This document shows positions 1 to 64,000 of a DNA stretch of 64,000 nt, piece after piece. Source of the stretch: Ignavibacteriota bacterium. Lineage in GTDB: Bacteria; Bacteroidota; Ignavibacteria; Palsa-1295. The notes under the pieces were generated by a model, which searched no databases, had not been told where the DNA came from, and was given only the letters and a program-made list of their open reading frames with translations. The first letter of the stretch is position 1, and every line of letters starts with the position of its first letter. Location of the stretch: the NCBI GenBank assembly GCA_003151825.1, contig PLYO01000005.1, forward strand, positions 1 to 64,000, given 5' to 3'. The position numbers were made by a program, and so were the translations under genes.

Positions 1-1296
1 GTTTGGATTGGAAACGACGCTCGATGTATCGAAAATAGTTACGTTCAGCGTATTCCCATTCGAACTCGAATCTAAAAGGTTCCAGCCTGCCGGAAGCTGA
101 AGCGATTGCAAAAGCAAAGACGAATCATACCGTATAGCAAAATGCGCCGTATCCACGCCAACCGTAGAATCTATTTGCGGCTGAAACAGAACGCTCATTC
201 CGTTCCCACTTGCTGTGCTTTGCGTGGGATGAAGCGAAGACGTGAAGATATTTAACGAGTCCGTGTTCAGATACCAAAGCTTGCAAGGGGCACCGTAGCC
301 ATAACCGTCGCCGGTTTCGGCCGCATAAACATAATTACCACGGGCATAAAAGCCTATGTGTTCATAGGCTCCTCTTGCGCCTGGACCACACAGATCCTGC
401 CATGAAAGCCCTTCATCCTTTGAAACAAATACACCGGTGACTGTTTGGGTGTACATTTGATTGAGATCGCCATAGAGATCGCCAGGCAGCCCAATCCCTC
501 CACCGGACACAATGGAAATCAATGTCCAGGTTTTTCCGCCATCGTCACTTCGATAAACCTGATCAGAATCAGTAAGCAAAAAAAATGTTTTCGTTCCCCA
601 TATCGGAAGAGGATGCGTCGCAAAATACCAATAATTCGTCGTCGTCCATGTTTTACCTCCGTCCGTCGTAAAATTGTCAAAAATTTGATTTGAAAAGCCA
701 TTAGAACTTGGATAGCCAGTGAGGATTCCCGTTGAATCGTCGGAGAAGGAAGACGAGCTAAATTGCAAGTTCATGCTTTGCCATGTGACGCCTTCATCGG
801 TCGATGTAAGACCCAGAACGAAATCCTCGTCAGAAGCTAAGAACAAGCGATTTGTTGCGCGATGATAATAAATGGAATAACCACCTTCAGTGGTATAACC
901 TGGATCTCCGGTGCCGGGAAGAGCATTCCAGGTTTCGCCGCCATCGGTTGTTTTGTAGCAGGCGTCAAGACCCCAAGGATCGTCATATTCAACTAACCAT
1001 CCTGTCAGGCTGTCTTTGAATGCGAAATCGTACACTCCATCAAAGTCAATTTCATTTGCTATTCTCACTTCGTACCAGCTCGCTCCGCCATTCGTGGTTT
1101 TCCATAATTGGCCGCTGTCTATACTTGCCGCGCCGAGAAAGCCGATACGAGGTGGTCCCGGAAGATCGAGAAAATAAATTGACGTAATCCTCAAAAAATC
1201 GGGAGCATAGGATGCGAAATCTTGCTGCAATTTCCATTGCGACTCCACTCGCGGAGCATAAGCAGCAAGCGTCACGGCGACGGCAAAAAACGCCAT
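1..1296 (-). CDS. Secreted Asp-box (BNR/sortilin-like) repeat protein, 3' end beyond the window
   Basis: The frame is open from 1296 to the left edge, giving about 432 residues with no stop. The start has a hydrophobic leader (MAFFAVAVTLAAYA) followed by polar sequence, so export is likely. At least six Asp-box motifs of the form S/T-x-D-x-G-x-T/S-W are visible (TNGGASWY, TDGGETWN, TDEGVTWQ, TDGGKTWT, DDGGKTWT, KDEGLSWQ), spaced as in BNR or Ycf48/sortilin-type beta-propellers. In this group such proteins are usually cell-surface T9SS cargo, with the sorting domain at the missing C terminus. The ATG at 1296 lacks a positively charged n-region. The same frame continues upstream through two arginines to a GTG at 1341 inside a hairpin, so the true start may be earlier. 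The ligand is unknown. Confidence 0.8.
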   Translation of the reverse strand, partial: MAFFAVAVTLAAYAPRVESQWKLQQDFASYAPDFLRITSIYFLDLPGPPRIGFLGAASIDSGQLWKTTNGGASWYEVRIANEIDFDGVYDFAFKDSLTGWLVEYDDPWGLDACYKTTDGGETWNALPGTGDPGYTTEGGYSIYYHRATNRLFLASDEDFVLGLTSTDEGVTWQSMNLQFSSSSFSDDSTGILTGYPSSNGFSNQIFDNFTTDGGKTWTTTNYWYFATHPLPIWGTKTFFLLTDSDQVYRSDDGGKTWTLISIVSGGGIGLPGDLYGDLNQMYTQTVTGVFVSKDEGLSWQDLCGPGARGAYEHIGFYARGNYVYAAETGDGYGYGAPCKLWYLNTDSLNIFTSSLHPTQSTASGNGMSVLFQPQIDSTVGVDTAHFAIRYDSSLLLQSLQLPAGWNLLDSSSNGNTLNVTIFDTSSVVSNPN

Positions 1297-1314
1297 CGCT
1301 AATCGGCGCGCGGA

Positions 1315-1348
1315 AATACCCGTGGAGCGAAATCGCTCCACGGGTATT
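1315..1348. repeat. 16-bp perfect inverted repeat between two minus-strand genes
   Basis: The arms 1315-1330 and 1333-1348 are exact reverse complements separated only by AA; the core arm is CCCGTGGAGCGA. It lies just after the stop of the YadA-like gene and overlaps the possible upstream start of the next gene. There is no run of T in either direction, so it is a weak terminator candidate or another member of the dispersed palindromes of this genome. Confidence 0.7.
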
Positions 1349-1363
1349 CGAATGCTTGAGTAT

Positions 1364-4300
1364 TTACGGAGCAATGACATGGAATTGAAAGGCAAAGGTG
1401 TTACTCAGGTTGAACCCCGTATTATAAGTTCTAATAATGAAAGCCGGTTGTTGAGGAGTGATAGGCCAGTGATCCCATGCTATCGGCGTTGTATAAAGCT
1501 GCGTCACCGTGATCAAACCTGGTCCTCCGGTAGCCCCTTCTACGATGGTCGCGGTTATTGCGACCGCGCTTGTATCGAACGTGTGCGGAGTACCGTCAGT
1601 GTTTACGACATTAAGGTGAATAACATAGGTGCCCATGTGGAGAATTGTAGTGTCATGAAAGACATGAGCAACCCCGACATCTGCTATTGCAAAGGTATCA
1701 TTCGATCCAACGTATCCGCAAGCTATAATGGTGTTATTAGCATAAGTGGAACCCATCCGTGTAGATGCAGGATGTGCCCCGCCACCCGAGCCGATGTTAT
1801 CGTAGGCGGTGGAATAACCACTGTTGGAGAGTGTCCATGCGTTGGATGGGAATCCCGCAGAAGTCCCATTTCCGAAAATAACGAGCGGGTCGTCACCGTT
1901 GATCGAACCGAATGTGCTTGTTCCCATCGGGATGTTAAATGTGCCCGCGACGAACTGCGCGAAGCTCTGTGCCGTCAAGCCATAGCCACCTGGAATGGTT
2001 CCATATTCCGCGCTGTCAAGATTATCGTAACCACCGCCGATCGTTCCATTGGTGGCAATTGCTCGAATACCGTTATTCCCTCCGCCGCCAATCGTGCCTC
2101 GAACAGCAGAATCGCCGTTAGACTCACCGCCACCAATCGTGCCCCGATTGCCGTAAACTACGTTTGTATAGCCCCCGCCGATCGTTGCTTCGTTGGCCTG
2201 GAAATCTATCGTATTATAGGCTCCGCCGGATATAACTCCACAGCTGTCCAATGCGCCTATCGAATTGCGCAGCCCGCCGAGGATAGCGCCAAAGTATGCG
2301 GTTACTTGATTATTAGCACCGCCGCCAATCGTTCCGGCTACCCCAAAGACACGGTTCGTGTCCCCGCCACTAATTGTGCCAAGTGTCCCAGCCACGAGAT
2401 TATGCTGGCCGCCCCCGATGGTGCCGAGCGTGTCAGTAACAGTGTTCCCGCAACCGCCAACAATAATGCCCCATTCCTGGGTGACGGTATTAAAGCATCC
2501 ACCCACAATAATTCCCTTCTCGCCGCCGATGTCGATGATGTTGCGATGGCCACCGCCCAGCGTCGCCCATCCGGCCGTTAACACATTGCTGTCACCGCTG
2601 CCAAGAAAGGATGGGCCACTGAGCAATCCGGTGTAGAGATAATTATTCTGTCCGCCGCCGAGGAACGAAGGGCCGAGAATCCCGGTGTATAGTTGGTTTC
2701 CCTGACCGCCAGCGATCGTCGATTGGTTTCCGTATAAATAGTTCGATGTGCCACCAACGATGGAACTCGCCGAACCCGTTAAGGTGTCCGTAAATCCCGA
2801 ACCAATCAAACTATTATCTCCGGAAAGTATATTTCCATAGCCGCCAGAAACCACGGATTCTAGGGAAGCCTCAATGGAATTGAACCGACCGCCGACGATG
2901 GACGAATACTCTGATTCACCGGTAATGAGGTTCCCTTCTCCCGAAGCGATTAGACAAAACTTCTCTGAATCGGATATGATATTGGGATACGCAATCGAGC
3001 CACCCGAGAGTATCGCCACACCCGTGAGTTCCATTCCCAACGTATTCGCGCTCGACCCGCCAAGAATATTTGGCGAAGTGGTGCCTTCCTCGTATCGCAT
3101 CACGCGCCGGTTTCCTCTCGTCGTATCGAGCGTATTGTTGTGAATGTGGATTTCGAACGCTTCGCTATCTTGAGTTCCCAGGTAATTCGTTGGCGGTGGA
3201 GCACCCGCGTTCCCCTTCAGGAGCCATCCTGCTGAGTCACCCCCCGCCGGTGACCATGTGAGGGTCACCTCTGTGGGCGTTGCTCCCGTATGAGGCGTAA
3301 CCATACTTGCGGAAAGAACCTGCCCGGCAGCAGGATTCGCAGCAGGCAACGTATATCGAATATTATTACTCTGTGTGCCCGCGCGGAAGGAGGAGTAGAA
3401 GACCGATCCCGGCGTAAAATTATGATCGCCCGCGTTCGGTGAATAAAATTGCAACTCGCGCGCATTCGTGTCCACGTTGCCGAGCATGAGATTCACGTTA
3501 CCAAAAAAAGCAACGTTCGAATAATTTCCACCGCTGTCGCTCAGATCGGTTATCACCGGCACAGCGGGAACTGGATTGATACCGACCTCTTGTTCTTCCA
3601 TGTCTCCGTTGTCTCCATTAAATCCGAATGAATGTGTCCCTAAGGTAAGCGAAACGCCGCCTGGAATTGCCGTACCAATGCCTTCCGCAGTGTTAACCGC
3701 CCCGCCGCCAATCGCAGAGTGGTAGGAATTAGGGTCGGCTTTTTTCGATCCTACTTGGTTCGATTCCCCACCGGCAACAACTCCATCGTCTCCGTATGCA
3801 TTATTGTAATAGCCGCCGCCTACCGTAGCAGCGAAGATATCAGCATCGCCTGCGGCTCCTCCGGCGACTGTGGTGTGCTTATCGGTTGCCGAATTCGATG
3901 GTCCAAGGGGTAGCGTGGTGGACCATCTTGGAATAGTATCCGTGCCACCGTTTGTCTGCTGTAAAATTCCGCTCACATCAGCCGAAGCAAGGTTGACAGC
4001 GCTGTCCGATAAAAGGCCCGATGAATTAATATGGAGGATTCCAACGACTCCTCCAAATGGTTCGAGGATGATTCCCGGTCCGCCTAAACCGGCATCCAAT
4101 GTAATTCCACCGCCATGCGGTAGGTCAATGCGGTCCGCGTTCCCAGAATAAATACTTACACCGTAGGAAGCACTGGTTGACCCCAAAACCGATGGATCAA
4201 CGTTGAGGTCACCGGCGCCATCGCCGCCCTGCATCCATGGAGTGGGAGTGGGGGTAGTAGCAAATACATGCCCTTCACCACCCTTGCCCGTCCCCACGCT

Positions 4301-4870
4301 CGTGCCCGCGCTACTCAGGTAAAGGCTGTTCGTATTGGGGTCGAATAACACGCCCACGCCGTCGCCCCCGGCGATATTCAGCGCCGTACCGTTTCCGGTC
4401 ACTTGCTGCCCGTTTACGCTGATCGAGGATACGTAGTTCATGTTCATCTTTTGCGGCGTCACAGAGCTATCGGCGAGCTTCGCCGTCGTAATGGCTCGAT
4501 CGGCCACGTTGATCGCTAACGGCACAGCCGAGAGCGCCGATCTCGGATAGGCCGCCGAAGCCTCGCCAATGCTGGTGCTGATAAAGAGAGGATGATCCAT
4601 GTCCGATGGCGCCGGCAGCGGCGATTGCGACCCGAGCAGGATATTGAACACCCCGCCCCTGACCTCGGTTTGGAACACGTCCTGCCAGATAGGGGTGCCC
4701 TGCATCGTGTCCCGCCAAATCAGAATGGTGATGGGGTAGGTGCTATCCTTGATGGGCGCTCCGTCCGTGCCTTGAATAAGGCCCTGATACGAAATCACGG
4801 GCTGCGATGTCTGCGCATGAAGAGAATACGATACGAAGAAAAAGAATGCGAAAGCAATGAGTTTTTTCAT
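1364..4870 (-). CDS. Large secreted protein with YadA-head-like GGG-N repeats
   Basis: 1168 residues. A signal peptide (MKKLIAFAFFFFVSYSLHAQ) leads into an N-terminal region (to about residue 120) of the kind seen in phage-tail-like or adhesin-like proteins of environmental bacteria (ISYQGLI, GGVFNILLG). Residues about 330-400 and 640-1000 hold many repeats of the pattern G-T-I-G-G-G-x-x-N (TIGGGYTN, TIGGGESN, TIPGGYG), which resembles the left-handed beta-roll of trimeric autotransporter heads (YadA head). The last 150 residues look like a compact beta-sandwich. No YadA membrane anchor or coiled-coil stalk is visible, and no clear T9SS domain. Likely a surface fibre or adhesin. A -7-like promoter element lies 43 nt upstream. 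Confidence 0.8.
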   Translation of the reverse strand: MKKLIAFAFFFFVSYSLHAQTSQPVISYQGLIQGTDGAPIKDSTYPITILIWRDTMQGTPIWQDVFQTEVRGGVFNILLGSQSPLPAPSDMDHPLFISTSIGEASAAYPRSALSAVPLAINVADRAITTAKLADSSVTPQKMNMNYVSSISVNGQQVTGNGTALNIAGGDGVGVLFDPNTNSLYLSSAGTSVGTGKGGEGHVFATTPTPTPWMQGGDGAGDLNVDPSVLGSTSASYGVSIYSGNADRIDLPHGGGITLDAGLGGPGIILEPFGGVVGILHINSSGLLSDSAVNLASADVSGILQQTNGGTDTIPRWSTTLPLGPSNSATDKHTTVAGGAAGDADIFAATVGGGYYNNAYGDDGVVAGGESNQVGSKKADPNSYHSAIGGGAVNTAEGIGTAIPGGVSLTLGTHSFGFNGDNGDMEEQEVGINPVPAVPVITDLSDSGGNYSNVAFFGNVNLMLGNVDTNARELQFYSPNAGDHNFTPGSVFYSSFRAGTQSNNIRYTLPAANPAAGQVLSASMVTPHTGATPTEVTLTWSPAGGDSAGWLLKGNAGAPPPTNYLGTQDSEAFEIHIHNNTLDTTRGNRRVMRYEEGTTSPNILGGSSANTLGMELTGVAILSGGSIAYPNIISDSEKFCLIASGEGNLITGESEYSSIVGGRFNSIEASLESVVSGGYGNILSGDNSLIGSGFTDTLTGSASSIVGGTSNYLYGNQSTIAGGQGNQLYTGILGPSFLGGGQNNYLYTGLLSGPSFLGSGDSNVLTAGWATLGGGHRNIIDIGGEKGIIVGGCFNTVTQEWGIIVGGCGNTVTDTLGTIGGGQHNLVAGTLGTISGGDTNRVFGVAGTIGGGANNQVTAYFGAILGGLRNSIGALDSCGVISGGAYNTIDFQANEATIGGGYTNVVYGNRGTIGGGESNGDSAVRGTIGGGGNNGIRAIATNGTIGGGYDNLDSAEYGTIPGGYGLTAQSFAQFVAGTFNIPMGTSTFGSINGDDPLVIFGNGTSAGFPSNAWTLSNSGYSTAYDNIGSGGGAHPASTRMGSTYANNTIIACGYVGSNDTFAIADVGVAHVFHDTTILHMGTYVIHLNVVNTDGTPHTFDTSAVAITATIVEGATGGPGLITVTQLYTTPIAWDHWPITPQQPAFIIRTYNTGFNLSNTFAFQFHVIAP

Positions 4871-4910
4871 GGTAAGTTGTGAAATATGAAAGGTTCAACT
4901 GAAACCCTCG

Positions 4911-4930
4911 GTACAAAGATACGACAATTT
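4911..4930 (-). promoter_or_regulatory. Bacteroidota-type promoter of the YadA-like gene
   Basis: On the minus strand the sequence reads AATTGTCGTATCTTTGTAC. TATCTTTG (4914-4921) matches the TAnnTTTG -7 consensus of Bacteroidota sigma factors. The preceding ATTGTCG recurs before other promoter-like elements in this window (10241, 12200, 47312). The -7 element is 43 nt from the start codon. No clear -33 TTTG is visible. Confidence 0.55.
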
Positions 4931-4944
4931 CCGGAAGTCCCCTA

Positions 4945-4978
4945 TAATAAAAAACGCGCCTGGGAGTTCCAGGCGCGT
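4945..4978 (-). terminator. Rho-independent terminator of the 5047-5610 gene
   Basis: A 10-bp perfect GC-rich stem (ACGCGCCTGG at 4954-4963 against 4969-4978) with a 5-nt loop is followed, in the minus direction, by a T-rich tract TTTTTTATTAT. It lies about 70 nt after the stop of the small secreted-protein gene. Confidence 0.85.
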
Positions 4979-5046
4979 GTCTTGAGACTCCCTAAGTTTA
5001 TGTTCCCTAAAGAGGTGTTTTTCTTGTGAGGGTGAGATGCAAAAAC

Positions 5047-5610
5047 TTATTCCCCCACCGTCAGCCCCATGGCCAGCTCTCCGGTGAGCGTGGTAATGGT
5101 CTGGCCGATGAAATCGTCGTCGAAATTATCGACGGCCTGAGCAAACTGCCGTATGATCGACGGGCGAACGGCGGAGCCGATTCCGCCAAAGACCGGGACA
5201 AGCTCCACCCGGATATTCAAAATGCCGCCGACCGGGCGGGCATCGTAGGTCACGCGGATATTGACCGATTGCTGCTCCATGGCGCTGTGTTCCGTACCCA
5301 CAGTGGCCATCAGATCGAGCGCCTGTCCCGTGCGAAGCAATTCGGTCGAACCTGTGGCGTGATCGGCGACGAGCTTCAACACCACCTGTTTCAAGCTATT
5401 GGCAATGGATTCTCTCTCGGCCACTTCCGAAGGCGAGGTGGCCTTCGGGACACTCCTCGCGCTCTGGATGGCATTGGCCATCTCCGAAGCCGTTTCGGGC
5501 GTTCCCGCGAAGGCCGTCATCGGCATGGACGAATGGTCGTTCGCTGACTGGGCGCTCGCCCGTCCGGCGAGCGCCATCGTCATGATTGTGGCTGCAATGA
5601 TGTATTTCAT
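5047..5610 (-). CDS. Small secreted protein of unknown function
   Basis: 187 residues. The N terminus is a clear signal peptide ending in an AxA site (MKYIIAATIMTMALAGRASA). The mature part has an Ala/Ser/Glu-rich helical segment (about residues 40-100) and a beta-rich second half (about 115-187) with VNIRVTYDARPVGG and LVPVFGGIGSAVRP. I do not recognise the family. The start at 5610 is supported by the signal peptide. The gene stands alone with its own terminator and has four imperfect direct repeats just upstream that look like an operator or a reiterated promoter. Confidence 0.75.
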   Translation of the reverse strand: MKYIIAATIMTMALAGRASAQSANDHSSMPMTAFAGTPETASEMANAIQSARSVPKATSPSEVAERESIANSLKQVVLKLVADHATGSTELLRTGQALDLMATVGTEHSAMEQQSVNIRVTYDARPVGGILNIRVELVPVFGGIGSAVRPSIIRQFAQAVDNFDDDFIGQTITTLTGELAMGLTVGE

Positions 5611-5684
5611 GGCATGTACTAAATTAGCAATGTACTGAACTATAGCAATGTGCTAAACTATAATCCTCGGCAATGTAAACTATA
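5611..5684 (-). promoter_or_regulatory. Four imperfect ~18-bp direct repeats directly upstream of the start codon
   Basis: Plus-strand units with consensus GCAATGTNCTAAACTATA occur at 5611-5626 (shorter), 5627-5644, 5645-5662 and 5670-5684 (shorter). On the minus strand, the coding direction of the neighbouring gene, each of the first three contains a TAgtTTaG-like octamer close to the TAnnTTTG -7 element. They abut the ATG at 5610. They could be repressor sites or stacked promoters. Confidence 0.55.
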
Positions 5685-5690
5685 ATTCTC

Positions 5691-6034
5691 ACCCCCGGAA
5701 GATGCCCCTTGCGAAGCCGCCTCTCGGTGGGCTGATGGTTTCGATGAATCGAATCCCTCACTGGTATAGACGATATTCCCGAGGAAGTTATTACACCGAA
5801 GACCCAAAAATCGTATGAATTCGTAATAAAATAACATTTTGTTGATTCTCAAAATCGTACACGTGTCGCAAAATGGAACAGATTCAGACGGCTTTTCTCA
5901 TAATCATACACTTTTAGAGAGATCGTCTCATTTTCGGACGGTTTTTGCCCGATTGTATCGTTTCTGTACAGTTTAGCGAAATGTATTTCAACTTGAAATT
6001 CGGAGTGAAATTCGAGTGGACAGTGGGTAGTGAG
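5691..6034. other. Gene-free spacer
   Basis: No convincing gene is seen. The short open frames here lack coding character. The stretch holds A+T-rich sequence with a possible promoter (ATTGTATCGTTTCTGTACAG near 5953-5972) on the plus strand, about 210 nt before the ClC gene. Confidence 0.4.
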
Positions 6035-6090
6035 GAATGACGAATTACGAGTGACGAATGAAGAATTTTGTTACTCGTTACTCGTTACTG
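6035..6090. repeat. Heptanucleotide tandem repeat tract, eight units
   Basis: The sequence is in perfect 7-nt register: GAATGAC, GAATTAC, GAGTGAC, GAATGAA, GAATTTT, then GTTACTC twice and GTTACTG, followed by AAATGG. Similar 7-bp tracts occur at 12241, 12660, 39681 and 47380. Confidence 0.75.
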
Positions 6091-6180
6091 AAATGGTGGA
6101 GCTTCGGGAACGCGAAAAGCCGCAGCTAAAATATTTGCGTCGAAATTTACTTTTTTCTTTTGTTGTGCGTTATCAGGCAT

Positions 6181-7524
6181 GTGGAATCGGAAAATGCGGT
6201 CATCGGACAGGACGAGGGAAATTATCTTCTTGAAGTAAGCCGTCGCGTTCATTTCATTCGCGCGGGCGGCGTGGGGTTGTTAGCGGGTGCTATCGCGGTG
6301 GCATTTCAGCTATCGTTGAATTACGCCGAGCAAGGGCGCATCGCGCTGCTCGCATTGCTTCATCGTAATGTTAGCTGGGGTTGGGTGGTGTTGCCAGTGA
6401 TTGCCGCGTTGCTTGGCGCCATTGCTGCCTACTTAACATCTCGTTTCGCTCCGGCGGCGTCCGGCAGCGGGATTCCGCACATTCGCGGCGTGCTTGCCGG
6501 AAAACGCACCCTCGACTGGAAGCGTATCTTGCCGGTGAAATTCATTGGCGGTGTGCTTGCGCTCGGGGCGGGTTTTTCGATGGGAAGGGAAGGGCCGACC
6601 GTGCAAATGGGCGCGTGTGCCGGAGCCGGGCTTTCGGATGTGTTGAAACTCGATCCTTACTCGAAAAGGAATCTCATTGCATCGGCAGCGGGAGCGGGAC
6701 TTGGTGCGGCATTCAACGCGCCTTTGGCCGGCTTTATCTTCGTCATCGAAGAATTGCAGCGCGAGGTTTCGCCGTTCACGGTGGTCAGCGCGCTTATCGC
6801 TTCGGTTTTCGCCGTTGCGGTGAGCCGTATTTTTACGGGCCAATTGCCATCGTTTCACGTTCACGATTTTCCGCTCCCACCGCTGACTGCGTTGCCGCTC
6901 TTCGCGGCAATGGGACTCTTCGCCGGATACGCCGGAGTTTTCTTCAATGGGACTCTTTTGTGGGCATTGAAATTCTCAGGCCGGTTCCGACTTGAGATGT
7001 GGCAAAAGGCCGCGCTTGTTGGAGCAGTGACCGGGCTTGTGGGGTGGTGGCTTCCCGACGCGCTCGGCGGCGGACACCGAATCGCCGAAAGCATTCTTCG
7101 CGGGAATTTTACTTCAGAAAGCCTGACATTTTTTCTCATCGTACTTCTATTGGGGAAATTCTGTCTGACCATCCTGGGGTACGCTTCGGGTATTCCGGGC
7201 GGTGTATTCGCGCCGCTCCTTGTGTTCGGAGCGATCATCGGGCAGTTATTCGGACATGTGAGCCTTGCGATGTTCCCGAGCGGCGGTGCGACTCCGGCCG
7301 CGTATGCCGTTGTGTGCATGGCCGCGATTTTTACTTCGTCGATTCGCGCTCCGTTGACCGGCATCGTCCTCATCCTCGAAATGACGGGTAACCAAGAGCA
7401 GCTTTTCGCGCTGATCCTCACATGCCTCGTCGCCTATCTCGTAGCCGAACATGCGCGTTCGACGCCGCTCTACGATGCGCTGATGGAATTCGATTTGGCA
7501 AAGGATACCTCTGACGTTGTGTAG
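6181..7524 (+). CDS. ClC-family chloride/proton antiporter
   Basis: About 447 residues, a polytopic membrane protein of normal ClC core length without CBS domains. The signature loops of the Cl- pathway are present: GSGIPH (near residue 95), GREGP with the gating glutamate (near 135) and GIPGGVFAP (near 337). The IEEL segment near residue 189 keeps the internal proton-transfer glutamate of exchanger-type ClCs, so an H+/Cl- antiporter is more likely than a channel. Start choice: no ATG exists in frame; GTG at 6181 is taken, with TTG at 6160 an alternative. The gene is monocistronic. Confidence 0.92.
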   Translation: MESENAVIGQDEGNYLLEVSRRVHFIRAGGVGLLAGAIAVAFQLSLNYAEQGRIALLALLHRNVSWGWVVLPVIAALLGAIAAYLTSRFAPAASGSGIPHIRGVLAGKRTLDWKRILPVKFIGGVLALGAGFSMGREGPTVQMGACAGAGLSDVLKLDPYSKRNLIASAAGAGLGAAFNAPLAGFIFVIEELQREVSPFTVVSALIASVFAVAVSRIFTGQLPSFHVHDFPLPPLTALPLFAAMGLFAGYAGVFFNGTLLWALKFSGRFRLEMWQKAALVGAVTGLVGWWLPDALGGGHRIAESILRGNFTSESLTFFLIVLLLGKFCLTILGYASGIPGGVFAPLLVFGAIIGQLFGHVSLAMFPSGGATPAAYAVVCMAAIFTSSIRAPLTGIVLILEMTGNQEQLFALILTCLVAYLVAEHARSTPLYDALMEFDLAKDTSDVV

Positions 7525-7706
7525 CATCGGGGCGAAACTGTTTTCTTTACCCTGCGTAAGTATTAGCCCCTATGGCAAGTGCAATTCATTGCGCTTGGGG
7601 CATCCATCACGCACCGTTCGGAAAAAACTTATTACGGCGGCGTGAATGCTCCGTCAGGAATTGCACGATGTGCATTCATTTAAAACATCACAAGACACAG
7701 CAGCAA

Positions 7707-9680
7707 ATGGAACCTTATAGACTTCGAATCATCCCCCGCCGCTGGACGTCGCGCCTTGCCTCGTCCATCGTGGCGCTTGCGTTCATCATCGTTTTTTTTG
7801 CCGCGCGTAATGCGTGCGCGCAGACGGGTGGCGCGTCCGGGGATAGCTCGCAAGTCACATGGCCCCACACGCTTACGCTCGGTTTCGGCGCGGCCGGCAA
7901 CGATGCCTGGAATGGCGCCAGCCAATATGCGCCGGTCGATTCGGGTTTTATCTGGACAACGAGCCACATGATTGTTTCGCCGGAATTTCATGTGCTTGCG
8001 GAAATTCCAATCGGGACGAATCTCATGTTCGCGCCGCGCATTGCCTACAATGGCTATAACATGCAATACAGCGACGCATCGACGAAACCAACGGGACCAC
8101 CACCACCTCCGGCGACGAAGCCGCTGACGCTGATGGTTGCGGATCTCGGCGCGGATTTGCTGCTGAAATATGCGTTCAGCAATTTGCATGTGATGGGCGG
8201 CTTCAATCTCGGCACCCCGCTTTACGAGAAATATACCTACACCGCAACCACCACTGCCGATACCGCCATTCCGAACAAAGCCGGCTTCGTTGTCGCGTTG
8301 AAGGTTGGAATCGGCTACGACATTCCGCTCAATGCGGAGAATACGATGTGGCTTACGCCCGAACTGTTCACAACATACAGTCTGACCGGCTATCAATCGG
8401 GTCTGAGCAGTGGGATGTCGCTCATACCGATCATCTTTACCGGAGGAGCGACGCTGAAGTTCGCGCTGCCGGAATCAACCCCTCCGCCTCCGCCGCCTGT
8501 GCCTATCTCGGCGACGATCACCGCGCACGGCGTCATGCCGGATGGTGGGCAGATGCCCGATCTGGTTTCGCCCGAGCAAGCGAATCATACCCGCGCCTCG
8601 ATGCCGCTGCTCCCCTATATCTTTTTCGACGATGGCTCGGCCGTTATCAGCTCGCGGTACAGCCAATCGGGCGCGACGGGTTTCAGCGAAGAGTCCGCCT
8701 TGTCTGGTAAAGACGCGCTCGCCGCGAACCATGCGATTATGGACGTCATCGGCGAGCGCATGAAGCGCAATCCGGGCATGACCTGCAAAATTACCGGCAC
8801 GAACTCGAACTCGGGCGAGGAGCGGGACAACATCGGCCTTTCGAAGGCGCGCGCTCAGGCTGTGGCGTCATACATAGAGAATACCTGGGGCATCGATCCG
8901 GGCCGCATCACGGTCGATCAGCGCAATCTGCCGGAAATTCCGACCAACCCGGTAACGAAAGCCGGCCGCGAGGAAAACCGCCGCGTCGAAATCGTTTCGA
9001 GCAACGATGGACTCACCGCGCCTGTCAAAATCGAAAACCGGCAGGCCGTCAGCGTCGGCGCGACGACGGTACGCTATGACATCACCGTCTCGCCCGATCC
9101 TTCGACGCATCATTACAAGAACTGGACCATTGCGCTCGATAAGGATGGCGTGCCGCTTGCGCCGCCGCTCTCGGGAACCGGAGCGCCGCCCGCCACGACC
9201 ACGGAGGACATTCCGAACGCGCAACAGTATGTTAGCCAGACTGCGCATTACACGCTCACCGTCACCGACGACATGGGGCAAACCACTCATGCCGACGGCC
9301 TCACGCGCATCGAAGCGAAGACCGTCGATCACAATTATCTCGAAAAATACGCGATGCTCTCCTTCGATTTCGATCGGGCGGACATCAATCAGCGCGCGCG
9401 GCAAATGCTCCAGCTTATTAGCGAAAGCATTAACAGCGGCGCAACGGGCGTCAAGATAGATGGCTATTGCGACTCCACCGGCACGCGAGAGTATAACCAA
9501 ACGCTTTCCGAAGCCCGCGCCAATGGAGCGATTACCGCGCTCCGCTCCATGACTTCGCTGCCAGCGAACGTCACGGCGCAAGGCCACGGCGTCAACGATC
9601 CGAAGTTTCCGAACAATCTCCCCGAAGGCCGCCAGCTCAACCGCCGCGTGGAGTTTACCATCGAAAAATCCGGGCAGTAA
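7707..9680 (+). CDS. Outer-membrane barrel protein with two OmpA-like peptidoglycan-binding domains
   Basis: 657 residues from the ATG that precedes a signal anchor (SSIVALAFIIVFFAARNACAQ). Residues about 30-265 are beta-rich and resemble an 8-strand OmpA-type barrel. A Pro-rich hinge (STPPPPPPVP) follows. Residues about 305-431 form a first OmpA domain (FFDDGSAVIS, LSKARAQAV, NRRVEIV). A linker with an Ig-like look spans 432-545, and residues 546-655 form a second OmpA domain (LSFDFDRADIN, GYCDSTG, LSEARANGA, LNRRVEFTIE). Each has the N-R-R-V end typical of the fold. Two OmpA domains in tandem are uncommon. Role: tethering the outer membrane to peptidoglycan. A start at 7572 would add 45 residues ahead of the signal peptide and is less likely. 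Confidence 0.88.
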   Translation: MEPYRLRIIPRRWTSRLASSIVALAFIIVFFAARNACAQTGGASGDSSQVTWPHTLTLGFGAAGNDAWNGASQYAPVDSGFIWTTSHMIVSPEFHVLAEIPIGTNLMFAPRIAYNGYNMQYSDASTKPTGPPPPPATKPLTLMVADLGADLLLKYAFSNLHVMGGFNLGTPLYEKYTYTATTTADTAIPNKAGFVVALKVGIGYDIPLNAENTMWLTPELFTTYSLTGYQSGLSSGMSLIPIIFTGGATLKFALPESTPPPPPPVPISATITAHGVMPDGGQMPDLVSPEQANHTRASMPLLPYIFFDDGSAVISSRYSQSGATGFSEESALSGKDALAANHAIMDVIGERMKRNPGMTCKITGTNSNSGEERDNIGLSKARAQAVASYIENTWGIDPGRITVDQRNLPEIPTNPVTKAGREENRRVEIVSSNDGLTAPVKIENRQAVSVGATTVRYDITVSPDPSTHHYKNWTIALDKDGVPLAPPLSGTGAPPATTTEDIPNAQQYVSQTAHYTLTVTDDMGQTTHADGLTRIEAKTVDHNYLEKYAMLSFDFDRADINQRARQMLQLISESINSGATGVKIDGYCDSTGTREYNQTLSEARANGAITALRSMTSLPANVTAQGHGVNDPKFPNNLPEGRQLNRRVEFTIEKSGQ

Positions 9681-9698
9681 TAATTCTATTTTTTGTAA

Positions 9699-9717
9699 GG
9701 ACGTGCTGCGCATGTCC
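9699..9717. repeat. Palindrome of the GGACGTGC family, intergenic copy
   Basis: GGACGTGCTGCGCATGTCC differs by one base from the reverse complement of the two identical in-frame copies at 45684 and 46908. It lies just after the OmpA gene and before its terminator. Confidence 0.6.
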
Positions 9718-9721
9718 ATTC

Positions 9722-9750
9722 AAGGGCAGGCTTCGGTCTGCCCTTTGTTA
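9722..9750 (+). terminator. Rho-independent terminator of the OmpA gene
   Basis: AAGGGCAG at 9722-9729 pairs with CTGCCCTT at 9738-9745. The inner bases close a TTCG tetraloop. The stem is followed by TGTTATT. Confidence 0.75.
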
Positions 9751-9871
9751 TTATGGTCTTTCCCGCGGCATGGTGTGATCTACTGAACTACTAAGTGAGA
9801 TAGTTGTTCGGTGATCGGGCTGGAGAGGCAATCCGTCTTATTCGGCATTCATCCGGTTAACCTCATTCTTA

Positions 9872-10159
9872 ATGAAACAATGTATCATCTTTGAAATCGA
9901 CAAGTCCGAGTGCGGCGACTTTACCCGCGACGAAATTATCGAGGCGGTCACTAACGACAAAATTCAGCTCAAGGGCAAGCGGGCATTCGTTGCCCTCCAT
10001 TCGCTTAACTTTTTGCAAAAGATGTGTAAGTACATTAGAGCAAGTCCCCAAGTATTAGCTATGCCCCACCTAAGCGCGCGGATTGTGTGGCTTTTTATTT
10101 TGCTCTCGATCACGATGACGGATTATCTCAGCCGCGCGTGGTTGGTGTATGTGCCGTAG
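9872..10159 (+). CDS. Possible small hypothetical protein
   Basis: 95 residues. The first half (MKQCIIFEIDKSECGDFTRD, then EIIEAVTNDKIQLKGKRAFV) reads like a soluble alpha/beta protein with reasonable codon choice. The second half is a hydrophobic stretch (IVWLFILLSITMT) that looks unrelated, so the frame may be a truncated gene fused to non-coding sequence. No family recognised, no ribosome binding site. It sits at the left border of the accessory cassette. Confidence 0.3.
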   Translation: MKQCIIFEIDKSECGDFTRDEIIEAVTNDKIQLKGKRAFVALHSLNFLQKMCKYIRASPQVLAMPHLSARIVWLFILLSITMTDYLSRAWLVYVP

Positions 10160-10240
10160 GGGGTGGACGATAGAGTTTTAAGCGAGTGGCTGAGGAGGAT
10201 ATGGATAGTAAAAAGTTTGATTTAGGGCCGAGGTAACAGA

Positions 10241-10255
10241 ATTGTCGTATTTTCG
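10241..10255 (+). promoter_or_regulatory. Promoter-like element of the TIGR04255 cassette
   Basis: ATTGTCGTATTTTCG, with TATTTTCG at 10248-10255 one base off the TAnnTTTG -7 consensus. It shares the ATTGTCGTAT core with the element at 4911-4930. The start codon is 13 nt further on, so the leader would be very short. Confidence 0.45.
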
Positions 10256-10268
10256 TACCTAACCATAC

Positions 10269-10982
10269 ATGCAATTACCCGTCAAGATTACGCCTTGTCC
10301 GATTACGGAAGCTATTATCGAAGTACGGTTTGAGCCTGCTGTCGAGAGAGACGCTGTTTTCGGGATTCTTTATCAACAGCTTAAAAAAACTTACAACACG
10401 CCACCCGAAAAATCCCCAGTATTACAGCTTCCAGAGCCAATCCGCGACATGGATCCTGGTCTAAAATACCAGCCTTATTATAAATTTAGACGAAATAATA
10501 TCGTTCTGCAAATAGGCCCCAACGTTCTGTCAGTTAGTGCTGTTCGCGAGTACCCGGGATGGGGTTCATTGAAGAGAGAATTTCATGATGCATTTACCAT
10601 TCTTACCGACGCTGAGATCGTTAAGGAGTATTCTAGGTTCGCATTAAGGTATATCAACCAGATAGACGGAGATGCCACTTCTAATATGCTGTGGAAAATT
10701 CAGATAGGAGATCATGATGTTACAAAATTGCCTTTCAACATTACAGCCGTTATTAACGACGGAATTGTAGAATCTACCCTTCGCTATCACAATGATCTGA
10801 CCGATACGGAAGGCAAACCACTCTCGGTGATTGATATTGACTCGGTGCTCCGCGGGCCATTATCCGATTTTCCGGAAAACATTAATGAATACTTAGAGAC
10901 CGTACATCTGTCTGAGAAGAAGATCTTCTTCTCAGCCCTCAAAACTGAATATTTAGAATCTTTAAATCCAGAGTATGATTAA
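10269..10982 (+). CDS. TIGR04255 family protein
   Basis: 237 residues. The layout fits the sporadically distributed TIGR04255 family: an N-terminal PITEAIIEVRFEP, a central YYKFRRNNIVLQIGPNVLSV, the YPGW turn, and RFALRYINQID. The biochemical function of this family is not established; patchy distribution and high divergence suggest a mobile accessory or defence-linked role. It is the first of three co-directional genes (8-bp overlap with the next) whose base composition is visibly richer in A+T than the neighbouring core genes. A promoter-like element lies 13 nt upstream. No signal peptide or membrane segment, so cytosolic. Confidence 0.75.
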   Translation: MQLPVKITPCPITEAIIEVRFEPAVERDAVFGILYQQLKKTYNTPPEKSPVLQLPEPIRDMDPGLKYQPYYKFRRNNIVLQIGPNVLSVSAVREYPGWGSLKREFHDAFTILTDAEIVKEYSRFALRYINQIDGDATSNMLWKIQIGDHDVTKLPFNITAVINDGIVESTLRYHNDLTDTEGKPLSVIDIDSVLRGPLSDFPENINEYLETVHLSEKKIFFSALKTEYLESLNPEYD

Positions 10983-11592
10983 TCAACCAGATCTATCGGA
11001 AGACGTTTCGAAGGTGAGGACGGCCACCGCCATGGTGAGAGTTGAACGACCTCCGTCGTCAGCCCTTAGCGAATCAATTATGCTACCCGGATTAGGGCGC
11101 CTATCCTTGGGCTTCGGTCCTTCAGCATCTAAGCATGAGTGGCGCTTAATTGACCCGTTAGGTGAAATATACCGAAATTTAGGAATCCAGGTCGGGCCAA
11201 AGCAGGTTGAGCCGCTTGCAAGAGTTTTTCCTCGCCTCAAGGAGGCATCACGCGTGGCCTTGGGAACAAATGGCATTGGTAGATTCGAAAGTTTCAGATT
11301 GAATCGAGCTGGTTGGTATTTCGGTTCGGGCGAGTCACTTAATTATGAATCGGTTCAGCAAGTCAACAATTTTTTTGCTTTAGTAAAGATCCCATCCTCA
11401 TTCCAGCCAAGTATTTTCTTGAGTGAACATGGCAATTTGGCTCTTGGCTGGGAGAATAATATCGCTGGGTCGATAGAGTTAGAATTCGGCCCTATCGTAA
11501 TTAGATACTCTTTTGAAAAGCTTGATGAAGAGGGTGAATCTGAATTCGGAGAGCTGCTAAGTAGGTTCGGGGATGTTCTTCAAAGCGCATGA
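10975..11592 (+). CDS. Cassette protein 2, unknown function
   Basis: 205 residues, overlapping the TIGR04255 gene by 8 bp, so probably translationally coupled. No signal peptide or membrane segment. The C-terminal third has a distinctive strand-rich pattern (PSIFLSEHGNLALGWENN, then SIELEFGPIVIRYSFEK). This looks like a small beta domain built around an S-E-x-G-x-L-x-L-x-W motif. The middle contains a helical RVFPRLKEASRVA segment. I do not recognise a named family. Its constant neighbourhood suggests a partner of the TIGR04255 protein. A stop at 11592 is followed 18 nt later by the third gene. Confidence 0.65.
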   Translation: MINQPDLSEDVSKVRTATAMVRVERPPSSALSESIMLPGLGRLSLGFGPSASKHEWRLIDPLGEIYRNLGIQVGPKQVEPLARVFPRLKEASRVALGTNGIGRFESFRLNRAGWYFGSGESLNYESVQQVNNFFALVKIPSSFQPSIFLSEHGNLALGWENNIAGSIELEFGPIVIRYSFEKLDEEGESEFGELLSRFGDVLQSA

Positions 11593-11610
11593 AACGCGAA
11601 TTCTTGAACG

Positions 11611-12084
11611 ATGAAAGGCGATCAATGTCCTAATTCCGAGATTGTTTTTAAGGCAATCTTACAGGAACATTACGATGCAAAAGAAGAACGTTTTCACTCC
11701 TCACTTTTTAAAGGTCCCGAAAGCTCATTGAGCAGGCTTGCAGTATGGTCTAAAAAACAAATTATCAACGGTTTTATTGATCAGCTCCATAAACCACCAA
11801 AGCACTTCCTCATGGGAGTTGGAAGCGCAACCGTGAGTCGTCTAAAGCAAATATGTATCGAATACAAGGACAAGCCGACCGCCATCGATGTGATAGAAGA
11901 TCCTCTTGATGGCACTCAAAAGGGGTGTCACGTCAATCCTTCCCACGCGATAATACCGCAAAGGTTGTCCCCTGGTCTTGCTAAAGATATTCCGAAGAAA
12001 ATCGAGATCGAGTGGGGAACCCTTGAACAACTACTTTCTAATGCTGAGCGCAAGGGATGTTTTAGTAAGTTCTTCAGGCGCTAA
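11611..12084 (+). CDS. Cassette protein 3, unknown function
   Basis: 157 residues, soluble, basic C terminus (KGCFSKFFRR). The N-terminal half is helical (IVFKAILQEHYDAKEERFHS); the second half has a conserved-looking HVNPSHAIIPQRLSPGLAKD stretch with His and Asn residues that could be catalytic or nucleic-acid contacting. That is speculation. It starts 18 nt after gene 2 in the same A+T-rich block and probably belongs to one transcript. No family recognised. The block ends about 110 nt before an interspersed repeat. Confidence 0.6.
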   Translation: MKGDQCPNSEIVFKAILQEHYDAKEERFHSSLFKGPESSLSRLAVWSKKQIINGFIDQLHKPPKHFLMGVGSATVSRLKQICIEYKDKPTAIDVIEDPLDGTQKGCHVNPSHAIIPQRLSPGLAKDIPKKIEIEWGTLEQLLSNAERKGCFSKFFRR

Positions 12085-12195
12085 CTTCAAAGTCGCGAGG
12101 CTTATGTCGTCCGCATCGCCCGTCACAGCTATATGGGTGATTCGTTTTAGATGGAGCCTCCGTCGGCACCAAATTTCGAATTTCCAGGCTGGCCC

Positions 12196-12400
12196 AATAA
12201 TTGTCGTATATTAGTGATTGCTTTGATGAGCACCTATTTCAATTACGAATGACAAATTACGAATTACGAATGTGGGGAGGGGAATCGAATTGGTTTTCAT
12301 CAAGAAATTAATGAAAAGTCAAATGAAAATTAAACGTGAAAACACATTTTGAGCACCTTTTCTATAAGACAAAAAGGCGAAATTAGATTGGAATCGAAGG
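12196..12400. repeat. Interspersed element, copy 1
   Basis: Shares two blocks, in the same order and orientation, with 47309-47535: a left block (TTGTCGTATATT at 12202, then TTTGAT, GCACC) and a right block starting ATGAAAATTAA and containing CGTGAAAACACATTTTGAGC near 12338. Between them each copy has a heptanucleotide tract of different sequence. No gene is seen in 12085-12479 apart from this element and a CCTGAGCTTGTCGAAG repeat at about 12441. Confidence 0.6.
12241..12275. repeat. Heptanucleotide tandem tract, five units
   Basis: AATTACG, AATGACA, AATTACG, AATTACG, AATGTGG in perfect 7-nt register, nested in the interspersed element. Confidence 0.75.
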
Positions 12401-12479
12401 TGTTCATGAACTCTGAATGCAAAAAAAATAAAAGCATGCCCTGAGCTTGTCGAAGAGGCACCTATTTCATGAGGAAAGC

Positions 12480-13436
12480 ATGACATCTTTTATCGGCATC
12501 GAAGGTGGTGGTTCGACCACGCGAGTCTTCATTCAACGGGACGACCAGGAGCCGGAGTATTTCGAATTTCCTATTTCGCTGAAAGTAAGAAATGGAGATT
12601 TCGCTGCTTCGGCTGAAAAACTGCGCCGCATCGTAGGGGCGCATGGTAATGCGCCCAACATTCGTAATTCGCAATTCGCAATTCGTAATTTGGCGCTCGG
12701 TCTTTCCGGCATGAGCCGCGAGGAAGATCAGGAATTGCTTCGAGCCGCAATCGTAGCTCTGCCTGAATTTGCTGACGCACGAATTCATATCGAGAGCGAT
12801 GCCACGCTTACGCTAAAATCCGTGCTGGCCGAAGGCGAGGAAGGAATTCTGCTCATTGCCGGGACTGGCTCTGTCATATTTTATCAACCTTCCGGCGGCG
12901 CGGCACGGCGCATTGGTGGCTGGGGTCCGCTCCTCTCGGATGAAGGCAGCGGCTACCGCATCGGGCTTCGCGCGCTCCGGCATTATGTCAATGCTCTCGA
13001 TGGCGTTTATCCCCGCGATGCGCTGTGCGAGGCCATGGATACGCGGATAGGCGTGACGGAAATTCCCATCACGCCACGAAGCCTCACTCAACGCGCGGAA
13101 AGCGATCCCGCGTTCGTTGCCTCCTTTGCGCGAGATGCATTGGAAGCCGCCATGAATGATCCTGATCCCCCCAGTCGAAAGCATATCCAAGATCTTGTTT
13201 ACGAGGAATTGATCGACTTGACCACCATGATTTTTCCGCTTACAATACCGGGCGTGATGAGCGGCAGCAAGCCATACAATCTTTATCTCGCCGGTGGGGT
13301 AGCCCGTCAGCCCATCACCACTCGGCTACTGGAACAGGCTTACGAAGACGACGACTACTTCACGCTGCACCTCGTCGATGACCGCGCGCCGGCGTTCAAG
13401 GGGTTGGAAATTGCGCGGGGAATGTCAGAACCATGA
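12480..13436 (+). CDS. BadF/BadG/BcrA/BcrD-family ATPase, N-acetylglucosamine-kinase-like
   Basis: 318 residues. Actin-fold sugar kinase of the BadF type: the phosphate-1 loop IGIEGGGSTTRVFI at residues 4-17, phosphate-2 region LIAGTGSVIFYQ, and the diagnostic GGWGPLLSDEGSGYRIG. A C-terminal adenosine motif is seen at LYLAGGVARQP. By family knowledge it likely phosphorylates N-acetylglucosamine or a related amino sugar, perhaps for cell-wall recycling. The ATG at 12480 starts directly at the fold; an upstream TTG at 12447 would add a repeat-derived leader. Residues about 52-70 (GAHGNAPNIRNSQFAIRNL) are an insertion encoded by a palindrome plus a heptanucleotide tract, between the N-terminal helix and ALGLSGM. 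Confidence 0.85.
   Translation: MTSFIGIEGGGSTTRVFIQRDDQEPEYFEFPISLKVRNGDFAASAEKLRRIVGAHGNAPNIRNSQFAIRNLALGLSGMSREEDQELLRAAIVALPEFADARIHIESDATLTLKSVLAEGEEGILLIAGTGSVIFYQPSGGAARRIGGWGPLLSDEGSGYRIGLRALRHYVNALDGVYPRDALCEAMDTRIGVTEIPITPRSLTQRAESDPAFVASFARDALEAAMNDPDPPSRKHIQDLVYEELIDLTTMIFPLTIPGVMSGSKPYNLYLAGGVARQPITTRLLEQAYEDDDYFTLHLVDDRAPAFKGLEIARGMSEP
12634..12690. repeat. In-frame palindrome plus heptad tract inside the sugar kinase gene
   Basis: GGGCGCAT at 12637-12644 pairs with ATGCGCCC at 12649-12656. It is followed by ATTCGTA, ATTCGCA, ATTCGCA, ATTCGTA at 12660-12687. Together about 57 nt, a multiple of three, adding roughly 19 residues where related kinases have none. Confidence 0.65.
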
Positions 13437-13437
13437 G

Positions 13438-13516
13438 TTGGGGCGATTTAAGAGAGTAATTAGATTTTTATTTGAATCGAATTTACCTATCTCATGAATC
13501 TCTTAAATCGCCCCAA
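13438..13516. repeat. 18-bp perfect inverted repeat with 43-nt spacer
   Basis: TTGGGGCGATTTAAGAGA at 13438-13455 and its exact reverse complement at 13499-13516. It begins one base after the kinase stop codon. It could act as a terminator hairpin or be a small mobile palindromic unit. No gene is visible between it and 13630. Confidence 0.75.
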
Positions 13517-13630
13517 ATCAAGGTTCTGGATGTTTTTGGAACGGCACGCTTTCATCTCTCGTTTAACGCGCCGGAATTCCTCACTACCTCCTTCCGACAA
13601 TATCGCTAACCAGGCAGCTCAACCGCAATT

Positions 13631-14893
13631 ATGCCCGAAAAGAATGTTTCATCCGCCACTGAGGTGGCCCTCCCAAAGACAATCAATGGTCAGACGAACG
13701 GTGCTCTGAACCATTCGATCGACAGCTCTCCTGTTGCAGCCGGGACGATCAGTTATTCTTCGTCCGAGAAAGAAAAAAAAATCGAATTGTTCGACCAAAT
13801 GGCTGAACGCGACCACGAACAGGTCGTGCTGTGCCACGATAAACGTTCGGGCCTGCGCGCTATTATTGCCATTCACAACACCACGCTCGGCCCCGCGCTG
13901 GGCGGCTGCCGCATGTGGACCTACGCCAGCGATTTCGATGCGCTGAACGATGTCCTCCGCCTTTCCCGAGGCATGACCTACAAAGCCGCCGTCGCAGGAC
14001 TGAATTTAGGCGGCGGAAAAGCCGTCATCATTGGCGATCCGAGGAAAGACAAGAGCGAGGCGATGTTCCGCGCCTTTGGGCGCTATGTCGAGGGACTTGG
14101 CGGGCGATATATTACCGCGGAAGATGTGGGAACTTCGCTCCATGAGATGGTTTGGATTCGCGCCGAAACGAAATACGTAACCGGCATTCCCGAGGAACTT
14201 GGCGGTTCGGGCGATCCTTCGCCGGTTACCGCGCGCGGCACATACGTGGGCATTAAGGCATGTGCAGCGGTGAAGTTTGGCAACGATTCGCTTGCGGGAA
14301 AGCACGTCGTGATTCAAGGCGCGGGACACGTAGCCGCGTCGCTCGCAAAATATCTGACGGATGAAGGCGCGAAAGTCACGATTGCCGATATTTATTCGGA
14401 AAAAGCGAACGAAGTGGCGCGCGCAACGGGCGCAAGGGTCGTGAAGCCCGAGAACGTTTATGGCATCGAGTGTGATGTGTTCGCTCCTGCGGCGCTTGGT
14501 GCGGTCATTAACGATGAAACGATTCCCCAGCTACAATGCGAGATCGTCGCAGGTCCGGCGAACAACCAGCTTGCCGATGAAGAGCGGCATGCGCGGGCGC
14601 TGAAAGATCGCGGTATCCTTTTCGCGCCCGACTATGTGATTAATGCCGGCGGACTCATCAATGTTGCGAACGAGCTGGAAGGCTATTCGCAGTCTCGCGC
14701 GCTTAAGCAAGCCGATGGCATATACGATGTGTTGAAGAAGATCCTCCTGCTCGCAAAGGAAAAGAATATCACAACGGTCGAAGCCTCGAACCACGTCGCC
14801 GAAGAACGTCTCGCCGCCATCGGCGCGACGAAACGCATCTACGCCTCCTCCTCCAATTTTAGCGGGCGGTTTGGGGAGTATTGGAAGCGGTAG
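13631..14893 (+). CDS. ldh: Leucine dehydrogenase (Glu/Leu/Phe/Val dehydrogenase family)
   Basis: 420 residues. NAD-dependent oxidative deamination of branched-chain amino acids to 2-oxo acids in the cytosol. Visible family features: LGPALGGCRMW substrate loop, the catalytic-lysine motif NLGGGKAVIIGDP (Lys near residue 129), Asp in ITAEDVGTS, and the Rossmann NAD site VVIQGAGHVAASLA. NNQLADE and INAGGLINV close the active site. The core starts at about residue 50 (KIELFDQMAERDHEQ). The first 45 residues are an extra Ser/Thr-rich tail absent from typical LeuDH, so translation might start later at 13799. Probably monocistronic. Confidence 0.9.
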   Translation: MPEKNVSSATEVALPKTINGQTNGALNHSIDSSPVAAGTISYSSSEKEKKIELFDQMAERDHEQVVLCHDKRSGLRAIIAIHNTTLGPALGGCRMWTYASDFDALNDVLRLSRGMTYKAAVAGLNLGGGKAVIIGDPRKDKSEAMFRAFGRYVEGLGGRYITAEDVGTSLHEMVWIRAETKYVTGIPEELGGSGDPSPVTARGTYVGIKACAAVKFGNDSLAGKHVVIQGAGHVAASLAKYLTDEGAKVTIADIYSEKANEVARATGARVVKPENVYGIECDVFAPAALGAVINDETIPQLQCEIVAGPANNQLADEERHARALKDRGILFAPDYVINAGGLINVANELEGYSQSRALKQADGIYDVLKKILLLAKEKNITTVEASNHVAEERLAAIGATKRIYASSSNFSGRFGEYWKR

Positions 14894-14929
14894 GGCGCGT
14901 CATGTAACGCCAAGTTTCAATCCGGCGAA

Positions 14930-15715
14930 TTAAGGTTTGACAAAAAATCCCAACGGCATAATTTGCTGTTTCGAGAAGATGCCAATGTGCTTACCTTTGG
15001 GTGAGATCACTACATCCCAGTGGGTGCGATAAATATAGAGATTGTAGGAGTTAGTTACCACGTTAGGAATATTCGCTATTAGTTGATTGGGACGAATGGT
15101 AAATCCTGCCGTATCAGGATTTGTCCATCCGAATCCATGTATGCCAAGGAAATCCCCAGCGGAAACAACGATGCTATCTCCGGGAACAGAATGTTGATAT
15201 CTAATCGTGCAGCCAAGAGCAGCGGAAATGGTATCTGGAAGAGTGATCCTTCCAAAATTCGGTGCGATTGATGCAGTCGATGCAAACGACTCCCCTTCAA
15301 AATTTTGGTAAGAGAATGTCATGCTATCGTCAGCTCCGATGGCGACGGAATCGTTTTTATAGATACCTGGATAGCCCCCTTCCCCGGAGTCTCCCATCCA
15401 TGACAACTCATCTCCATTGATATTTGCGTTACCTACTTCGACAGGGTATCCATTGACTTGAAATGCCATCGCTCCATAAGGGAGACTCCAAAAAGGCTTT
15501 GGCTGCGAGCCGTCAGAATCCTGATCTCGAAAAAACGCAATGCCTACATCGAATTGTCGGCCGTTTTCGTACTTAGATAAGTCTATACCATCATTAGGAG
15601 CGACTGCAATCATCGGATCGAATAAACCAGGAGCCAAATTAGGCGCAGTGCTGCTGTGGCATCCTGCGGCACCCGCCACGAAAAAGACCGCAATCCATAA
15701 AATTGACCGTTTCAT
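14930..15715 (-). CDS. Lipoprotein of unknown function
   Basis: 261 residues from ATG 15715, chosen because it directly precedes a lipoprotein signal (MKRSILWIAVFFVAGAAGC, lipid-modified Cys at 19). The mature part is beta-rich and acidic, with no family I recognise (DLSKYENGRQFDVGIAFFRD; YNLYIYRTHWDVVISPKGKH). Likely anchored in the outer or inner membrane facing the periplasm or surface. A start at 15772 would place 19 extra residues before the signal and overlap the promoter. A near-perfect -7 element ends 5 nt before this ATG, so the mRNA may be leaderless. Confidence 0.75.
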   Translation of the reverse strand: MKRSILWIAVFFVAGAAGCHSSTAPNLAPGLFDPMIAVAPNDGIDLSKYENGRQFDVGIAFFRDQDSDGSQPKPFWSLPYGAMAFQVNGYPVEVGNANINGDELSWMGDSGEGGYPGIYKNDSVAIGADDSMTFSYQNFEGESFASTASIAPNFGRITLPDTISAALGCTIRYQHSVPGDSIVVSAGDFLGIHGFGWTNPDTAGFTIRPNQLIANIPNVVTNSYNLYIYRTHWDVVISPKGKHIGIFSKQQIMPLGFFVKP

Positions 15716-15720
15716 TACCG

Positions 15721-15728
15721 CAAATATA
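15721..15728 (-). promoter_or_regulatory. -7 element TATATTTG, 5 nt before the start codon
   Basis: Minus-strand TATATTTG matches TAnnTTTG exactly, within AATTGTGTTATATTTGCGG. The 5-nt distance to ATG 15715 means transcription would begin at or near the start codon. Confidence 0.55.
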
Positions 15729-15769
15729 ACACAATTTCGACCCGAGCGTGCAAATTTCAATTCCCTAAA

Positions 15770-15800
15770 CAAAAAGAGCGGGCTGAAGCCCGCTCTACAC
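15770..15800 (-). terminator. Terminator of the YfhO-like gene, built from a GTGTAG palindrome
   Basis: Minus strand: GTGTAG, then AGAGCGGGCT paired with AGCCCGCTCT (15775-15796) and a TTTTTG tail. The arms match half of the paired palindrome at 28248-28322, so a dispersed repeat seems to serve as terminator. Confidence 0.75.
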
Positions 15801-15817
15801 TTGTTAACAATAGTGCT

Positions 15818-18544
15818 TTAGGCTTTTGGCAGCAGGATTTCCACTTCGGGCCGTTTTTTTCGTTTTGAATAGGAAAAGCTCGTAATGCCGATACCAAATG
15901 CGATGAGTGTCAACGCATTCGTCACGAGCGAGATGGCACGGCCCGTGACATATTTGGGGTCGTAATAGGTAAGCTTGATTTCATGCGTACCCTGCGGCGC
16001 GACGATGGCGCGGAAGGCATAATCGGCTCGATAAATCGGCGTGGGTTTGCCATCGACAGTTGCCGTCCAATCGGGATACCATGCGTCGGACATAAAAATG
16101 AGTCGGTTCCCGTTAGTTTTTGTGTGGAACGTAATGTCCTGATCTTTGTAATCCATCGTGAGGGTTTCCGAAGCGGTATCGATCGGGGTGGTTGCGAGCG
16201 CGGGCATGTCCTTCGGAGCTTCATCGAAATACATAACATCGCGCGGGTTGAATGTTCCATCGTGCATCGCATGAAGAATATCGAGTTTCGGTTTTACCTC
16301 ATAGCGATACGTAAAGAACGCGCGTGGTAGCACGTCCAAATTTTGGTAAACTCTAAGGTTTGCTACACCCTTATCAATTTGAACCTGTTCTTTTGATTCA
16401 AAGACGGGGGCAATCCTTCCGGAAGGAATCTGACCGGGATAAATGAGATACTTCGTATTGAGTAGATTCCACATGAATGGATTCCGAATTCCGTTGCCCT
16501 GATAGTCTCCTGTTTCATCAACGACATCCTGAAATTCTCGCATTTTTGCAGCATGGTATCCGCCTGCTGTTTGGATTCCATAGCCAACAAGTGCATTTGA
16601 CGGGCTCTGTTCGGTCAGATCGGTCACGCGGTATAGGGATTTATCCTGCTTGATATATTGAATGTAGTCATGATCCTGAAAATTACTTTGATAATCTTCT
16701 CTCGACTCGATTTCCATGGGCCGCGTATCCACGCGCCAGAGATCGATCGCCGTGAGTGCGACGAGACCTACCGCAACAATCAGAGGCGAGAGCTTGCGCT
16801 TGAGGAAGTAATACGCAAGCAGACAAGCCACGGTCGCAAGCAGCGCGCAGATGAGCGCGTCGTTCGCGGCGGTGGACGCAATGAAATCCTTGAGGGTGTC
16901 GAAATATTGTGGAACTTTCCCGCGCTTCATGGCCGATTGAATCCCGCTCGTGACCGACGACGTGATGACGCCGCGGAACACGATCGAGATCGCGAGAAAC
17001 GCGCCCGAAGCATAGAGCGCGTATTTGAAATATTTTTGCAGCCACGCATCGTCACTGGCGCTTTTCATTTTCCACACACGCAAAATTTCTTCGAGTGCGA
17101 GCGCCGCGAGAATGGGAAACGCAAGCTGCATGAGGACGAGCGCCATCATCGGCGCGCGAAAGGAATTGAAAAACGGGAAGTAGTTGAACATGGGCCGGAA
17201 CAGGATCGGCCAGTTCCCACCGAACGAAAGCAGAATCGCGAACATCGTGATGATCGTAAGTGGCGGGACGAGCCGATCCCGCTTCCAAAGCGTAAAAATC
17301 CCAATGATGGCAAGTACAAAGACGACGATGCCCGTATAATTCGCGGCGTCTGTGCCGTTCATTTGCCCCCAATAGGTCGGGATGCGCTCGCCCTCGGGGA
17401 TATTCGGATCGCCCCCGGTATAAGGCATTTTGCCGAAACCATAGTATCCGGGAATGATAAAAGTAATTATTTCCTGCGGGGAGAAGGACCAGGATGTCGC
17501 ATAATCCCAGTTGAGGCCACCGGACGAGGTGACCGCATGGTTCGCGGACATCTTGCTCATTGCATCGGCACTCTGCGCTTCTTCAATTGGCGACTTGCCA
17601 CGAATCGAATATGGTTTGTAGTCGAACATGGTTATGTATTGATCTGCGGACATGCAGAAGGCAAGTCCTCCCATGAGGATCGTGAGCACGCCTGAGCGAA
17701 CGAGCGGCATAAGATGATGCGACCTCGGATGCTCCGACTTCCGCGTTAGCTCGATGACGAGCGAGGTAATAAAATAAACCAGCACGGCAAGCGCAATATA
17801 AAAGATCATCTGCATGTGGGTCGATTCAAGCAGGAGATGAATGGCCGTCGCCAGCACCGCGCACCACAAGACGATCCTTTGCCAGTCGAGCTTTGTCGCG
17901 CGCAGCCGTTCGATCGCCATTAAAATATAGGGCACGGTCATCACCGCGTAGATTTTCGTGTCGTGGCCGATCATGACGTAGGTGATAATCCACGTCGAAA
18001 ACATCGCGCTGAAGGCCGCAAAGAACGCGACAATGCGCGAAGTATTTCGCGTCACCCGCATCAGGAGATACATTCCCAATCCGAAGATAAAGTAATGCCA
18101 GAGATGCGGCGTAAGGTCGGGATTCGGCAGGATCGCGACCGGGATCGAGCGAACGAGATTGAAAATTTCATGCACCAGATCGTACGTCCGCGCGCCCGTG
18201 ATGACGAGCCCCGAGAAGGCCGGCATCCCAGTAAAGATATTCGGGATCCACTGTGGGGGTGAGTAGCCCTGTGCCTGCGCTGCGGTGAGGAACGGCTGCA
18301 TCTCATCCCATGCGACATTATCGCCGGCGTTGAAGACGTGTGTCGAATCGAGCACGCCCCGAAAAAAAACGAGGAGCGAGAGAAAAATGAGAATAATCGC
18401 GACCGGGTCGCGCCATTTCTCCGGAATATAATGCGCGAGCGACCGCGAGGCGACGTCCTGCTCGCGCTGCATCGCGCCGATATGAGGGTGTTTATTTTTT
18501 GGAAGCGGCGCCTTTGCCGCCGGAGTTTTGGGTTGTGTAGCCAT
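15818..18544 (-). CDS. YfhO-like polytopic membrane protein (putative glycosyltransferase)
   Basis: 908 residues. A short cytosolic Pro/Lys-rich N terminus is followed by about a dozen hydrophobic helices (for example PVAIILIFLSLLVFF near 45-60). The C terminus carries a large soluble domain and a final helix (AISLVTNALTLIAFGIGI). The YfhO-type C-terminal region is recognisable: ATVDGKPTPIYRADYAFRAI, then PQGTHEIKLTYYDPKYV. YfhO-family proteins resemble GT-C glycosyltransferases that use lipid-linked sugars; the substrate here is unknown. It ends in a strong terminator and is transcribed away from the Mla operon. Confidence 0.85.
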   Translation of the reverse strand: MATQPKTPAAKAPLPKNKHPHIGAMQREQDVASRSLAHYIPEKWRDPVAIILIFLSLLVFFRGVLDSTHVFNAGDNVAWDEMQPFLTAAQAQGYSPPQWIPNIFTGMPAFSGLVITGARTYDLVHEIFNLVRSIPVAILPNPDLTPHLWHYFIFGLGMYLLMRVTRNTSRIVAFFAAFSAMFSTWIITYVMIGHDTKIYAVMTVPYILMAIERLRATKLDWQRIVLWCAVLATAIHLLLESTHMQMIFYIALAVLVYFITSLVIELTRKSEHPRSHHLMPLVRSGVLTILMGGLAFCMSADQYITMFDYKPYSIRGKSPIEEAQSADAMSKMSANHAVTSSGGLNWDYATSWSFSPQEIITFIIPGYYGFGKMPYTGGDPNIPEGERIPTYWGQMNGTDAANYTGIVVFVLAIIGIFTLWKRDRLVPPLTIITMFAILLSFGGNWPILFRPMFNYFPFFNSFRAPMMALVLMQLAFPILAALALEEILRVWKMKSASDDAWLQKYFKYALYASGAFLAISIVFRGVITSSVTSGIQSAMKRGKVPQYFDTLKDFIASTAANDALICALLATVACLLAYYFLKRKLSPLIVAVGLVALTAIDLWRVDTRPMEIESREDYQSNFQDHDYIQYIKQDKSLYRVTDLTEQSPSNALVGYGIQTAGGYHAAKMREFQDVVDETGDYQGNGIRNPFMWNLLNTKYLIYPGQIPSGRIAPVFESKEQVQIDKGVANLRVYQNLDVLPRAFFTYRYEVKPKLDILHAMHDGTFNPRDVMYFDEAPKDMPALATTPIDTASETLTMDYKDQDITFHTKTNGNRLIFMSDAWYPDWTATVDGKPTPIYRADYAFRAIVAPQGTHEIKLTYYDPKYVTGRAISLVTNALTLIAFGIGITSFSYSKRKKRPEVEILLPKA

Positions 18545-18618
18545 TAGAAAATAGGCGAATGTTATGACCCATTGTAAACGGATGCGGAGCCGCTGGCGTT
18601 CGCGCTCCGAACAGCAGA

Positions 18619-18818
18619 TAGTGGCTCATTTTGATTTTTTATTTCATAACACGTCATCCTGAGCGGAGTTGGTTCGACCGAAGGGAGAACCAACGGAGTC
18701 GAAGGATCTCTGGTAGCTCACCTATCGGCCAAACTACACGAGATTCTTCGACTCCGCAAATTCCGCTTCGCTCCATTTGCTCCGCTCAGAATGACAAGTC
18801 AATTCAAATCGAGCCACT
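18619..18818. repeat. Inverted-repeat (MITE-like) element, copy A
   Basis: The core 18653-18796 begins GTCATCCTGAGCGGAG and ends CTCCGCTCAGAATGAC. It contains GTCGAAGGATCTC and, inverted, GAGATTCTTCGAC. Flanking AGTGGCTCATTTTGATT and AATTCAAATCGAGCCACT extend the inversion to about 200 bp. Two more copies lie at 33222-33366 and 47079-47293. No gene is present in 18545-18954 besides it. Confidence 0.75.
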
Positions 18819-18941
18819 ACCGAGCGGCGCCATTGGAAACTTTGAAAAGTAGGAGGTTGACCATTTAGAAAGAATCAACGCACGAATTCCCGCTAAATTC
18901 GTTTATTCGACGTGATAAGAACATGTGACTCCCTTTCGCCT

Positions 18942-18949
18942 TAATTTTG
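18942..18949 (+). promoter_or_regulatory. -7 element TAATTTTG, 5 nt before the start codon
   Basis: An exact TAnnTTTG match with the same 5-nt spacing to ATG (18955) as the element at 15721-15728. It would drive the Mla operon from a leaderless or near-leaderless transcript. Confidence 0.55.
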
Positions 18950-18954
18950 CAATA

Positions 18955-19383
18955 ATGAGAATTTCATCAGCCCTCATTCTTTTACTATTTTTTAGCGGCT
19001 GCGCGTCCAATGCGTTTACCGTCACGCTATTTCGGACCGCCCGCACCACCGGCGTTACCGAGCGGTATGCCGTGAACGAGGATGCGCTTGGAACGAAAAC
19101 CATCGCGTTGCCCGCCGATTCCGATTCCAAACCCGCGACCTTTGCCATCGACCCGAAGCTCGTCGCAAATATTCATGTCCTCATTATGGATAGCCTTGCT
19201 TCGCTCGCGGCCATCGATCTGCATGACTCCAGTGAGCTGACGACTGGCATTGACATCGACGCACGCAACACACACAAGGAAATCAGCTGGGCGAATGTCG
19301 ATCCGCCCAAACTTACCACGCCGGTGCTCGATAGTCTTTACCATATAATGCTCCGCGTCGAAGCGGAGATGATTTCGCAATAA
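18955..19383 (+). CDS. Small lipoprotein, first gene of the Mla-type operon
   Basis: 142 residues from ATG 18955, which directly precedes a lipoprotein signal (MRISSALILLLFFSGC, Cys16). The mature domain is about 125 residues, beta-rich, with no family I recognise (TRTTGVTERYAV is not seen elsewhere in the window). Its stop overlaps the mlaE start by one base (TAATG), so it is probably co-translated. It may be the outer-membrane or periplasmic partner of the lipid transporter, replacing MlaA or MlaC, but that is only inferred from position. Confidence 0.7.
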   Translation: MRISSALILLLFFSGCASNAFTVTLFRTARTTGVTERYAVNEDALGTKTIALPADSDSKPATFAIDPKLVANIHVLIMDSLASLAAIDLHDSSELTTGIDIDARNTHKEISWANVDPPKLTTPVLDSLYHIMLRVEAEMISQ

Positions 19384-20162
19384 TGGCGCTCATCACAAAA
19401 GTAATCACCCGCTTTGGGCATGGGATGCGTCGTTTCCTTGCCGAGTTCGGCGCGTTTGCAGTACTTGCAGGCCGGAGCTTGAGATATGCGACCTCGATCC
19501 CACGCGACCGGCGACTCATCCTCGATCAAATGGAGCATATCGGCACCAATTCGCTGCCGCTTGTCCTCGTCATTGGGTTTTTTACGGGGATGGTCGGTGC
19601 GTGGCAGGCCGCGTCTCAATTCAAAGGCCTGATTTCATATAGCTTCCTCGGTGCTGCGGTAAGTCGAGCGATATTTATGGAGCTTGGCCCGGTGCTGACT
19701 GCAATCGTCATAGCAGGTCGCGTCGGAGCCTCGATCGCCGCAGAACTCGGCACGATGAAAGTGACGGAACAGATCGACGCACTCGAAAGCCTTGCCATAA
19801 GTCCTGTTCGCTATCTCGCAGTGCCACGGCTTCTTGCCGCGACGCTGATGCTGCCGATCTTAGTCATTTTCGCGAATGCGATTGCGCTTGCAGGTGCATA
19901 TCTCGTCAGCAATTTTTTCTTAGATATTAGCAGCAAAATGTTTTTCGATTCCGTGCAGCGGTATTTTCATCTGAAGGACGTTTTGGGTGGGCTTTTCAAG
20001 GCCTTTTTCTTCGGCGCATTCACGGCGCTTATCGGTGTGAAAGTAGGTTTCAGTGCATCCGGCGGCGCTGAGGGCGTGGGCAAAGCGACCATCCGCGCGT
20101 TTGTTATTTCAAGCATGATGGTGCTGATTCTTGATTTTATCCTTTGGACCATCCTTTTTTAA
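19383..20162 (+). CDS. mlaE: MlaE-family ABC transporter permease
   Basis: 259 residues with about five or six membrane segments. MlaE/YrbE signatures are clear: LPLVLVIGFFTGMVGAWQA, ELGPVLTAIVIAGRVGASIA, and AELGTMKVTEQIDALE. Role by family: inner-membrane permease of a phospholipid or lipid trafficking system that keeps outer-membrane asymmetry. It overlaps the lipoprotein gene by one base and is followed 6 nt later by its ATPase. An MCE-domain MlaD gene, normally next, is absent here and may lie elsewhere. Confidence 0.9.
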   Translation: MALITKVITRFGHGMRRFLAEFGAFAVLAGRSLRYATSIPRDRRLILDQMEHIGTNSLPLVLVIGFFTGMVGAWQAASQFKGLISYSFLGAAVSRAIFMELGPVLTAIVIAGRVGASIAAELGTMKVTEQIDALESLAISPVRYLAVPRLLAATLMLPILVIFANAIALAGAYLVSNFFLDISSKMFFDSVQRYFHLKDVLGGLFKAFFFGAFTALIGVKVGFSASGGAEGVGKATIRAFVISSMMVLILDFILWTILF

Positions 20163-20168
20163 AAACGA

Positions 20169-20909
20169 GTGATTTCAATCAAGAATCTGCAAAAGTCGTT
20201 TGGAGCGCTCGAGGTGCTGCGAGGTATTTCTTTCGATATTGCCGATGGAGAAACCGTTGCGATCATCGGCCAGAGTGGGTGCGGCAAAAGCGTTCTGCTC
20301 AAGCATATTATCGGACTGATGAAGCCAGACGCTGGCGAAGTGATCATCGATGGCATAAATGCATCAAAGGCACGACATCTGGAACTGCAAAAGTTACGGC
20401 GAAATATCGGATTTCTCTTTCAAGGTGCCGCGCTCTTCGATTCGATGACGGTGCTGGAGAATGTTACGCTCGGGCTTCGAGAGCATGGCGAACGCGACCC
20501 AGCAATACTTGCACAGATCACCAAAGAAAAACTCGCGCTTGTTGGGCTGAAAAATATTGAGAACGTAATGCCCTCCGATCTCTCCGGCGGAATGAAAAAG
20601 CGCGTAGCGCTTGCCCGTGCCCTTGCCACCGAGCCGCGATATATGTTTTATGATGAACCAACGACAGGTCTCGATCCCGTAACCAGCGACCAGATAGACG
20701 AGTTGGTACAAAATCTGACAGCACGGCTGCATGTGACGAGCCTGATCGTCACACACGATATGTTCACCGTCCAGCGGATTGCGAAACGCGTAATATTTCT
20801 GAATGAAGGCCGCGTGCATTTCGATGGAACCCCGTCAGAGCTTTCTGCCTCAAGCGACGCCGCTGTTGTCCAAAAATTCCTCGAACGGTATCGAACGCCA
20901 GCAAAATAG
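20169..20909 (+). CDS. mlaF: MlaF-family ABC transporter ATPase
   Basis: 246 residues. Walker A GQSGCGKSV (near residue 35), Q-loop FLFQGAALFDSMTV, signature LSGGMKKRVALARAL (near 138), Walker B YMFYDEPTTGLDP and the switch His in IVTHDM. LSGGM rather than LSGGQ is characteristic of MlaF. GTG start at 20169, 6 nt after mlaE. It energises lipid movement by MlaE. The PAP2-type phosphatase gene follows 5 nt downstream. Confidence 0.92.
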   Translation: MISIKNLQKSFGALEVLRGISFDIADGETVAIIGQSGCGKSVLLKHIIGLMKPDAGEVIIDGINASKARHLELQKLRRNIGFLFQGAALFDSMTVLENVTLGLREHGERDPAILAQITKEKLALVGLKNIENVMPSDLSGGMKKRVALARALATEPRYMFYDEPTTGLDPVTSDQIDELVQNLTARLHVTSLIVTHDMFTVQRIAKRVIFLNEGRVHFDGTPSELSASSDAAVVQKFLERYRTPAK

Positions 20910-20914
20910 AGCGG

Positions 20915-21499
20915 ATGTATCAACTCGATCTTTCCATTCTCTATTTTTTCAACCGGACGCTTGCGTCGCCCTCGCTCGACAGCTTTTTTAGCGCGCTGAC
21001 GAATGTCCATTATTGGTTCCCGGTCTATGTCCTTGCAGGGATTTATTTGATCTTTCGCTTTCGCTGGCGAGGAGTGTGGATGGCGCTTGCCGCTTTGACG
21101 GTCGTCGCAGTCACGGATTCGTTAGGACATTATATTGTAAAACCGCATGTGAATCGGGCACGGCCTTGCACGATGTTATCCTCCGGGGAGCATATCGTTC
21201 CCTGGATTCGATTGCCAGACGGGCCGCGATCCGATCCAAGCTTCCCTTCGAACCACGCGCTGAATAATTTCGCCATTGCGGCATTCTTTTTTACCATCTG
21301 GCCGCGAAAGAGAAATGCCGCACGGCTATTCGCCGCCGCGCTGCTGATTAGCTTAGGCCGCGTGTATGAAGGCTTGCATTATCCGAGCGATGTGGTGGGC
21401 GGGGCAGTGATCGGGATGGCGATGGGAATTGTTTCTGGGATAGGATTTAACGCGCTACAAGTCCGATGGCTTAAGACCCGACGACCTGGCGATGCGTGA
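20915..21499 (+). CDS. PAP2-family membrane phosphatase
   Basis: 194 residues with five or six membrane helices. The three phosphatase motifs are intact: KPHVNRARP, PSFPSNHA and SLGRVYEGLHYPSDVV, with the nucleophilic His in the last. Family members dephosphorylate lipid phosphates such as undecaprenyl pyrophosphate or phosphatidic acid. Its position 5 nt after mlaF suggests lipid metabolism at the inner membrane. The last 45 bases overlap the 3' end of hicA on the other strand. Confidence 0.87.
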   Translation: MYQLDLSILYFFNRTLASPSLDSFFSALTNVHYWFPVYVLAGIYLIFRFRWRGVWMALAALTVVAVTDSLGHYIVKPHVNRARPCTMLSSGEHIVPWIRLPDGPRSDPSFPSNHALNNFAIAAFFFTIWPRKRNAARLFAAALLISLGRVYEGLHYPSDVVGGAVIGMAMGIVSGIGFNALQVRWLKTRRPGDA

Positions 21500-21673
21500 G
21501 AGCATCTTGGGGCCGATCTCTTGATTGTCGTGGAATGAGAATGTTAGGTCCGGCCATCCTTCCTTCCGAAGCACTTTATGAGAACCGCCGCTACTCCGTT
21601 TAAGCGTCCATCCTTCACGATAGAGAGCAGCAAGAACCCGTCTTGCCTTAGTGGAAGACCACGGAGAACTCAT
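21455..21673 (-). CDS. hicA: HicA family toxin
   Basis: 72 residues. HicA has a double-stranded-RNA-binding-like fold with one catalytic His and cleaves mRNA. The pattern is clear: TKARRVLAALYREGWTLKRS, then GGSHKVLRKEG with the conserved G-S-H, and FSFHDNQEIGPKMLSRIARS. It overlaps the antitoxin gene by 4 nt and lies after it, the HicBA order. The 3' end runs 45 nt into the PAP2 gene on the opposite strand. Confidence 0.88.
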   Translation of the reverse strand: MSSPWSSTKARRVLAALYREGWTLKRSSGGSHKVLRKEGWPDLTFSFHDNQEIGPKMLSRIARSSGLKPSDL

Positions 21674-21879
21674 TCGACGCTGGCAAAGGAAATGTGCTGG
21701 ATTTCCGGCGAGCTTTCCCCATGCTCGATTTGATCGGCAACAACACGCAATGCCAATGCCTTCGCATGGCCTATGGCTTCATCGGGAGTATTGCCGTAAG
21801 CCAGCACGCCGGGCAATTCAAGAATTTCCGCGAGCCACCGGCCATCGTCTTCGCGTTCGAATTCAATAGTAAATCTCAT
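21670..21879 (-). CDS. hicB: HicB family antitoxin
   Basis: 69 residues. Typical HicB partial RNase H fold: MRFTIEFEREDDGRWLAEIL, LPGVLAYGNTPDEAIGHAKA. The protein ends soon after the fold, without a visible ribbon-helix-helix or HTH tail, so it is the short antitoxin form. It starts the operon and overlaps hicA by ATGA. It should neutralise the HicA RNase. Confidence 0.88.
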   Translation of the reverse strand: MRFTIEFEREDDGRWLAEILELPGVLAYGNTPDEAIGHAKALALRVVADQIEHGESSPEIQHISFASVE

Positions 21880-22011
21880 ATAATACTAACTCTGGCGGGA
21901 ACGAGGCAGTTCAGCACAACCGGGCGTTCCAATTTAGGTGTGGCTCAATCTTTAAGTGCAACTGCTATCTATTGAGAAAATGTTCTTTGAAAATTCCTGT
22001 TAGCTATTCCC

Positions 22012-22872
22012 ATGCCTCTCAACCCCACGTTCGAAAACGAAAAGCGCGTCCTCGATAACGGCTACGTTCGCCTCGTCGATGTGATGGGCGACGACTCGTC
22101 GCCCGACAGCGATGCGCGCATCTCGACCGGCGTAGCCGCGCGCAGCGAGGCGCAGCAGACTACGCTCGTCCGTTTCCTTTTGCGTCACAAGCATACGACG
22201 CCGTTCGAAGGTTCGGTGATTAAATTCGAAGTGCGCGCGCCGATTATGGTGATTCGGGAATGGTTCCGTCACCGAACCTTTAGTTACAACGAAGAATCGG
22301 GACGCTACAAGCAGCTCGATCCGCTGTATTATACTCCCGATGCGAGCAGAGTTTCCTATCAGGCGAAGAGCAATCATCAAGGTTCTGGCGAGCAGCATCC
22401 CGATGCGCCTAATTTCGTCGTGCAATGGCGCGAGGAACAGCAGGAATTCGAGGAAGAATACAACGCGCTCATTCAAACGCATAACGTTGCGCGCGAGTTG
22501 GCGCGACTCAATATGCCGGTCTCGCACTATTCGACGTTTGTCGTCACCGGCAATCTTTTGAACTGGTTCCGGTTTCTGGAACTGCGGATGGCCGAAGGGG
22601 CGCAATATGAGATACGCGTGTATGCGAATGCCATTTTCGAGCTTGCGAAGCAATATTTTCCCCGGTCGTTCGAAGCGTTTCAGGACTATTGGCTGGAAGC
22701 GGTGACGCTTTCCGGACGCGAGGCAAAACTTCTTTCTCAAATGCTCTCCAATACCATTTCAGAAAAGAGCTTCACCAACGCTTTGCCGGAACCATCGCCG
22801 GATTTTACGAAGCGCGAAGCGGAAGAATTTCGGCGGAAGCTTATTCATATCGGTCTTTTGTCTGAGGCATGA
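22012..22872 (+). CDS. thyX: Flavin-dependent thymidylate synthase
   Basis: 286 residues. The ThyX signature RHRTFSYNEESGRY (near residues 86-99) matches RHRx7S. It makes dTMP from dUMP using methylene-tetrahydrofolate and FAD/NADPH. Additional family features are FLLRHKHTTPFEGSVIKFEV and, C-terminal, LELRMAEGAQYEIRVYA. The length is above the roughly 220-250 of many ThyX, mainly from a C-terminal helical extension. The stop overlaps the next gene by ATGA. Confidence 0.93.
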   Translation: MPLNPTFENEKRVLDNGYVRLVDVMGDDSSPDSDARISTGVAARSEAQQTTLVRFLLRHKHTTPFEGSVIKFEVRAPIMVIREWFRHRTFSYNEESGRYKQLDPLYYTPDASRVSYQAKSNHQGSGEQHPDAPNFVVQWREEQQEFEEEYNALIQTHNVARELARLNMPVSHYSTFVVTGNLLNWFRFLELRMAEGAQYEIRVYANAIFELAKQYFPRSFEAFQDYWLEAVTLSGREAKLLSQMLSNTISEKSFTNALPEPSPDFTKREAEEFRRKLIHIGLLSEA

Positions 22873-23561
22873 TCGTTCCGATAGATTCAAATCCTGCGCC
22901 TCAAATTTCTATCATCCTGCCCACATACAATCGCTGGCGTTTGACAGTGAAAGCAATTGACAGCGTGGTCGCTCAGACCTTTCAGGATTGGGAGCTTCTT
23001 ATTATTGACGACGGCTCGAACGATGGAACCTATGGTTTCGTAAATATACAAGTCGAACGAGATCGCCGTATTCGGTATCACTGGGCGCGAAATCGCGGCC
23101 TCGCGATGGCGCGAAACATCGGCTTGCTCATGAGTCGAGGCAAATACATTACATTCCTCGATTCCGATGACGAGTATTTGCCGGATCATTTGAAGATTCG
23201 GGCAGAATATCTTGCGGCTCATCCCGAAGTGGAATTGCTGCATGGAGGCGTTGAGATTATTGGCCCCGAACTGGTCGCGGACAAGCACGATCCATCGCGG
23301 ATGATTCCAATATCGGAATGCGTTATCGGAGGCACGTTCGTCATTCGCCGCGATCTCGCGGAACGCTTGCAGGGATTTCGCGATATTACCTATGGCGACG
23401 ACGCCGATTTCTTCGAACGCGCGGAAGAAGCTGGCGCAATTATTCATAGAATAGATGTTCCAACCTACCGCTATAACCGAATGGAATTTGATTCCCTGAC
23501 GGCGATTGCGGGGCGAGAAGGAATAGAAGGCATCGCAAAATTCAGAGGACTACATGGCTAA
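22869..23561 (+). CDS. Family 2 glycosyltransferase
   Basis: 230 residues. A GT-A fold is evident: ISIILPTYNRWRLTVKAIDS at the N terminus, WELLIIDDGSNDGT for the nucleotide sugar, and the metal-binding FLDSDDEYLP. No membrane segment is obvious, so it is probably cytosolic or membrane-associated. It transfers an unknown sugar. It is translationally coupled to thyX (4-nt overlap) and to nth (8-nt overlap). Confidence 0.88.
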   Translation: MIVPIDSNPAPQISIILPTYNRWRLTVKAIDSVVAQTFQDWELLIIDDGSNDGTYGFVNIQVERDRRIRYHWARNRGLAMARNIGLLMSRGKYITFLDSDDEYLPDHLKIRAEYLAAHPEVELLHGGVEIIGPELVADKHDPSRMIPISECVIGGTFVIRRDLAERLQGFRDITYGDDADFFERAEEAGAIIHRIDVPTYRYNRMEFDSLTAIAGREGIEGIAKFRGLHG

Positions 23562-24303
23562 AAAAGCGATAGAAAAAGAAGGCGCGCGGCGCATGATCGA
23601 TCATGCGCCGCGCGATGGCGCAAAAGATCCGCGTGAGCTGCCAAAGGGCGAATCGCTCGATGCAAGAAAAGCGCGGTTCCAAAAAATATTTGTGAAGCTC
23701 CACCAAGAATATCTCGATGCAAGATGCGCGCTCGAATTTAGCAATGCGTATGAGTTGCTCGCCGCCACGATTCTCTCCGCGCAATGCACCGATAAGCGCG
23801 TGAATATGGTCATGCCGGAATTTCGGAAAGCATTTCCGAATCCGAAATCGCTTGCGAACGCCGAACCTGCCGACATCGAAGATGTCATTAAATCCACCGG
23901 CTTTTATCATCAAAAGGCAAAGTCGCTGAAGTCGATGGCAAGCGACATTATGGATAAATTCGGCGGCAAAGTTCCTGCTACGATGGATGAACTTACCACG
24001 CTGCGCGGCGTCGGGCGCAAGACGGCGAATGTCATACTTGGCGACGCATTCGGCAAAGCCGAGGGCATTGCCGTAGATACGCATGTCACGCGGCTTTCAG
24101 GACGATTGGGACTGACAAAAAATTCCGATCCACAAAAAATCGAGCAGGACTTGATGCAATTGGCTAGCCCAAAGCAATGGACGCTCACGGCGCACGTCCT
24201 CATCCTTCATGGCCGCGCGATTTGCGACGCGCGGAAGCCGAAATGCTCGCAGTGCATTGTGTCTGAACTTTGCCCGTCATCGGGAATGAAAGGAAGCGTG
24301 TAA
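23554..24303 (+). CDS. nth: Endonuclease III
   Basis: 249 residues. A DNA glycosylase/AP lyase for oxidised pyrimidines. Helix-hairpin-helix LRGVGRKTANVIL with the catalytic Lys (near 155), catalytic Asp in AVDTHVTR (near 174) and the 4Fe-4S cluster CDARKPKCSQCIVSELC (about residues 225-241). The start overlaps the glycosyltransferase gene by 8 nt. Typical Nth has about 210 residues; the extra length is N-terminal, where residues about 10-20 (ARRMIDHAPRD) come from a perfect 30-nt palindrome read in frame. A remnant of this gene's 3' end lies at 24771-24852. Confidence 0.93.
   Translation: MAKKAIEKEGARRMIDHAPRDGAKDPRELPKGESLDARKARFQKIFVKLHQEYLDARCALEFSNAYELLAATILSAQCTDKRVNMVMPEFRKAFPNPKSLANAEPADIEDVIKSTGFYHQKAKSLKSMASDIMDKFGGKVPATMDELTTLRGVGRKTANVILGDAFGKAEGIAVDTHVTRLSGRLGLTKNSDPQKIEQDLMQLASPKQWTLTAHVLILHGRAICDARKPKCSQCIVSELCPSSGMKGSV
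23584..23613. repeat. 30-nt perfect palindrome within nth
   Basis: The left half GCGCGGCGCATGATC is followed directly by its reverse complement. Flanked by GAAG on the left and GATGGCGC on the right, it resembles the in-frame palindrome of ribH at 62289. Confidence 0.85.
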
Positions 24304-24758
24304 TGCCGCCCCGGAAGGCTACTCGGAAAAAATATGTATCTCAGCCGAGATCGGCCGCAGGATATTCCAAGCGTCCGCTTGCCGAGAAGCTCGGTATTAA
24401 AGCCGGTTTCATAAAGGCTATCATCGAGGCTCCCAGGGGATTTGAAAATCTCATCGGAACTTCGGATTTCGACACCGAACTCAACCTTGACGCCTACGAC
24501 TACCTGCACTTTTTCACCGCAAGCACGCTTGCGCTCGAAACGATTTTTCCGATTCTTGCCAAGCGGCTTAACCAAGGAGGAATTCTCTGGATTTCCTGGC
24601 CGAAAAAAGCATCCGGAAAGCAAACCGATTTGGGCGAGAATATGGTGCGCGTACTCGGGCTTGCGACGGGCTTGGTCGATGTCAAAGTCTGCGCGATTGA
24701 CGAAGTTTGGAGCGGACTCAAGTTCATGCACCGGCGACAAGTTGCTTCGGGAGGATGA
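24303..24758 (+). CDS. DUF3052 family protein, copy 1
   Basis: 151 residues from the ATG overlapping the nth stop by one base (TAATG). A basic N-terminal tail (MPPRKATRKKYVSQPRS) precedes a compact alpha/beta domain: LAEKLGIKAGF, EAPRGFENLIG, DYLHFFTAS, GGILWISWPKK, AIDEVWSGLKF. DUF3052 proteins are small, cytosolic and of unknown function. It is the last gene of the overlapping thyX-GT-nth block. A second, diverged copy follows at 24871. Confidence 0.8.
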   Translation: MPPRKATRKKYVSQPRSAAGYSKRPLAEKLGIKAGFIKAIIEAPRGFENLIGTSDFDTELNLDAYDYLHFFTASTLALETIFPILAKRLNQGGILWISWPKKASGKQTDLGENMVRVLGLATGLVDVKVCAIDEVWSGLKFMHRRQVASGG

Positions 24759-24770
24759 AGCACTCAAGCA

Positions 24771-24852
24771 ATCTTAAATGAACGGGAACCGAAATGCGCC
24801 GAATGCGTTATTTCCATTTCTATCCCACCCACGGGAATGAGGGAACGTGTAA
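24771..24852 (+). pseudogene. Remnant of a duplicated nth 3' end
   Basis: The stretch GAACCGAAATGCGCCGAATG and what follows aligns with the nth Fe-S region at about 24221-24303: CCGAAATGC, TGC, then CGGGAATGA and GTGTAA in the same order. Read as protein it still gives EPKCAECV and GM before degenerating, against KPKCSQCIV in nth. It lies just ahead of the second DUF3052 gene, as intact nth lies ahead of the first. This is best explained by tandem duplication of an nth-tail plus DUF3052 unit. Confidence 0.65.
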
Positions 24853-24870
24853 CATGCCCCGTATTGTGTA

Positions 24871-25428
24871 ATGCCTCGGAAGAAAACAGCCGATGAACAT
24901 CAGCCGAAAATTCGCCCACAGCGTCCTGCCGCCGAGGATGGCGCCGCGCTTGCGAAAAAGCTTGGCGTCAAACTAACCGGCATGCCCATTGCCCTGCTGT
25001 GGGCTCCCGAGGGATTTGCTGCCCGACTTGGCATCGAAGAAGGAGAGTACGCAACCGATCTTAGTTTGGGAACATACGATCTCATTCTTCTTTTCACCGC
25101 GAGCCGCATTTTACTCGGGGAATTCTTCCCACTCATAGTAAACCGTTTGGAACCAAAAGGAAGAGTCTGGATTTCCTGGCCGAGAAAATCCGAAGGGCAA
25201 AAGGCCAATCTCACGCTGGAGGAAGTCCGCAAGATTGCGGACTCGCTGGATATGATCGAAGTGCAGCGATGCCGGATCGAAGATACCTGGAATGGCGTAA
25301 AATTTAAGAAAGGTGTGGTGTCCACTACCGGGACTGCCAACTCCATGAGTTCGATCGCGCCCTATTCCATCAGCGTTTCCTCTTCGATCCCAATTACGCC
25401 AGACCCCGTTCCCGCTGATGATGCTTAG
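24871..25428 (+). CDS. DUF3052 family protein, copy 2
   Basis: 185 residues, a clear paralogue of the protein at 24303-24758: LAKKLGVKLTG, WAPEGFAARLG, YDLILLFTAS, GRVWISWPRK, IEDTWNGVKF occupy the same positions. It differs by a longer Ser/Thr/Pro-rich C-terminal tail (about residues 150-185) without counterpart in copy 1. Function unknown, cytosolic. Start chosen at ATG 24871, which corresponds in position to copy 1 (MPRKK against MPPRK). Confidence 0.8.
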   Translation: MPRKKTADEHQPKIRPQRPAAEDGAALAKKLGVKLTGMPIALLWAPEGFAARLGIEEGEYATDLSLGTYDLILLFTASRILLGEFFPLIVNRLEPKGRVWISWPRKSEGQKANLTLEEVRKIADSLDMIEVQRCRIEDTWNGVKFKKGVVSTTGTANSMSSIAPYSISVSSSIPITPDPVPADDA

Positions 25429-25551
25429 GAATTCCGGCTGAATCATTCAGAAAAGCCCGTTTCCTCTTGCAAACGTCCATTTTGCAGGAAATCAGCGTGA
25501 CTTTTCTATCTATCTTTTGTTATCTCCCAAATAATCAGAAATCGTCCAATC

Positions 25552-27111
25552 ATGAAATCACTACTACTTCTCCTTTTCGCTTTTTTTCTTTCGACATCGG
25601 CCTCGGCCCAGACCCTCGGCTCCTGCCACATCTTTCCATCGAATAATCCATGGAATGTGCGGGTCGATACGATGCAGGTCGATGTGGCACATTCCGCAGC
25701 TTACATTGCTTCCGTGGGCGTTAATACCTCCGTCCATCCGGATTTCGGCAGCGATACGGATTACGGCATTCCGTGGGAAGCGGTGAACAGTTCCCAGGCA
25801 TTCGTGTCAATCAATACGAGTAATGGCTACCAAGACCAAAGCGACCCCGGGCCGATGCCGATTCCGTTCAACCCAGTGATCGAGCACGACGACGATTCTC
25901 ACGTTCTCGTTGTCGATACGAGCAATCATTATCTTTATGAACTGTATCAGGCTGTACGAGATAAAAATGATAGTGGCTGGGTCGCAACTTCCTCCGCGAT
26001 CTTTTCGCTCGATTCGAATAATTACCGGCCCGATGGCTGGACTTCCTGTGATGCCGCCGGACTTCCGGTTTTCCCAGGACTTGTCCGGCTCGATGAATGC
26101 AAAGCCGGGGCGATCAATCATGCCTTGCGATTTACCGTACCGAGCACGCAGCAAGCGTGGATCTTTCCTGCACGGCATCACGCGGGTTCGCCAACCGATA
26201 CGAACCACATGCCGATGGGAACCCGGCTCCGGCTCAAGTCGAGTTTCAACGATTCGAATTATACCGGCTATGCAAAAGTAATTATGACCGCACTTAAAAA
26301 GTATGGGATTATTCTCGCCGATAATGGTTCCGCGTGGTATATTTCCGGCGAATGGAATCCGAATTGGCCCGACGACGACATCGGTCAGCTCAAAAACATA
26401 ATCGGGAATGATTTCGAAGTCGTCAATACCGGCTATCCCATCGAAACCGATTCGAAGGAAGCTACTACACCCGTCATTCCGATTCCGCAAGGCACTAATG
26501 GGACGGGGGGGATATTGCAGATTGTTTCGAATCCGATCGACTTCGGGAAGGTGACGGTGGAAGTGCCGGATACGATGGCTATCAGTCTATCGAACTCAGG
26601 CGATGGCAATCTGATAATTTCTGCGGTCAGCCTATTGAAGACGAATGGCGATTTTACACTTCTTTCATTTGCGTTATTCACCTCGCTGCCAGACACATTG
26701 AAGCCCGGAGCAAATCTTTCCGTTCCGGTGGAATTCAAGCCATCAAAAGTTGTAGAGGACACGCTTCAATTCAAAGTCACAATATCAGGCACACCCGGAG
26801 TGTCGAGCGATACTGTCGTCACGATCATCGGAGAAGGAGTTTTGCCAGCTTCGGTTACCGCAACAGACCGGCCAGATGCGTTCGCGGTCTATCCAAATCC
26901 AACTTCGGGCATTCTCACGATTGCATCGACCGGAATTGATGCAACAAGCCACATTGAAATCACCGACGTGATTGGACGGAGCGTGCTCACGGAGACCATC
27001 CAATCCAATAGCGGAACGATCGATCTCGGCACGCTTGCCAATGGCTGTTATTTCCTTCATGCGCAAACTTCCGGCGGCCAGGCAAGCAAGCTCATCGAAG
27101 TGCTGCATTAG
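25552..27111 (+). CDS. Secreted T9SS cargo protein with ASPM/SPD-2-Hydin-like domain
   Basis: 519 residues. Signal peptide MKSLLLLLFAFFLSTSASAQ. Residues about 22-300 are a domain I know only as an unnamed family in environmental bacteria (IFPSNNPWNVRVD, HPDFGSDTDYGIPW, FPGLVRLDECKAGAINHALR, ARHHAG). Residues about 320-430 form an Ig-like choice-of-anchor domain (NPIDFGKVTVEV; PVEFKPSK). The last 80 residues are a type A T9SS sorting domain (FAVYPNPTSGILTIAS, GCYFLHAQTSGG, KLIEVLH). It should be exported across the outer membrane and bound to the surface. A TATCTTTT promoter-like element sits at 25511-25518. Confidence 0.85.
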   Translation: MKSLLLLLFAFFLSTSASAQTLGSCHIFPSNNPWNVRVDTMQVDVAHSAAYIASVGVNTSVHPDFGSDTDYGIPWEAVNSSQAFVSINTSNGYQDQSDPGPMPIPFNPVIEHDDDSHVLVVDTSNHYLYELYQAVRDKNDSGWVATSSAIFSLDSNNYRPDGWTSCDAAGLPVFPGLVRLDECKAGAINHALRFTVPSTQQAWIFPARHHAGSPTDTNHMPMGTRLRLKSSFNDSNYTGYAKVIMTALKKYGIILADNGSAWYISGEWNPNWPDDDIGQLKNIIGNDFEVVNTGYPIETDSKEATTPVIPIPQGTNGTGGILQIVSNPIDFGKVTVEVPDTMAISLSNSGDGNLIISAVSLLKTNGDFTLLSFALFTSLPDTLKPGANLSVPVEFKPSKVVEDTLQFKVTISGTPGVSSDTVVTIIGEGVLPASVTATDRPDAFAVYPNPTSGILTIASTGIDATSHIEITDVIGRSVLTETIQSNSGTIDLGTLANGCYFLHAQTSGGQASKLIEVLH

Positions 27112-27233
27112 CCAAAGTCCCATACCGTCCTTAGGGAGGAATTTTTGAATGAATCTCACGCGATGAGTTTCCGTAAACGCTTGTCTAATGATTTCATCCT
27201 TCCTCCCTCATCCTTTATCCTTTCCTCCTCGGC

Positions 27234-28241
27234 ATGGCAATTAAAGTAGGCATTAACGGTTTTGGTCGCATCGGGCGGTTAGTTCTTCGACGCGCATTGG
27301 AAATCGGCGGGTTCGATTTCGTCGGCATCAACGACTTGACCGACGCCAAAACGCTCGGTCATCTTCTGAAATACGATTCCGTTCACGGCAAATTTAACGG
27401 AGAAATAAAAGTCGATGGCAACGCGCTGATCGTAAATGGCGATCGCATTGAAATTACTGCAGAAAAAGATCCTACGAATCTCCAGTGGGGTAACCTTGGC
27501 ACCGACATTCTCATTGAATCGACCGGCCATTTTGCCGACCGCGCTGGCTGCCAAAAGCATATCGACGCCGGAGCGAAAAAAGTAATTCTCACGGTTCCCT
27601 CGAAAGGCGAAAAGCTCGACAAGATCATCGTGCTCGGCGTAAACGACGCCGATCTCACACCAAACGATAAGCTTGTCTCGAACGCCTCCTGCACCACGAA
27701 CTGCCTCGCGCCGATGGTAAAAGTTCTCAACGATGCCTTCGGTATCGAGCAGGGATTTATGACGACGGTTCATTCCTACACGAACGATCAGAATCTGCTC
27801 GATCTGCCACACAAGGATTTGCGCCGAGCACGCGCCGCCGCGCTGAGCATCATTCCCACCACGACCGGAGCGGCCCGTGCCATCGGGCAAATAATTCCCG
27901 ATCTCAAAGGAAAAATCGACGGCACCTCGCTTCGCGTTCCCACGCCGGCCGGCTCGATCACCGATTTTGTCGCGCAGCTTAAACGCGAAGCGACTGTTTC
28001 TGAAATAAACGCTGCCTTCAAAGCCGCTGCCGATGGCCCGATGAGGAACATTCTTGCCTACACTGAAGACCCAATCGTGTCCGCCGACATCGTTCACGAC
28101 CCGCATTCCTGCATTTTCGATTCGCAGATGACGATGGCCATGGGCAAGACCGTCAAGGTCTTCGGCTGGTACGATAACGAATGGGGCTATTCCTGCCGCG
28201 TTGTCGATCTTATCGTGATGATGGATAAGTTGGGATATTGA
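27234..28241 (+). CDS. gapA: Glyceraldehyde-3-phosphate dehydrogenase
   Basis: 335 residues. Glycolytic NAD-dependent enzyme of the cytosol: G3P plus phosphate to 1,3-bisphosphoglycerate. NAD-binding [13 protein letters not shown] at the N terminus, ESTGHFAD, the catalytic-cysteine motif [12 protein letters not shown] (Cys near 153) and the catalytic His in [10 protein letters not shown]. The C-terminal [15 protein letters not shown] is complete. The length is normal. The gene is monocistronic and convergent with lgt, with a paired palindrome between the stop codons. Confidence 0.97.
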
Positions 28242-28247
28242 TTCCGC

Positions 28248-28322
28248 AGTGTAGCCCGGGCTTTAGCCCGGTGCTTTGGATGATCGATGTTCCTGGCTGC
28301 GGGCTGAAGCCCGCGCCACACT
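28248..28322. repeat. Paired GTGTAG palindrome between gapA and lgt, coding for the Lgt C terminus
   Basis: Left palindrome TGTAGCCCGGGCTTTAGCCC at about 28250-28269 and right palindrome GCGGGCTGAAGCCCGC at about 28299-28314 followed by GCCACACT. The outer ends are themselves inverted. On the minus strand it supplies the last ~19 codons and the TAA stop of lgt. Confidence 0.75.
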
Positions 28323-29183
28323 GGGAAAATAAAACGCGAGCATCCAGCTCCCGAGGAGGATTATCGCAATCGAAATCCACTGCGCCATCGAGAGACCCGC
28401 ATAGAGCGGATTGATGCGAATGAACTCGATGAGCAATCGCTCGATGCCCATGACGATAAGCGTGATAGAAAAGACTTTGCCGATTTCGCCATCGAATTTC
28501 TTGCGGTTCGTCCAGATAAAATAAAACGCAATGACACAAAACAGTGTCTCATACACCGGCGCGGGATGAACGGTAACTATTTCATCGAACCGCGAAATGC
28601 GGCCGCCCATAGCGTCGCGGCCCACGGTGATGGCGGCAAGCGAATCGTAATGCCACTGGGCGCGCTCTAAGGGATGGATTTTGAAATAGTCGATCAGCGT
28701 GTAGGTTGGCTTCGCAGTTCCGTGCGGATAAGACATCGCCCACGGCAGCCGCGAAGGAATGCCATAATCGCCATCGCCGGCAAGCTGGCACCCGATGCGG
28801 CCAATGCCATAGGCCAGCAGCACGACGGGCGCGATCATATCGGCAAAAAGAAGAAACGGAAGTTTTTTTCGTTTGACGTAAAAATAAACCCACGCCGTGC
28901 AGATGATGAAACCGCCGTAAAAGGTGAGTCCGGCCGGCGAAAAAAGCTGGCCTCTTGGATCGTGGATGAAATCCGACCAATTTTCGAGTATCGAAAAAAG
29001 CTTGCTACCCGCGACGCCGCCGATAAGGCAGATAATCGTGATTTGGCCGGCCATGCGTTCATCGAGTCCGCGCCGGCGAAGTTCGAGGGTGAAAAAATAC
29101 CCAGCCACGAGAAACGCGGTGGCCATCATGAGGCCAAAGCTATAGAGGGTAATGGGGCCGACGTGAAAAAGAACCGGGTGCAT
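28263..29183 (-). CDS. lgt: Prolipoprotein diacylglyceryl transferase
   Basis: 306 residues from ATG 29183; the frame remains open upstream to 29396, but MHPVLFHVGPITLYSFG is the canonical Lgt start. Seven membrane segments are expected. Lgt features: FYGGFIICTAWVYFYVKRK, the signature GRIGCQLAGDGDYG with its essential Arg, and HPAPVYETLF. It attaches diacylglycerol to the lipobox Cys of lipoproteins, several of which are encoded in this window. The last 19 residues (VARASARSQEHRSSKAPG) are encoded by a dispersed palindrome, an unusual tail after the final helix. Divergent from mtnN with 44 nt between. Confidence 0.9.
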   Translation of the reverse strand: MHPVLFHVGPITLYSFGLMMATAFLVAGYFFTLELRRRGLDERMAGQITIICLIGGVAGSKLFSILENWSDFIHDPRGQLFSPAGLTFYGGFIICTAWVYFYVKRKKLPFLLFADMIAPVVLLAYGIGRIGCQLAGDGDYGIPSRLPWAMSYPHGTAKPTYTLIDYFKIHPLERAQWHYDSLAAITVGRDAMGGRISRFDEIVTVHPAPVYETLFCVIAFYFIWTNRKKFDGEIGKVFSITLIVMGIERLLIEFIRINPLYAGLSMAQWISIAIILLGSWMLAFYFPSVARASARSQEHRSSKAPG

Positions 29184-29227
29184 GGAAGCGTTTAACGGAG
29201 TAGAGGGGAATTTCGTTACGCTAACGA

Positions 29228-30001
29228 ATGAAACTTGGAATAATTGGCGCCATGCCGCAAGAGATCGACCGCATTGTGGAAGAACTCGAAACGGAATCCA
29301 TCGAGCAAATTGCGGGACGTTCGTATCACATCGGGCGATTCGAGGGCGCCGATTGTATGCTCGTTTTTTCGCATTGGGGAAAGGTTGCGGCGGCAATAAC
29401 GGCCACGACGCTCATCGAACGCTTTGGGGTCGATTGCATAATCTTTACTGGCGTAGCGGGAGCGGTATCTAAGACTCTGAATGTCGGAGATATTGTGATT
29501 GCTGACTGGCTCATCCAACATGATTTCGATGTGAGCGCTGCGGGGATACTTATGAAATATGAAATTCCATTTCTTGGAATAAGTTATTTTTCGGTCGATT
29601 CGCTATTAGTCGAACTCGCAAAGCAAGCAGCAGAGGATTTTCTATCCAACTCCCCCTCCTTTGCAAGGAGGGGGCAGGGGGTGGTCCATGTTGGCACCAT
29701 CGCAAGCGGCGATCAATTTATCGCGCATCCGGATAAGCTCGAAGAACTCCGCGCCGCCATTCCCGATTTACTTTGCGTCGAAATGGAGGGCGCGGCCGTC
29801 GCGCAGGTTTGCCACGAATATGGCATTCCTTATATTGTCATTCGAACCATATCGGACAGAGCTGATCGTTCCGCGCCGATGGACTTTCTAACCTTTATTC
29901 GGAATGTCGCGCGGCATTACTCCCACGGCATTGTGAAGCGGCTGATACCGAGGCTCATTACTTTAGCAGAAGATGGTGGAAATTCCTTTGGCCATAGCTG
30001 A
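29228..30001 (+). CDS. mtnN: 5'-methylthioadenosine/S-adenosylhomocysteine nucleosidase
   Basis: 257 residues. Cleaves adenine from MTA and SAH in the methionine salvage and activated-methyl cycles. Motifs: KLGIIGAMPQEID, FTGVAGAVSKTLNVGDIVIA, VGTIASGDQFI, the substrate-binding CVEMEGAAVAQVC (Glu near 188) and the catalytic Asp in IRTISDRAD. Typical length is about 230. The excess includes residues 140-152 (SNSPSFARRGQGV), encoded by a palindrome inserted just before VHVGTIASG. This is a surface loop region in the family, so activity may be kept. Confidence 0.93.
   Translation: MKLGIIGAMPQEIDRIVEELETESIEQIAGRSYHIGRFEGADCMLVFSHWGKVAAAITATTLIERFGVDCIIFTGVAGAVSKTLNVGDIVIADWLIQHDFDVSAAGILMKYEIPFLGISYFSVDSLLVELAKQAAEDFLSNSPSFARRGQGVVHVGTIASGDQFIAHPDKLEELRAAIPDLLCVEMEGAAVAQVCHEYGIPYIVIRTISDRADRSAPMDFLTFIRNVARHYSHGIVKRLIPRLITLAEDGGNSFGHS
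29646..29684. repeat. In-frame C-rich palindrome inside mtnN
   Basis: CCCCCTCCTT at 29652-29661 pairs with AAGGAGGGGG at 29665-29674. The 39-nt unit CCAACTCC...GGGGTGG equals 13 codons. Matches the widely dispersed CCCTCCTTTGCAAGGAGGG type of repeat. Confidence 0.8.
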
Positions 30002-30046
30002 TGTTCTCACTCGTCACATTTTTTTTGAAACGATCCATTATTTATT

Positions 30047-30556
30047 ATGAAAATCGCTCTTACGACTCTGGTTCTTGCATCTGCTGCGTCACTCATTTTT
30101 TCCATTGGAGTCTCGCGCATCGCCGCGAATGCGTTCCCTGAGGGAGCAACGCATAAGGTCATTCACAAAACGGCCATGAAGACCGATACGGTCATCGACT
30201 GGGAAAAAATGTCGAAAGCCGACCGAAAGCAATACATGAAGGACTTCGTGCTGCCGAAGATGAAGCCCTTGATGCAAGCCTTCGACCCGAAGATGTTCAA
30301 GGACGTGAAGTGCGGAACGTGCCACGGCGATGGCGCGCGTACCGGCGAATTCAAGATGCCGAACCCCAAGCTCCCAAAACTTCCCGCCACAAAAGAGGGA
30401 TTCGAAAAGCTGATGAAAGACAAGCCAAAAATGATGGAGTTCATGTCCAAAACGATGAAGCCGACGATGGCTGGTCTGCTCGGCATGAAAGAGTTCGACA
30501 TGAAGACCGGCTCTGGATTCGGCTGCGGGAATTGCCATACGAACGAGAAAAAATAA
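30047..30556 (+). CDS. Exported dihaem c-type cytochrome-like protein
   Basis: 169 residues with an N-terminal signal or anchor (KIALTTLVLASAASLIFSIG). Two c-haem sites are visible, KCGTCHG near residue 87 and GCGNCHT near 163, each CxxCH. The region between them is very rich in Lys, Met and Pro (KMPNPKLPKLPATKEGFEKL), with many Met that could be axial ligands. A periplasmic electron-transfer role is inferred. No named family recognised and no redox genes next to it. It is followed by the efflux operon after a gap of about 90 nt. Confidence 0.8.
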   Translation: MKIALTTLVLASAASLIFSIGVSRIAANAFPEGATHKVIHKTAMKTDTVIDWEKMSKADRKQYMKDFVLPKMKPLMQAFDPKMFKDVKCGTCHGDGARTGEFKMPNPKLPKLPATKEGFEKLMKDKPKMMEFMSKTMKPTMAGLLGMKEFDMKTGSGFGCGNCHTNEKK

Positions 30557-30643
30557 CCACGATTCTCAGGATGTAAAGGATTTTCAGGATTATGTGCAGG
30601 GGCGTACAATATCTTTACGGTCACGCCGTCTTACGGTCGCGGA

Positions 30644-32089
30644 ATGAGAAAATTTTTCAGTTCACATCCTCTTTTTCTCTTTGGACAAGCCGGCTTACTC
30701 ACTGCTATTCTATTCGTGAATGGGCAGGCTCTGGCCCAGTCCGAAGTCCATTCGCTTTCGCTCGATGACGCGATCCATCGGGCGCTCGGCGTAGGTGAAG
30801 AGATCGCGCTGGCCAAAGGCGGAGTCCAGTCTGCGGAAGGCAATCAGTCGATTGCGACGAGCGGAATGCTGCCCCAAATTTCAGCTTCGGGAAATTACAC
30901 CCTCACAATAAAATCGCAATATAGCGCACTTGCAAGCCTTCCGGATACCGGTGTTAACGGAGCTCTTAATTCGTTGTTTAAGAATCTCCCATTCGGCAAG
31001 AAAAATCAGTGGACACTCGGGCTGAACGCATCGGAAAATATTTTTACCGGCGGCCGACTCGTTGCACTCCAGGACGCGGCCAAAGCCCGCAGGCAATCGG
31101 CGGATATAGACCTAACCGCTGCTCAGGCACAACTTGTTCTCAGCGTCACGCAGAGTTATTACGATGCGATCTTGGCCGATACCATCGTAAAAATTTCGCG
31201 CGACGCGCTCGATCAAGCGGAAAAAGTGTATCAGCAGACCAATCTTGCGTATCAGGTTGGCGAAAAGGCGGAGTTCGATGCGCTGACGGCTAAAGTATCG
31301 CGGGATAATCAAATCCCTGTTGTGATACAGGGCGAAGATAGCCGCGCGCAGGCATATTACCGGCTAAAGCAATTGCTTAATTATTCGCTCGACGATTCGC
31401 TCGAGCTAACAACTCCCATTGTCGATTCCCAGGCGCGTTTTGCGATGATGAGCGACACTGCGACCGAGCGGCGATCGAGTGTCATTCAGGCCGGGCTCAA
31501 TATCGATGCTTCGAACGCGCAGGTCCGAATAGCGGAGAGTGCCCATTGGCCGCAGATTTCGATCAGTTCCAGCTATGCTCCCGTTGCGTATCCGAATAAT
31601 ATTTTTCCGAACTGGAGCGATTGGTACACGAACTGGACGGCGGCGGTGAATGTGTCTATACCGATTTACACCGGCGGAAATATCTCCGGTAATGTCGAGG
31701 TAGCGGAGGGTAGTGTAGAACAAGCCAACGCGCGCATGGAGCAAGCGCGCGAAGCCGCAGCCATGGATTCACGGGTTTCCTTCGATGCGCTTCATTCCGC
31801 CGAAGCCAATCTTCGTTCCACGGCAAGCACGGCATCCGAAGCCAAGCGCGCGTACGATATTGCAAGCGTTCGCTACGCGCAAGGGATTTCGACGGAAGTC
31901 GAACTGAATGATTCCCGGATTCAGGAGGAGCAGGCGCGGGAAAATTCCGCGCGCGCCGTTCGGAATTATCAGGTGGCGCGCGCAAAATTATCGCTGCTGA
32001 AAGATTTGCCCGTAAATCCGATAGCATCGTCCACAAACAATTCATCATCGGCATCGTCCTCGATGCAGGGGGCACCAACCGGACAATGA
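30644..32089 (+). CDS. TolC-family outer-membrane efflux protein
   Basis: 481 residues. A signal peptide (FGQAGLLTAILFVNGQALAQ) precedes two repeats of long helical and barrel segments typical of TolC: LSLDDAIHRALGVGEEIALA, QAQLVLSVTQSYYDAILAD, and ASVRYAQGISTEVELNDSRI. It forms the outer-membrane channel of the tripartite pump encoded with the next two genes. A Ser-rich tail ends the protein. The stop overlaps the adaptor gene (ATGA). A promoter-like TATCTTTA lies at 30610-30617. Confidence 0.92.
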   Translation: MRKFFSSHPLFLFGQAGLLTAILFVNGQALAQSEVHSLSLDDAIHRALGVGEEIALAKGGVQSAEGNQSIATSGMLPQISASGNYTLTIKSQYSALASLPDTGVNGALNSLFKNLPFGKKNQWTLGLNASENIFTGGRLVALQDAAKARRQSADIDLTAAQAQLVLSVTQSYYDAILADTIVKISRDALDQAEKVYQQTNLAYQVGEKAEFDALTAKVSRDNQIPVVIQGEDSRAQAYYRLKQLLNYSLDDSLELTTPIVDSQARFAMMSDTATERRSSVIQAGLNIDASNAQVRIAESAHWPQISISSSYAPVAYPNNIFPNWSDWYTNWTAAVNVSIPIYTGGNISGNVEVAEGSVEQANARMEQAREAAAMDSRVSFDALHSAEANLRSTASTASEAKRAYDIASVRYAQGISTEVELNDSRIQEEQARENSARAVRNYQVARAKLSLLKDLPVNPIASSTNNSSSASSSMQGAPTGQ

Positions 32090-33201
32090 TTTCTTTCTTT
32101 CGAAAATCCTCTTCGGCGGTTTTAGCGATCATTATGGTGTTCGTTTTTATTGTATCGGGTTGCAAGAAAGCCGATCCGCCGCCGTCTGCCGCTGCGATTC
32201 AGCTTGGGCCGGAAAGTTACGCCATTGCTGCGGACGGTCAAATCGAAAGCGGCCCGACGATCAGCGGCACGCTTGTGCCACGCGATCAAGCTGTGGTGCG
32301 GGCGCAAATTTCCGGTTCCGTGCTGCGAACGCTTGTCGATCAGGGTAAGCCGGTCCGTGCGGGAGAGATCATTGCTACGATAGATAACAGCGCGCTCACC
32401 GATGCTGTAACGAGCGCAAAAAATGCGGTGACGAATGCCGAAAGCGCCGTCGAGCTGATGCATCGAGAGCAGCAGCGTCAGGAAACACTGCTGAAATCGG
32501 GCGCCATATCCGAGCAGAGCGTCGATCAATCGCGGCAAAATACAGTGAGCGCGGAAGCCGCGCTCTCGCAGGCTAAATCACTGCTTGCTACTGCTGAAAA
32601 GCAGCTTGGCTACGCGACGGTTCGCGCACCGTTCTCCGGCGTGGTGAGCGAAAAAAGCGTTTCCATCGGCGATGTGGTGCAGCAAGGTACGGCGCTTTAC
32701 ACCATCGTCGGTCCTTCGACGCTCGAATTGCAGGGAACCGTTCCGGCCAACGCGCTCAGCATCGTGCATATCGGGCTTCAGGTTGCATTCGATGTCACGG
32801 GCTATCCTGACCGGAATTTTGTGGGCACGATTACCCGCATCAATCCAACGGCCGATCCCATGACACGACAGGTACGCATCTATGCCGACATTCCGAATAA
32901 AGGCCAAGCTTTGGTAGGTGGCCTTTATGCGGAAGGCCGCATCGCAAGCATTTTGAAGACAACCCTGACGCTGCCGGCGGATGCCATCGATCATAAGACG
33001 ATCACGCCCGCCGTGATTCACATCCATAATGGTATCGCCCGGCGCGCAGCCGTTACACTCGGAACGCTCGATGAAAATGACAATCAGATCGAAATTATTT
33101 CCGGCATCAATGCAGGAGACACCGTGCTGCGCGGCTCGGCGATGGAAATTGCGCTCGGGACGAAGGTAAAGGCAACGGCAGCGGATACGACAAAGAAATG
33201 A
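32086..33201 (+). CDS. RND efflux periplasmic adaptor (HlyD/AcrA type)
   Basis: 371 residues. A lipoprotein signal (SSAVLAIIMVFVFIVSGC, Cys 25) anchors it in the inner membrane. Order of domains: barrel-sandwich half (QAVVRAQISGSVLRTLVDQG, PVRAGEIIATIDNSAL), alpha-hairpin with Gln/Ala-rich heptads (about residues 100-170), second lipoyl half (TVRAPFSGVVSEKSVSIGDV), beta-barrel (VAFDVTGYPDRNFVGTI) and membrane-proximal domain. It links TolC to the RND pump. A 4-nt overlap with tolC shows coupling. Confidence 0.93.
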   Translation: MISFFRKSSSAVLAIIMVFVFIVSGCKKADPPPSAAAIQLGPESYAIAADGQIESGPTISGTLVPRDQAVVRAQISGSVLRTLVDQGKPVRAGEIIATIDNSALTDAVTSAKNAVTNAESAVELMHREQQRQETLLKSGAISEQSVDQSRQNTVSAEAALSQAKSLLATAEKQLGYATVRAPFSGVVSEKSVSIGDVVQQGTALYTIVGPSTLELQGTVPANALSIVHIGLQVAFDVTGYPDRNFVGTITRINPTADPMTRQVRIYADIPNKGQALVGGLYAEGRIASILKTTLTLPADAIDHKTITPAVIHIHNGIARRAAVTLGTLDENDNQIEIISGINAGDTVLRGSAMEIALGTKVKATAADTTKK

Positions 33202-33221
33202 GAGGAAAACTCAAATTCAAT

Positions 33222-33366
33222 GTCATCCTGAGCGAAGCAAATCGGAGCGAAGTGGAGATTTGCGTAGTCGAAGGATCTCTTGTAATTTAACTGATAGCCA
33301 GACTGCACGAGATCCTTCGACTCCGTTCATCCTCCCTTCGGTCGGATGAACTCCGCTCAGGATGAC
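33222..33366. repeat. Inverted-repeat (MITE-like) element, copy B
   Basis: Begins GTCATCCTGAGCGAAG and ends CTCCGCTCAGGATGAC. Internal GTCGAAGGATCTC and GAGATCCTTCGAC are inverted. It lies inside the efflux operon between the adaptor and pump genes. Confidence 0.8.
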
Positions 33367-33392
33367 AAGTAAAATTTAACGTAGCAAAGTTC

Positions 33393-33421
33393 AGCACTTA
33401 GCACTTTAGCACTTAGCACTT
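33393..33421. repeat. Short tandem repeat AGCACTT
   Basis: Four AGCACTT units (33393, 33400, 33108+300=33408, 33415) with one extra T in the middle, 6 nt before the pump start codon. It could slip and alter spacing or translation. Confidence 0.7.
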
Positions 33422-33427
33422 CCCCTG

Positions 33428-36400
33428 ATGTTTATCTCCGATTTTGCGATCAAGCGGCCCGTCGTCACGGTGGTGACGATGATCGCTCTTGTCATCTTCG
33501 GGCTGTTTTCGCTCGCAAGCCTTCAGATCGATGAGTTCCCGGACATCTCGAATCCCATTGTGGTCGTTGCCGTGCCCTATCCGGGCGCGTCGCCGGAGCA
33601 AGTGGAGCGGGAAGTCGTGGATCGAATGGAAGAAGCGTTTGGCTCGATCAGCGGCCTGGACCAGATGACCTCGAAATCGCTCGACGGCTTTGCGATGATT
33701 ACGATCCAGTTTCTCTTTTCGAAAAATCCTGACGTGGCGATGCAGGACGTTCGCGATGCGATCAGTGGCATTCAAAATGATTTACCGGTCGAGATGAAGC
33801 CGCCGATCCTGAAGAAATTCGATCCCGACGATTTGCCGATCGTCTCGCTCATCTTGCGCTCGCCCGGAATGTCTCCCGCCGATCTGACCTCGCTTGCGGA
33901 TCCGGGCATCACGAAAGAACTTCGCGCGATAACCGGCGTTGCGCAGGTGACGGTCGCCGGCTCGGTCAATCGCGAGATTGCAGTCGATGTTCGTCCGAAT
34001 GATCTTCAGGCCAATGGTGTGAGCGTTGCGCAGGTTGTGCAGGCATTGCAAGCGCAAAATCTGGCGGCGCCCGTCGGCGCGCTGCAAAATTCGCAGATCG
34101 AGCAGTCCATTCGCTTGCAAGGCCGCCTCGAAAATCCGAATGATTTCAACTATATCCCCATCGCAACGCGCAATGGGCAAATCGTGCGATTGCAGGATGT
34201 TGCTTCGGTCAAGGATACCGCGCAGGAAGCTCGCTCGCTCGCACTCTATAACGATGCGGGATGCGTGGGGCTTGACATCACGAAAGCGAAAGGCGCAAGC
34301 ACCGCGACCGTGGCGAATGACGTGCGCGCGGACATTGACGGCATCAAGAAAAATCTTCCGCCGGGAACTACGCTCGACGTTGTAAAGGACGCGGGGGAGC
34401 GCGTGACCCATTCGGTAAATAACGTCAAGGAAGCGCTATTGGAAGGTGCGCTGCTCACCGTGCTCGTCGTTTTTCTGTTTCTCAATTCGTGGCGCTCGAC
34501 GGTTATTACGGGTTTGGCGCTGCCCGTCTCGGTGCTGGCCGCGTTCGTTGCAGTGCTTGCGGCTGGGTTCACGCTCAACACCATGTCGCTCCTCGGCCTT
34601 TCACTCGCGATTGGGATTTTAATTGATGACGCCATCGTCGTCCGAGAAAATATCGTGCGGCATGTCGAGATGGGCGAGGATCATTTTGCAGCCTCGCACA
34701 GCGGCACGAATGAGATCGGCCTCGCTGTCACGGCGACGACATTCTCCATCGTGGCAGTCTTTGTTCCCGTCGCTTTTATGAGCGGTCTTTCGGGGCAATG
34801 GTTCAAGCCGTTCGCGCTGACGGTTGCGTGCGCGGTGCTCGTTTCGCTTTTCGTCAGTTTTTCGCTCGATCCGATGCTTTCGGCGTACTGGCCGGACCCT
34901 CAAACCGAGGCTCACGAGCGACGCAACCCAATCGCGCGGCTGCTCGAGCGGTTCAACCAATGGTTCAATCGCACGGCCGATGGCTACAAGCGCGTGATCG
35001 CGTGGGCGCTGGACCACCGCTGGTGGATGGTCGCTATTGTCATCCTTTCATTTGTGGGAGCTATTTTTGTGCAGTGGAAATTCGGCGGCGCGGGATTTGT
35101 CCCGAACAGCGACCGCTCGGAAATCGCAGTTTCTATCGAAGCTCCGCCCGGGTCGAGCCTTCCGTACACGCTCGCGAAGTGCGAGGAGATTTCCGCATTG
35201 CTTCATTCGCACCGTGAAGTAGCTTACACCTATACTACCATTGGCAATACGGCGACGATGCTCGGCACCTCCTCGGGTTCCGGCGATGTGACCCAAGGGC
35301 AGATTTACGTCAAGCTCATTCCCAAAAGCAACCGTAGCCTTTTGCAATACCAGCTTGCAGCGCTTTTTCGAAAAGAGCTTGCCACGATTGGCGGCGTAAA
35401 TGCTTACGTATTCTCGAGCGGCTTCGGCGGCGCGCAGAAGGAAGTGCAGTTGCAAGTGCAAGGGACGAATGAATCGAATATGGAACAAGCTGCCGAAACG
35501 ATTGAGGCGGCCATTCGAAACGTCAAAGGGACGGCCGACATAGGCTTATCGACCAAAGGCCAAAAGCCAGAAATCGAAGTGAGTCTCCGGCGCGGCCTCA
35601 TTGGATCGATGGGGCTTACCGTCGGGCAGACAGCGCAATCGCTCCTGCCTGCGTTCGCCGGACTCAAGACAGGCGACTGGGTCGATCCGACCGGCAAGAC
35701 ACGCGATGTAACGGTGCGGCTCGCACCGGAATCGCGGCAATCGGCCGCAAACCTTGCCCAAACACCAATTGTCCTGACGCCCGTTAATGGGCAGGTTGGA
35801 AGTAATGTCACGCAAGGCGCGGCCGTTGTGCCGCTCGGTCAGATTGCGGATATTACGGCAGGACTTGGCCCTGCGGAAATAGACCATCTCGATCAGGATC
35901 GCGTCATCAATGTCGAATGCAACACGCAGGGCCGCTCGCTTGGCGAGGTATCGCAGGACATCAATAAAGTTGTTGCCGGTCTCACGCTTCCGCCCGGCAT
36001 TCGCGTTTCGAACGGCGGGCAGGTCAAGCAGCAGAATGAATTTTTTCTCGATATTTTCGAGGCGCTTGGGATCGCTATCTTGCTCATGTACCTCATTCTC
36101 GTTGTGCAGTTCGGCTCGTTCCTCGATCCGGTCGCGATACTGATTTCATTGCCGCTTTCGCTCATCGGGGTGGTTATTGCACTACTTGTGACGGGTGATA
36201 CACTGAATGTCATGGCGCTCATCGGCATCATGCTGCTTATGGGAATTGTTGCAAAGAACGCGATCCTGCTTATCGACTTCGCAAAATGGCAGCATGAAAA
36301 AGGAATGCCTCTGCGCGAGGCGCTCATCGAAGCGGGCCGTGTCCGCCTGCGCCCCATTATGATGACGACGATGGCGCTCATTGCCGGAATGATTCCCGTC

Positions 36401-36595
36401 GCGATTGGTGCGGGCGAGGGCGCGGACTTTCGCGCGCCGCTTGGCCGCGCCGTTATCGGTGGCGTGATTACTTCAACTATCCTCACGCTCGTAGTCATTC
36501 CAACGATCTACGAGATATTTTCGGAGTGGCGCTCGAAACTTGGGCGCATGTTCCGCAAAGCCAGTCAGGAGCAGGCCAATACTCCCACATCGTAG
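33428..36595 (+). CDS. RND-family multidrug efflux pump (AcrB/MexB-like)
   Basis: 1055 residues, the normal RND length. FISDFAIKRPVVTVVTMIAL begins the first helix. Porter signatures include PYPGASPEQVEREV, and the proton-relay Asp pair lies in LAIGILIDDAIVVREN (near 400). Final helices end in GGVITSTILTLVVIPTIYE. Inner-membrane proton-driven exporter of hydrophobic compounds, working with the upstream adaptor and TolC. The 226-nt gap before it holds copy B of the inverted-repeat element and a short tandem repeat, so the operon may be split or uncoupled there. The TAG stop is part of a palindrome. Confidence 0.95.
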   Translation: MFISDFAIKRPVVTVVTMIALVIFGLFSLASLQIDEFPDISNPIVVVAVPYPGASPEQVEREVVDRMEEAFGSISGLDQMTSKSLDGFAMITIQFLFSKNPDVAMQDVRDAISGIQNDLPVEMKPPILKKFDPDDLPIVSLILRSPGMSPADLTSLADPGITKELRAITGVAQVTVAGSVNREIAVDVRPNDLQANGVSVAQVVQALQAQNLAAPVGALQNSQIEQSIRLQGRLENPNDFNYIPIATRNGQIVRLQDVASVKDTAQEARSLALYNDAGCVGLDITKAKGASTATVANDVRADIDGIKKNLPPGTTLDVVKDAGERVTHSVNNVKEALLEGALLTVLVVFLFLNSWRSTVITGLALPVSVLAAFVAVLAAGFTLNTMSLLGLSLAIGILIDDAIVVRENIVRHVEMGEDHFAASHSGTNEIGLAVTATTFSIVAVFVPVAFMSGLSGQWFKPFALTVACAVLVSLFVSFSLDPMLSAYWPDPQTEAHERRNPIARLLERFNQWFNRTADGYKRVIAWALDHRWWMVAIVILSFVGAIFVQWKFGGAGFVPNSDRSEIAVSIEAPPGSSLPYTLAKCEEISALLHSHREVAYTYTTIGNTATMLGTSSGSGDVTQGQIYVKLIPKSNRSLLQYQLAALFRKELATIGGVNAYVFSSGFGGAQKEVQLQVQGTNESNMEQAAETIEAAIRNVKGTADIGLSTKGQKPEIEVSLRRGLIGSMGLTVGQTAQSLLPAFAGLKTGDWVDPTGKTRDVTVRLAPESRQSAANLAQTPIVLTPVNGQVGSNVTQGAAVVPLGQIADITAGLGPAEIDHLDQDRVINVECNTQGRSLGEVSQDINKVVAGLTLPPGIRVSNGGQVKQQNEFFLDIFEALGIAILLMYLILVVQFGSFLDPVAILISLPLSLIGVVIALLVTGDTLNVMALIGIMLLMGIVAKNAILLIDFAKWQHEKGMPLREALIEAGRVRLRPIMMTTMALIAGMIPVAIGAGEGADFRAPLGRAVIGGVITSTILTLVVIPTIYEIFSEWRSKLGRMFRKASQEQANTPTS

Positions 36596-36633
36596 AGACG
36601 CGCTCATCGTCGGCGATGAGTGGCACGTCTCTA
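36593..36633. terminator. Palindrome between convergent genes supplying both stop codons
   Basis: TAGAGACG (36593-36600) pairs with CGTCTCTA (36626-36633), with an inner CTCATCG/CGATGAG stem. The outer TAG on each strand is the stop codon of the RND pump gene and of the SIS-domain gene. Acts in both directions if it is a terminator, though T tracts are poor. Confidence 0.65.
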
Positions 36634-37194
36634 TGCGTATAGCCGCTTCTGTAACTCGATCGCCACGTAGTGGAAGATCACGGAGTGGACACTCTCGGAC
36701 GTACACATATCGTTGAGCGGAACATGCACCGTCGATGCGGCGATCTGCTTGAGTTTCCCGCCTCCGAAGCCTGTCACCCCGACGGTATGCAAGCCGTTTG
36801 CATTTGCCCATTCGATTGCTCCGATCACGTTCGGGCTGTTGCCGGAGCCGGATATTGCGACAACAATATCTCCCGGACGAGCATACGTGCGAAGCTGCTG
36901 CTCAAAGATCGAGGCATAGCCTTCGTCATTGCCATAAGCGGTCATAAGGGCGACGTTGTCGGTAAGCGATAGCGCGCGCAGCCGTTTTGTCTGATCCATC
37001 GAGCGAAGCGTGCCTTTGGCAAGATCGTTAGCGAAATGCGATGCATTTGCTGCGCTCCCGCCATTGCCAATGACAAAGACCGTCCGGTCATTCTCATACG
37101 CATCGACGAGCAAATCGACAAAACGCCGGACTTCCGCATGGTCGAGCGAATCGAGCGATTGGTTAAAATAAGCGATGTATTCTTCGAAGGTCAT
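36631..37194 (-). CDS. gmhA: SIS-domain sugar isomerase, GmhA-like
   Basis: 187 residues, a single SIS domain: VFVIGNGGSAANASHFANDL, ALMTAYGNDEGY, VVAISGSGNSPNVIGAIEWA, VGVTGFGGGKL and SVHSVIFHYV. This matches sedoheptulose-7-phosphate isomerase (GmhA), first step of ADP/GDP-heptose synthesis. The next genes on the same strand encode a phosphatase and an HddA-like heptose kinase, which supports the heptose role. Cytosolic. It is the last gene of the operon (promoter side at 38892). Confidence 0.87.
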   Translation of the reverse strand: MTFEEYIAYFNQSLDSLDHAEVRRFVDLLVDAYENDRTVFVIGNGGSAANASHFANDLAKGTLRSMDQTKRLRALSLTDNVALMTAYGNDEGYASIFEQQLRTYARPGDIVVAISGSGNSPNVIGAIEWANANGLHTVGVTGFGGGKLKQIAASTVHVPLNDMCTSESVHSVIFHYVAIELQKRLYA

Positions 37195-37262
37195 CTGTTA
37201 CAAAAAGAGGAAATATGATAAATCGTTCCATTCATCTTTCATCTTTTATATTTCATCTTTGT

Positions 37263-37901
37263 TTATGTTCCCGGCAGGTTTTTCAATCGGTCGCTTAAGT
37301 GCGAGCGGTCTCCAATTTGTTCGATGAGGGGGCCATGCATTCCAAATTGGACGACGCTTACCGAACCCACCGGGCAGGCCAACCGATACCGGTAACGGCC
37401 CACATCGATCCCAATGAGTGCGGATAATGAGATACGGATCGTTGCCTTGTGCGAGACAATCAGCACTTTCCCGTCATCGAATTCGTCCCGAATTTCCTGA
37501 ATCACGCTAAATGCACGAACGGCCACGGAGGTTGCCGCTTCTCCATCGGTTGGAGGATACCATGCCGGATCGGCTGTCCAGCTTATATGCTCGTCATGAT
37601 ATACGCGATCGACTTCTTCCACCGTTTTTCCTTCCCATTTGCCGTAATTAATTTCCGTCATTCCGTCGGCCTTACGCATCGGAATTTTACGAGGTCCCGT
37701 AATAATTTCCGCCGTCACGCGAGTTCGTTCCATCGGGCTATGATAGATGACATTCCACTTCGTATCTTTGTAAAATTCCGCGAAGGCGCGCGCCATTTCG
37801 AGACCTTCCGGTGTGAGCGGCGCGTCGGTTCCCGCCCCGCAAAATTTATTTTCGAGGCTGAAGGGGGTCTGTCCGTGGCGTAAAAAGTAAAGTTGCAGCA
37901 T
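37263..37901 (-). CDS. Histidine phosphatase family protein (phosphoglycerate-mutase-like)
   Basis: 212 residues from ATG 37901, which fits the fold (MLQLYFLRHGQTPFS). The phospho-acceptor His is in LRHGQ; other active-site elements are MERTRVTAEI, MTEINYGKWEG and the second His in VLIVSHKATIR. The usual S-H-G is S-H-K here. Members dephosphorylate sugar phosphates or act as mutases. Lying one base after the heptose kinase gene and before gmhA, it may provide the heptose-1,7-bisphosphate phosphatase step normally done by the HAD enzyme GmhB. That is inference. Confidence 0.85.
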   Translation of the reverse strand: MLQLYFLRHGQTPFSLENKFCGAGTDAPLTPEGLEMARAFAEFYKDTKWNVIYHSPMERTRVTAEIITGPRKIPMRKADGMTEINYGKWEGKTVEEVDRVYHDEHISWTADPAWYPPTDGEAATSVAVRAFSVIQEIRDEFDDGKVLIVSHKATIRISLSALIGIDVGRYRYRLACPVGSVSVVQFGMHGPLIEQIGDRSHLSDRLKNLPGT

Positions 37902-37902
37902 G

Positions 37903-38892
37903 TTACCACCGATAACGCCGCTGATTGAAAATAATCGTGGCGCCGAAATTATCGAGCATGACGGGCATCGGGCGATATTCCGAAAGCGCTTCGCGGACGT
38001 TGGCCTGGTGCTCGGGACGAACATAGAGCAGAAGAAACCCGCCGCCGCCCGCGCCCGCGATCTTTCCGCCCATCGCTCCGGCAGCTTGGGCGCGATGATA
38101 CATATCGTCGATTCGTGCTGTCGTGATGCCGGAAGCCAGTTGCTTTTTCAGCGTCCAGTTCTCATCGAGGACTTCGCCAATCTCATCGAATCGCCTCGCG
38201 CGAATGGCGGACTCGATGCGTTTGCCAAGTCCGTGGATTGCTTGCAAATGAGCGCGGTTCAACGAGGTATTGTCGCGCTGCTCTCGCAGAATGGAGGACG
38301 CCTGCCGCGTGATATTCGTAAAAAAAAGCATAAAGCGGCCGCCGAGCTCGTGACGCTCGCGCTCGGTAAGCCCTAACTGCTCGGTAGTGACTCGCTCGGA
38401 GCCATGAAACGTTATCGCGGTAAGGCCGCCATGCGCTGCAATGTACTGGTCCTGTTTACCGATCGGCTTTTTCAGGATTTCAATTTCGATTGCACATGCT
38501 TCTTCGGCAAGCCTATCGTGCGTTACCTGATGTCCGGTAAAGGTGTACATCGCGTTCAGCAGCCCGACGGTCAGGCTACTCGAAGATCCTAAACCGGAGC
38601 CTTCGGACGGAATATCGGCGAAGGTCGCAAGCTCGAAGCCATTGCGAAGCCCAGCCATGACTCCGGCTTCGCGCACGAGTTCGTGCTGAATCTCCGAAAT
38701 ATCGTCAACGATTTCCTTGCGCGCCGCATAATTCAGATAAATCTTCGAATCGAACCGCTCCTTGATGAGCACATAGACGTACTTATCGATGGCCGTCGAG
38801 ATGACGAAGCCATCGGAATCTTTATAATATTCGCGCAGGTCCGTGCCGCCGCCGGCGAGACTGATGCGAAGAGGGGTTTGACTAATGAGCAT
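37903..38892 (-). CDS. hddA: GHMP kinase, D-glycero-alpha-D-manno-heptose-7-phosphate kinase-like
   Basis: 329 residues. GHMP kinase motifs: N-terminal TPLRISLAGGGTDLREYY, ATP-binding PSEGSGLGSSSSLTVGLLNA and C-terminal KIAGAGGGGFLLLY. The sequence DAIDKYVYV-like region and KPIGKQDQY match HddA and related sugar kinases. It would phosphorylate heptose-7-phosphate at C1 on the way to GDP-heptose for surface glycans. First gene of the heptose operon on the minus strand; the next gene begins one base after its stop. Confidence 0.87.
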   Translation of the reverse strand: MLISQTPLRISLAGGGTDLREYYKDSDGFVISTAIDKYVYVLIKERFDSKIYLNYAARKEIVDDISEIQHELVREAGVMAGLRNGFELATFADIPSEGSGLGSSSSLTVGLLNAMYTFTGHQVTHDRLAEEACAIEIEILKKPIGKQDQYIAAHGGLTAITFHGSERVTTEQLGLTERERHELGGRFMLFFTNITRQASSILREQRDNTSLNRAHLQAIHGLGKRIESAIRARRFDEIGEVLDENWTLKKQLASGITTARIDDMYHRAQAAGAMGGKIAGAGGGGFLLLYVRPEHQANVREALSEYRPMPVMLDNFGATIIFNQRRYRW

Positions 38893-38896
38893 CTTT

Positions 38897-38988
38897 TGTA
38901 GCCGTGCCCTTCAGGGCACGGCGAATTCTCTTACATGCCTAATTCTAAATTTCCGCTCCACGACCGTGGCTTAAAAGCCACGGCTACA
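38897..38988. repeat. Paired GTGTAG palindrome upstream of the heptose operon
   Basis: Left palindrome (38897-38921) starts TGTAGCCGTGCCC; right palindrome (38964-38988) ends GCCACGGCTACA. Same architecture as 57881-57962 and 28248-28322. It occupies the whole gap between the HIT gene stop and the hddA start. Confidence 0.8.
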
Positions 38989-39000
38989 AGGTCACGGCTG

Positions 39001-39435
39001 CTATTGCGGCATTCTTTCGATTTCCGCCCGAATCTTCCGTGCAATGTCTTCCATCTCCTGATCGGGAATTTCGCGAAGAATTTTCGGGTCGGGAAGTTCG
39101 CCGTGGCCATCGTCCTCGAAACGCGGGACGAGATGAACGTGCGCGTGCGGCACGCCGATGCCGCCTGTGTCCGCAATAATCCATTCGGTATCGAACACCG
39201 CCTGTAACGCTTTCGTAATCCGCTGCGCCTTCATAAACAAAAAGCCGAGATTCGCCGACTCCATGTCCCACACCCACCGGTAATGACTCTTCGGAATTAC
39301 TTGCGTGTGGCCCGGATTGAGCGGGTACTTATCGAGAAAACCGAGGAATTCGGCGTCCTCATATACGATCTCGTGCGGGTTTGCACCGCGAACAATATCG
39401 CAGAATACGCAGTCGTCGGACGAGATTAGCGGCAT
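39001..39435 (-). CDS. HIT family protein
   Basis: 144 residues. Histidine-triad motif PHAHVHLVPR (HxHxH), and an N-terminal CVFCDIV that with a later His probably binds zinc. LNPGHTQVIPKSH is the usual central strand. HIT proteins hydrolyse dinucleotides or aminoacyl-adenylates; substrate not predictable here. Cytosolic. It reads toward the heptose operon on the same strand, separated by a paired palindrome. Confidence 0.92.
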   Translation of the reverse strand: MPLISSDDCVFCDIVRGANPHEIVYEDAEFLGFLDKYPLNPGHTQVIPKSHYRWVWDMESANLGFLFMKAQRITKALQAVFDTEWIIADTGGIGVPHAHVHLVPRFEDDGHGELPDPKILREIPDQEMEDIARKIRAEIERMPQ

Positions 39436-39542
39436 AGTGACTCCTTAACAGGAGAGCCGGGCAATTCCTTCCGTCGATCCATCCGTTCAAAATTGGAACC
39501 ATCGGGAATTAACCCGGCCTTTAGCGGGTATGTAATGAGTAT

Positions 39543-39698
39543 ATGTGGTTTCTCATTTCGTTTTTTATTCTCGTTTGGTTTATCGGCATTATTACCTTCG
39601 GAGCTACGGCTTATTGGGTACACGCGGTGCTTATGGCTGCCGTTGTGCTCGGCCTTTGGAATATGTTCCGAAAATATCAGGTAAGACGTAAGAAGTAA
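39543..39698 (+). CDS. Small one- or two-helix membrane protein, lmo0937/DUF5670-like
   Basis: 51 residues: MWFLISFFILVWFIGIITFG followed by a short turn and a second hydrophobic segment (WVHAVLMAAVVLGLWNMF) and a basic end. Size and pattern (two helices, W-I-G-I near the centre, final basic tail) resemble the tiny lmo0937/DUF5670 membrane proteins, often stress-linked. The last residues (VRRKK) and stop lie in a heptanucleotide repeat tract, so the natural C terminus may have been altered. Confidence 0.55.
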   Translation: MWFLISFFILVWFIGIITFGATAYWVHAVLMAAVVLGLWNMFRKYQVRRKK

Positions 39699-39736
39699 GA
39701 GTTAAGAAGTAAGAGGTAAGAAGTAAGAGGTAAGAA
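39681..39736. repeat. Heptanucleotide tandem tract, eight units
   Basis: GTAAGAC, GTAAGAA, GTAAGAG, TTAAGAA, GTAAGAG, GTAAGAA, GTAAGAG, GTAAGAA in perfect 7-nt register, followed by ATGGG as at the other tracts. Confidence 0.85.
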
Positions 39737-39785
39737 ATGGGATAGGAAGAGAACAAACACACAAAAGGCACCTTTTCTGTACGAA

Positions 39786-39986
39786 TTAGCTGACTCTCAC
39801 CAATGCGCGCTGGAATTCCTCCCAACTCATGTCGAGCCGCTCGACCACGCGGCCATAGATGAGCGCGGCGGGGATCATCCGGTCGCCGAATTCTTTTTTA
39901 GCTTCGTAAAGAACGAGGAGGATGGTCCGCTCCACTTCGGTGAGACCATCTCGCACGTCGGGGATGTTAGGATAGCGCTCCGGCAT
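39786..39986 (-). CDS. Small helical protein of unknown function
   Basis: 66 residues from ATG 39986 (MPERYPNIPDVRDGLTEVER). The remainder, TILLVLYEAKKEFGDRMIPA then GRVVERLDMSWEEFQRALVR, is strongly helical and resembles a winged-helix or four-helix unit, perhaps a small regulator. Codon choice is typical of the window. An element TTGTGTTATCTTTTC (minus strand, about 40002-40017), like the promoter at 15721, lies just upstream and favours this start. An earlier ATG at 40031 is an alternative. No family recognised. Divergent from the DUF2059 gene. Confidence 0.55.
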   Translation of the reverse strand: MPERYPNIPDVRDGLTEVERTILLVLYEAKKEFGDRMIPAALIYGRVVERLDMSWEEFQRALVRVS

Positions 39987-40119
39987 AAAAAAATAGCTTT
40001 GAAAAGATAACACAACCGGAATATTTTTCATTTGCAAAACTTTTTTGGCCTCTGGACACTTTGTATTATAGGCTCGGTCATCTCGTCGAGCCAGAACTTT
40101 GTCATTTAATTCATTTCCC

Positions 40120-40770
40120 ATGTTTATGAAAAATATCACTATCGTTCTCAGCCTTTTTCTAATGGTCTCCACCGCTTCCGCGCAGACGCCGCCGGGCAGT
40201 CCGCCGATGCCTCCCGCGATTCACCCCGGCCATCCCGGGATGGAAACCATGACAGCGCTGAAGTCTTCGTATCCGGACAGCGCAGCGTTCCAGACCGAAT
40301 TCAATGAGTTATACGTGCTCATCAAGCCTACGCCGGATATTCAGGAGCGCACGGAAACGTCGCTCCGGCGCATGTCGCAACGGTTTAAAGCGCAGAGCAT
40401 CGACTCGGCCACGGCCTACGACAGCGTGAAGAAGGCCATCGATCCTTCGATGGACCAAAAGATTTTGTTCAATGCCTACCGGTCGCAATTTTCGGCGGAG
40501 GATCTGAAAACCATCGTGGTCTTTTTCAAAACGCCGGCTGGGAAGCATTATCTCGAAGTCGAAAACAAGCTTTTTCCCGCGCGCAATTCCGAGATCGATC
40601 AATATGTTGGCCGAACGATCAACAAGATCGTCATGCCGATGGGCAAGCCGCCGACGCCTCGTCCCGGCATGGGCCGCCCGGGTATGCTGCCACCGCCGAA
40701 TCAGCCCGGAATGCCTCCGCCGAATCAGCCGGCTCCTCCAACGCCGCCAACTCCTCCCACCAAAGACTAA
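40120..40770 (+). CDS. Secreted DUF2059-like protein with Pro-rich tail
   Basis: About 216 residues. Signal peptide (MKNITIVLSLFLMVSTASAQ, which could also start at 40126) then a short Pro/Gly linker. Residues about 45-165 are helical and carry the DUF2059 pattern: a final segment NAYRSQFSAEDLKTIVVFFK, then TPAGKHYLEVENKL. The last 40 residues are Pro/Gly-rich (PPPNQPGMPPPNQPAPPTPP), unusual for the family. Periplasmic, function unknown. It ends one codon before murI, so they may share a transcript. Confidence 0.8.
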   Translation: MFMKNITIVLSLFLMVSTASAQTPPGSPPMPPAIHPGHPGMETMTALKSSYPDSAAFQTEFNELYVLIKPTPDIQERTETSLRRMSQRFKAQSIDSATAYDSVKKAIDPSMDQKILFNAYRSQFSAEDLKTIVVFFKTPAGKHYLEVENKLFPARNSEIDQYVGRTINKIVMPMGKPPTPRPGMGRPGMLPPPNQPGMPPPNQPAPPTPPTPPTKD

Positions 40771-41613
40771 ATGCCGGATCGTCCCATCGGCGTGTTCGAT
40801 TCCGGCATCGGCGGGATGACGGTCGTGAAGGAACTTTTCACGACCGTCCCGAACGAGTCGATCGTCTATTTTGGCGATACGGCGCGCCTGCCTTATGGAA
40901 CGAAATCCGTCGAGACAGTGCGGCGCTACGCGCGCGAGGATGCCGAGCTTCTTATGAGCTACGACGTGAAGATGATCATTGTGGCGTGCAATACGGTGAG
41001 CGCAACGGCATTGGACGAAGTGGAACGAATAGCGAAGGGAGTTCCTGTTATCGGCATGATTGGCCCCTGCGCAAAGGAGGCAGTGCAAGTCACGAAAAAT
41101 GGAAGGATCGGCATCATTGGCACCGAAGCGACCATAGCGAGCGGAGCGTATGATGCGGCCATTGCGGAAGAAGCCCGGCGGCAATCTAAACCGTGCGAGA
41201 CGTTCAGCAAAGCGTGTCCGCTTTTTGTGCCGCTTGCGGAAGAAGGCTGGACGAGCCACGTTGCAACCGAAGTCATCGCGGAGGAATATCTCCGGGATTT
41301 AAACGTGAAGGAGATCGATACACTCATCCTCGGCTGCACGCATTATCCGGTGCTTGCAGATGTCATTCAGCGGACGATGGGCGCGCGCGTCACGCTGATT
41401 AATTCCGGCGCAATGGCCGCAATGTTGGTTGCGGAAATGCTGAGACTGGAATATATCGCCGGGGATGACATACAGCACACCGCTCCCCATCACACCCTCC
41501 TTGTCAGCGACATCCCACGAAAGTTCCAGGCCATCGGCGAGCGTTTCCTGGGCCACCCGCTGCCCGAAGCGCGGCAAGTCGTGTGGGAAGAATCGTGGAC
41601 AGCTGCGCGGTGA
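40771..41613 (+). CDS. murI: Glutamate racemase
   Basis: 280 residues. Converts L- to D-glutamate for peptidoglycan. Active-site motifs: IGVFDSGIGGMTVV with catalytic Asp near residue 10, VACNTVSA with the first catalytic Cys (near 73) and LGCTHYPVL with the second Cys and His (near 189). PYGTKS is the substrate loop. The start codon follows directly after the previous stop. Normal length. Confidence 0.96.
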   Translation: MPDRPIGVFDSGIGGMTVVKELFTTVPNESIVYFGDTARLPYGTKSVETVRRYAREDAELLMSYDVKMIIVACNTVSATALDEVERIAKGVPVIGMIGPCAKEAVQVTKNGRIGIIGTEATIASGAYDAAIAEEARRQSKPCETFSKACPLFVPLAEEGWTSHVATEVIAEEYLRDLNVKEIDTLILGCTHYPVLADVIQRTMGARVTLINSGAMAAMLVAEMLRLEYIAGDDIQHTAPHHTLLVSDIPRKFQAIGERFLGHPLPEARQVVWEESWTAAR

Positions 41614-41621
41614 TTACTGCA

Positions 41622-43124
41622 ATGTGGCGTAAGTGGTTTTTGCTGGCTTCGCTCATGGCCGGGCTGCTGACGCTCATTCCGCCATCGGTAATCGGCATGG
41701 GATCCGGCGCGCTTGCGCTCCAAAGTCTCGAACACTGGGTGCGCGGCACGCCGGATACGTTCGAGGCGCTGCATGTGCATTGGCTGTGGGTTCCCAGAGT
41801 GATTGCGTTTATCACGGGCGATGCCTTCGCGGCATTAGCTATATTCCGAGTTATCGTCGTTGCCCTTGCGGTTTATTTCTTTCTCTTGACGGCGCGGCGG
41901 CTCTTCGACGAGCGCCGCGCCATCATCGGCGCGTCAATGCTGGTGCTGAATGTCACGGTACTGTATCTCTCGCACACCTTTGGAACGGAACTTATCACGC
42001 TGCTCGCCGCGACGGCGCTTCTCTATCTTTTTACCAGTCCCAATGTACAACATCACAAACTTGCCGCGATTTTGTTCGGACTTTCGCTTTCGATTGGATT
42101 CTGGCCTTTTGTTTTGCTGATTGCCGTCATGACAATCGGGCTGAATCTGCATCACGCAACCTATAGTCCACGCGCAAAGCAGACGTATGTGCTCTTCGGC
42201 CTCATGCTGGTTGGGATGGCGTCGTATCTTCTGCTCGAAATCTTTTATTTTGGCGCCGCGCAGGTGTGGGCGGCAATGAGTCCCAAGTTTTTTCCACCGC
42301 GTGGCATCAGCCTCATCTTGCAAGGACTAATCGTTGCCGTCTTTTCAACGAATATATTATTAGTTACCGTTTTTCGGCGAAAGCGGGGCGGTATCAGCCG
42401 CGATTTCCAATCGGCATTTCTTATTCTCGGAGTATTTTTTATCACGAATGTTTTTTCGCGGGAGGAAATGCTGCAGGATGTGGTGATTCTGCTGCCATGC
42501 TTCATACTTGTGGCATTGGAAAAATGGGATAGGATCGGACGCATGGGAATTATTTATATTGTTTGCAATCTTGGGCTTTTCTTTCTTCTTCCTGCATTCG
42601 AAACCGATCCGGAGATTGCATTAGCCAACCCGCGCCGCACGCACCCCATCGATGAGATTGCTTTTTCCTATTATGGAGCATCCGATTTCTTTAGTTTTGC
42701 TCAATTGCGTGAAGAGAAAGCCGGTGAAGAAGAGGCGCGCTCACTGCTTTCGCGCGAGCGTATAGATTCCACGCTCGTTCTCATCGATGCAAGCACGGAT
42801 ACCTGGCTCGATGCCGGGACGCTCGCTGCGAAATTCCCGCAGAATAATTTTGGATGGTATTATGGCCAGCCGATCAACCTTGTTCGATGGAATGGCTTGC
42901 GGGACACGGCATTCATTCGGCCACCGACGGCAATGCCGTATCTTGCCGGGCTTTTTGAAAAAACATTCGCGAGGAAATTTTTGGATAGCGCGCTCGCGCC
43001 GGGAACGCCGATAAAAGAATCCCAGCGCTTCCAATTTATCGACTGCCGCATGAGCGACGATGCGCGAAAAGCGCTCGTCGATCAAATCATTTATTTGCAG
43101 TATCAGGGGTTTCATCATCATTGA
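41622..43124 (+). CDS. Polytopic membrane protein, glycosyltransferase-39/PMT-like architecture
   Basis: 500 residues from ATG 41622, just past the murI stop. About ten hydrophobic helices (WFLLASLMAGLLTLIPPSVI; IFRVIVVALAVYFFLLTARR; FLILGVFFITNVF) followed by a soluble C-terminal domain of about 170 residues. The overall plan is that of GT-C enzymes, but the conserved D-E of the first loop is not obvious, so the assignment is weak. It may handle lipid-linked glycans. The context after murI suggests envelope work. Confidence 0.65.
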   Translation: MWRKWFLLASLMAGLLTLIPPSVIGMGSGALALQSLEHWVRGTPDTFEALHVHWLWVPRVIAFITGDAFAALAIFRVIVVALAVYFFLLTARRLFDERRAIIGASMLVLNVTVLYLSHTFGTELITLLAATALLYLFTSPNVQHHKLAAILFGLSLSIGFWPFVLLIAVMTIGLNLHHATYSPRAKQTYVLFGLMLVGMASYLLLEIFYFGAAQVWAAMSPKFFPPRGISLILQGLIVAVFSTNILLVTVFRRKRGGISRDFQSAFLILGVFFITNVFSREEMLQDVVILLPCFILVALEKWDRIGRMGIIYIVCNLGLFFLLPAFETDPEIALANPRRTHPIDEIAFSYYGASDFFSFAQLREEKAGEEEARSLLSRERIDSTLVLIDASTDTWLDAGTLAAKFPQNNFGWYYGQPINLVRWNGLRDTAFIRPPTAMPYLAGLFEKTFARKFLDSALAPGTPIKESQRFQFIDCRMSDDARKALVDQIIYLQYQGFHHH

Positions 43125-43154
43125 CGATGTAGTGTTAGGCAATTTTCTTTACTT

Positions 43155-43180
43155 GTCATTCCCGCGAACGCGGGAATCCA
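43155..43180. repeat. Palindromic repeat of the ATTCCCGCG type
   Basis: ATTCCCGCG (43158-43166) and CGCGGGAAT (43169-43177) around AA, preceded by CTTGTC and followed by CCAAG. This GTCATTCCCGCGAACGCGGG form is a repeat type seen in many bacteria. Confidence 0.8.
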
Positions 43181-43208
43181 AGTTCGGGTTTTCCAAAGAG
43201 GTAACAAT

Positions 43209-43691
43209 ATGTGGTACAAAGGGTGGTCATCTCTTACTCGGGTCGCGCTTCGGATGATTATTTCGGGGCTGGTTATGCTCGTCGCTTCTGGCGCGGCGGC
43301 GCAACATTGGAACGCAATTGCATCGTTCGGGCAGGCAAACCTCACTCCTTATTTTCTTAACGAGCAGTACGGATTTGTATATAATTCTCCGGTTGACGCT
43401 GGCACCGGCGGATGTCCAGTAGATACTCTCGCTGTTTACCGAACCGTTGACGGCGAGACGAACTTTACCACCACGATTCCGTTTACTACTTCGGCAACCG
43501 GGGTAGCAACGATCCGAATCGCCGATGAGAAAGGAAACATCGTATTAACCGAGGACGAAGACATGACTTACATCGGGACACACTTCTTCTATTTCACTGG
43601 TACAGAGCTGCCTTCCGGCACGTATTATTACCAGATTGAATTCCCGAAGGGTGTCGTGATCGTTAACCGATCGATGCTGTTGGTTAAGTAA
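43209..43691 (+). CDS. Short secreted protein, possibly a truncated or chimeric surface protein
   Basis: 160 residues. A signal region (ALRMIISGLVMLVASGAAAQ) is followed by HWNAIASFGQANLTPYFLNE, which resembles the start of BNR-type cargo such as the next gene. The second half (SGTYYYQIEFPKGVVIVNRS, then MLLVK) resembles the last strands of a FlgD-like or T9SS C-terminal domain. The middle propeller part is lacking, so the gene may derive from internal deletion of a larger one. It has its own terminator and may still be expressed and exported. Confidence 0.6.
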   Translation: MWYKGWSSLTRVALRMIISGLVMLVASGAAAQHWNAIASFGQANLTPYFLNEQYGFVYNSPVDAGTGGCPVDTLAVYRTVDGETNFTTTIPFTTSATGVATIRIADEKGNIVLTEDEDMTYIGTHFFYFTGTELPSGTYYYQIEFPKGVVIVNRSMLLVK

Positions 43692-43700
43692 TATCAATGA

Positions 43701-43738
43701 GAGGCTGGGAACGGAACCCCGTTCTCAGCCTCTTTTTT
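43701..43738 (+). terminator. Rho-independent terminator
   Basis: GAGGCTG at 43701-43707 pairs with CAGCCTC at 43726-43732, extended by GAACG/CGTTC, followed by TTTTTTATT. Ten bases after the stop of the preceding gene. Confidence 0.88.
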
Positions 43739-43752
43739 ATTCGTTTTTAGAT

Positions 43753-46700
43753 ATGGGAATTCTAAAGCTACATTACCGCACTCTATTGAAGATACTCATG
43801 ACTGCGCCCGTCATCGGGTGTATGCTTTTTCCGTGTTTGTCTCGGGCGCAATATGGACCGAATTGGAAATCTATTGGGAGCATACAGTCGGTAGGCTATG
43901 TACAATGCATCTACTTTTTCGATACATTGCATGGAGTTGCCGCTGCCGACGGAATATATTACACGAAAGACGGCGCTACATGGATAAAATCTATTACGCC
44001 CTCAGGGTTCATATTCGTCAATGAAATCCGATGTTTTAATGGGAGGCTTTATGCAGCTGTGACAGGACCTGATTATCTTATTTCCTCGGATTCTGGTGTG
44101 ACGTGGTCTTATTCAGGTTTGAACGTCGCCAATACGACGGATCTATATCAGGATGGGACTGGAGCGATTCGAGCTCTTTCTGCTCCAGCGTGGCAATTTG
44201 CACGAGTTGACAATTTGCATTATATCGAGACTTTGGATTCCGGTACACTCCGCGTTTCCAGCAACGGAGGAGCTTTATGGAATGTGTCAAAACCCGATAG
44301 TATTTTTAGCGATGCCCCTTGGGAAAACGCATACGGCTGTTATGGAGATACTTGCAGTAAAGTTTTTTTGGCCCTTCTGGTTGATACACTTTACCGATCC
44401 ACAGATTTCGGTGCATCTTGGAGTTCCGTATGTTCCACGCCTGGGAATGTAACCTTCATGGGAGGAAACGACCTGGAGGGTGCTGCAGGTGAGGCATACT
44501 CTGCTCAAGCGGGACTTTCAGGAACCGAAAGAATAGCGGATTACGGAACCAACTGGACGAACTGTGGCTCACTTGCCGACGCTTGGGCTTCATCTCGAAT
44601 ATTCGTTTTTGGTCCAATGGGAGAAAACGTTGTTGTTCCTACCGGACATGAGCTTTGGATGACGACAAACGGAGGGGACGGCACTTTGGGCGATCCCGTA
44701 GCAATTCCGGATACTTTGCAAATCCAGCCTGGAACGACGCTCGGCTCTCCTTGCGGGAGCACTGCCATTCCGATATTATTACAAAGCGGCGTCAATGATC
44801 TTAGGATGAAAGTGAATATCACCGGCGACAGTCTGCACGAATTTTCGATTACAAATCCCGCTTCTACTTTTATATTAAATAGCTCCGGTTCGGATACTGC
44901 TTGGATACTATATACCCCGCATTCTTTGCCGAGCAGTAGCACGCTCACGCTAAGTTTCCAGAACTCGTGGAAGTGTTCGGATTGGGCGGAAACGCGGACA
45001 ATTATTGTAACCTCTCCACCCTCTGCTTTCGCCATTGCGCCAGCACCGCTCAATGGCGGTTGCAAGATCGTAAGCGATTCGGGATTTATTTCTATTGATT
45101 CATGCCAATCGCTTGTGATTACGAGTGTGCAGGTCGCGCCATCCATTGCAAACCGGTTGCAATTTCAATACTCGCTGCCGGATACCATCCGGAATGGTTA
45201 CCACAATACGTTGCCGTTCACGTTCGACCCCCGCGATACGGCTGCCAATGGAACCGTTCCTATAGAACTCACGGGCTATTATTTCGGGACAAGCGTTCGA
45301 TTCGACACAACGTTCAACGTTTATGTTGCCGCTATTCCTGGTTTGCCTAATCTCACATCGTCCCTATCCTCAGTCGCATTCGGCCCTGTCAAGATGTGCG
45401 CCAACTTTGCCGCGCGGGATACGTCCATCGTCTTCACGAACTCCGGCTGCGCGCCGGATACGATAACGCAGATTACGGTAACCGGCATGGGCTTCACCGG
45501 CGGGAATAATACGCTGCCCATTATCGTGCAGCCGGGGGACTCGGTAACGTTCAAATATCGTTTCGTTCCGCCGGATTCGGGCGCGTTTACGGGCGAGGCG
45601 CGGCTGAATGTAAGCTCGATGGGTCTTTCGGAAAATCCGGTAGTGAAGTTGAATGGCAAGGCGGTGCAGGGCTATGGGGTGTTGGACGTGCGCAGCACGT
45701 CCCTACAAAGTGGGAGTTTTTCTTTCTGCGCGGGCGATACGACGGTCTTCGATACGATCTCGAACAAGGGCTGCGATACACTCGTGATTTCGAATATCGT
45801 TTTTACCGGTGACGCGGCGTTTTCGCTCACTTCCCCTTTACACGATACGCTGCTGCTCCCTTACGATTCGGCGATTATCCAATTTTATTTCGCTCCTCGC
45901 ACGAAAGGCGCTCATGCGGCCACGCTTTCGTTTCATTCCCAAAATATCGTGAACGATTCCGGCCATAATACCACCATTACCCTTGCGGGCATTGGCATTG
46001 CGGACCGCGTGGCGCTTGCGCTGCCGGTCACGACGCTGGCGCTGCCGCAAGTCATCGCCGGCTGCGGCGCGGATACGGCGGCAATCTCGTTCACGAATGC
46101 GGGATGCAAGAGCATTACGATTGATTCGGTGGTTGGGCTGAGCGCGCCATTCAGCAGTTCGCCGGTTTCTAATCAGCAGCTTGATACAGGCCATACTGCA
46201 ACGTTCAAGATTTATTATGCTCCTATTGTCGCCGAACTAAAGTCCGGCGTTGCACGAATTTATTATCGTGGCGCGGACAGCACCGAGCACGATACCACAA
46301 TCGCTATATCTGCCGCCGCGATAGAACCCCCGAGCGTGTCGGTGTATTTGAAACCGGGGCAACTTTCGGACACGAATCAGGGACTGGTTTCGATACCGGT
46401 GTATGCTTCGAGCGCGTCTTCCGTCGCCGAAATTGGCAGCATTGCATTGCGTCTCGACATGCGAACCGATTTGCTTACGCCGGAATCCATCACCTCGCCG
46501 ATTGCGGGCGCGGGAACTGCGCCTCTACAAATGGACGCGAACGGAGCTTCTATTACACTGACTCTTCCAGGGAATTTTTCTATTTCGTCCGATACATTGA
46601 TAACGACGGTCGCATGCCGAGTGTATGTGACCGATACGACGAAAACGGCGATCTCTCTTACGAGCGCCTCCTCAAGCGGCGCGGCAAATTGTCTTTCGCT

Positions 46701-47037
46701 CACGAGCGTGGGCGTTCAGTCGTTTACCCTCATACCGAGTTGCGGCGACCCGACGCTAACGGAAACTCTGGCTCATGGCTCCGTGCCGTTTTCGATTTTA
46801 AGTATCATTCCCAATCCGGCGAGCGGAGAAATTACGGTCGTGGTCGCCGCGGCGGGCGACCTCCACGCGGTGGAGTATGAGATGTTCGATGCGCTGGGGC
46901 GGGAACAGGACGTGCGCAGCACGTCCCTACGGTTGGGTGTTGCGCTGGACGTTACGAAGGTGCCATCGGGAATATACTTTCTGCGGGTGTCGGAGGGCGG
47001 GTATGTGGAGTCGCGGAGCGTGGTGATCGAGCGGTGA
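43753..47037 (+). CDS. Giant secreted T9SS cargo protein with choice-of-anchor D repeats
   Basis: 1094 residues. Signal region (APVIGCMLFPCLSRAQYGP), then an N-terminal part (about 30-310) with Asp-box-like repeats (YYTKDGATWIKS, STDFGASWSSV) and several Ig-like domains between about 310 and 880 of the choice-of-anchor type (FGPVKMCANFAARDTSIVF; TFKYRFVPPDSGAFTGEARL; FTNAGCKSITIDSV). A cohesin-like segment (PVYASSASSVAEIGSIALRL) precedes a type A sorting domain (SIIPNPASGEITVVV, SGIYFLRVSEGG, SVVIER). Cell-surface or released. Two identical palindromes are read in frame, giving DVRSTSL near residues 646 and 1054. Confidence 0.85.
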   Translation: MGILKLHYRTLLKILMTAPVIGCMLFPCLSRAQYGPNWKSIGSIQSVGYVQCIYFFDTLHGVAAADGIYYTKDGATWIKSITPSGFIFVNEIRCFNGRLYAAVTGPDYLISSDSGVTWSYSGLNVANTTDLYQDGTGAIRALSAPAWQFARVDNLHYIETLDSGTLRVSSNGGALWNVSKPDSIFSDAPWENAYGCYGDTCSKVFLALLVDTLYRSTDFGASWSSVCSTPGNVTFMGGNDLEGAAGEAYSAQAGLSGTERIADYGTNWTNCGSLADAWASSRIFVFGPMGENVVVPTGHELWMTTNGGDGTLGDPVAIPDTLQIQPGTTLGSPCGSTAIPILLQSGVNDLRMKVNITGDSLHEFSITNPASTFILNSSGSDTAWILYTPHSLPSSSTLTLSFQNSWKCSDWAETRTIIVTSPPSAFAIAPAPLNGGCKIVSDSGFISIDSCQSLVITSVQVAPSIANRLQFQYSLPDTIRNGYHNTLPFTFDPRDTAANGTVPIELTGYYFGTSVRFDTTFNVYVAAIPGLPNLTSSLSSVAFGPVKMCANFAARDTSIVFTNSGCAPDTITQITVTGMGFTGGNNTLPIIVQPGDSVTFKYRFVPPDSGAFTGEARLNVSSMGLSENPVVKLNGKAVQGYGVLDVRSTSLQSGSFSFCAGDTTVFDTISNKGCDTLVISNIVFTGDAAFSLTSPLHDTLLLPYDSAIIQFYFAPRTKGAHAATLSFHSQNIVNDSGHNTTITLAGIGIADRVALALPVTTLALPQVIAGCGADTAAISFTNAGCKSITIDSVVGLSAPFSSSPVSNQQLDTGHTATFKIYYAPIVAELKSGVARIYYRGADSTEHDTTIAISAAAIEPPSVSVYLKPGQLSDTNQGLVSIPVYASSASSVAEIGSIALRLDMRTDLLTPESITSPIAGAGTAPLQMDANGASITLTLPGNFSISSDTLITTVACRVYVTDTTKTAISLTSASSSGAANCLSLTSVGVQSFTLIPSCGDPTLTETLAHGSVPFSILSIIPNPASGEITVVVAAAGDLHAVEYEMFDALGREQDVRSTSLRLGVALDVTKVPSGIYFLRVSEGGYVESRSVVIER
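45684..45702. repeat. In-frame palindrome GGACGTGC family, copy 1
   Basis: GGACGTGCGCAGCACGTCC followed by CTAC, read as DVRSTSL within an Ig-like linker of the giant cargo protein. Confidence 0.8.
46908..46926. repeat. In-frame palindrome GGACGTGC family, copy 2
   Basis: Identical to the copy at 45684 including the trailing CTAC, in the same frame, within the T9SS sorting domain (between GREQ and LGVALDV). Confidence 0.8.
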
Positions 47038-47078
47038 GACTTATGCAAACCAAAAAATGCAGACTCAGACAATTTCCA

Positions 47079-47293
47079 GTAATGGCTCAGTTCGGAATTC
47101 ACATTCGGTTATTATGTCATTCTGAGCGGAGCAATTCGACCGAAGGGAGAATTGCGGAGTCGAAGAATCTCGTGCAGGCCATCCGACTGCCAAATCACTC
47201 GCGATCCTTCGACTCCGTTCTTGCTCCTTCGTCGCAAGGACTCCGCTCAGGATGACAGGTTATGAAATTAAAGTTGAATTGACCACTACCAAT
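47079..47293. repeat. Inverted-repeat (MITE-like) element, copy C
   Basis: The core 47116-47256 begins GTCATTCTGAGCGGAG and ends CTCCGCTCAGGATGAC. Flanks TAATGGCTCAGTTC and GAATTGACCACTACC extend the inversion, as for copy A. No gene is seen in 47038-47602. Confidence 0.75.
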
Positions 47294-47308
47294 TTCTTGC
47301 GCGGGGTA

Positions 47309-47535
47309 ATTTTTGTCGTATATTGGTACTAAGTTTGATAGGCACCCATTCGACAAGCTGAGGGCAGGCTCTATGGGCAATTATGAAGTATGAATTATGA
47401 AGTATGAAATGGGAAAAGGACGAGGTTTTCGGTATGAAAGAAAATGCATAAGTTCATGAAAAAGATTATGAAAATTAACCGTGAAAACACATTTTGAGCA
47501 CCTATTGCCTTGAGACAACTATCGAAATTGGCTTG
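47309..47535. repeat. Interspersed element, copy 2
   Basis: Matches 12196-12400 in two ordered blocks: TTGTCGTATATT near 47314 with TTTGAT and GCACC; and ATGAAAATTAA plus CGTGAAAACACATTTTGAGC near 47483. It ends about 70 nt before the next start codon. Confidence 0.6.
47380..47407. repeat. Heptanucleotide tandem tract, four units
   Basis: ATTATGA, AGTATGA, ATTATGA, AGTATGA, then AATGGGA; nested in the interspersed element as at 12241. Confidence 0.75.
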
Positions 47536-47583
47536 AATTCAGCACTCCGCGGAGGGTTTGGAAACCAAGCGCCAAAAGGCCCT

Positions 47584-47591
47584 TATTTTTG
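47584..47591 (+). promoter_or_regulatory. -7 element TATTTTTG before the lipoprotein gene
   Basis: An exact TAnnTTTG match ending 11 nt before ATG 47603, followed by TACC as in the element before 4870. Confidence 0.5.
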
Positions 47592-47602
47592 TACCAACCA
47601 AT

Positions 47603-48187
47603 ATGCAACGAACTCGCCTTTTTAGAATCGGTTTATGTCTGATCGCCGGATTCATCGCCGGCTGCTCGAAATCGGGTAACTCGCCAAGCTCTTCCTCGGA
47701 GCCGGAGTGCGGCGTCGAGCGATGGCATGTTAAGATTTTGACCGACCCCGCCGTTTCCGCCATCGACTGGACGCCCGACACGACCACCCTCGCCGAGCAA
47801 AATTCGTATCCGGAACTTTCCGTGAGCGAAGACACCACGCGCATGGCTTTCGAAGAACAAGTGGTGACCGTGAAATGCACGATCACCGCATTCGTGCGCG
47901 AGTCCGATAAAGATATTCATCTTATCATCGTGGACTCCTCCCAGGACTCGATGATCGCCGAAATCCCGAGCACGGAGTGCGCGGAGGTGGCGGCTTCGGC
48001 GTATGCTTCCGATTTCGATGCGGCGTCGCAGTGGGTAACCAATAATTTGGGAACACCCGGCAACGATTTCAAGAATAGGAGCGTCAGCGCGACGATTACC
48101 GGCGTTCTATTTCAGGATTTCAATCACGGACAGGACGGCCATGCTAAAAATTACCGGGAAATTCATCCGGTAACCAAGATAGAATGA
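47603..48187 (+). CDS. Lipoprotein of unknown function
   Basis: 194 residues from ATG 47603, directly ahead of a lipoprotein signal (MQRTRLFRIGLCLIAGFIAG, Cys 21). The mature protein begins SKSGNSPSSSSEP, a flexible linker. It continues with a beta-rich domain that includes VTVKCTITAFVRESDKDIHL, IIVDSSQDSMIAEIPSTECA and FFQDFNHGQDGHAKN-like end (FQDFNHGQDGHAKN). The E-C-A and H-G-Q-D-G-H-A-K-N pattern is seen in small secreted proteins of nucleic-acid-hydrolase-like families in soil bacteria, but I cannot name it. The upstream start at 47558 would lie in front of the promoter. Confidence 0.7.
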   Translation: MQRTRLFRIGLCLIAGFIAGCSKSGNSPSSSSEPECGVERWHVKILTDPAVSAIDWTPDTTTLAEQNSYPELSVSEDTTRMAFEEQVVTVKCTITAFVRESDKDIHLIIVDSSQDSMIAEIPSTECAEVAASAYASDFDAASQWVTNNLGTPGNDFKNRSVSATITGVLFQDFNHGQDGHAKNYREIHPVTKIE

Positions 48188-48189
48188 TG

Positions 48190-49047
48190 TTATGCTCGTA
48201 TTCGCGTCCAGTTCACTATCGCCGCGAGCGCGCTCAACACAAGCCCCGACACGATGAGTACGCCACCGGCGACGATGCCTTCGCGTGATGTCAGAGTGAA
48301 GGCGAGCGTATCGCTCATCGCCGTGAGGACTTGCGTGTGAATGAACATGAGAATTCCTATTGCAATCAGACCGCCGAAGATACCGGCGAGCGCATTGAAA
48401 AAGATCATGGGCGCGGCCATCGTCAGGCGGGTTGCGCCGAGTCGCGCGAGCGTTCGGAACGTCTCGCGGCGCATTTCGAAACCATGCCGCGCGGACTGCA
48501 TCGCCTGAAAAAATGCCGAGACAAGCAGCAGCGAGCACAGCACGAGCGCGATGCGGTCAAGCGCCATCGAGCGCGATTCCATCGCCGCAATGAGGGGCAT
48601 ATCGCTTTTCACATCCTGAATATGCGGGATGCTTCGAAGGATCGCTTCGAGCCGCTCGGCCGAACGCGCCGAGGGATCGGCGAGATAAATCTTTATGCTC
48701 GCCGGCAGCGGGTTCATTCCCAGCACCTGCTCGATGTCCTCGCCGGACATTCGGGCATAATCTTCCAGCGCCTGTTCTTTCGAAATAAAGATCGTCCTGG
48801 AAATAGCGGGAAGCGATTTGATGCTTTCATCCGCAATCGTGGAAGCATCCTGCGAAGACAGCGCCGGATCGAAAAAGGCTTCGATGGCAAGATTGGCTCG
48901 CAGAGCCGTCATGGCACCCTCTGCTTTCCAGGCAAGCAGCACCAGGAGGCCGCTCACCCCGAGCGCCACGCCGAGCGTAAGCGCCTGCAGGAGCCATGCG
49001 GACCGGGAATGCCATACATAGCGAAATGTTTCGCGAAGAACGAACAC
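48190..49047 (-). CDS. ftsX: FtsX-like cell-division permease
   Basis: 285 residues. FtsX layout: an N-terminal helix (WLLQALTLGVALGVSGLLVL), a periplasmic domain (about residues 45-165, with IFISKEQALEDYARMSGEDI and NPLPASIKIYL) and three C-terminal helices (LVLCSLLLVSAFFQAM, IFFNALAGIFGGLIAIGILM, GVLIVSGLVLSALAAI). With FtsE it links cell division to peptidoglycan hydrolases. No ftsE is adjacent; the only FtsE-like ATPase in the window is at 61319. Convergent with the preceding lipoprotein, 2 nt apart. Confidence 0.87.
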   Translation of the reverse strand: MFVLRETFRYVWHSRSAWLLQALTLGVALGVSGLLVLLAWKAEGAMTALRANLAIEAFFDPALSSQDASTIADESIKSLPAISRTIFISKEQALEDYARMSGEDIEQVLGMNPLPASIKIYLADPSARSAERLEAILRSIPHIQDVKSDMPLIAAMESRSMALDRIALVLCSLLLVSAFFQAMQSARHGFEMRRETFRTLARLGATRLTMAAPMIFFNALAGIFGGLIAIGILMFIHTQVLTAMSDTLAFTLTSREGIVAGGVLIVSGLVLSALAAIVNWTRIRA

Positions 49048-49452
49048 TATGCAGCCTCGTTTTTCAAATTTCGGTTCTTGTCATTAAAACTTGTCATTAA
49101 AATTAAGAAACACTCCATGAGGGCGAAGAATCCATTCGCAATGACGTTAGGAAAGCCATAATCGGAAGTTTTTCGATTTCTCTGGATTGATTCTTGGGAT
49201 TAATGGATTATGAGATTTATTGGATGAAATCTCGCAATCGTGAGAAGCTTCCGGTGGATGATTAGAACTCCGAAATACCCTGATTTACGATTAGCGGAAC
49301 CAAACACCCCTAAAAATGGAATTACCCACCTGCGATTTTGAGAATCGAGTGCCCAACGCCGATTTTGAGGCGTTGGATGGGTATCTCCTGCCACGTAGGC
49401 CGGTTCGCCCCGCTCATTCCTGCTTGACTGACATATTACAATTTTTTTTTTC
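49048..49452. other. Gene-free spacer with a compound hairpin
   Basis: No gene is supported here. 49324-49382 can fold: ACCCA/TGGGT outside, CCAACGCC (49353-49360) against GGCGTTGG (49369-49376) inside, loop GATTTTGA. The same octamer appears in a second small hairpin near 49333 (CGATTTTGAGAATCG). Confidence 0.5.
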
Positions 49453-49683
49453 ATGCTTTGGACCTCTGAATTAGCGGAATACCTTCAGGATGCCCCGTGG
49501 CCTGCCAATAAGGGCGAACTCATCGATTATTGCGAACGCATCGGCGCGCCGCCGGCCGTCGTCAGAAACTTGGAAGAGCTCGAAGACGAGGACGAGCAAT
49601 TCGAGTCGATCGGCGAAGTCTGGCCCGATTATTCGCCCGAGGACGACGAATTCTATTATGACGACGAATTGAACGAATATTGA
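49453..49683 (+). CDS. DUF2795 family protein
   Basis: 76 residues, very acidic. The pattern WTSELAEYLQDAPWPANKGE, LIDYCERIGAPPAVVRNLEE and IGEVWPD matches DUF2795, a small cytosolic family of unknown function present in many bacteria and often near cell-envelope or stress genes. The last third is a run of Asp/Glu/Tyr. Start at ATG 49453 after a T-rich stretch. A hairpin follows its stop. Confidence 0.85.
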   Translation: MLWTSELAEYLQDAPWPANKGELIDYCERIGAPPAVVRNLEELEDEDEQFESIGEVWPDYSPEDDEFYYDDELNEY

Positions 49684-49685
49684 TC

Positions 49686-49727
49686 GCCGCATGATGAGCA
49701 TCGTGGGCGATGCGGCTCATGCGGTGC
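49686..49727 (+). terminator. Imperfect long hairpin after the DUF2795 gene
   Basis: GCCGCATGATGAGCATCG (49686 onward) pairs with CGATGCGGCTCATGCGG in the second half, with one or two bulges. No T tract, so it is either a weak terminator or another palindromic repeat akin to those in nth and ribH. Confidence 0.45.
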
Positions 49728-49816
49728 GCCTTATCCCATAGCGGCATCTCATGTGCGGAGTACCACGTCATACGGTACGCTGCATAACCCCGGCAGGGAT
49801 ACCCAGGAATGACCGA

Positions 49817-52063
49817 ATGAACGCGATGAACTCACCTTATTCGGGAATCCCGCCGTGGCGGATCATTGGCCCATTCGGACGATGGCTCGTGCTGTTGCTC
49901 CTTTTTGCCGGGGCAGGAACCGCCGGAGCTCAGCCGACGGCTCCCGCGCCGGAAGAACAACCGCAAAATATCACGACCGGACAAGTCGTTGCCGTAGCGT
50001 TTCAGGGCAATCACGCCCTTTCGAGTGACGAACTGGCCACCGTTACGACGACGAAAGTTACCGGAGTGCTGAGCCGGTTTGCCCACAAGCTTCCACTCCT
50101 ATCCGTGGGTTCAGACTACGAAACGCTCTCTCCAGCTACGCTTGAGCGGGATACGGCCGCGCTCAATCAATATTATCATGACCACGGTTTTATCGATGCC
50201 CGTAGCAGCTATCATGTCAATGCCGGCCGGGAAGACCTTCACAACTACTACGAGTCTATCCGGCGCGAGCGACTGACGAAAACGGCCGGCGCGAAAGGTG
50301 CGCCACTGCCGCAAGTCGGGGATACGGTTATCTTCACCATTCAGGAAGGCCCCGCCTATGATATTTCGCGTGTCTCGATCGCTGGACTCGAATCGCTGCC
50401 GAATGAATTTCAGACGGAGTTGAACGAACACGTCACGATGAAAACCGGTAAGCGGTGGTCGCGCACGGCGGCCGCAAGCGAAGTCCAGCGTCTGACCAAT
50501 ATCCTGATCGAGCATGGCTACCCCAACGCCCGTTCGGATTCTATCGTCGTGCAACACATTGCCGGATTTCACTCCGTTAATGTGCTGCTCTACTTCCGGC
50601 CCGGCCACCGCTATCGGTATGGGCCGGTTCATATTGTGTTCGATACCACCGCTGAGGAAAAATCCCGTGTGGCGAGCAAGGTCATTCTCGCGCAGCTTTA
50701 TATTGACAGCGGCCATTGGTACAAACTCTCGGAAGTCCAGCGCAGCGAGGCAGCCCTGAGCAAACTGGGGGACTTCGACTTGTTTCGCATCGCGCTCGAT
50801 ACGAATTTCATCAATCAGATTCCCGACTCCCTGCGCGATTCCGCGGCCGTCCCCGTCGAGGTGTTTCTTCGAATGAAAAAGCTCGGGCAAGTACCGCTCG
50901 GCGTGTCTGGAGGTCAAAGCAGTCAGGGCTTTGTTTTTGGTTTTACCGCAGAACTTATATACAGGAACCTTACACGTGTCGCGGATTTCTTCAATCTTCA
51001 GATCTCCTATCAACCATTTCCCACCACGCTAACACGCTTTAGCTCAAGCCTCGACTATACACTGCCTTATATTGGGCTTGGAAGGGTACCGCTTGTGACA
51101 GGACTCGGCTATAGCCACCAGAATGAGACCGTAAACCCGGTGTTTACCTTCACCTCCTACTCTGCTCATGCCGGCTCGAATTTGATCCTCAGTCACGATG
51201 ATAATAAAACAACGCTTTCACCGGATTTTCTCATCGCGTATGTGAATACCAGCACGACCGCCCCGATAATCAAGCAGACTGCGCCCCCTCAGCAGGTCAA
51301 TCTTATTCCTTCCATTAGCTATCAGGATAATCGCGCGAACGATCTGGTAAATCCTACCGCCGGAAATATTCTTTCCGCCTCGTTCGAAGTTGGCCTTCCA
51401 ACCGATCTCTTTGCTACTTCCCCAAGTTCCTATTATTTAAAGCTCGTACCGCAAATAAAATATTATTTCGATCTTTCGTCTCACGGCACTGCCGTTATCG
51501 CCACCCGCTTCCAGGTGGGAGCGACAAAACTTCTGATGCCATCCGATTCCCAACGCGATCCTTCGCTCGATCGTCGTTTTTATGGCGGCGGCGCGACCTC
51601 GAACCGCAGCTGGGGTGAACAATCGCTCATCGTCTCCAAAAATCCAAGCGATACTGCCCTCTTGGGTGGCTATAACGATCTGGAATTCAATCTCGAACTA
51701 CGCTATGCTCCGTTTCAATATAAGGAAGCATTCACCACCTGGCAATCGTTTTCCTCCGCGCTTCGGCTCGTGCTGTTCTACGATCTTGGAAATGTCTGGA
51801 ATAATATTGCCTGGACCAATCCTGCCCAAGCGCTTACATTCAAAATGATGGCACAAACGGTGGGTTGGGGTCTTCGGTATAATACTTTTTTCGGTGCGCT
51901 TCGCGTCGATTGGGGTTTCAAATTATACGATCCTTCCGGCCGGTTCGATGGCTCACAGTCAGCCATCACGCCGGACATGACCGGAGGGTGGATTTTCAAA
52001 CATAAGTTCCTTTCCCTCGGCAATACCAGCAATATCCATTTCGGGATTGGGCAGGCATTTTGA
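49817..52063 (+). CDS. Omp85/BamA-TamA-family outer-membrane protein
   Basis: 748 residues. A signal anchor (GRWLVLLLLFAGAGTAGAQ) precedes POTRA-like domains (about residues 40-330: VVAVAFQGNHALSSDELATV; DTVIFTIQEGPAYDISRVSI; HRYRYGPVHIVF). The last 400 residues form a membrane barrel with the Omp85 signature RRFYGGGATSNRSWGEQ and a final strand ending in phenylalanine (HFGIGQAF), the outer-membrane recognition end. Role by family: insertion or assembly of outer-membrane proteins or export of a partner. ATG 49817 places the signal properly; 49751 would add 22 residues. Confidence 0.87.
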   Translation: MNAMNSPYSGIPPWRIIGPFGRWLVLLLLFAGAGTAGAQPTAPAPEEQPQNITTGQVVAVAFQGNHALSSDELATVTTTKVTGVLSRFAHKLPLLSVGSDYETLSPATLERDTAALNQYYHDHGFIDARSSYHVNAGREDLHNYYESIRRERLTKTAGAKGAPLPQVGDTVIFTIQEGPAYDISRVSIAGLESLPNEFQTELNEHVTMKTGKRWSRTAAASEVQRLTNILIEHGYPNARSDSIVVQHIAGFHSVNVLLYFRPGHRYRYGPVHIVFDTTAEEKSRVASKVILAQLYIDSGHWYKLSEVQRSEAALSKLGDFDLFRIALDTNFINQIPDSLRDSAAVPVEVFLRMKKLGQVPLGVSGGQSSQGFVFGFTAELIYRNLTRVADFFNLQISYQPFPTTLTRFSSSLDYTLPYIGLGRVPLVTGLGYSHQNETVNPVFTFTSYSAHAGSNLILSHDDNKTTLSPDFLIAYVNTSTTAPIIKQTAPPQQVNLIPSISYQDNRANDLVNPTAGNILSASFEVGLPTDLFATSPSSYYLKLVPQIKYYFDLSSHGTAVIATRFQVGATKLLMPSDSQRDPSLDRRFYGGGATSNRSWGEQSLIVSKNPSDTALLGGYNDLEFNLELRYAPFQYKEAFTTWQSFSSALRLVLFYDLGNVWNNIAWTNPAQALTFKMMAQTVGWGLRYNTFFGALRVDWGFKLYDPSGRFDGSQSAITPDMTGGWIFKHKFLSLGNTSNIHFGIGQAF

Positions 52064-52167
52064 TATTTATTCTTTCTTCTGGCATCCGAACCCGAATCGC
52101 CCTCGGACGGGTTATCAATCTTTCAACCAATCCTTAACCTTGATTTAACGAAAGGAAAAAAACTGCT

Positions 52168-54249
52168 ATGAGCACGCAGATTCGCAACCTTGCCATCGCC
52201 GGACACGCCGGCGCGGGCAAGACCACTTTAGCCGAAGGCATTGCATTCGCCGCAGGGGCTACCACCCGCCGCGGCACGATTCAGGAATCGAACACGATCT
52301 CGGACTACCATCCCGACGAGACCGCCCGAAAACACTCGATCAATACGTCCCTCATTTCTCTGAATTCCTTAAATACTAAACTCAATATTCTCGATACGCC
52401 CGGCTATGCCGATTTCACCGGTGAAGTTCGCGCGGCGCTCCATGTGGCGGACACGGCGATGATCGTCGTCGATGCGCAGCATGGCGTCGAGGCCGGCACA
52501 GCGCAGGTATGGGACTATTCGGAGCACGATCAAAATTCGATAATCTTCATCGCGAACAAGCTCGATCACGTCGAGGCTGATTTCGATTCCGTCGTCGATA
52601 ATTTAAAGAGCCGGTTTGGGCATGAGGTTGCGGTCGTCCAGTTCCCGGTCAATCCGGGCGAGGGTTTTGATGCCATCGTCGATGTGATGAAGATGAAGCT
52701 CATGCGCTTCACCCCCGATGGGAAATACACCGAAGAAGAAATTCCCGAGAACGTCCGCGCACAAGCGGATGAATTGCACAAGCAATTGGTCGAGATTGTT
52801 GCCGAAAGCGATGACAAACTGATGGAAGAATATTTTGCGAACGATGGCACGCTCGATGAATCGCATTTCGCGGGCGGCATTCACGAGTCGCTCGCGCATC
52901 GCAAACTTTTTCCCGTGCTCTGCGCATCGGGAGAGAAAAATATCGGCGCGCGGCGCATTATGGAATTTTTAGTGACGAACGCGCCTGCGCCCGAAGATCA
53001 TCTTGCGGATGTGAAGGGAATCAATCCCGACACGAAGAAAGAAGTCAGCCTCAACAACGCGCCGAAAGACGCGACAACGCTCTTCGTCTTCAAGACCGTG
53101 AGCGAACCGCACTTGGGCGATCTCTCTTTCTTTCGAGTATTTCATGGCGAGCTTCATTCAGGTACGGACTTGATCAACGAATCCAATGGCAAAAGCGAAC
53201 GCATTGCGCAGCTATACGTCATGTGCGGGAAAAACCGCAAGGAAGCGTCTTCCGTCGCGTGTGGCGATATTGCAGCGGCGGTAAAGCTGAAAGACACCCA
53301 CACGAACAATACGCTGTCCTCACGCAGCTTCCCCGTTGTGCTGCATCCCATCGAATTTCCCGCGCCGATTATCACGAGCGCGGTCGCAGTAAAAAATAAA
53401 GGGGATGATGAAAAGATGGCGATCGGACTGCATTCGCTGCATGAGGAAGATCCGACGTTTCTCGTTCGCCACGATCCGGAGGTGCATCAGATACTGATCG
53501 AAGGTCAGGGCGAGTTGCATTTGGATATTGGCATCAAACGATTGAAAGAGCGGTATAAAGTGGATGTCGAAATCGTCGAGCCGCGCATTGCGTTTCGGGA
53601 GACGATCAAATCCAATGCGGACACGCGCTATCGACACAAAAAGCAGTCCGGCGGCGCGGGACAGTTTGGCGAAGTGGCCATCAAGCTGCAACCGAGGCGG
53701 CGCGGCGAGGGCTACGAATTTATCGACGCGATTGTTGGCGGCGTGGTTTCGAATAAGCACATTCCCGCTGTCGATAAAGGCATTCATGATTTCCTGACGC
53801 ACGGACCGCTGGCAGGTTATCCTGTCGTCGATGTTGCCGTGACGCTCTACGACGGGAAGGAACATCCGGTCGATTCTAACGAAAATGCGTTCAAGACCGC
53901 AGGAAAGATGGCATTCAAGGAAGCATTCCTATCGGCAAAACCCATTTTGCTCGAACCGATCTACGATCTGGAGATTGCAGTTCCCGGCGATCACATGGGC
54001 GATGTGCTCGGCGATATTTCCTCGCGTCGCGGCAAGATCACTGGGATGGATTCTCGAAATGGCTTCGAGATCGTTCGCGCCCAGGTGCCGCTCGCGGAAC
54101 TTTATCATTATTCCACGCGCCTTCGCTCGCTTACCCAGGGCCGCGCAACGCATAAGCAGTCCTTCAGCCATTATGAAGAAGCTCCGCGCGAGTTCGCGGA
54201 TAAAGTGGTGCAGGAACACGCGAAGCATAAAGTCGCCGAATTGGAGTAA
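52168..54249 (+). CDS. Elongation factor G paralogue (EF-G2 type)
   Basis: 693 residues. GTPase motifs: G1 GHAGAGKTTL, switch I region ARKHSINTSL, G3 LDTPGY and G4 ANKLDH. Domains II-V follow in order, with domain IV RYRHKKQSGGAGQFGEVAIK and domain V DLEIAVPGDHMGDVLGDISS. The divergent switch I (HSINTSL instead of the R-G-I-T-I of canonical EF-G) and context away from rpsL-rpsG-tuf indicate a paralogue, not the main factor. A Shine-Dalgarno-like AAAGGA lies 15 nt upstream, rare in this window. Confidence 0.9.
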   Translation: MSTQIRNLAIAGHAGAGKTTLAEGIAFAAGATTRRGTIQESNTISDYHPDETARKHSINTSLISLNSLNTKLNILDTPGYADFTGEVRAALHVADTAMIVVDAQHGVEAGTAQVWDYSEHDQNSIIFIANKLDHVEADFDSVVDNLKSRFGHEVAVVQFPVNPGEGFDAIVDVMKMKLMRFTPDGKYTEEEIPENVRAQADELHKQLVEIVAESDDKLMEEYFANDGTLDESHFAGGIHESLAHRKLFPVLCASGEKNIGARRIMEFLVTNAPAPEDHLADVKGINPDTKKEVSLNNAPKDATTLFVFKTVSEPHLGDLSFFRVFHGELHSGTDLINESNGKSERIAQLYVMCGKNRKEASSVACGDIAAAVKLKDTHTNNTLSSRSFPVVLHPIEFPAPIITSAVAVKNKGDDEKMAIGLHSLHEEDPTFLVRHDPEVHQILIEGQGELHLDIGIKRLKERYKVDVEIVEPRIAFRETIKSNADTRYRHKKQSGGAGQFGEVAIKLQPRRRGEGYEFIDAIVGGVVSNKHIPAVDKGIHDFLTHGPLAGYPVVDVAVTLYDGKEHPVDSNENAFKTAGKMAFKEAFLSAKPILLEPIYDLEIAVPGDHMGDVLGDISSRRGKITGMDSRNGFEIVRAQVPLAELYHYSTRLRSLTQGRATHKQSFSHYEEAPREFADKVVQEHAKHKVAELE

Positions 54250-54255
54250 TCTATT

Positions 54256-54289
54256 GTGTAGCGCCGGAAATATATTTCCGGTACTACAC
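54256..54289. terminator. GTGTAG-CTACAC palindrome between EF-G2 and GH57
   Basis: GTGTAG and CTACAC enclose a perfect 18-nt palindrome CCGGAAATATATTTCCGG (54264-54281). A T-rich GGTTTGTTTG follows, so it may end the EF-G transcript. Same GTGTAG-headed family as at 15795 and 28250. Confidence 0.65.
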
Positions 54290-54302
54290 GGTTTGTTTGC
54301 CG

Positions 54303-56012
54303 ATGACGCCCATCAAACTCTGCCTTCTCTGGCACCAGCACCAGCCGTATTACCGCGCTGGGAATGAATTCCGGATGCCATGGGCGTGGCTGCATGCCAC
54401 AAAAGATTATCTCGAAATGGCCGAGCACTTCGAGCGGCATCCCACGATGCGCGGCACGATCAATCTTGTTCCCTCGCTCGTAAAGCAGATCGAGGAGTAT
54501 ATTGCTGGAGATGCACACGACCGCGTACTCGATCTGATGACGAAAGATGCGGGAACGTTATGGAGCGGCGATCAAATCTTCATGCTCGATAATTTTTTTA
54601 TCGCGCACCGCGAACGGCTCATCGACCGCTCGCCGCGTTACCGTGAGCTTTATGAGAAAGCGTATTTTCGCGGTGCGGATCGGCAGTCCAACTTCGATCT
54701 TCAGGACTATCGCGATCTTGCCGTTCATTATTCGCTCGCATGGACCGGCGAAATCTCGCGCGGGCGCGAGCCATTCAAAACGCTCGTCGAAAAAGATCGA
54801 GGGTATTCCGAGGAAGATAAACAAACGCTCGCAAAGGCACAAATGGAAAACGTGCGAAGAATCATTCCATTGCACCGGGAACTTGCACGGCGCGAACAGA
54901 TCGAACTCACGACATCGCCGTTTTATCATCCCATCGTGCCGCTTCTCATCGATACGGACTCAGCGCGCGATGCTATGCCGAATGTGGTTTTGCCGGATCG
55001 CCGCTTTCACTCGCCGGAAGAAGCGGACGAACAGATTCATCGTGCACAGGAATTTTTTAAAAGCAACTTCGGGATTGAACCTAAAGGAATGTGGCCCAGC
55101 GAGGGAAGTCTTTCGTGGGACGCGCTGACGCTTATTCGTAAGAATGGATTCGAATGGACTGCCACGGATGAAGCGGTTCTGCGTAACACCATTGGCGTTG
55201 CGCCCACCATTGCAGGAAATATTACCATCAAGCCGGAACATGCAAAATATTTTCCGTGGCGTGCGGAGGCGGCCGAAGGTGAGATCGTTCTCTTCTTCCG
55301 CGACCACAGCCTGTCGGACGATATTGGCTTTACTTACCAAACCTGGAACGCCGATGATGCTGTCCAAAATTTCGTTCAAAACATTCTTCGCATTCGCTCA
55401 GAGCTTGTGAATGAATATGGAGAGGACGTTTTGAGCGAGGCCTGCATCTCCGTCATTCTCGATGGCGAGAATTGTTGGGAATATTATTGGAACAACGGAT
55501 TCGAATTCCTCGACCGGCTTTATTCTGCGCTTGTTTCGACGCCAGAGATTCAACCCGTAACATTTAGCGAAGCAATTGCCACATCGCGTCGGGATGCACT
55601 TCCTATGCTCACCACACTTACCGCCGGATCGTGGATTCAGGGTAATTTCCAGATTTGGGTCGGCCATCCCGAAGATAACGCGGCATGGGATGCGTTATCC
55701 ACAGCGAAAGCAGCGCTCGACCAAACCCGCGCGCAGAATGCGCCCGGCCTTGAAGCCGCACACGAAGAACTGATGATCGCTGAAGGAAGCGATTGGTGCT
55801 GGTGGTACGGCGACGACCATTTCAGCGCACAACAAAACATTTTCGACGAACTCTATCGAATGCACCTGAGTGAAGTATATCGAACATTGGGTCTCCCGAC
55901 TCCCGAAAACCTGAAGCAGCCGATCTCCGGTCAGTTTTCCAATGGTTCGCCCGTTGCAAAATATGGCGCGATGCAACGGGCCACGGAAGATAATGCGGCG
56001 AAAGGTCTTTAG
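54303..56012 (+). CDS. Glycoside hydrolase family 57 (alpha-amylase/glucanotransferase type)
   Basis: 569 residues. GH57 motifs: KLCLLWHQHQPYYR at the N terminus, the acid/base-region GMWPSEGSLSW (Glu near 266, nucleophile position) and TATDEAVL with the Asp (near 288). LVPSLVKQIEEY follows the first motif as in the family. By family knowledge it acts on alpha-1,4-glucans (glycogen or maltodextrin) in the cytosol. ATG 54303 is preferred over TTG 54297. Its stop is followed 38 nt later by the Omp85 gene. Confidence 0.88.
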   Translation: MTPIKLCLLWHQHQPYYRAGNEFRMPWAWLHATKDYLEMAEHFERHPTMRGTINLVPSLVKQIEEYIAGDAHDRVLDLMTKDAGTLWSGDQIFMLDNFFIAHRERLIDRSPRYRELYEKAYFRGADRQSNFDLQDYRDLAVHYSLAWTGEISRGREPFKTLVEKDRGYSEEDKQTLAKAQMENVRRIIPLHRELARREQIELTTSPFYHPIVPLLIDTDSARDAMPNVVLPDRRFHSPEEADEQIHRAQEFFKSNFGIEPKGMWPSEGSLSWDALTLIRKNGFEWTATDEAVLRNTIGVAPTIAGNITIKPEHAKYFPWRAEAAEGEIVLFFRDHSLSDDIGFTYQTWNADDAVQNFVQNILRIRSELVNEYGEDVLSEACISVILDGENCWEYYWNNGFEFLDRLYSALVSTPEIQPVTFSEAIATSRRDALPMLTTLTAGSWIQGNFQIWVGHPEDNAAWDALSTAKAALDQTRAQNAPGLEAAHEELMIAEGSDWCWWYGDDHFSAQQNIFDELYRMHLSEVYRTLGLPTPENLKQPISGQFSNGSPVAKYGAMQRATEDNAAKGL

Positions 56013-56049
56013 CGGCATCGGGGAGCGAAAGCGCGTCCGCTTTGATTCT

Positions 56050-57864
56050 ATGGTGAGCATGATGAGCGCCACGCGAACAATTTCCGCCTTTCTCTTGCTA
56101 ATTATTTGCTCGTCGCTTACTCGTGCTTTCCCCATCGCAAAAATTCTCTTCCATGGCAATGTGCACCTTACAAACAGCCAACTGCTCGATGCGATTAGTG
56201 AAAATACTCTGAAGCGCAGTGTATCGAATACATCGGAAGAACTGCTTGTCGTGGAGCAGGCCAAGCAAGCAATCGAAAAGACGTATGCGAGCGCGGGGTA
56301 TCTGTATGCACGGATCGATTCGTTTCACATTGGCCTTGCGGTTCCAGCCGATTCCACGCAAGGCTTTCAGCTTGACTTTTTTATTTTTGAAGGAGTGCAG
56401 TATCATGTTAGTTCTATTGCTATTCGGGGGAGTGTACTCTTTACCGAGCATGACCTTACGATTAAAATGACAACAGTTCCGGGCGAAATTCTGAAGGAAA
56501 CAATCCTTCAGGATGACATTTCCAAACTCCTCGCGCTCTACGAACAATATGGTTACCCTCTTGCTAAGATCACCATCGATGCGATCATTCCTCGCTATGA
56601 CACCACAGCAAACAAAGGGTTGCTTGACATCCATTTACGAGTGGTAGAGGGGCCGCGCGCGAAAATTGGAAAGATCGTCATACTTGGGAATGAAACAACG
56701 AACGAGAATGTCATCACGCGCGAATTGGCGCTCAAGTCCGGCGCGTATTACAATGCAGACGAACTCACAGCAGCACGGGAGCGTGTCGAGCGGCTTGGAT
56801 TTTTCGAATCGGTTTCGGAGCCGGAACTATATCTCGACCATGATTCGTCCGTTCTCATCATGCTCCGCGTCAAGGAAGCGAGCACGAGCGCCATCGATGG
56901 CGTTTTAGGATATAATCCTCCCGCAAACGCGACGGAATCGGGATATCTGAGCGGACTCGTCGATCTCAGCTTGCGCGATATTTCCGGCACGGGCCGCAAC
57001 GCCACGCTTCATTACGACCGCACGACCGCATCTACGCAGACCATCGAAGTCACGTATCTCGAACCGTGGCTTTTCGGTTATCCGGTGAATCTGAATGGCG
57101 GTTTTTCGCAGCGCCAGCAGGATTCTACGTTTACGGAGACTTCCGCATCTGGGAATCTTTCGCTCGCGCTCACGCAGGATATTCGCATTATCGGCACGCT
57201 CTCCTATGACCGCGTGATTCCGAGCAACCAGGACAGCATGGCGTTTTCCGTCTATGACAGCCGCACGATCACAACCGGCCTCAGCGCGAGCATCGATACG
57301 CGCGACAATTCCATCGCGCCACGCAGCGGCGTGGTTGGACTTCTCGGCGCGAGTTATGGGCGTAAAGCTATTTACGGTCCCGCGCAATATATCGACTCCT
57401 CCACGCCATCCTCTATTGGCCTCAGCACTGTTTCGCTCGATGCGAGCGGTTATCATACGCTTTTTTCATCCAAAATTGTTGGCGTGATTGGGCTTCATGC
57501 GCGCAGCATCACGCCCACCGGCGGCTTGCTCGACGGAAGCGATCTTTTTCGCGTTGGCGGCATTTTCACTATTCGCGGCTACTCCGAAGAAATCCTGCTC
57601 GCTTCGCGTTATGCGTATGCGAACCTCGAATTACGCTTCATGATGTCGCAGCTTTCCTATTTCAATTTGCTTTTCGATGGCGGATATTTGGTGAAGGATT
57701 CGACCGTTTCCTCGCCGGCGGAACAGCCGCAGTACCCGATGAGTTACGGTATGGGCGCGCAGCTCGAAAGTCCGCTCGGCATCATCGCAGTTTCCATCGG
57801 ACTTGCGCGCGGTGTGCCGATTACACAGGCGATTTTCGCGTTCGGATTAGTAAAACAGTTTTGA
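56050..57864 (+). CDS. Omp85/BamA-family outer-membrane protein with POTRA domains
   Basis: 604 residues from ATG 56050, which precedes a signal peptide (TISAFLLLIICSSLTRAFP). Three POTRA-like modules are visible: IAKILFHGNVHLTNSQLLDA, HVSSIAIRGSVLFTEHDLTI and AKIGKIVILGNETTNENVIT. The barrel has RVGGIFTIRGYSEEI, the R-G-Y motif of BamA/TamA, and ends in phenylalanine. Assembles or translocates outer-membrane proteins. It is not linked to skp or lpx genes as bamA often is. Stop overlaps the rnhB start. Confidence 0.87.
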   Translation: MVSMMSATRTISAFLLLIICSSLTRAFPIAKILFHGNVHLTNSQLLDAISENTLKRSVSNTSEELLVVEQAKQAIEKTYASAGYLYARIDSFHIGLAVPADSTQGFQLDFFIFEGVQYHVSSIAIRGSVLFTEHDLTIKMTTVPGEILKETILQDDISKLLALYEQYGYPLAKITIDAIIPRYDTTANKGLLDIHLRVVEGPRAKIGKIVILGNETTNENVITRELALKSGAYYNADELTAARERVERLGFFESVSEPELYLDHDSSVLIMLRVKEASTSAIDGVLGYNPPANATESGYLSGLVDLSLRDISGTGRNATLHYDRTTASTQTIEVTYLEPWLFGYPVNLNGGFSQRQQDSTFTETSASGNLSLALTQDIRIIGTLSYDRVIPSNQDSMAFSVYDSRTITTGLSASIDTRDNSIAPRSGVVGLLGASYGRKAIYGPAQYIDSSTPSSIGLSTVSLDASGYHTLFSSKIVGVIGLHARSITPTGGLLDGSDLFRVGGIFTIRGYSEEILLASRYAYANLELRFMMSQLSYFNLLFDGGYLVKDSTVSSPAEQPQYPMSYGMGAQLESPLGIIAVSIGLARGVPITQAIFAFGLVKQF

Positions 57865-58649
57865 TGGATAGCGAAGGCAGTGTAGCCGTGACCTTTAGGT
57901 CACGGTCTGAAAATAGGGATCGTCTTGTTAATTCACACCGTGACCTAAAGGTCACGGCTACAACTCGCAAGCCACTTTCCTGGAAAACCGAGCGCGCGCA
58001 TTGGAAACGCGGAATTTTTTCCATTATGGGCGTCGATGAGGCTGGTCGCGGACCGCTTGCTGGGCCTGTCGTGGCTGCGGCAGTGTATTTCGATTACAAT
58101 ACCTGTAAGAATTTCCCGAAGTCCCTGCGCGACTTGAACGACTCGAAGCAACTTAAGGAAGAAGAACGCGAGCGATTTTACACCTTGATTGTAAAACATG
58201 CTCGAAGCTGGGGCGTGGGAATTGTTTCGCGCGAAGCGATCGACCGCATCAATATCCTGCAAGCGACGATGCAGGCCATGACGCTTGCCGTCGAGCAGGC
58301 GGCTCAAAAACTTGCGGTGGAAGAGATTGTGCCGGAATTACTGCTCGTCGATGGTAACTATTTCAGGACTTCACTGCCTTATGAATACCGTACCGTCGTG
58401 GATGGCGACGCAAAATCCCCGCTCATTGCCGCAGCCTCGGTCATCGCAAAAGTAACGCGCGACCGCATCATGTATAAACTACATGAGCTTTATCCGCAAT
58501 ATAATTTTGCGTCGAACAAAGGATATAGCGTCCCGGAGCATTTGCGGGCATTGAAGGAACATGGCCCCTGCCCCGAGCACCGCCGCTCGTTCCGTCCCGA
58601 GAGGTTTCAGGGGGAATTGGGTTTCGAGCTACTCACGAAAGAAGGATAA
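57864..58649 (+). CDS. rnhB: Ribonuclease HII
   Basis: 261 residues. Cleaves RNA in RNA-DNA hybrids and at single ribonucleotides. Catalytic residues: DEAGRGPLAGPVVAA with Asp and Glu near 57-58, LLVDGNYF and the VVDGDAKSPLIAAASVIAKV stretch for the others. The ATG overlaps the stop of the previous gene. Residues about 6-33 are encoded by a pair of palindromes; the native-like N terminus starts at TERAHWKRGIFSIMGVDEAG, so typical RNase HII has about 45 fewer residues. A start within that region is possible but no ATG exists until 58026. Confidence 0.92.
   Translation: MDSEGSVAVTFRSRSENRDRLVNSHRDLKVTATTRKPLSWKTERAHWKRGIFSIMGVDEAGRGPLAGPVVAAAVYFDYNTCKNFPKSLRDLNDSKQLKEEERERFYTLIVKHARSWGVGIVSREAIDRINILQATMQAMTLAVEQAAQKLAVEEIVPELLLVDGNYFRTSLPYEYRTVVDGDAKSPLIAAASVIAKVTRDRIMYKLHELYPQYNFASNKGYSVPEHLRALKEHGPCPEHRRSFRPERFQGELGFELLTKEG
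57881..57962. repeat. Paired GTGTAG palindrome within the rnhB 5' end
   Basis: Two 25-nt arms (57881-57905 starting TGTAGCCGTGACC; 57938-57962 ending GGTCACGGCTACA) are exact reverse complements of each other, and each is itself a near-palindrome. The 32-nt spacer is TCTGAAAATAGGG.... All lie in the open frame of rnhB. Confidence 0.85.
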
Positions 58650-58671
58650 CGGAAAACGCTCTCTCTTACTT

Positions 58672-60765
58672 TCATGGAGCGACGAACACTCCTCGCGTCT
58701 CGACGGCGCCGCTTTCTAATCTCAGTTGAACAAAAAGGTTTCCATTGGCGGAATTCGGAAGATTTATTTCCATTGTGGCATTCCCTCCGGAAGGCACATT
58801 CGCGCGCGCGAGCGGCCTTCCCAGCGCATCGTAAATAGTTAGCGTCGCTCCGCTCGTGAAATGCTGATAATTTAATTGCAGCCGATGCGGGTCGATCTCC
58901 GCGACACTCCATACCGGCATCCTGCCGGTGCGGAGGAGTTGCGAAAGGATGGCTGTGCCACATCCGATGGGAGCACATACCGTTGCACTCACGCCAGAGT
59001 TCCCCGAATTTCCATCCAAAATAAGACACTGTTTCGGCACGGTCGAAAGCCGTATGGAATCGAACGAGACCGTCATGCACGAATCCGAAACCGGGAGAAG
59101 CTGGAACAACGCATAGCCAAGCTGGGTCCGATTCACAATCTCCGCGCTGTCGAGAGTGACGAAAGCCTCGCCGATGGAATCGAGATCCGAATCGTCCTCC
59201 CGAATGGAGTCTGAATAGAAGCCCGCGAATTGCATATTCGATGTATCGTAGCCGACCATAAAGCTTAAGGTTCCAGCCGCGAATGTGCCGCCCTGAACGA
59301 TATTGAGCGGCACGGCCACTTCACCGCCGATCGTGTCGGTCCTTCCACCAACGGCTTCGAGCGTCACGGCGACCGGATTGACCACCGTCACGAACGTGGA
59401 ATCGGCGGCTTGACTGCCCTGACCGTTCGTAATGGTAAGTTTGATTTCGAAGACGCCCGCCGAGTCGTAACAGACCATTCCCGGATTTGCCGTCATCACG
59501 AGCGGCGCTTGGGAACCCACTAACTCCCACGCATAGGAAACAGCGCCACTCACGGTATCCGAGGGCGAGATACAATCCCCAACGCACACCGTGGGAACCG
59601 AAGCAATCTTCACCGATGGGAGCAGGCAGGAATGCGATGGCGCGTTCATAAAGGTATAGGGGATGTTCGGCAGGCCAGAATTGCATCGTCCGCTTTGGAG
59701 CACCACAGACTGGGAATTAAAATTGCATGCGACGCCCGCGCTGTTCGGGGCAGCGATGACGCCAACATAGGTTCGGCCCGAACAGGCGACATAGAGCTTG
59801 CCATCCGGACCGGGCATGATGGCCATGCATGCATCTCCAAATTCGACTTCATACTTGCTCGACAAAATTGTATTCACCACGTTCGAGGTTATGTCCAATT
59901 GGAGGAGGTCGTTCGCCAGATACTCGGAAACATAGAGCATGGAGCCGTCGGGTGAAAAGGAGACCCCGTAGGGATTTGTAAACCCACCAAGCGTAATCGC
60001 GTTGCTTACGATTCCGGTCGTGGCATCGAAATCGAGCAGTTCGACGTTTCCGGAGAAGTTCAATGCCTGCGCGAGGCGCGTTCCATCTGCGGATGACACG
60101 AGATACCCGATTGTTTCATAGGGGTCTCCCGTTTGCACGACTCCAACGTTCGAAACGACCGGCGTCGGATTTAGCCCGGTATCGTTCAGCTGCCATACAG
60201 AGAATGCGTTGGAGTTAAACTGATGGGCTAGAATCCATGTGTTGCAGCTATTGGGCTGCCGCACCGCGGTAAGTTTTTCCGTAGCGCTGTCGAGCAGAAG
60301 AACATTTTTCGTCGTAACATCTCCCATGCCGCCGTCGAGCGTCATATCGACAATGCTGTAATTGACGCCTTTGTTAGTAGGTCCGACATAACCGCCTTGA
60401 TCGCTCGTAAACACATAATATCGATTGGGAGACGCGGGATCGCCGACGATCAACGCGGATTGCGTGCTGCTGAAGTTCCCAAGGAGTCCCAGGCCGTTGG
60501 GCATCGCCAGATCGTTTCGGTTCCAGATGGCGCTGCCATCGGTATAAAACAGGATTTGGCCGGTATTATCGTCGCAAATCGAAGCGCAACCTTCGAGGGT
60601 ATTAATCTGTCCACCCGGAACGGAAACGGGCGTTCCGCTATTGAAATCGATTCCCGCGTAACCTCCGAAGTGCCACACGTTGAACTCCTTCTGCGCGAGC
60701 GAAACTTGTGGAACACACGCGGTTGCCGTCAGCGTAAGAACGAGAATGCGAAAAAATATCTTCAT
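58672..60765 (-). CDS. Secreted T9SS cargo protein with propeller, PKD and cohesin-like domains
   Basis: 697 residues. Signal region (ILVLTLTATACVPQVSLAQ). Residues about 25-390 start with FNVWHFGGYAGIDFNSGTPV, a form common in gliding-motility-associated surface proteins, and read as a beta-propeller. A PKD domain follows (about 395-475: CVGDCISPSDTVSGAVSYAW). A cohesin-like segment lies near 480-600 (AAGTLSFMVGYDTSNMQFAG). The last 70 residues resemble a T9SS sorting domain (ATLTIYDALGRPLARANVPS; GAVETRGVFVAP). A small palindrome ACCGGCATCCTGCCGGT at 58913-58929 is read in frame as RTGRMPV ahead of it. Convergent with rnhB. Confidence 0.85.
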   Translation of the reverse strand: MKIFFRILVLTLTATACVPQVSLAQKEFNVWHFGGYAGIDFNSGTPVSVPGGQINTLEGCASICDDNTGQILFYTDGSAIWNRNDLAMPNGLGLLGNFSSTQSALIVGDPASPNRYYVFTSDQGGYVGPTNKGVNYSIVDMTLDGGMGDVTTKNVLLLDSATEKLTAVRQPNSCNTWILAHQFNSNAFSVWQLNDTGLNPTPVVSNVGVVQTGDPYETIGYLVSSADGTRLAQALNFSGNVELLDFDATTGIVSNAITLGGFTNPYGVSFSPDGSMLYVSEYLANDLLQLDITSNVVNTILSSKYEVEFGDACMAIMPGPDGKLYVACSGRTYVGVIAAPNSAGVACNFNSQSVVLQSGRCNSGLPNIPYTFMNAPSHSCLLPSVKIASVPTVCVGDCISPSDTVSGAVSYAWELVGSQAPLVMTANPGMVCYDSAGVFEIKLTITNGQGSQAADSTFVTVVNPVAVTLEAVGGRTDTIGGEVAVPLNIVQGGTFAAGTLSFMVGYDTSNMQFAGFYSDSIREDDSDLDSIGEAFVTLDSAEIVNRTQLGYALFQLLPVSDSCMTVSFDSIRLSTVPKQCLILDGNSGNSGVSATVCAPIGCGTAILSQLLRTGRMPVWSVAEIDPHRLQLNYQHFTSGATLTIYDALGRPLARANVPSGGNATMEINLPNSANGNLFVQLRLESGAVETRGVFVAP
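58913..58929. repeat. In-frame palindrome ACCGGCA-TCC-TGCCGGT
   Basis: 7-bp arms around a 3-nt loop, read on the minus strand as TGRMPV between the cohesin-like part and the sorting domain of the cargo protein. Confidence 0.5.
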
Positions 60766-60888
60766 AGCTCACAGCCCGCGAATAAGCTTAATCGAAAACC
60801 TTGAGCATAAGGGTGTAGTTCGGCAAGCCGGATTCCATCAGCGGCGCTTCGTATGCATGATTGAAACTTCCGGCACGAACCGGTAGCG

Positions 60889-61314
60889 ATGCCGCGTTTT
60901 GAAGAGATGTCGTTCGAAATGGATATTGGCGCGAGTGAGGGGCGGAAGCCGGCGAGGCTTTCACGCGAGGAGCTTGCGAAGATGGGCGAGGAACATGCGG
61001 CAAAGCTCGTCGCTTCGCTGGGATACCGCATCGTGAAGCGGAATTTCCGCTATGGCAAGGTGGGCGAAATCGATATCGTGGCCTACGATGGGGAGTGCCT
61101 CGTTTTTATCGAGGTGAAAGCGCGTCAGGATTACAGCCACGGCACGCCGGAAGCCTCGATCGATGCACGAAAGCAGGCGCAGCTAAAGCGCGTGGCGAGA
61201 ATGTATTATTATGTGAACGCGATTGCGGAAGCTGTCTGCCGCTTCGATGTGATCGCAGTCGATATTTTTGGCGGGAAGGTCGATATTCGTCATCATAAAA
61301 ACGCATTTTACTAA
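60889..61314 (+). CDS. YraN family endonuclease-like protein (UPF0102)
   Basis: 141 residues. The family's restriction-endonuclease-like core is intact: GEEHAAKLVASLGYRIVKRN, GEIDIVAYDGECLVFIEVKA (the D...E-x-K site) and KQAQLKRVARMYY. Often located next to rnhB, as here after one intervening gene. A DNA-repair or recombination role is suspected for the family but not settled. ATG 60889 gives an extra 20-residue N-terminal tail; a later start is possible. Confidence 0.88.
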   Translation: MPRFEEMSFEMDIGASEGRKPARLSREELAKMGEEHAAKLVASLGYRIVKRNFRYGKVGEIDIVAYDGECLVFIEVKARQDYSHGTPEASIDARKQAQLKRVARMYYYVNAIAEAVCRFDVIAVDIFGGKVDIRHHKNAFY

Positions 61315-61318
61315 AGCC

Positions 61319-61990
61319 ATGACGGAACTAATCGGGCTTTCGGGCATCACCGTTCTTACGCAAGACGGATCGCGGCGCATTTTAGATGGTTTCGATCTTC
61401 ATATCGAAAAAGGATCGCTGGTGCTGCTACTTGGCGCAGGTGGATCGGGCAAGACGACTCTCTTCAAGCTGCTCGCGGGCGAGCAAACGCCGGAACGCGG
61501 TGAAGTTTTGGTTGGTGGCATATCGGTGCCGTCGCTTAGCGGCGGGAAGCTCGCCCGGTATCGCCGCTCGCTCGGAATTGTGATGCAGGACGCGCCGCTC
61601 CTCGAAAACCGAAGCGCGGAGGAGCAAATCATGCTGCCACTTGAAATCGAGGGAATGAGCGCCGAGCGCCGACACGAGCGCGCTCAAGCAGCGATCGAGC
61701 GATTCGGGCTTTCGGACGCGCGGAGAAAGCTTCCCAAGGCGCTTTCGATGAGCGAACGGCAACGCGTGGCTATTGCGCGAGCAGTCGTTCGGGAACCGCT
61801 GGTGTTGTTGGCCGACGAACCCGCCGCGCATTTGGATGCGAACGATTCGAAGGAAATCGCCAGACTTTTATTGCATGAAAACCTTCGCGGCATGACTGTT
61901 CTTATTGGAACGAGCGACGAGCATTTCGCTTCGTATTTCCCGGAAACGCCAGTCCGACGAATGGAATCCGGAGTAGGGATTAATAATTGA
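61319..61990 (+). CDS. FtsE-like ABC ATPase with altered signature motif
   Basis: 223 residues from ATG 61319, 4 nt after the YraN stop. Walker A GAGGSGKTTL (near 42), Q-loop IVMQDAPLLENRSAEEQI and Walker B LVLLADEPAAHLD are intact. The signature is KALSMSERQRVAIARAV, with S-M-S-E in place of the usual S-G-G-E/Q. The H-loop His appears replaced (IGTSDEHFAS). Length and GLSGIT start fit FtsE/LolD-type ATPases. It may be the partner of the FtsX at 48190-49047, although unlinked. Reduced ATPase activity is possible. Confidence 0.8.
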   Translation: MTELIGLSGITVLTQDGSRRILDGFDLHIEKGSLVLLLGAGGSGKTTLFKLLAGEQTPERGEVLVGGISVPSLSGGKLARYRRSLGIVMQDAPLLENRSAEEQIMLPLEIEGMSAERRHERAQAAIERFGLSDARRKLPKALSMSERQRVAIARAVVREPLVLLADEPAAHLDANDSKEIARLLLHENLRGMTVLIGTSDEHFASYFPETPVRRMESGVGINN

Positions 61991-62048
61991 CCTATGCTTT
62001 ACGGAGCGGAGTTGCGCTCGACGCTGTTGGCTTCCAAATACCAAGAAC

Positions 62049-62585
62049 TTGCCAGATAATTTCACACGGATAAAAGGAACGCTCGATGGGCGGGAACTCC
62101 GCATCGGCATTGTGGTCAGCCGCTGGAATCGGGAGATTACGGACGATCTGCTGAGTGGCGCGCTTCGCGCGCTTGCGGCGTGCGAGGTGCCATCCGAGAA
62201 CATCACGATTCTCGAAGTGCCGGGCGCGCTGGAAATTCCGATTGCGGCCGGCAAGCTGGCTTCGATGCAGCATGACCGATCACGCGCCGCGCATGGCCGA
62301 CCATGCGCGATGGACGCCCTCGTCGCCATTGGCTGCGTGATAAAAGGCGAGACGGCGCATTTCGAGCACGTCAGCAGGCTCGCGCTGGATGGCATTGCTC
62401 GCGTATCGCGCAAATATGCAATTCCCGTAACCTGCGGCATTCTAACCACGTATGACGTGGGTCAAGCACGAGCGCGCTCCGGTCCGGACGATGCCAATGT
62501 CGGCTCTCAGGCCGCGCTCGCTGCCGTCGAGACCGCGAATGCACTCCGATCCAATGCTCTCGAAAACGAAGACATTATATTCTAA
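62049..62585 (+). CDS. ribH: 6,7-dimethyl-8-ribityllumazine synthase
   Basis: 178 residues. Condenses the ribityl-pyrimidine with dihydroxybutanone phosphate to lumazine in riboflavin synthesis. Motifs: RIGIVVSRWNREITDDLLSG, VPGALEIPIAAGKLA, and ALVAIGCVIKGETAHFEHVS with catalytic His. A normal subunit has about 155 residues. The excess includes residues about 76-88 (HDRSRAAHGRPCA), encoded by a palindromic insertion exactly between the helix of KLASMQ and the strand of MDALVAIG. TTG is the only upstream start in frame. Its stop is 9 nt before the next gene. Confidence 0.92.
   Translation: MPDNFTRIKGTLDGRELRIGIVVSRWNREITDDLLSGALRALAACEVPSENITILEVPGALEIPIAAGKLASMQHDRSRAAHGRPCAMDALVAIGCVIKGETAHFEHVSRLALDGIARVSRKYAIPVTCGILTTYDVGQARARSGPDDANVGSQAALAAVETANALRSNALENEDIIF
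62273..62313. repeat. In-frame palindromic insertion in ribH
   Basis: GCGCATGG (62289-62296) and CCATGCGC (62301-62308) form a hairpin inside a unit TGACCGATCACGCGCCGCGC...GATGG. The GATCACGCGCCGCGC part resembles GATCATGCGCCGCGC in the nth palindrome, suggesting one family. Confidence 0.75.
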
Positions 62586-62594
62586 ACTCATTCG

Positions 62595-64000
62595 ATGCGA
62601 TTTCTCATAGCATCTATTTTTTCGGCCGCTCTTGTTTTGCCAACGCCTGGCGTTGCGCAGACGCTTAAGTCTGGCGAGTGGCAGACCTACACCTCCATGC
62701 GCTCCGTAACGGACATTGCGGTGAGTTCGGATTCGTTCTATGTTTGGGCGGCAACGGGCGGCGGCGCGTTTCGCGCCGATTTGCGCGACACTCAGGCCGC
62801 GCTCCAGCCACTCCGCACCACCGATGGACTGACCGAGAACGATGTAACTGCCGTCGCGGCCGACGCCGAGGGAAATATCTATTTTGGCGAAGGCGGGGGA
62901 GGATTCGATATTTATAACAGCGCGAGCGGTACAGTTAATCGTCAAAGCGACATTCGAAATTCGAATTTCAATAACAAAGCCATTAACGGCATCACCGTGG
63001 TCGGCGATACTGTTTATCTTGCGACGGGCTATGGGGTTTCCGTCTATTTTCCCCTAAAAGGTGTGTTCGGCGCGACCGCAAGCCAGATTGCTTCGCTCCC
63101 GACAGAGGACAGCATTCGGCAGGTTATCGGTGCTGGCGGTTTTGTTTACGCCGCTGCTCATGAGGGCGTCGCCTGGGCGAGCAACTCGTCGGACCTGCAC
63201 GCCGGCACGAACTGGCATCTTCTTCCCGATAGCGATGGCTCCGTTCGCGCGCTTGCAAACTTTAATGGCACCGTATACGCGGGAGCGGGAAATGGCCTTT
63301 TTGCGATCGCGCCAGGCCGCGATTCTCTTGTTCGAGTCACGCTACCCGTTTCGGTTGCGGTCAATCGGTTGCTCGTGGCGAATGACTCCCTTTATATTTT
63401 GGATAAATCCGGAACGCTCTATTCGACGAAAGACCTCATTCACCTCGCATCGCAGCCTATTAGTACAACTGCCGGCAGCACCGTGACGGCGATTGCCTTC
63501 AGCCCGAATAATGGGATCATTGCCGGTTCGCGCGCGAATGGCGTGGGATATTCTGTCGCCGGGGCGTTCGCGTCGAGTATCTTTCCTCCGGGTCCCATTA
63601 TAAATACCATTAACTTCCTCAGTTTTTCCACGGCGACGGACGAGCTTTATGTGACCCAGCAATCGACCGGGTTCGATCTCTTTCAGCCAGCCACGGATAC
63701 GTGGCAGAATTTCGAGAGCGGCGTTGGGAACATTCCTGGCATTAATAATAGTGTTTCTTACAATAAAGTGCTCTACGACTCGATACGAAATGTTACCTGG
63801 TTCAGTGGAGGTTTGGTCTATCGCGCCATGGGACTCGGAACGGGCCAGATCGTCTGGGACACGTTTAATCATACGCAAAATAACCTCCCGAATTTTGGAG
63901 ATCCCAACAGTCCTAATTTCGAACCCACCAGTGGAATGATGATAGACGCAAGCGGCAATTTCCTCGTAACGAGCTGGGCCGGGAGCGGGCAGGGGCTTTC
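62595..64000 (+). CDS. Secreted beta-propeller protein, PorZ-like, cut by the right edge
   Basis: The frame is open from ATG 62595 to the window end (about 468 residues seen). Signal peptide (FLIASIFSAALVLPTPGVAQ). The N-terminal part shows repeats of two-component-regulator-propeller type: GEWQTYTSMRSVTDIAVSSD, TTDGLTENDVTAVAADAEGN, FGEGGGGFDIYNSASG, LYILDKSGTLYSTKD. This matches the first propeller of PorZ and related T9SS-associated surface proteins, though PorZ itself is only one possibility. The C-terminal sorting or Ig domain lies outside. It starts 9 nt after ribH. Confidence 0.75.
   Translation, partial: MRFLIASIFSAALVLPTPGVAQTLKSGEWQTYTSMRSVTDIAVSSDSFYVWAATGGGAFRADLRDTQAALQPLRTTDGLTENDVTAVAADAEGNIYFGEGGGGFDIYNSASGTVNRQSDIRNSNFNNKAINGITVVGDTVYLATGYGVSVYFPLKGVFGATASQIASLPTEDSIRQVIGAGGFVYAAAHEGVAWASNSSDLHAGTNWHLLPDSDGSVRALANFNGTVYAGAGNGLFAIAPGRDSLVRVTLPVSVAVNRLLVANDSLYILDKSGTLYSTKDLIHLASQPISTTAGSTVTAIAFSPNNGIIAGSRANGVGYSVAGAFASSIFPPGPIINTINFLSFSTATDELYVTQQSTGFDLFQPATDTWQNFESGVGNIPGINNSVSYNKVLYDSIRNVTWFSGGLVYRAMGLGTGQIVWDTFNHTQNNLPNFGDPNSPNFEPTSGMMIDASGNFLVTSWAGSGQGL

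What the first reader, a model, noticed from the sequence alone, without database searches (positions are those of the whole stretch)
12634..62313. Several families of short palindromes inserted in frame in conserved genes
Eight genes (sugar kinase, nth, lgt, mtnN, giant T9SS cargo twice, rnhB, T9SS cargo, ribH) each carry a palindromic unit of roughly 17-80 nt in the reading frame, adding short peptides at loops or termini where homologues have none. At least four palindrome families are involved, and members of the same families also lie between genes. Rickettsia palindromic elements are the best-known parallel; to my knowledge none has been described for this lineage. The pattern implies an active or recently active small mobile element that tolerates or creates new peptide loops.
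Basis: partly seen in the sequence, partly recalled or inferred. Interest (0 to 1): 0.85.

Follow-up and report, generated by a model that had tools for sequence, protein, structure and literature searches.

The report
Tiny DNA palindromes inserted inside genes
An uncultured Kapabacteria-like bacterium carries several families of very short hairpin-forming repeats, some of which have landed inside protein genes without breaking them, so that some enzymes gain short extra peptides that close relatives lack; this resembles the known REP and Rickettsia elements but includes an 18-letter repeat with no known mover.

Summary
Ten palindromes in seven of the eight named genes belong to six dispersed families. 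The eighth (T9SS cargo, 58913-58929) has no family: one copy in 847 kb, as many as its reversed control. Clean empty sites exist for nth (+21 nt) and ribH (+39 nt, two tandem units). The rnhB pair is also in two congeners. mtnN, kinase and lgt copies sit in loops or tails that vary in length anyway. In the 847 kb sample (24% of the genome) 46 genes hold 61 copies of eight families. Of the 24 that could be aligned to a relative, 21 are extra residues against at least one; control windows 5 of 1227. Window families E, Q, K (and mostly P) are GTAG-tagged REPs. REP-associated transposase genes are present, one flanked by the lgt family. IL (about 18 bp, 103 sites here, 0-8 in six congeners) and J carry no GTAG tag and have no identified transposase. 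IL also nests in other repeats (14 of 48, random positions 3.3%). Best reading: REP-type miniature elements spread as hairpins; insertions that keep the frame and are tolerated survive. The phenomenon is known (Rickettsia; intragenic REPs, PMC3733652); lineage, number of families and IL look new.

The parts
12633..12656 (+). Family K REP (GTAG + GGGCGCATGGTAATGCGCCC) in frame in a BcrAD/BadF-type ATPase (sugar-kinase-like) gene, followed by a 7-nt repeat tract encoding NIRNSQFAIRN
   Evidence: 4 copies in 847 kb, 3 with exact GTAG; loop of variable length in congeners
23583..23614 (+). Family IL palindrome (GCATGATCGATCATGC core) in frame at codons 10-21 of nth (endonuclease III), +21 nt
   Evidence: absent in G005 and G003; G004 has an unrelated longer stretch there
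28299..28319 (-). Family P REP in the C-terminal tail of lgt (preceded by GTGG, not GTAG); a 4-mismatch inverse partner at 28251-28271
   Evidence: family P flanks a REP-associated transposase gene on contig C8
29652..29674 (+). Family J hairpin (CCCCCTCCTTTGCAAGGAGGGGG, with CAGGGGGTGGT tail following) in frame in mtnN (SPSFARRG), in a length-variable loop
45684..45706 (-). Family E GTAG-REP in frame (LDVRSTS) in a 1094-aa T9SS-secreted protein
46908..46930 (-). Second family E GTAG-REP in frame (QDVRSTS), in the C-terminal sorting domain of the same protein; a diverged E-like sequence encodes the same DVRSTS in a homologue of G004
57882..57961 (+). Family Q REP pair in inverted orientation (GTAGCCGTGACC...GGTCACGGCTAC) read in frame at the N-terminus of RNase HII (rnhB)
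   Evidence: same pair with the same 52-nt spacing in G001 and three tandem 54-nt copies in G004
62270..62306 (+). Two tandem IL units in frame in ribH (lumazine synthase), +39 nt; opposite a 12-residue gap in the alignment to 3mk3
58913..58929 (+). Palindrome ACCGGCATCCTGCCGGT in a T9SS cargo gene; not a member of any family found here
15778..15798 (-). Intergenic family P REP with GTAG
38902..38921 (+). Intergenic family Q palindrome, 2 mismatches
43159..43176 (+). Intergenic family A palindrome, 1 mismatch
49698..49713 (.). Intergenic IL copy, 1 mismatch
54256..54289 (+). Intergenic palindrome U (GTGTAG...CTACAC); one 7-mismatch relative lies beside the transposase gene on contig C9
18652..18799 (.). 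Intergenic long composite palindrome, family B (others about 33221-33370 and 47115-47260); family B is almost never inside genes (1 of 36)
9699..9717 (+). Family E copy, 1 mismatch, outside predicted genes

Best explanation
These are REP-type miniature palindromic elements of several independent families. Most likely they are copied and inserted as single-stranded hairpins by HUH (Y1) transposases: REP-associated TnpA/RAYT for the GTAG-tagged families E, Q, O, K and P, and possibly IS200-like TnpA for others such as M. They land all over the genome. Insertions that break a gene are purged, so what remains inside genes is mostly short, stop-free, in frame and at tolerant loops or termini. Shown: families, copy numbers, GTAG tag, inverted pairs, transposase genes flanked by P and by M, sites empty in relatives, intact frames. 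Inferred: transposition itself, near-neutrality of the peptides, and which enzyme moves E, Q, O and K. Not known: what moves IL and J, which lack the GTAG tag.
For: Family E: 76 hits in the genome, 0 in the reversed control; of 60 copies read, 52 have exact GTAG before the hairpin and all 22 close pairs are inverted, 37-81 nt apart. GTAG also before Q 11 of 11, O 8 of 13, K 3 of 4. Transposase genes over the NCBIfam cut-off for REP-associated tyrosine transposase: C8 (82.9 against 80 bits) and C38 (88.8); C9 is below it (69.1). The C8 gene has family P on both sides, one C43 gene has M pairs on both sides. In-gene copies are extra residues: net gap of at least 4 aa in at least one relative for 21 of the 24 alignable copies (15 of 18 genes), in all relatives for 19 of 24; copy-by-relative pairs 47 of 59, control windows 5 of 1227. 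All 17 repeat families with more than two copies are rarer in genes than the coding fraction 0.852 (p at most 0.012): IL 21 of 48, J 18 of 30, R 6 of 14, E 6 of 26, long family B 1 of 36. No palindrome-family copy sat between coding flanks in shifted frames. Recent spread: IL 103 sites against 0,8,0,0,1,6 in six congeners; E 76 against 40,26,13,0,0,8; J 33 against 3,6,1,2,0,2.
Against: No transposase gene with E, Q, O, K, IL or J copies close by was found among the 6 Y1 loci of this genome, nor E, Q, K or J among 27 relatives' loci; one search listed more relatives' hits than were fetched. Two relatives' genes have an IL copy on one side only. J and IL carry no GTAG (0 of 30, 0 of 48). Three of 24 alignable copies are not extra residues: one O copy in a protein 3 aa shorter than its relative's, one 1-mismatch IL copy with no gap (possibly chance), and the rnhB pair, which G001 shares. 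37 of 61 in-gene copies, all of family E among them, had no relative aligned at 40% identity. The patterns come from this genome, so counts in congeners may be low. Open frames alone do not explain in-gene abundance: family M was open in 5.8 of 6 frames between genes yet 1 of 14 is in genes.
Confidence: 0.72

Rival explanations
1. Replication slippage or template switching at hairpins creates new palindromes on the spot, without any transposase; the repeats look alike because hairpin-prone sequences converge.
For: IL lies within or beside other repeats in 14 of 48 cases; tandem in-frame growth occurs (three 54-nt units in G004 rnhB; four J units in C9_90031).
Against: Identical 16- to 24-mers recur at unrelated sites with 0 reversed-control hits; copy numbers are species-specific. 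Local templating should not produce the same sequence at unrelated sites.
Confidence: 0.08
2. The palindromes are RNA-level signals (terminators, mRNA-stability hairpins) kept for regulation; the in-gene copies are overlaps with gene ends or wrong start sites.
For: More copies lie outside predicted genes than inside for every family of more than one copy except J; lgt and rnhB copies lie at gene ends.
Against: Most alignable in-gene copies are internal, with protein alignable to a relative on both sides and coding signal on both flanks.
Confidence: 0.1
3. IL and J are satellites of one enzyme that acts in trans, for example the C38 REP-associated transposase, which has no palindrome detected nearby.
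For: C38 gene scores 88.8 bits as REP-associated transposase; no palindrome or family copy found in its flanks.
Against: No sequence link between this gene and IL or J was found; PMC6006769 (passages read) says there generally appears to be a single tnpA-REP gene for each REP type.
Confidence: 0.15

Closest known systems
GTAG-tagged REPs / REPINs with RAYT (TnpA-REP) transposases
   Same: Short hairpin after a GTAG tetranucleotide, inverted pairs, RAYT genes flanked by the repeats, mostly intergenic, some inside genes (PMC3733652 abstract, passages, sections 6-7; PMC8266576 and PMC6006769 passages)
   Different: Phyla listed for GTAG repeats in PMC3733652 do not include Bacteroidetes or Chlorobi; several such families in one genome; the RAYT of E, Q, O and K not identified
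Rickettsia palindromic elements (RPE) and other protein-coding palindromes (Wolbachia, M. jannaschii)
   Same: Palindromes translated in frame within conserved genes (PMC2229807 passages; Ogata 2000, 2002, 2005 and Suyama 2005 seen only in its reference list)
   Different: PMC2229807 gives 105-146 bp for RPE; RPE-4 and RPE-6 are short CGTC repeats by PMC3733652. Here units of about 18-37 nt in unrelated families, J and IL in all three frames
CGTC-tagged REPs (RPE-4, RPE-6, dRS3)
   Same: Family A here (TGTCATTCCCGCG...CGGGAATCCA) fits the tag variant TGTC and the CCA tail described in PMC3733652 section 6 (figure not seen); 27 of 30 copies follow GTCA
   Different: Family A is not one of the window's in-gene families; 6 of 30 copies are in predicted genes, some in a doubtful frame
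REPs that lie inside other palindromes (A. variabilis GTAG-15, T. roseum GTAG-23, H. neapolitanus CGTC-1)
   Same: A short palindrome repeatedly found within larger palindromes (PMC3733652 section 7)
   Different: IL sits in several unrelated host repeats and also in many genes

Membership tests
GTAG-REP (families E, Q, O, K) | GTAG immediately 5' of a palindrome, several dispersed copies | tested here: met
   E 52 of 60; Q 11 of 11, O 8 of 13, K 3 of 4
GTAG-REP (families E, Q, O, K) | Cognate RAYT gene flanked by the same repeats | tested here: inconclusive
   Not found at the 6 own Y1 loci; E, Q, K not at 27 relatives' loci either, but one search listed more loci than were fetched and the assembly is not closed
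GTAG-REP (family P, lgt copy) | RAYT gene flanked by the same repeats | tested here: met
   C8 gene 48384-49010 with family P about 48353 and 49013; 82.9 bits against cut-off 80. The lgt copy itself has GTGG
REPIN | Two REPs in inverted orientation at short distance | tested here: met
   E: 22 of 22 pairs inverted, 37-81 nt; Q in rnhB
GTAG-REP (families IL and J) | GTAG next to the palindrome | tested here: not met
   IL 0 of 48, J 0 of 30
CGTC-REP (families IL and J) | CGTC (or TGTC, CCTC) next to the palindrome | tested here: inconclusive
   Not among the three commonest preceding tetranucleotides; not counted separately
Rickettsia-type protein-coding palindromes | In-frame insertion in conserved genes, absent in relatives | tested here: met
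   21 of 24 alignable in-gene copies, controls 5 of 1227
Rickettsia-type protein-coding palindromes | Peptide is made and tolerated by the protein | not testable with these tools
   Needs proteomics or enzyme assay
Rickettsia palindromic element family proper | Sequence similarity to known RPE families | not tested
   RPE sequences were not obtained in any call

The most novel reading that the evidence does not exclude
IL is a new kind of ultra-short mobile palindrome (about 18 bp, six codons, mostly stop-free in all frames) that burst to about 100 copies in one species, prefers other repeats as landing sites, and writes short cassettes of about six residues (RMIDHA, ASPTM or RIVGDA type, depending on frame) into proteins, without a GTAG tag or a recognisable transposase of its own.
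Probability: 0.3. Interest if true: 0.78.

Novelty: new variant of a known kind. Interest (0 to 1): 0.56.

Why it matters
It gives a non-Proteobacterial genus in which related species with empty sites let one measure how often tiny mobile hairpins add peptides to working enzymes. It also raises the question of how an 18-bp palindrome with no GTAG tag and no known transposase multiplies.

Tried and rejected
Synteny of the window with congeners was tried first; in the stretches fetched only the nth-GT2 pair kept its order widely, so genes were compared one by one. A test that IL always sits at the exact centre of flanking inverted repeats failed (2 of 43 at the threshold; shuffled flanks mean 0.57, at most 4); overlap with other repeat families was used instead. 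A link 'more stop-free frames, more copies in genes' is not supported (family M). The cargo palindrome was rejected as a family. Rfam gave no hit in the window. E in the giant proteins could not be judged against homologues. Structure prediction was not used.

Errors found and mended: the fuzzy scans used a best-match mode that skips weaker copies lying before a better one, so their counts are too low. I recounted with an exact sliding comparison, and the copy counts in this report come from those; the conclusions did not change. One added IL copy (C43_119481, 1 mismatch) goes against the reading and is counted. The in-gene E copies outside the sample come alone. The mtnN alignment had some loci on the wrong strand and was redone. 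The G010 row for ribH is out of place, because its locus is cut at a contig end; searches align it independently.

Full report
What was checked. The window is contig C15:1-64000 of a 3.59 Mb, 51-contig genome, 98.4% complete with 6.6% contamination. By name it is Kapabacteria-like: the exact 23-nt family E sequence, which among 61 genomes searched is frequent only in this genus, occurs in 11 stretches of records labelled Candidatus Kapaibacterium, uncultured Ignavibacteriae and Bacteroidetes. I read 846,709 bases of the genome and 20 further stretches around family E copies.

Families. Over-represented words give more than ten palindrome families and several 7-nt repeat arrays. The in-gene palindromes of the window belong to six: K (kinase), IL (nth, ribH), P (lgt), J (mtnN), E (giant, twice), Q (rnhB). 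Copies in the 847 kb sample, with reversed-control hits: IL 48 (0), J 30 (0), E 26 (0), Q 11 (0), P 5 (0), K 4 (0). The cargo palindrome has 1 (1). A looser I-type pattern gave 24 (2).

Genes. Eight families (E, IL, J, R, Q, O, P, K) give 151 hits; 61 are inside 46 predicted genes. Against a coding fraction of 0.852, all 17 families with more than two copies are under-represented in genes, but to very different degrees: J 18 of 30, IL 21 of 48, R 6 of 14, O 5 of 13, Q 3 of 11, E 6 of 26, A 6 of 30, D 2 of 28, B 1 of 36.

Empty sites. For 24 of the 61 in-gene copies (18 genes) a relative of at least 40% identity aligned across the site. In 21 of 24 (15 of 18 genes) at least one relative lacks 4 or more residues there; in 19 of 24 every aligned relative does. 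By pairs it is 47 of 59, against 5 of 1227 random windows of the same proteins. Copies in one gene are not independent. The three exceptions are the rnhB pair, one O copy, and one 1-mismatch IL copy without gap. The clear single IL insertions amount to 5 (five), 6 (three) or 7 (two) residues; nth against G004 is -6 because G004 has its own longer stretch. nth and ribH are the cleanest window cases. For mtnN the result is mixed: G003 and G001 are shorter, G004 equal, six relatives longer, one of them with a long tandem array at the same place. The kinase loop and lgt tail vary among congeners.

Frames. In genes J occurs in phases 0, 1, 2 in 2, 5, 11 copies; IL in 8, 10, 3. E in the sample is 6 of 6 in one phase (DVRSTS/DVLRTS type); five more in-gene copies in the extra stretches are 3 in that phase and 2 in another. 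No palindrome-family copy lay between coding flanks in shifted frames; two copies in one 7-nt array did, at what looks like the junction of two genes. The test needs coding signal on both sides and so misses many sites.

Movers. Six Y1 transposase genes exist here. C8 and C38 pass the NCBIfam cut-off for REP-associated tyrosine transposase, C9 falls below it; the two C43 genes pass as IS200/IS605 transposase; C30 is below that cut-off. C8 has family P on both sides, one C43 gene has M on both sides, the other a further palindrome pair. C9 has a U-like palindrome (7 of 34 mismatches to the window copy) on one side and an unlike palindrome on the other. Of 33 such loci from this and related genomes, my motif screen found the frame in 21; 12 of these are flanked on both sides by matching palindromes, against 2 of 150 control genes. 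The two C43 proteins show DHIH or DHVH, WQ and Y.LNQ..HH, close to the motifs that PMC6006769 (passages read) gives for subclass 1.2, which it lists as without REPs. E, Q, O, K, IL and J were not found close to the six genes here (an O copy lies 1.1 kb from the C9 gene), so their mover is open.

Recency. E: 76 here, 40, 26, 13, 0, 0, 8 in six congeners, 0 in six other family members, at most 1 in each of 48 class members. J: 33 against 3, 6, 1, 2, 0, 2, and 0 in the other 54 (lower bounds). IL: 103 sites of a degenerate 16-nt pattern against 0, 8, 0, 0, 1, 6. The patterns were taken from this genome, which favours it. The rnhB pair is older: it is in G001 with the same 52-nt spacing, and G004 has three tandem 54-nt units.

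Nesting. Of 48 IL copies, 14 lie within 30 nt of other repeat families, against 164 of 5000 random positions; among intergenic ones 11 of 27 against 103 of 766 (Fisher p = 0.0006). By eye some more sit between the hairpin and tail of J. PMC3733652 (section 7) already describes REPs within palindromes in three species.

Literature. Intragenic GTAG and CGTC REPs, many in repair genes, and Rickettsia elements in frame are described in PMC3733652 (abstract, passages, sections 6 and 7 read) and PMC2229807 (passages). No paper in the library holds both 'Kapabacteria' and 'repetitive extragenic palindromic', and searches listed none on in-frame REPs in Bacteroidota; this covers only the held library and those terms.

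Judgement. The pattern is genuine and larger than reported, and its kind is known. Its unusual parts are the number of families, the IL element without GTAG tag or known mover, and the ready set of empty sites in sister species.

Noticed in passing
window 39681-39736, 47381-47408; kinase tract after 12656: 7-nt tandem arrays (GTAAGAR, ATGAAKT, AATTACG and an AGTGCTA-like one) are dispersed through the genome (16-22 hits each in 847 kb; the GTAAGA type also has 6 reversed-control hits); some lie in predicted genes.
   Followed up: partly
window 12305-12361 and 47450-47506: A conserved sequence of about 60 nt or more (core ATTAACCGTGAAAACACATTTTGA): 8 copies in 847 kb within 5 mismatches, reversed control 0. 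Of 6 looked at, 5 have a same-strand predicted gene starting 132-319 nt downstream. No Rfam match in the window.
   Followed up: partly
L001, L002, L159, L161, L162, L166, L167, L174, L181, L182, L184: IS200-like TnpA genes flanked on both sides by matching palindromes, although the subclass that the C43 pair (L001, L002) resembles by motif is listed as without REPs in PMC6006769.
   Followed up: partly
G004 rnhB (L109): Three in-frame tandem 54-nt units, each carrying a family Q palindrome, at the N-terminus of RNase HII.
   Followed up: yes
G005 mtnN (L104): A long in-frame tandem array (ESERNE-type repeat) in the same loop where the window gene has a J palindrome.
   Followed up: no
G000:C11:282966-283667: A second rnhB, 78% identical and with one TGA, in the same assembly; may be contamination from a congener.
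   Followed up: no
C11:103986-104005: An O palindrome in a protein that is 3 residues shorter than its relative's: replacement rather than insertion.
   Followed up: no
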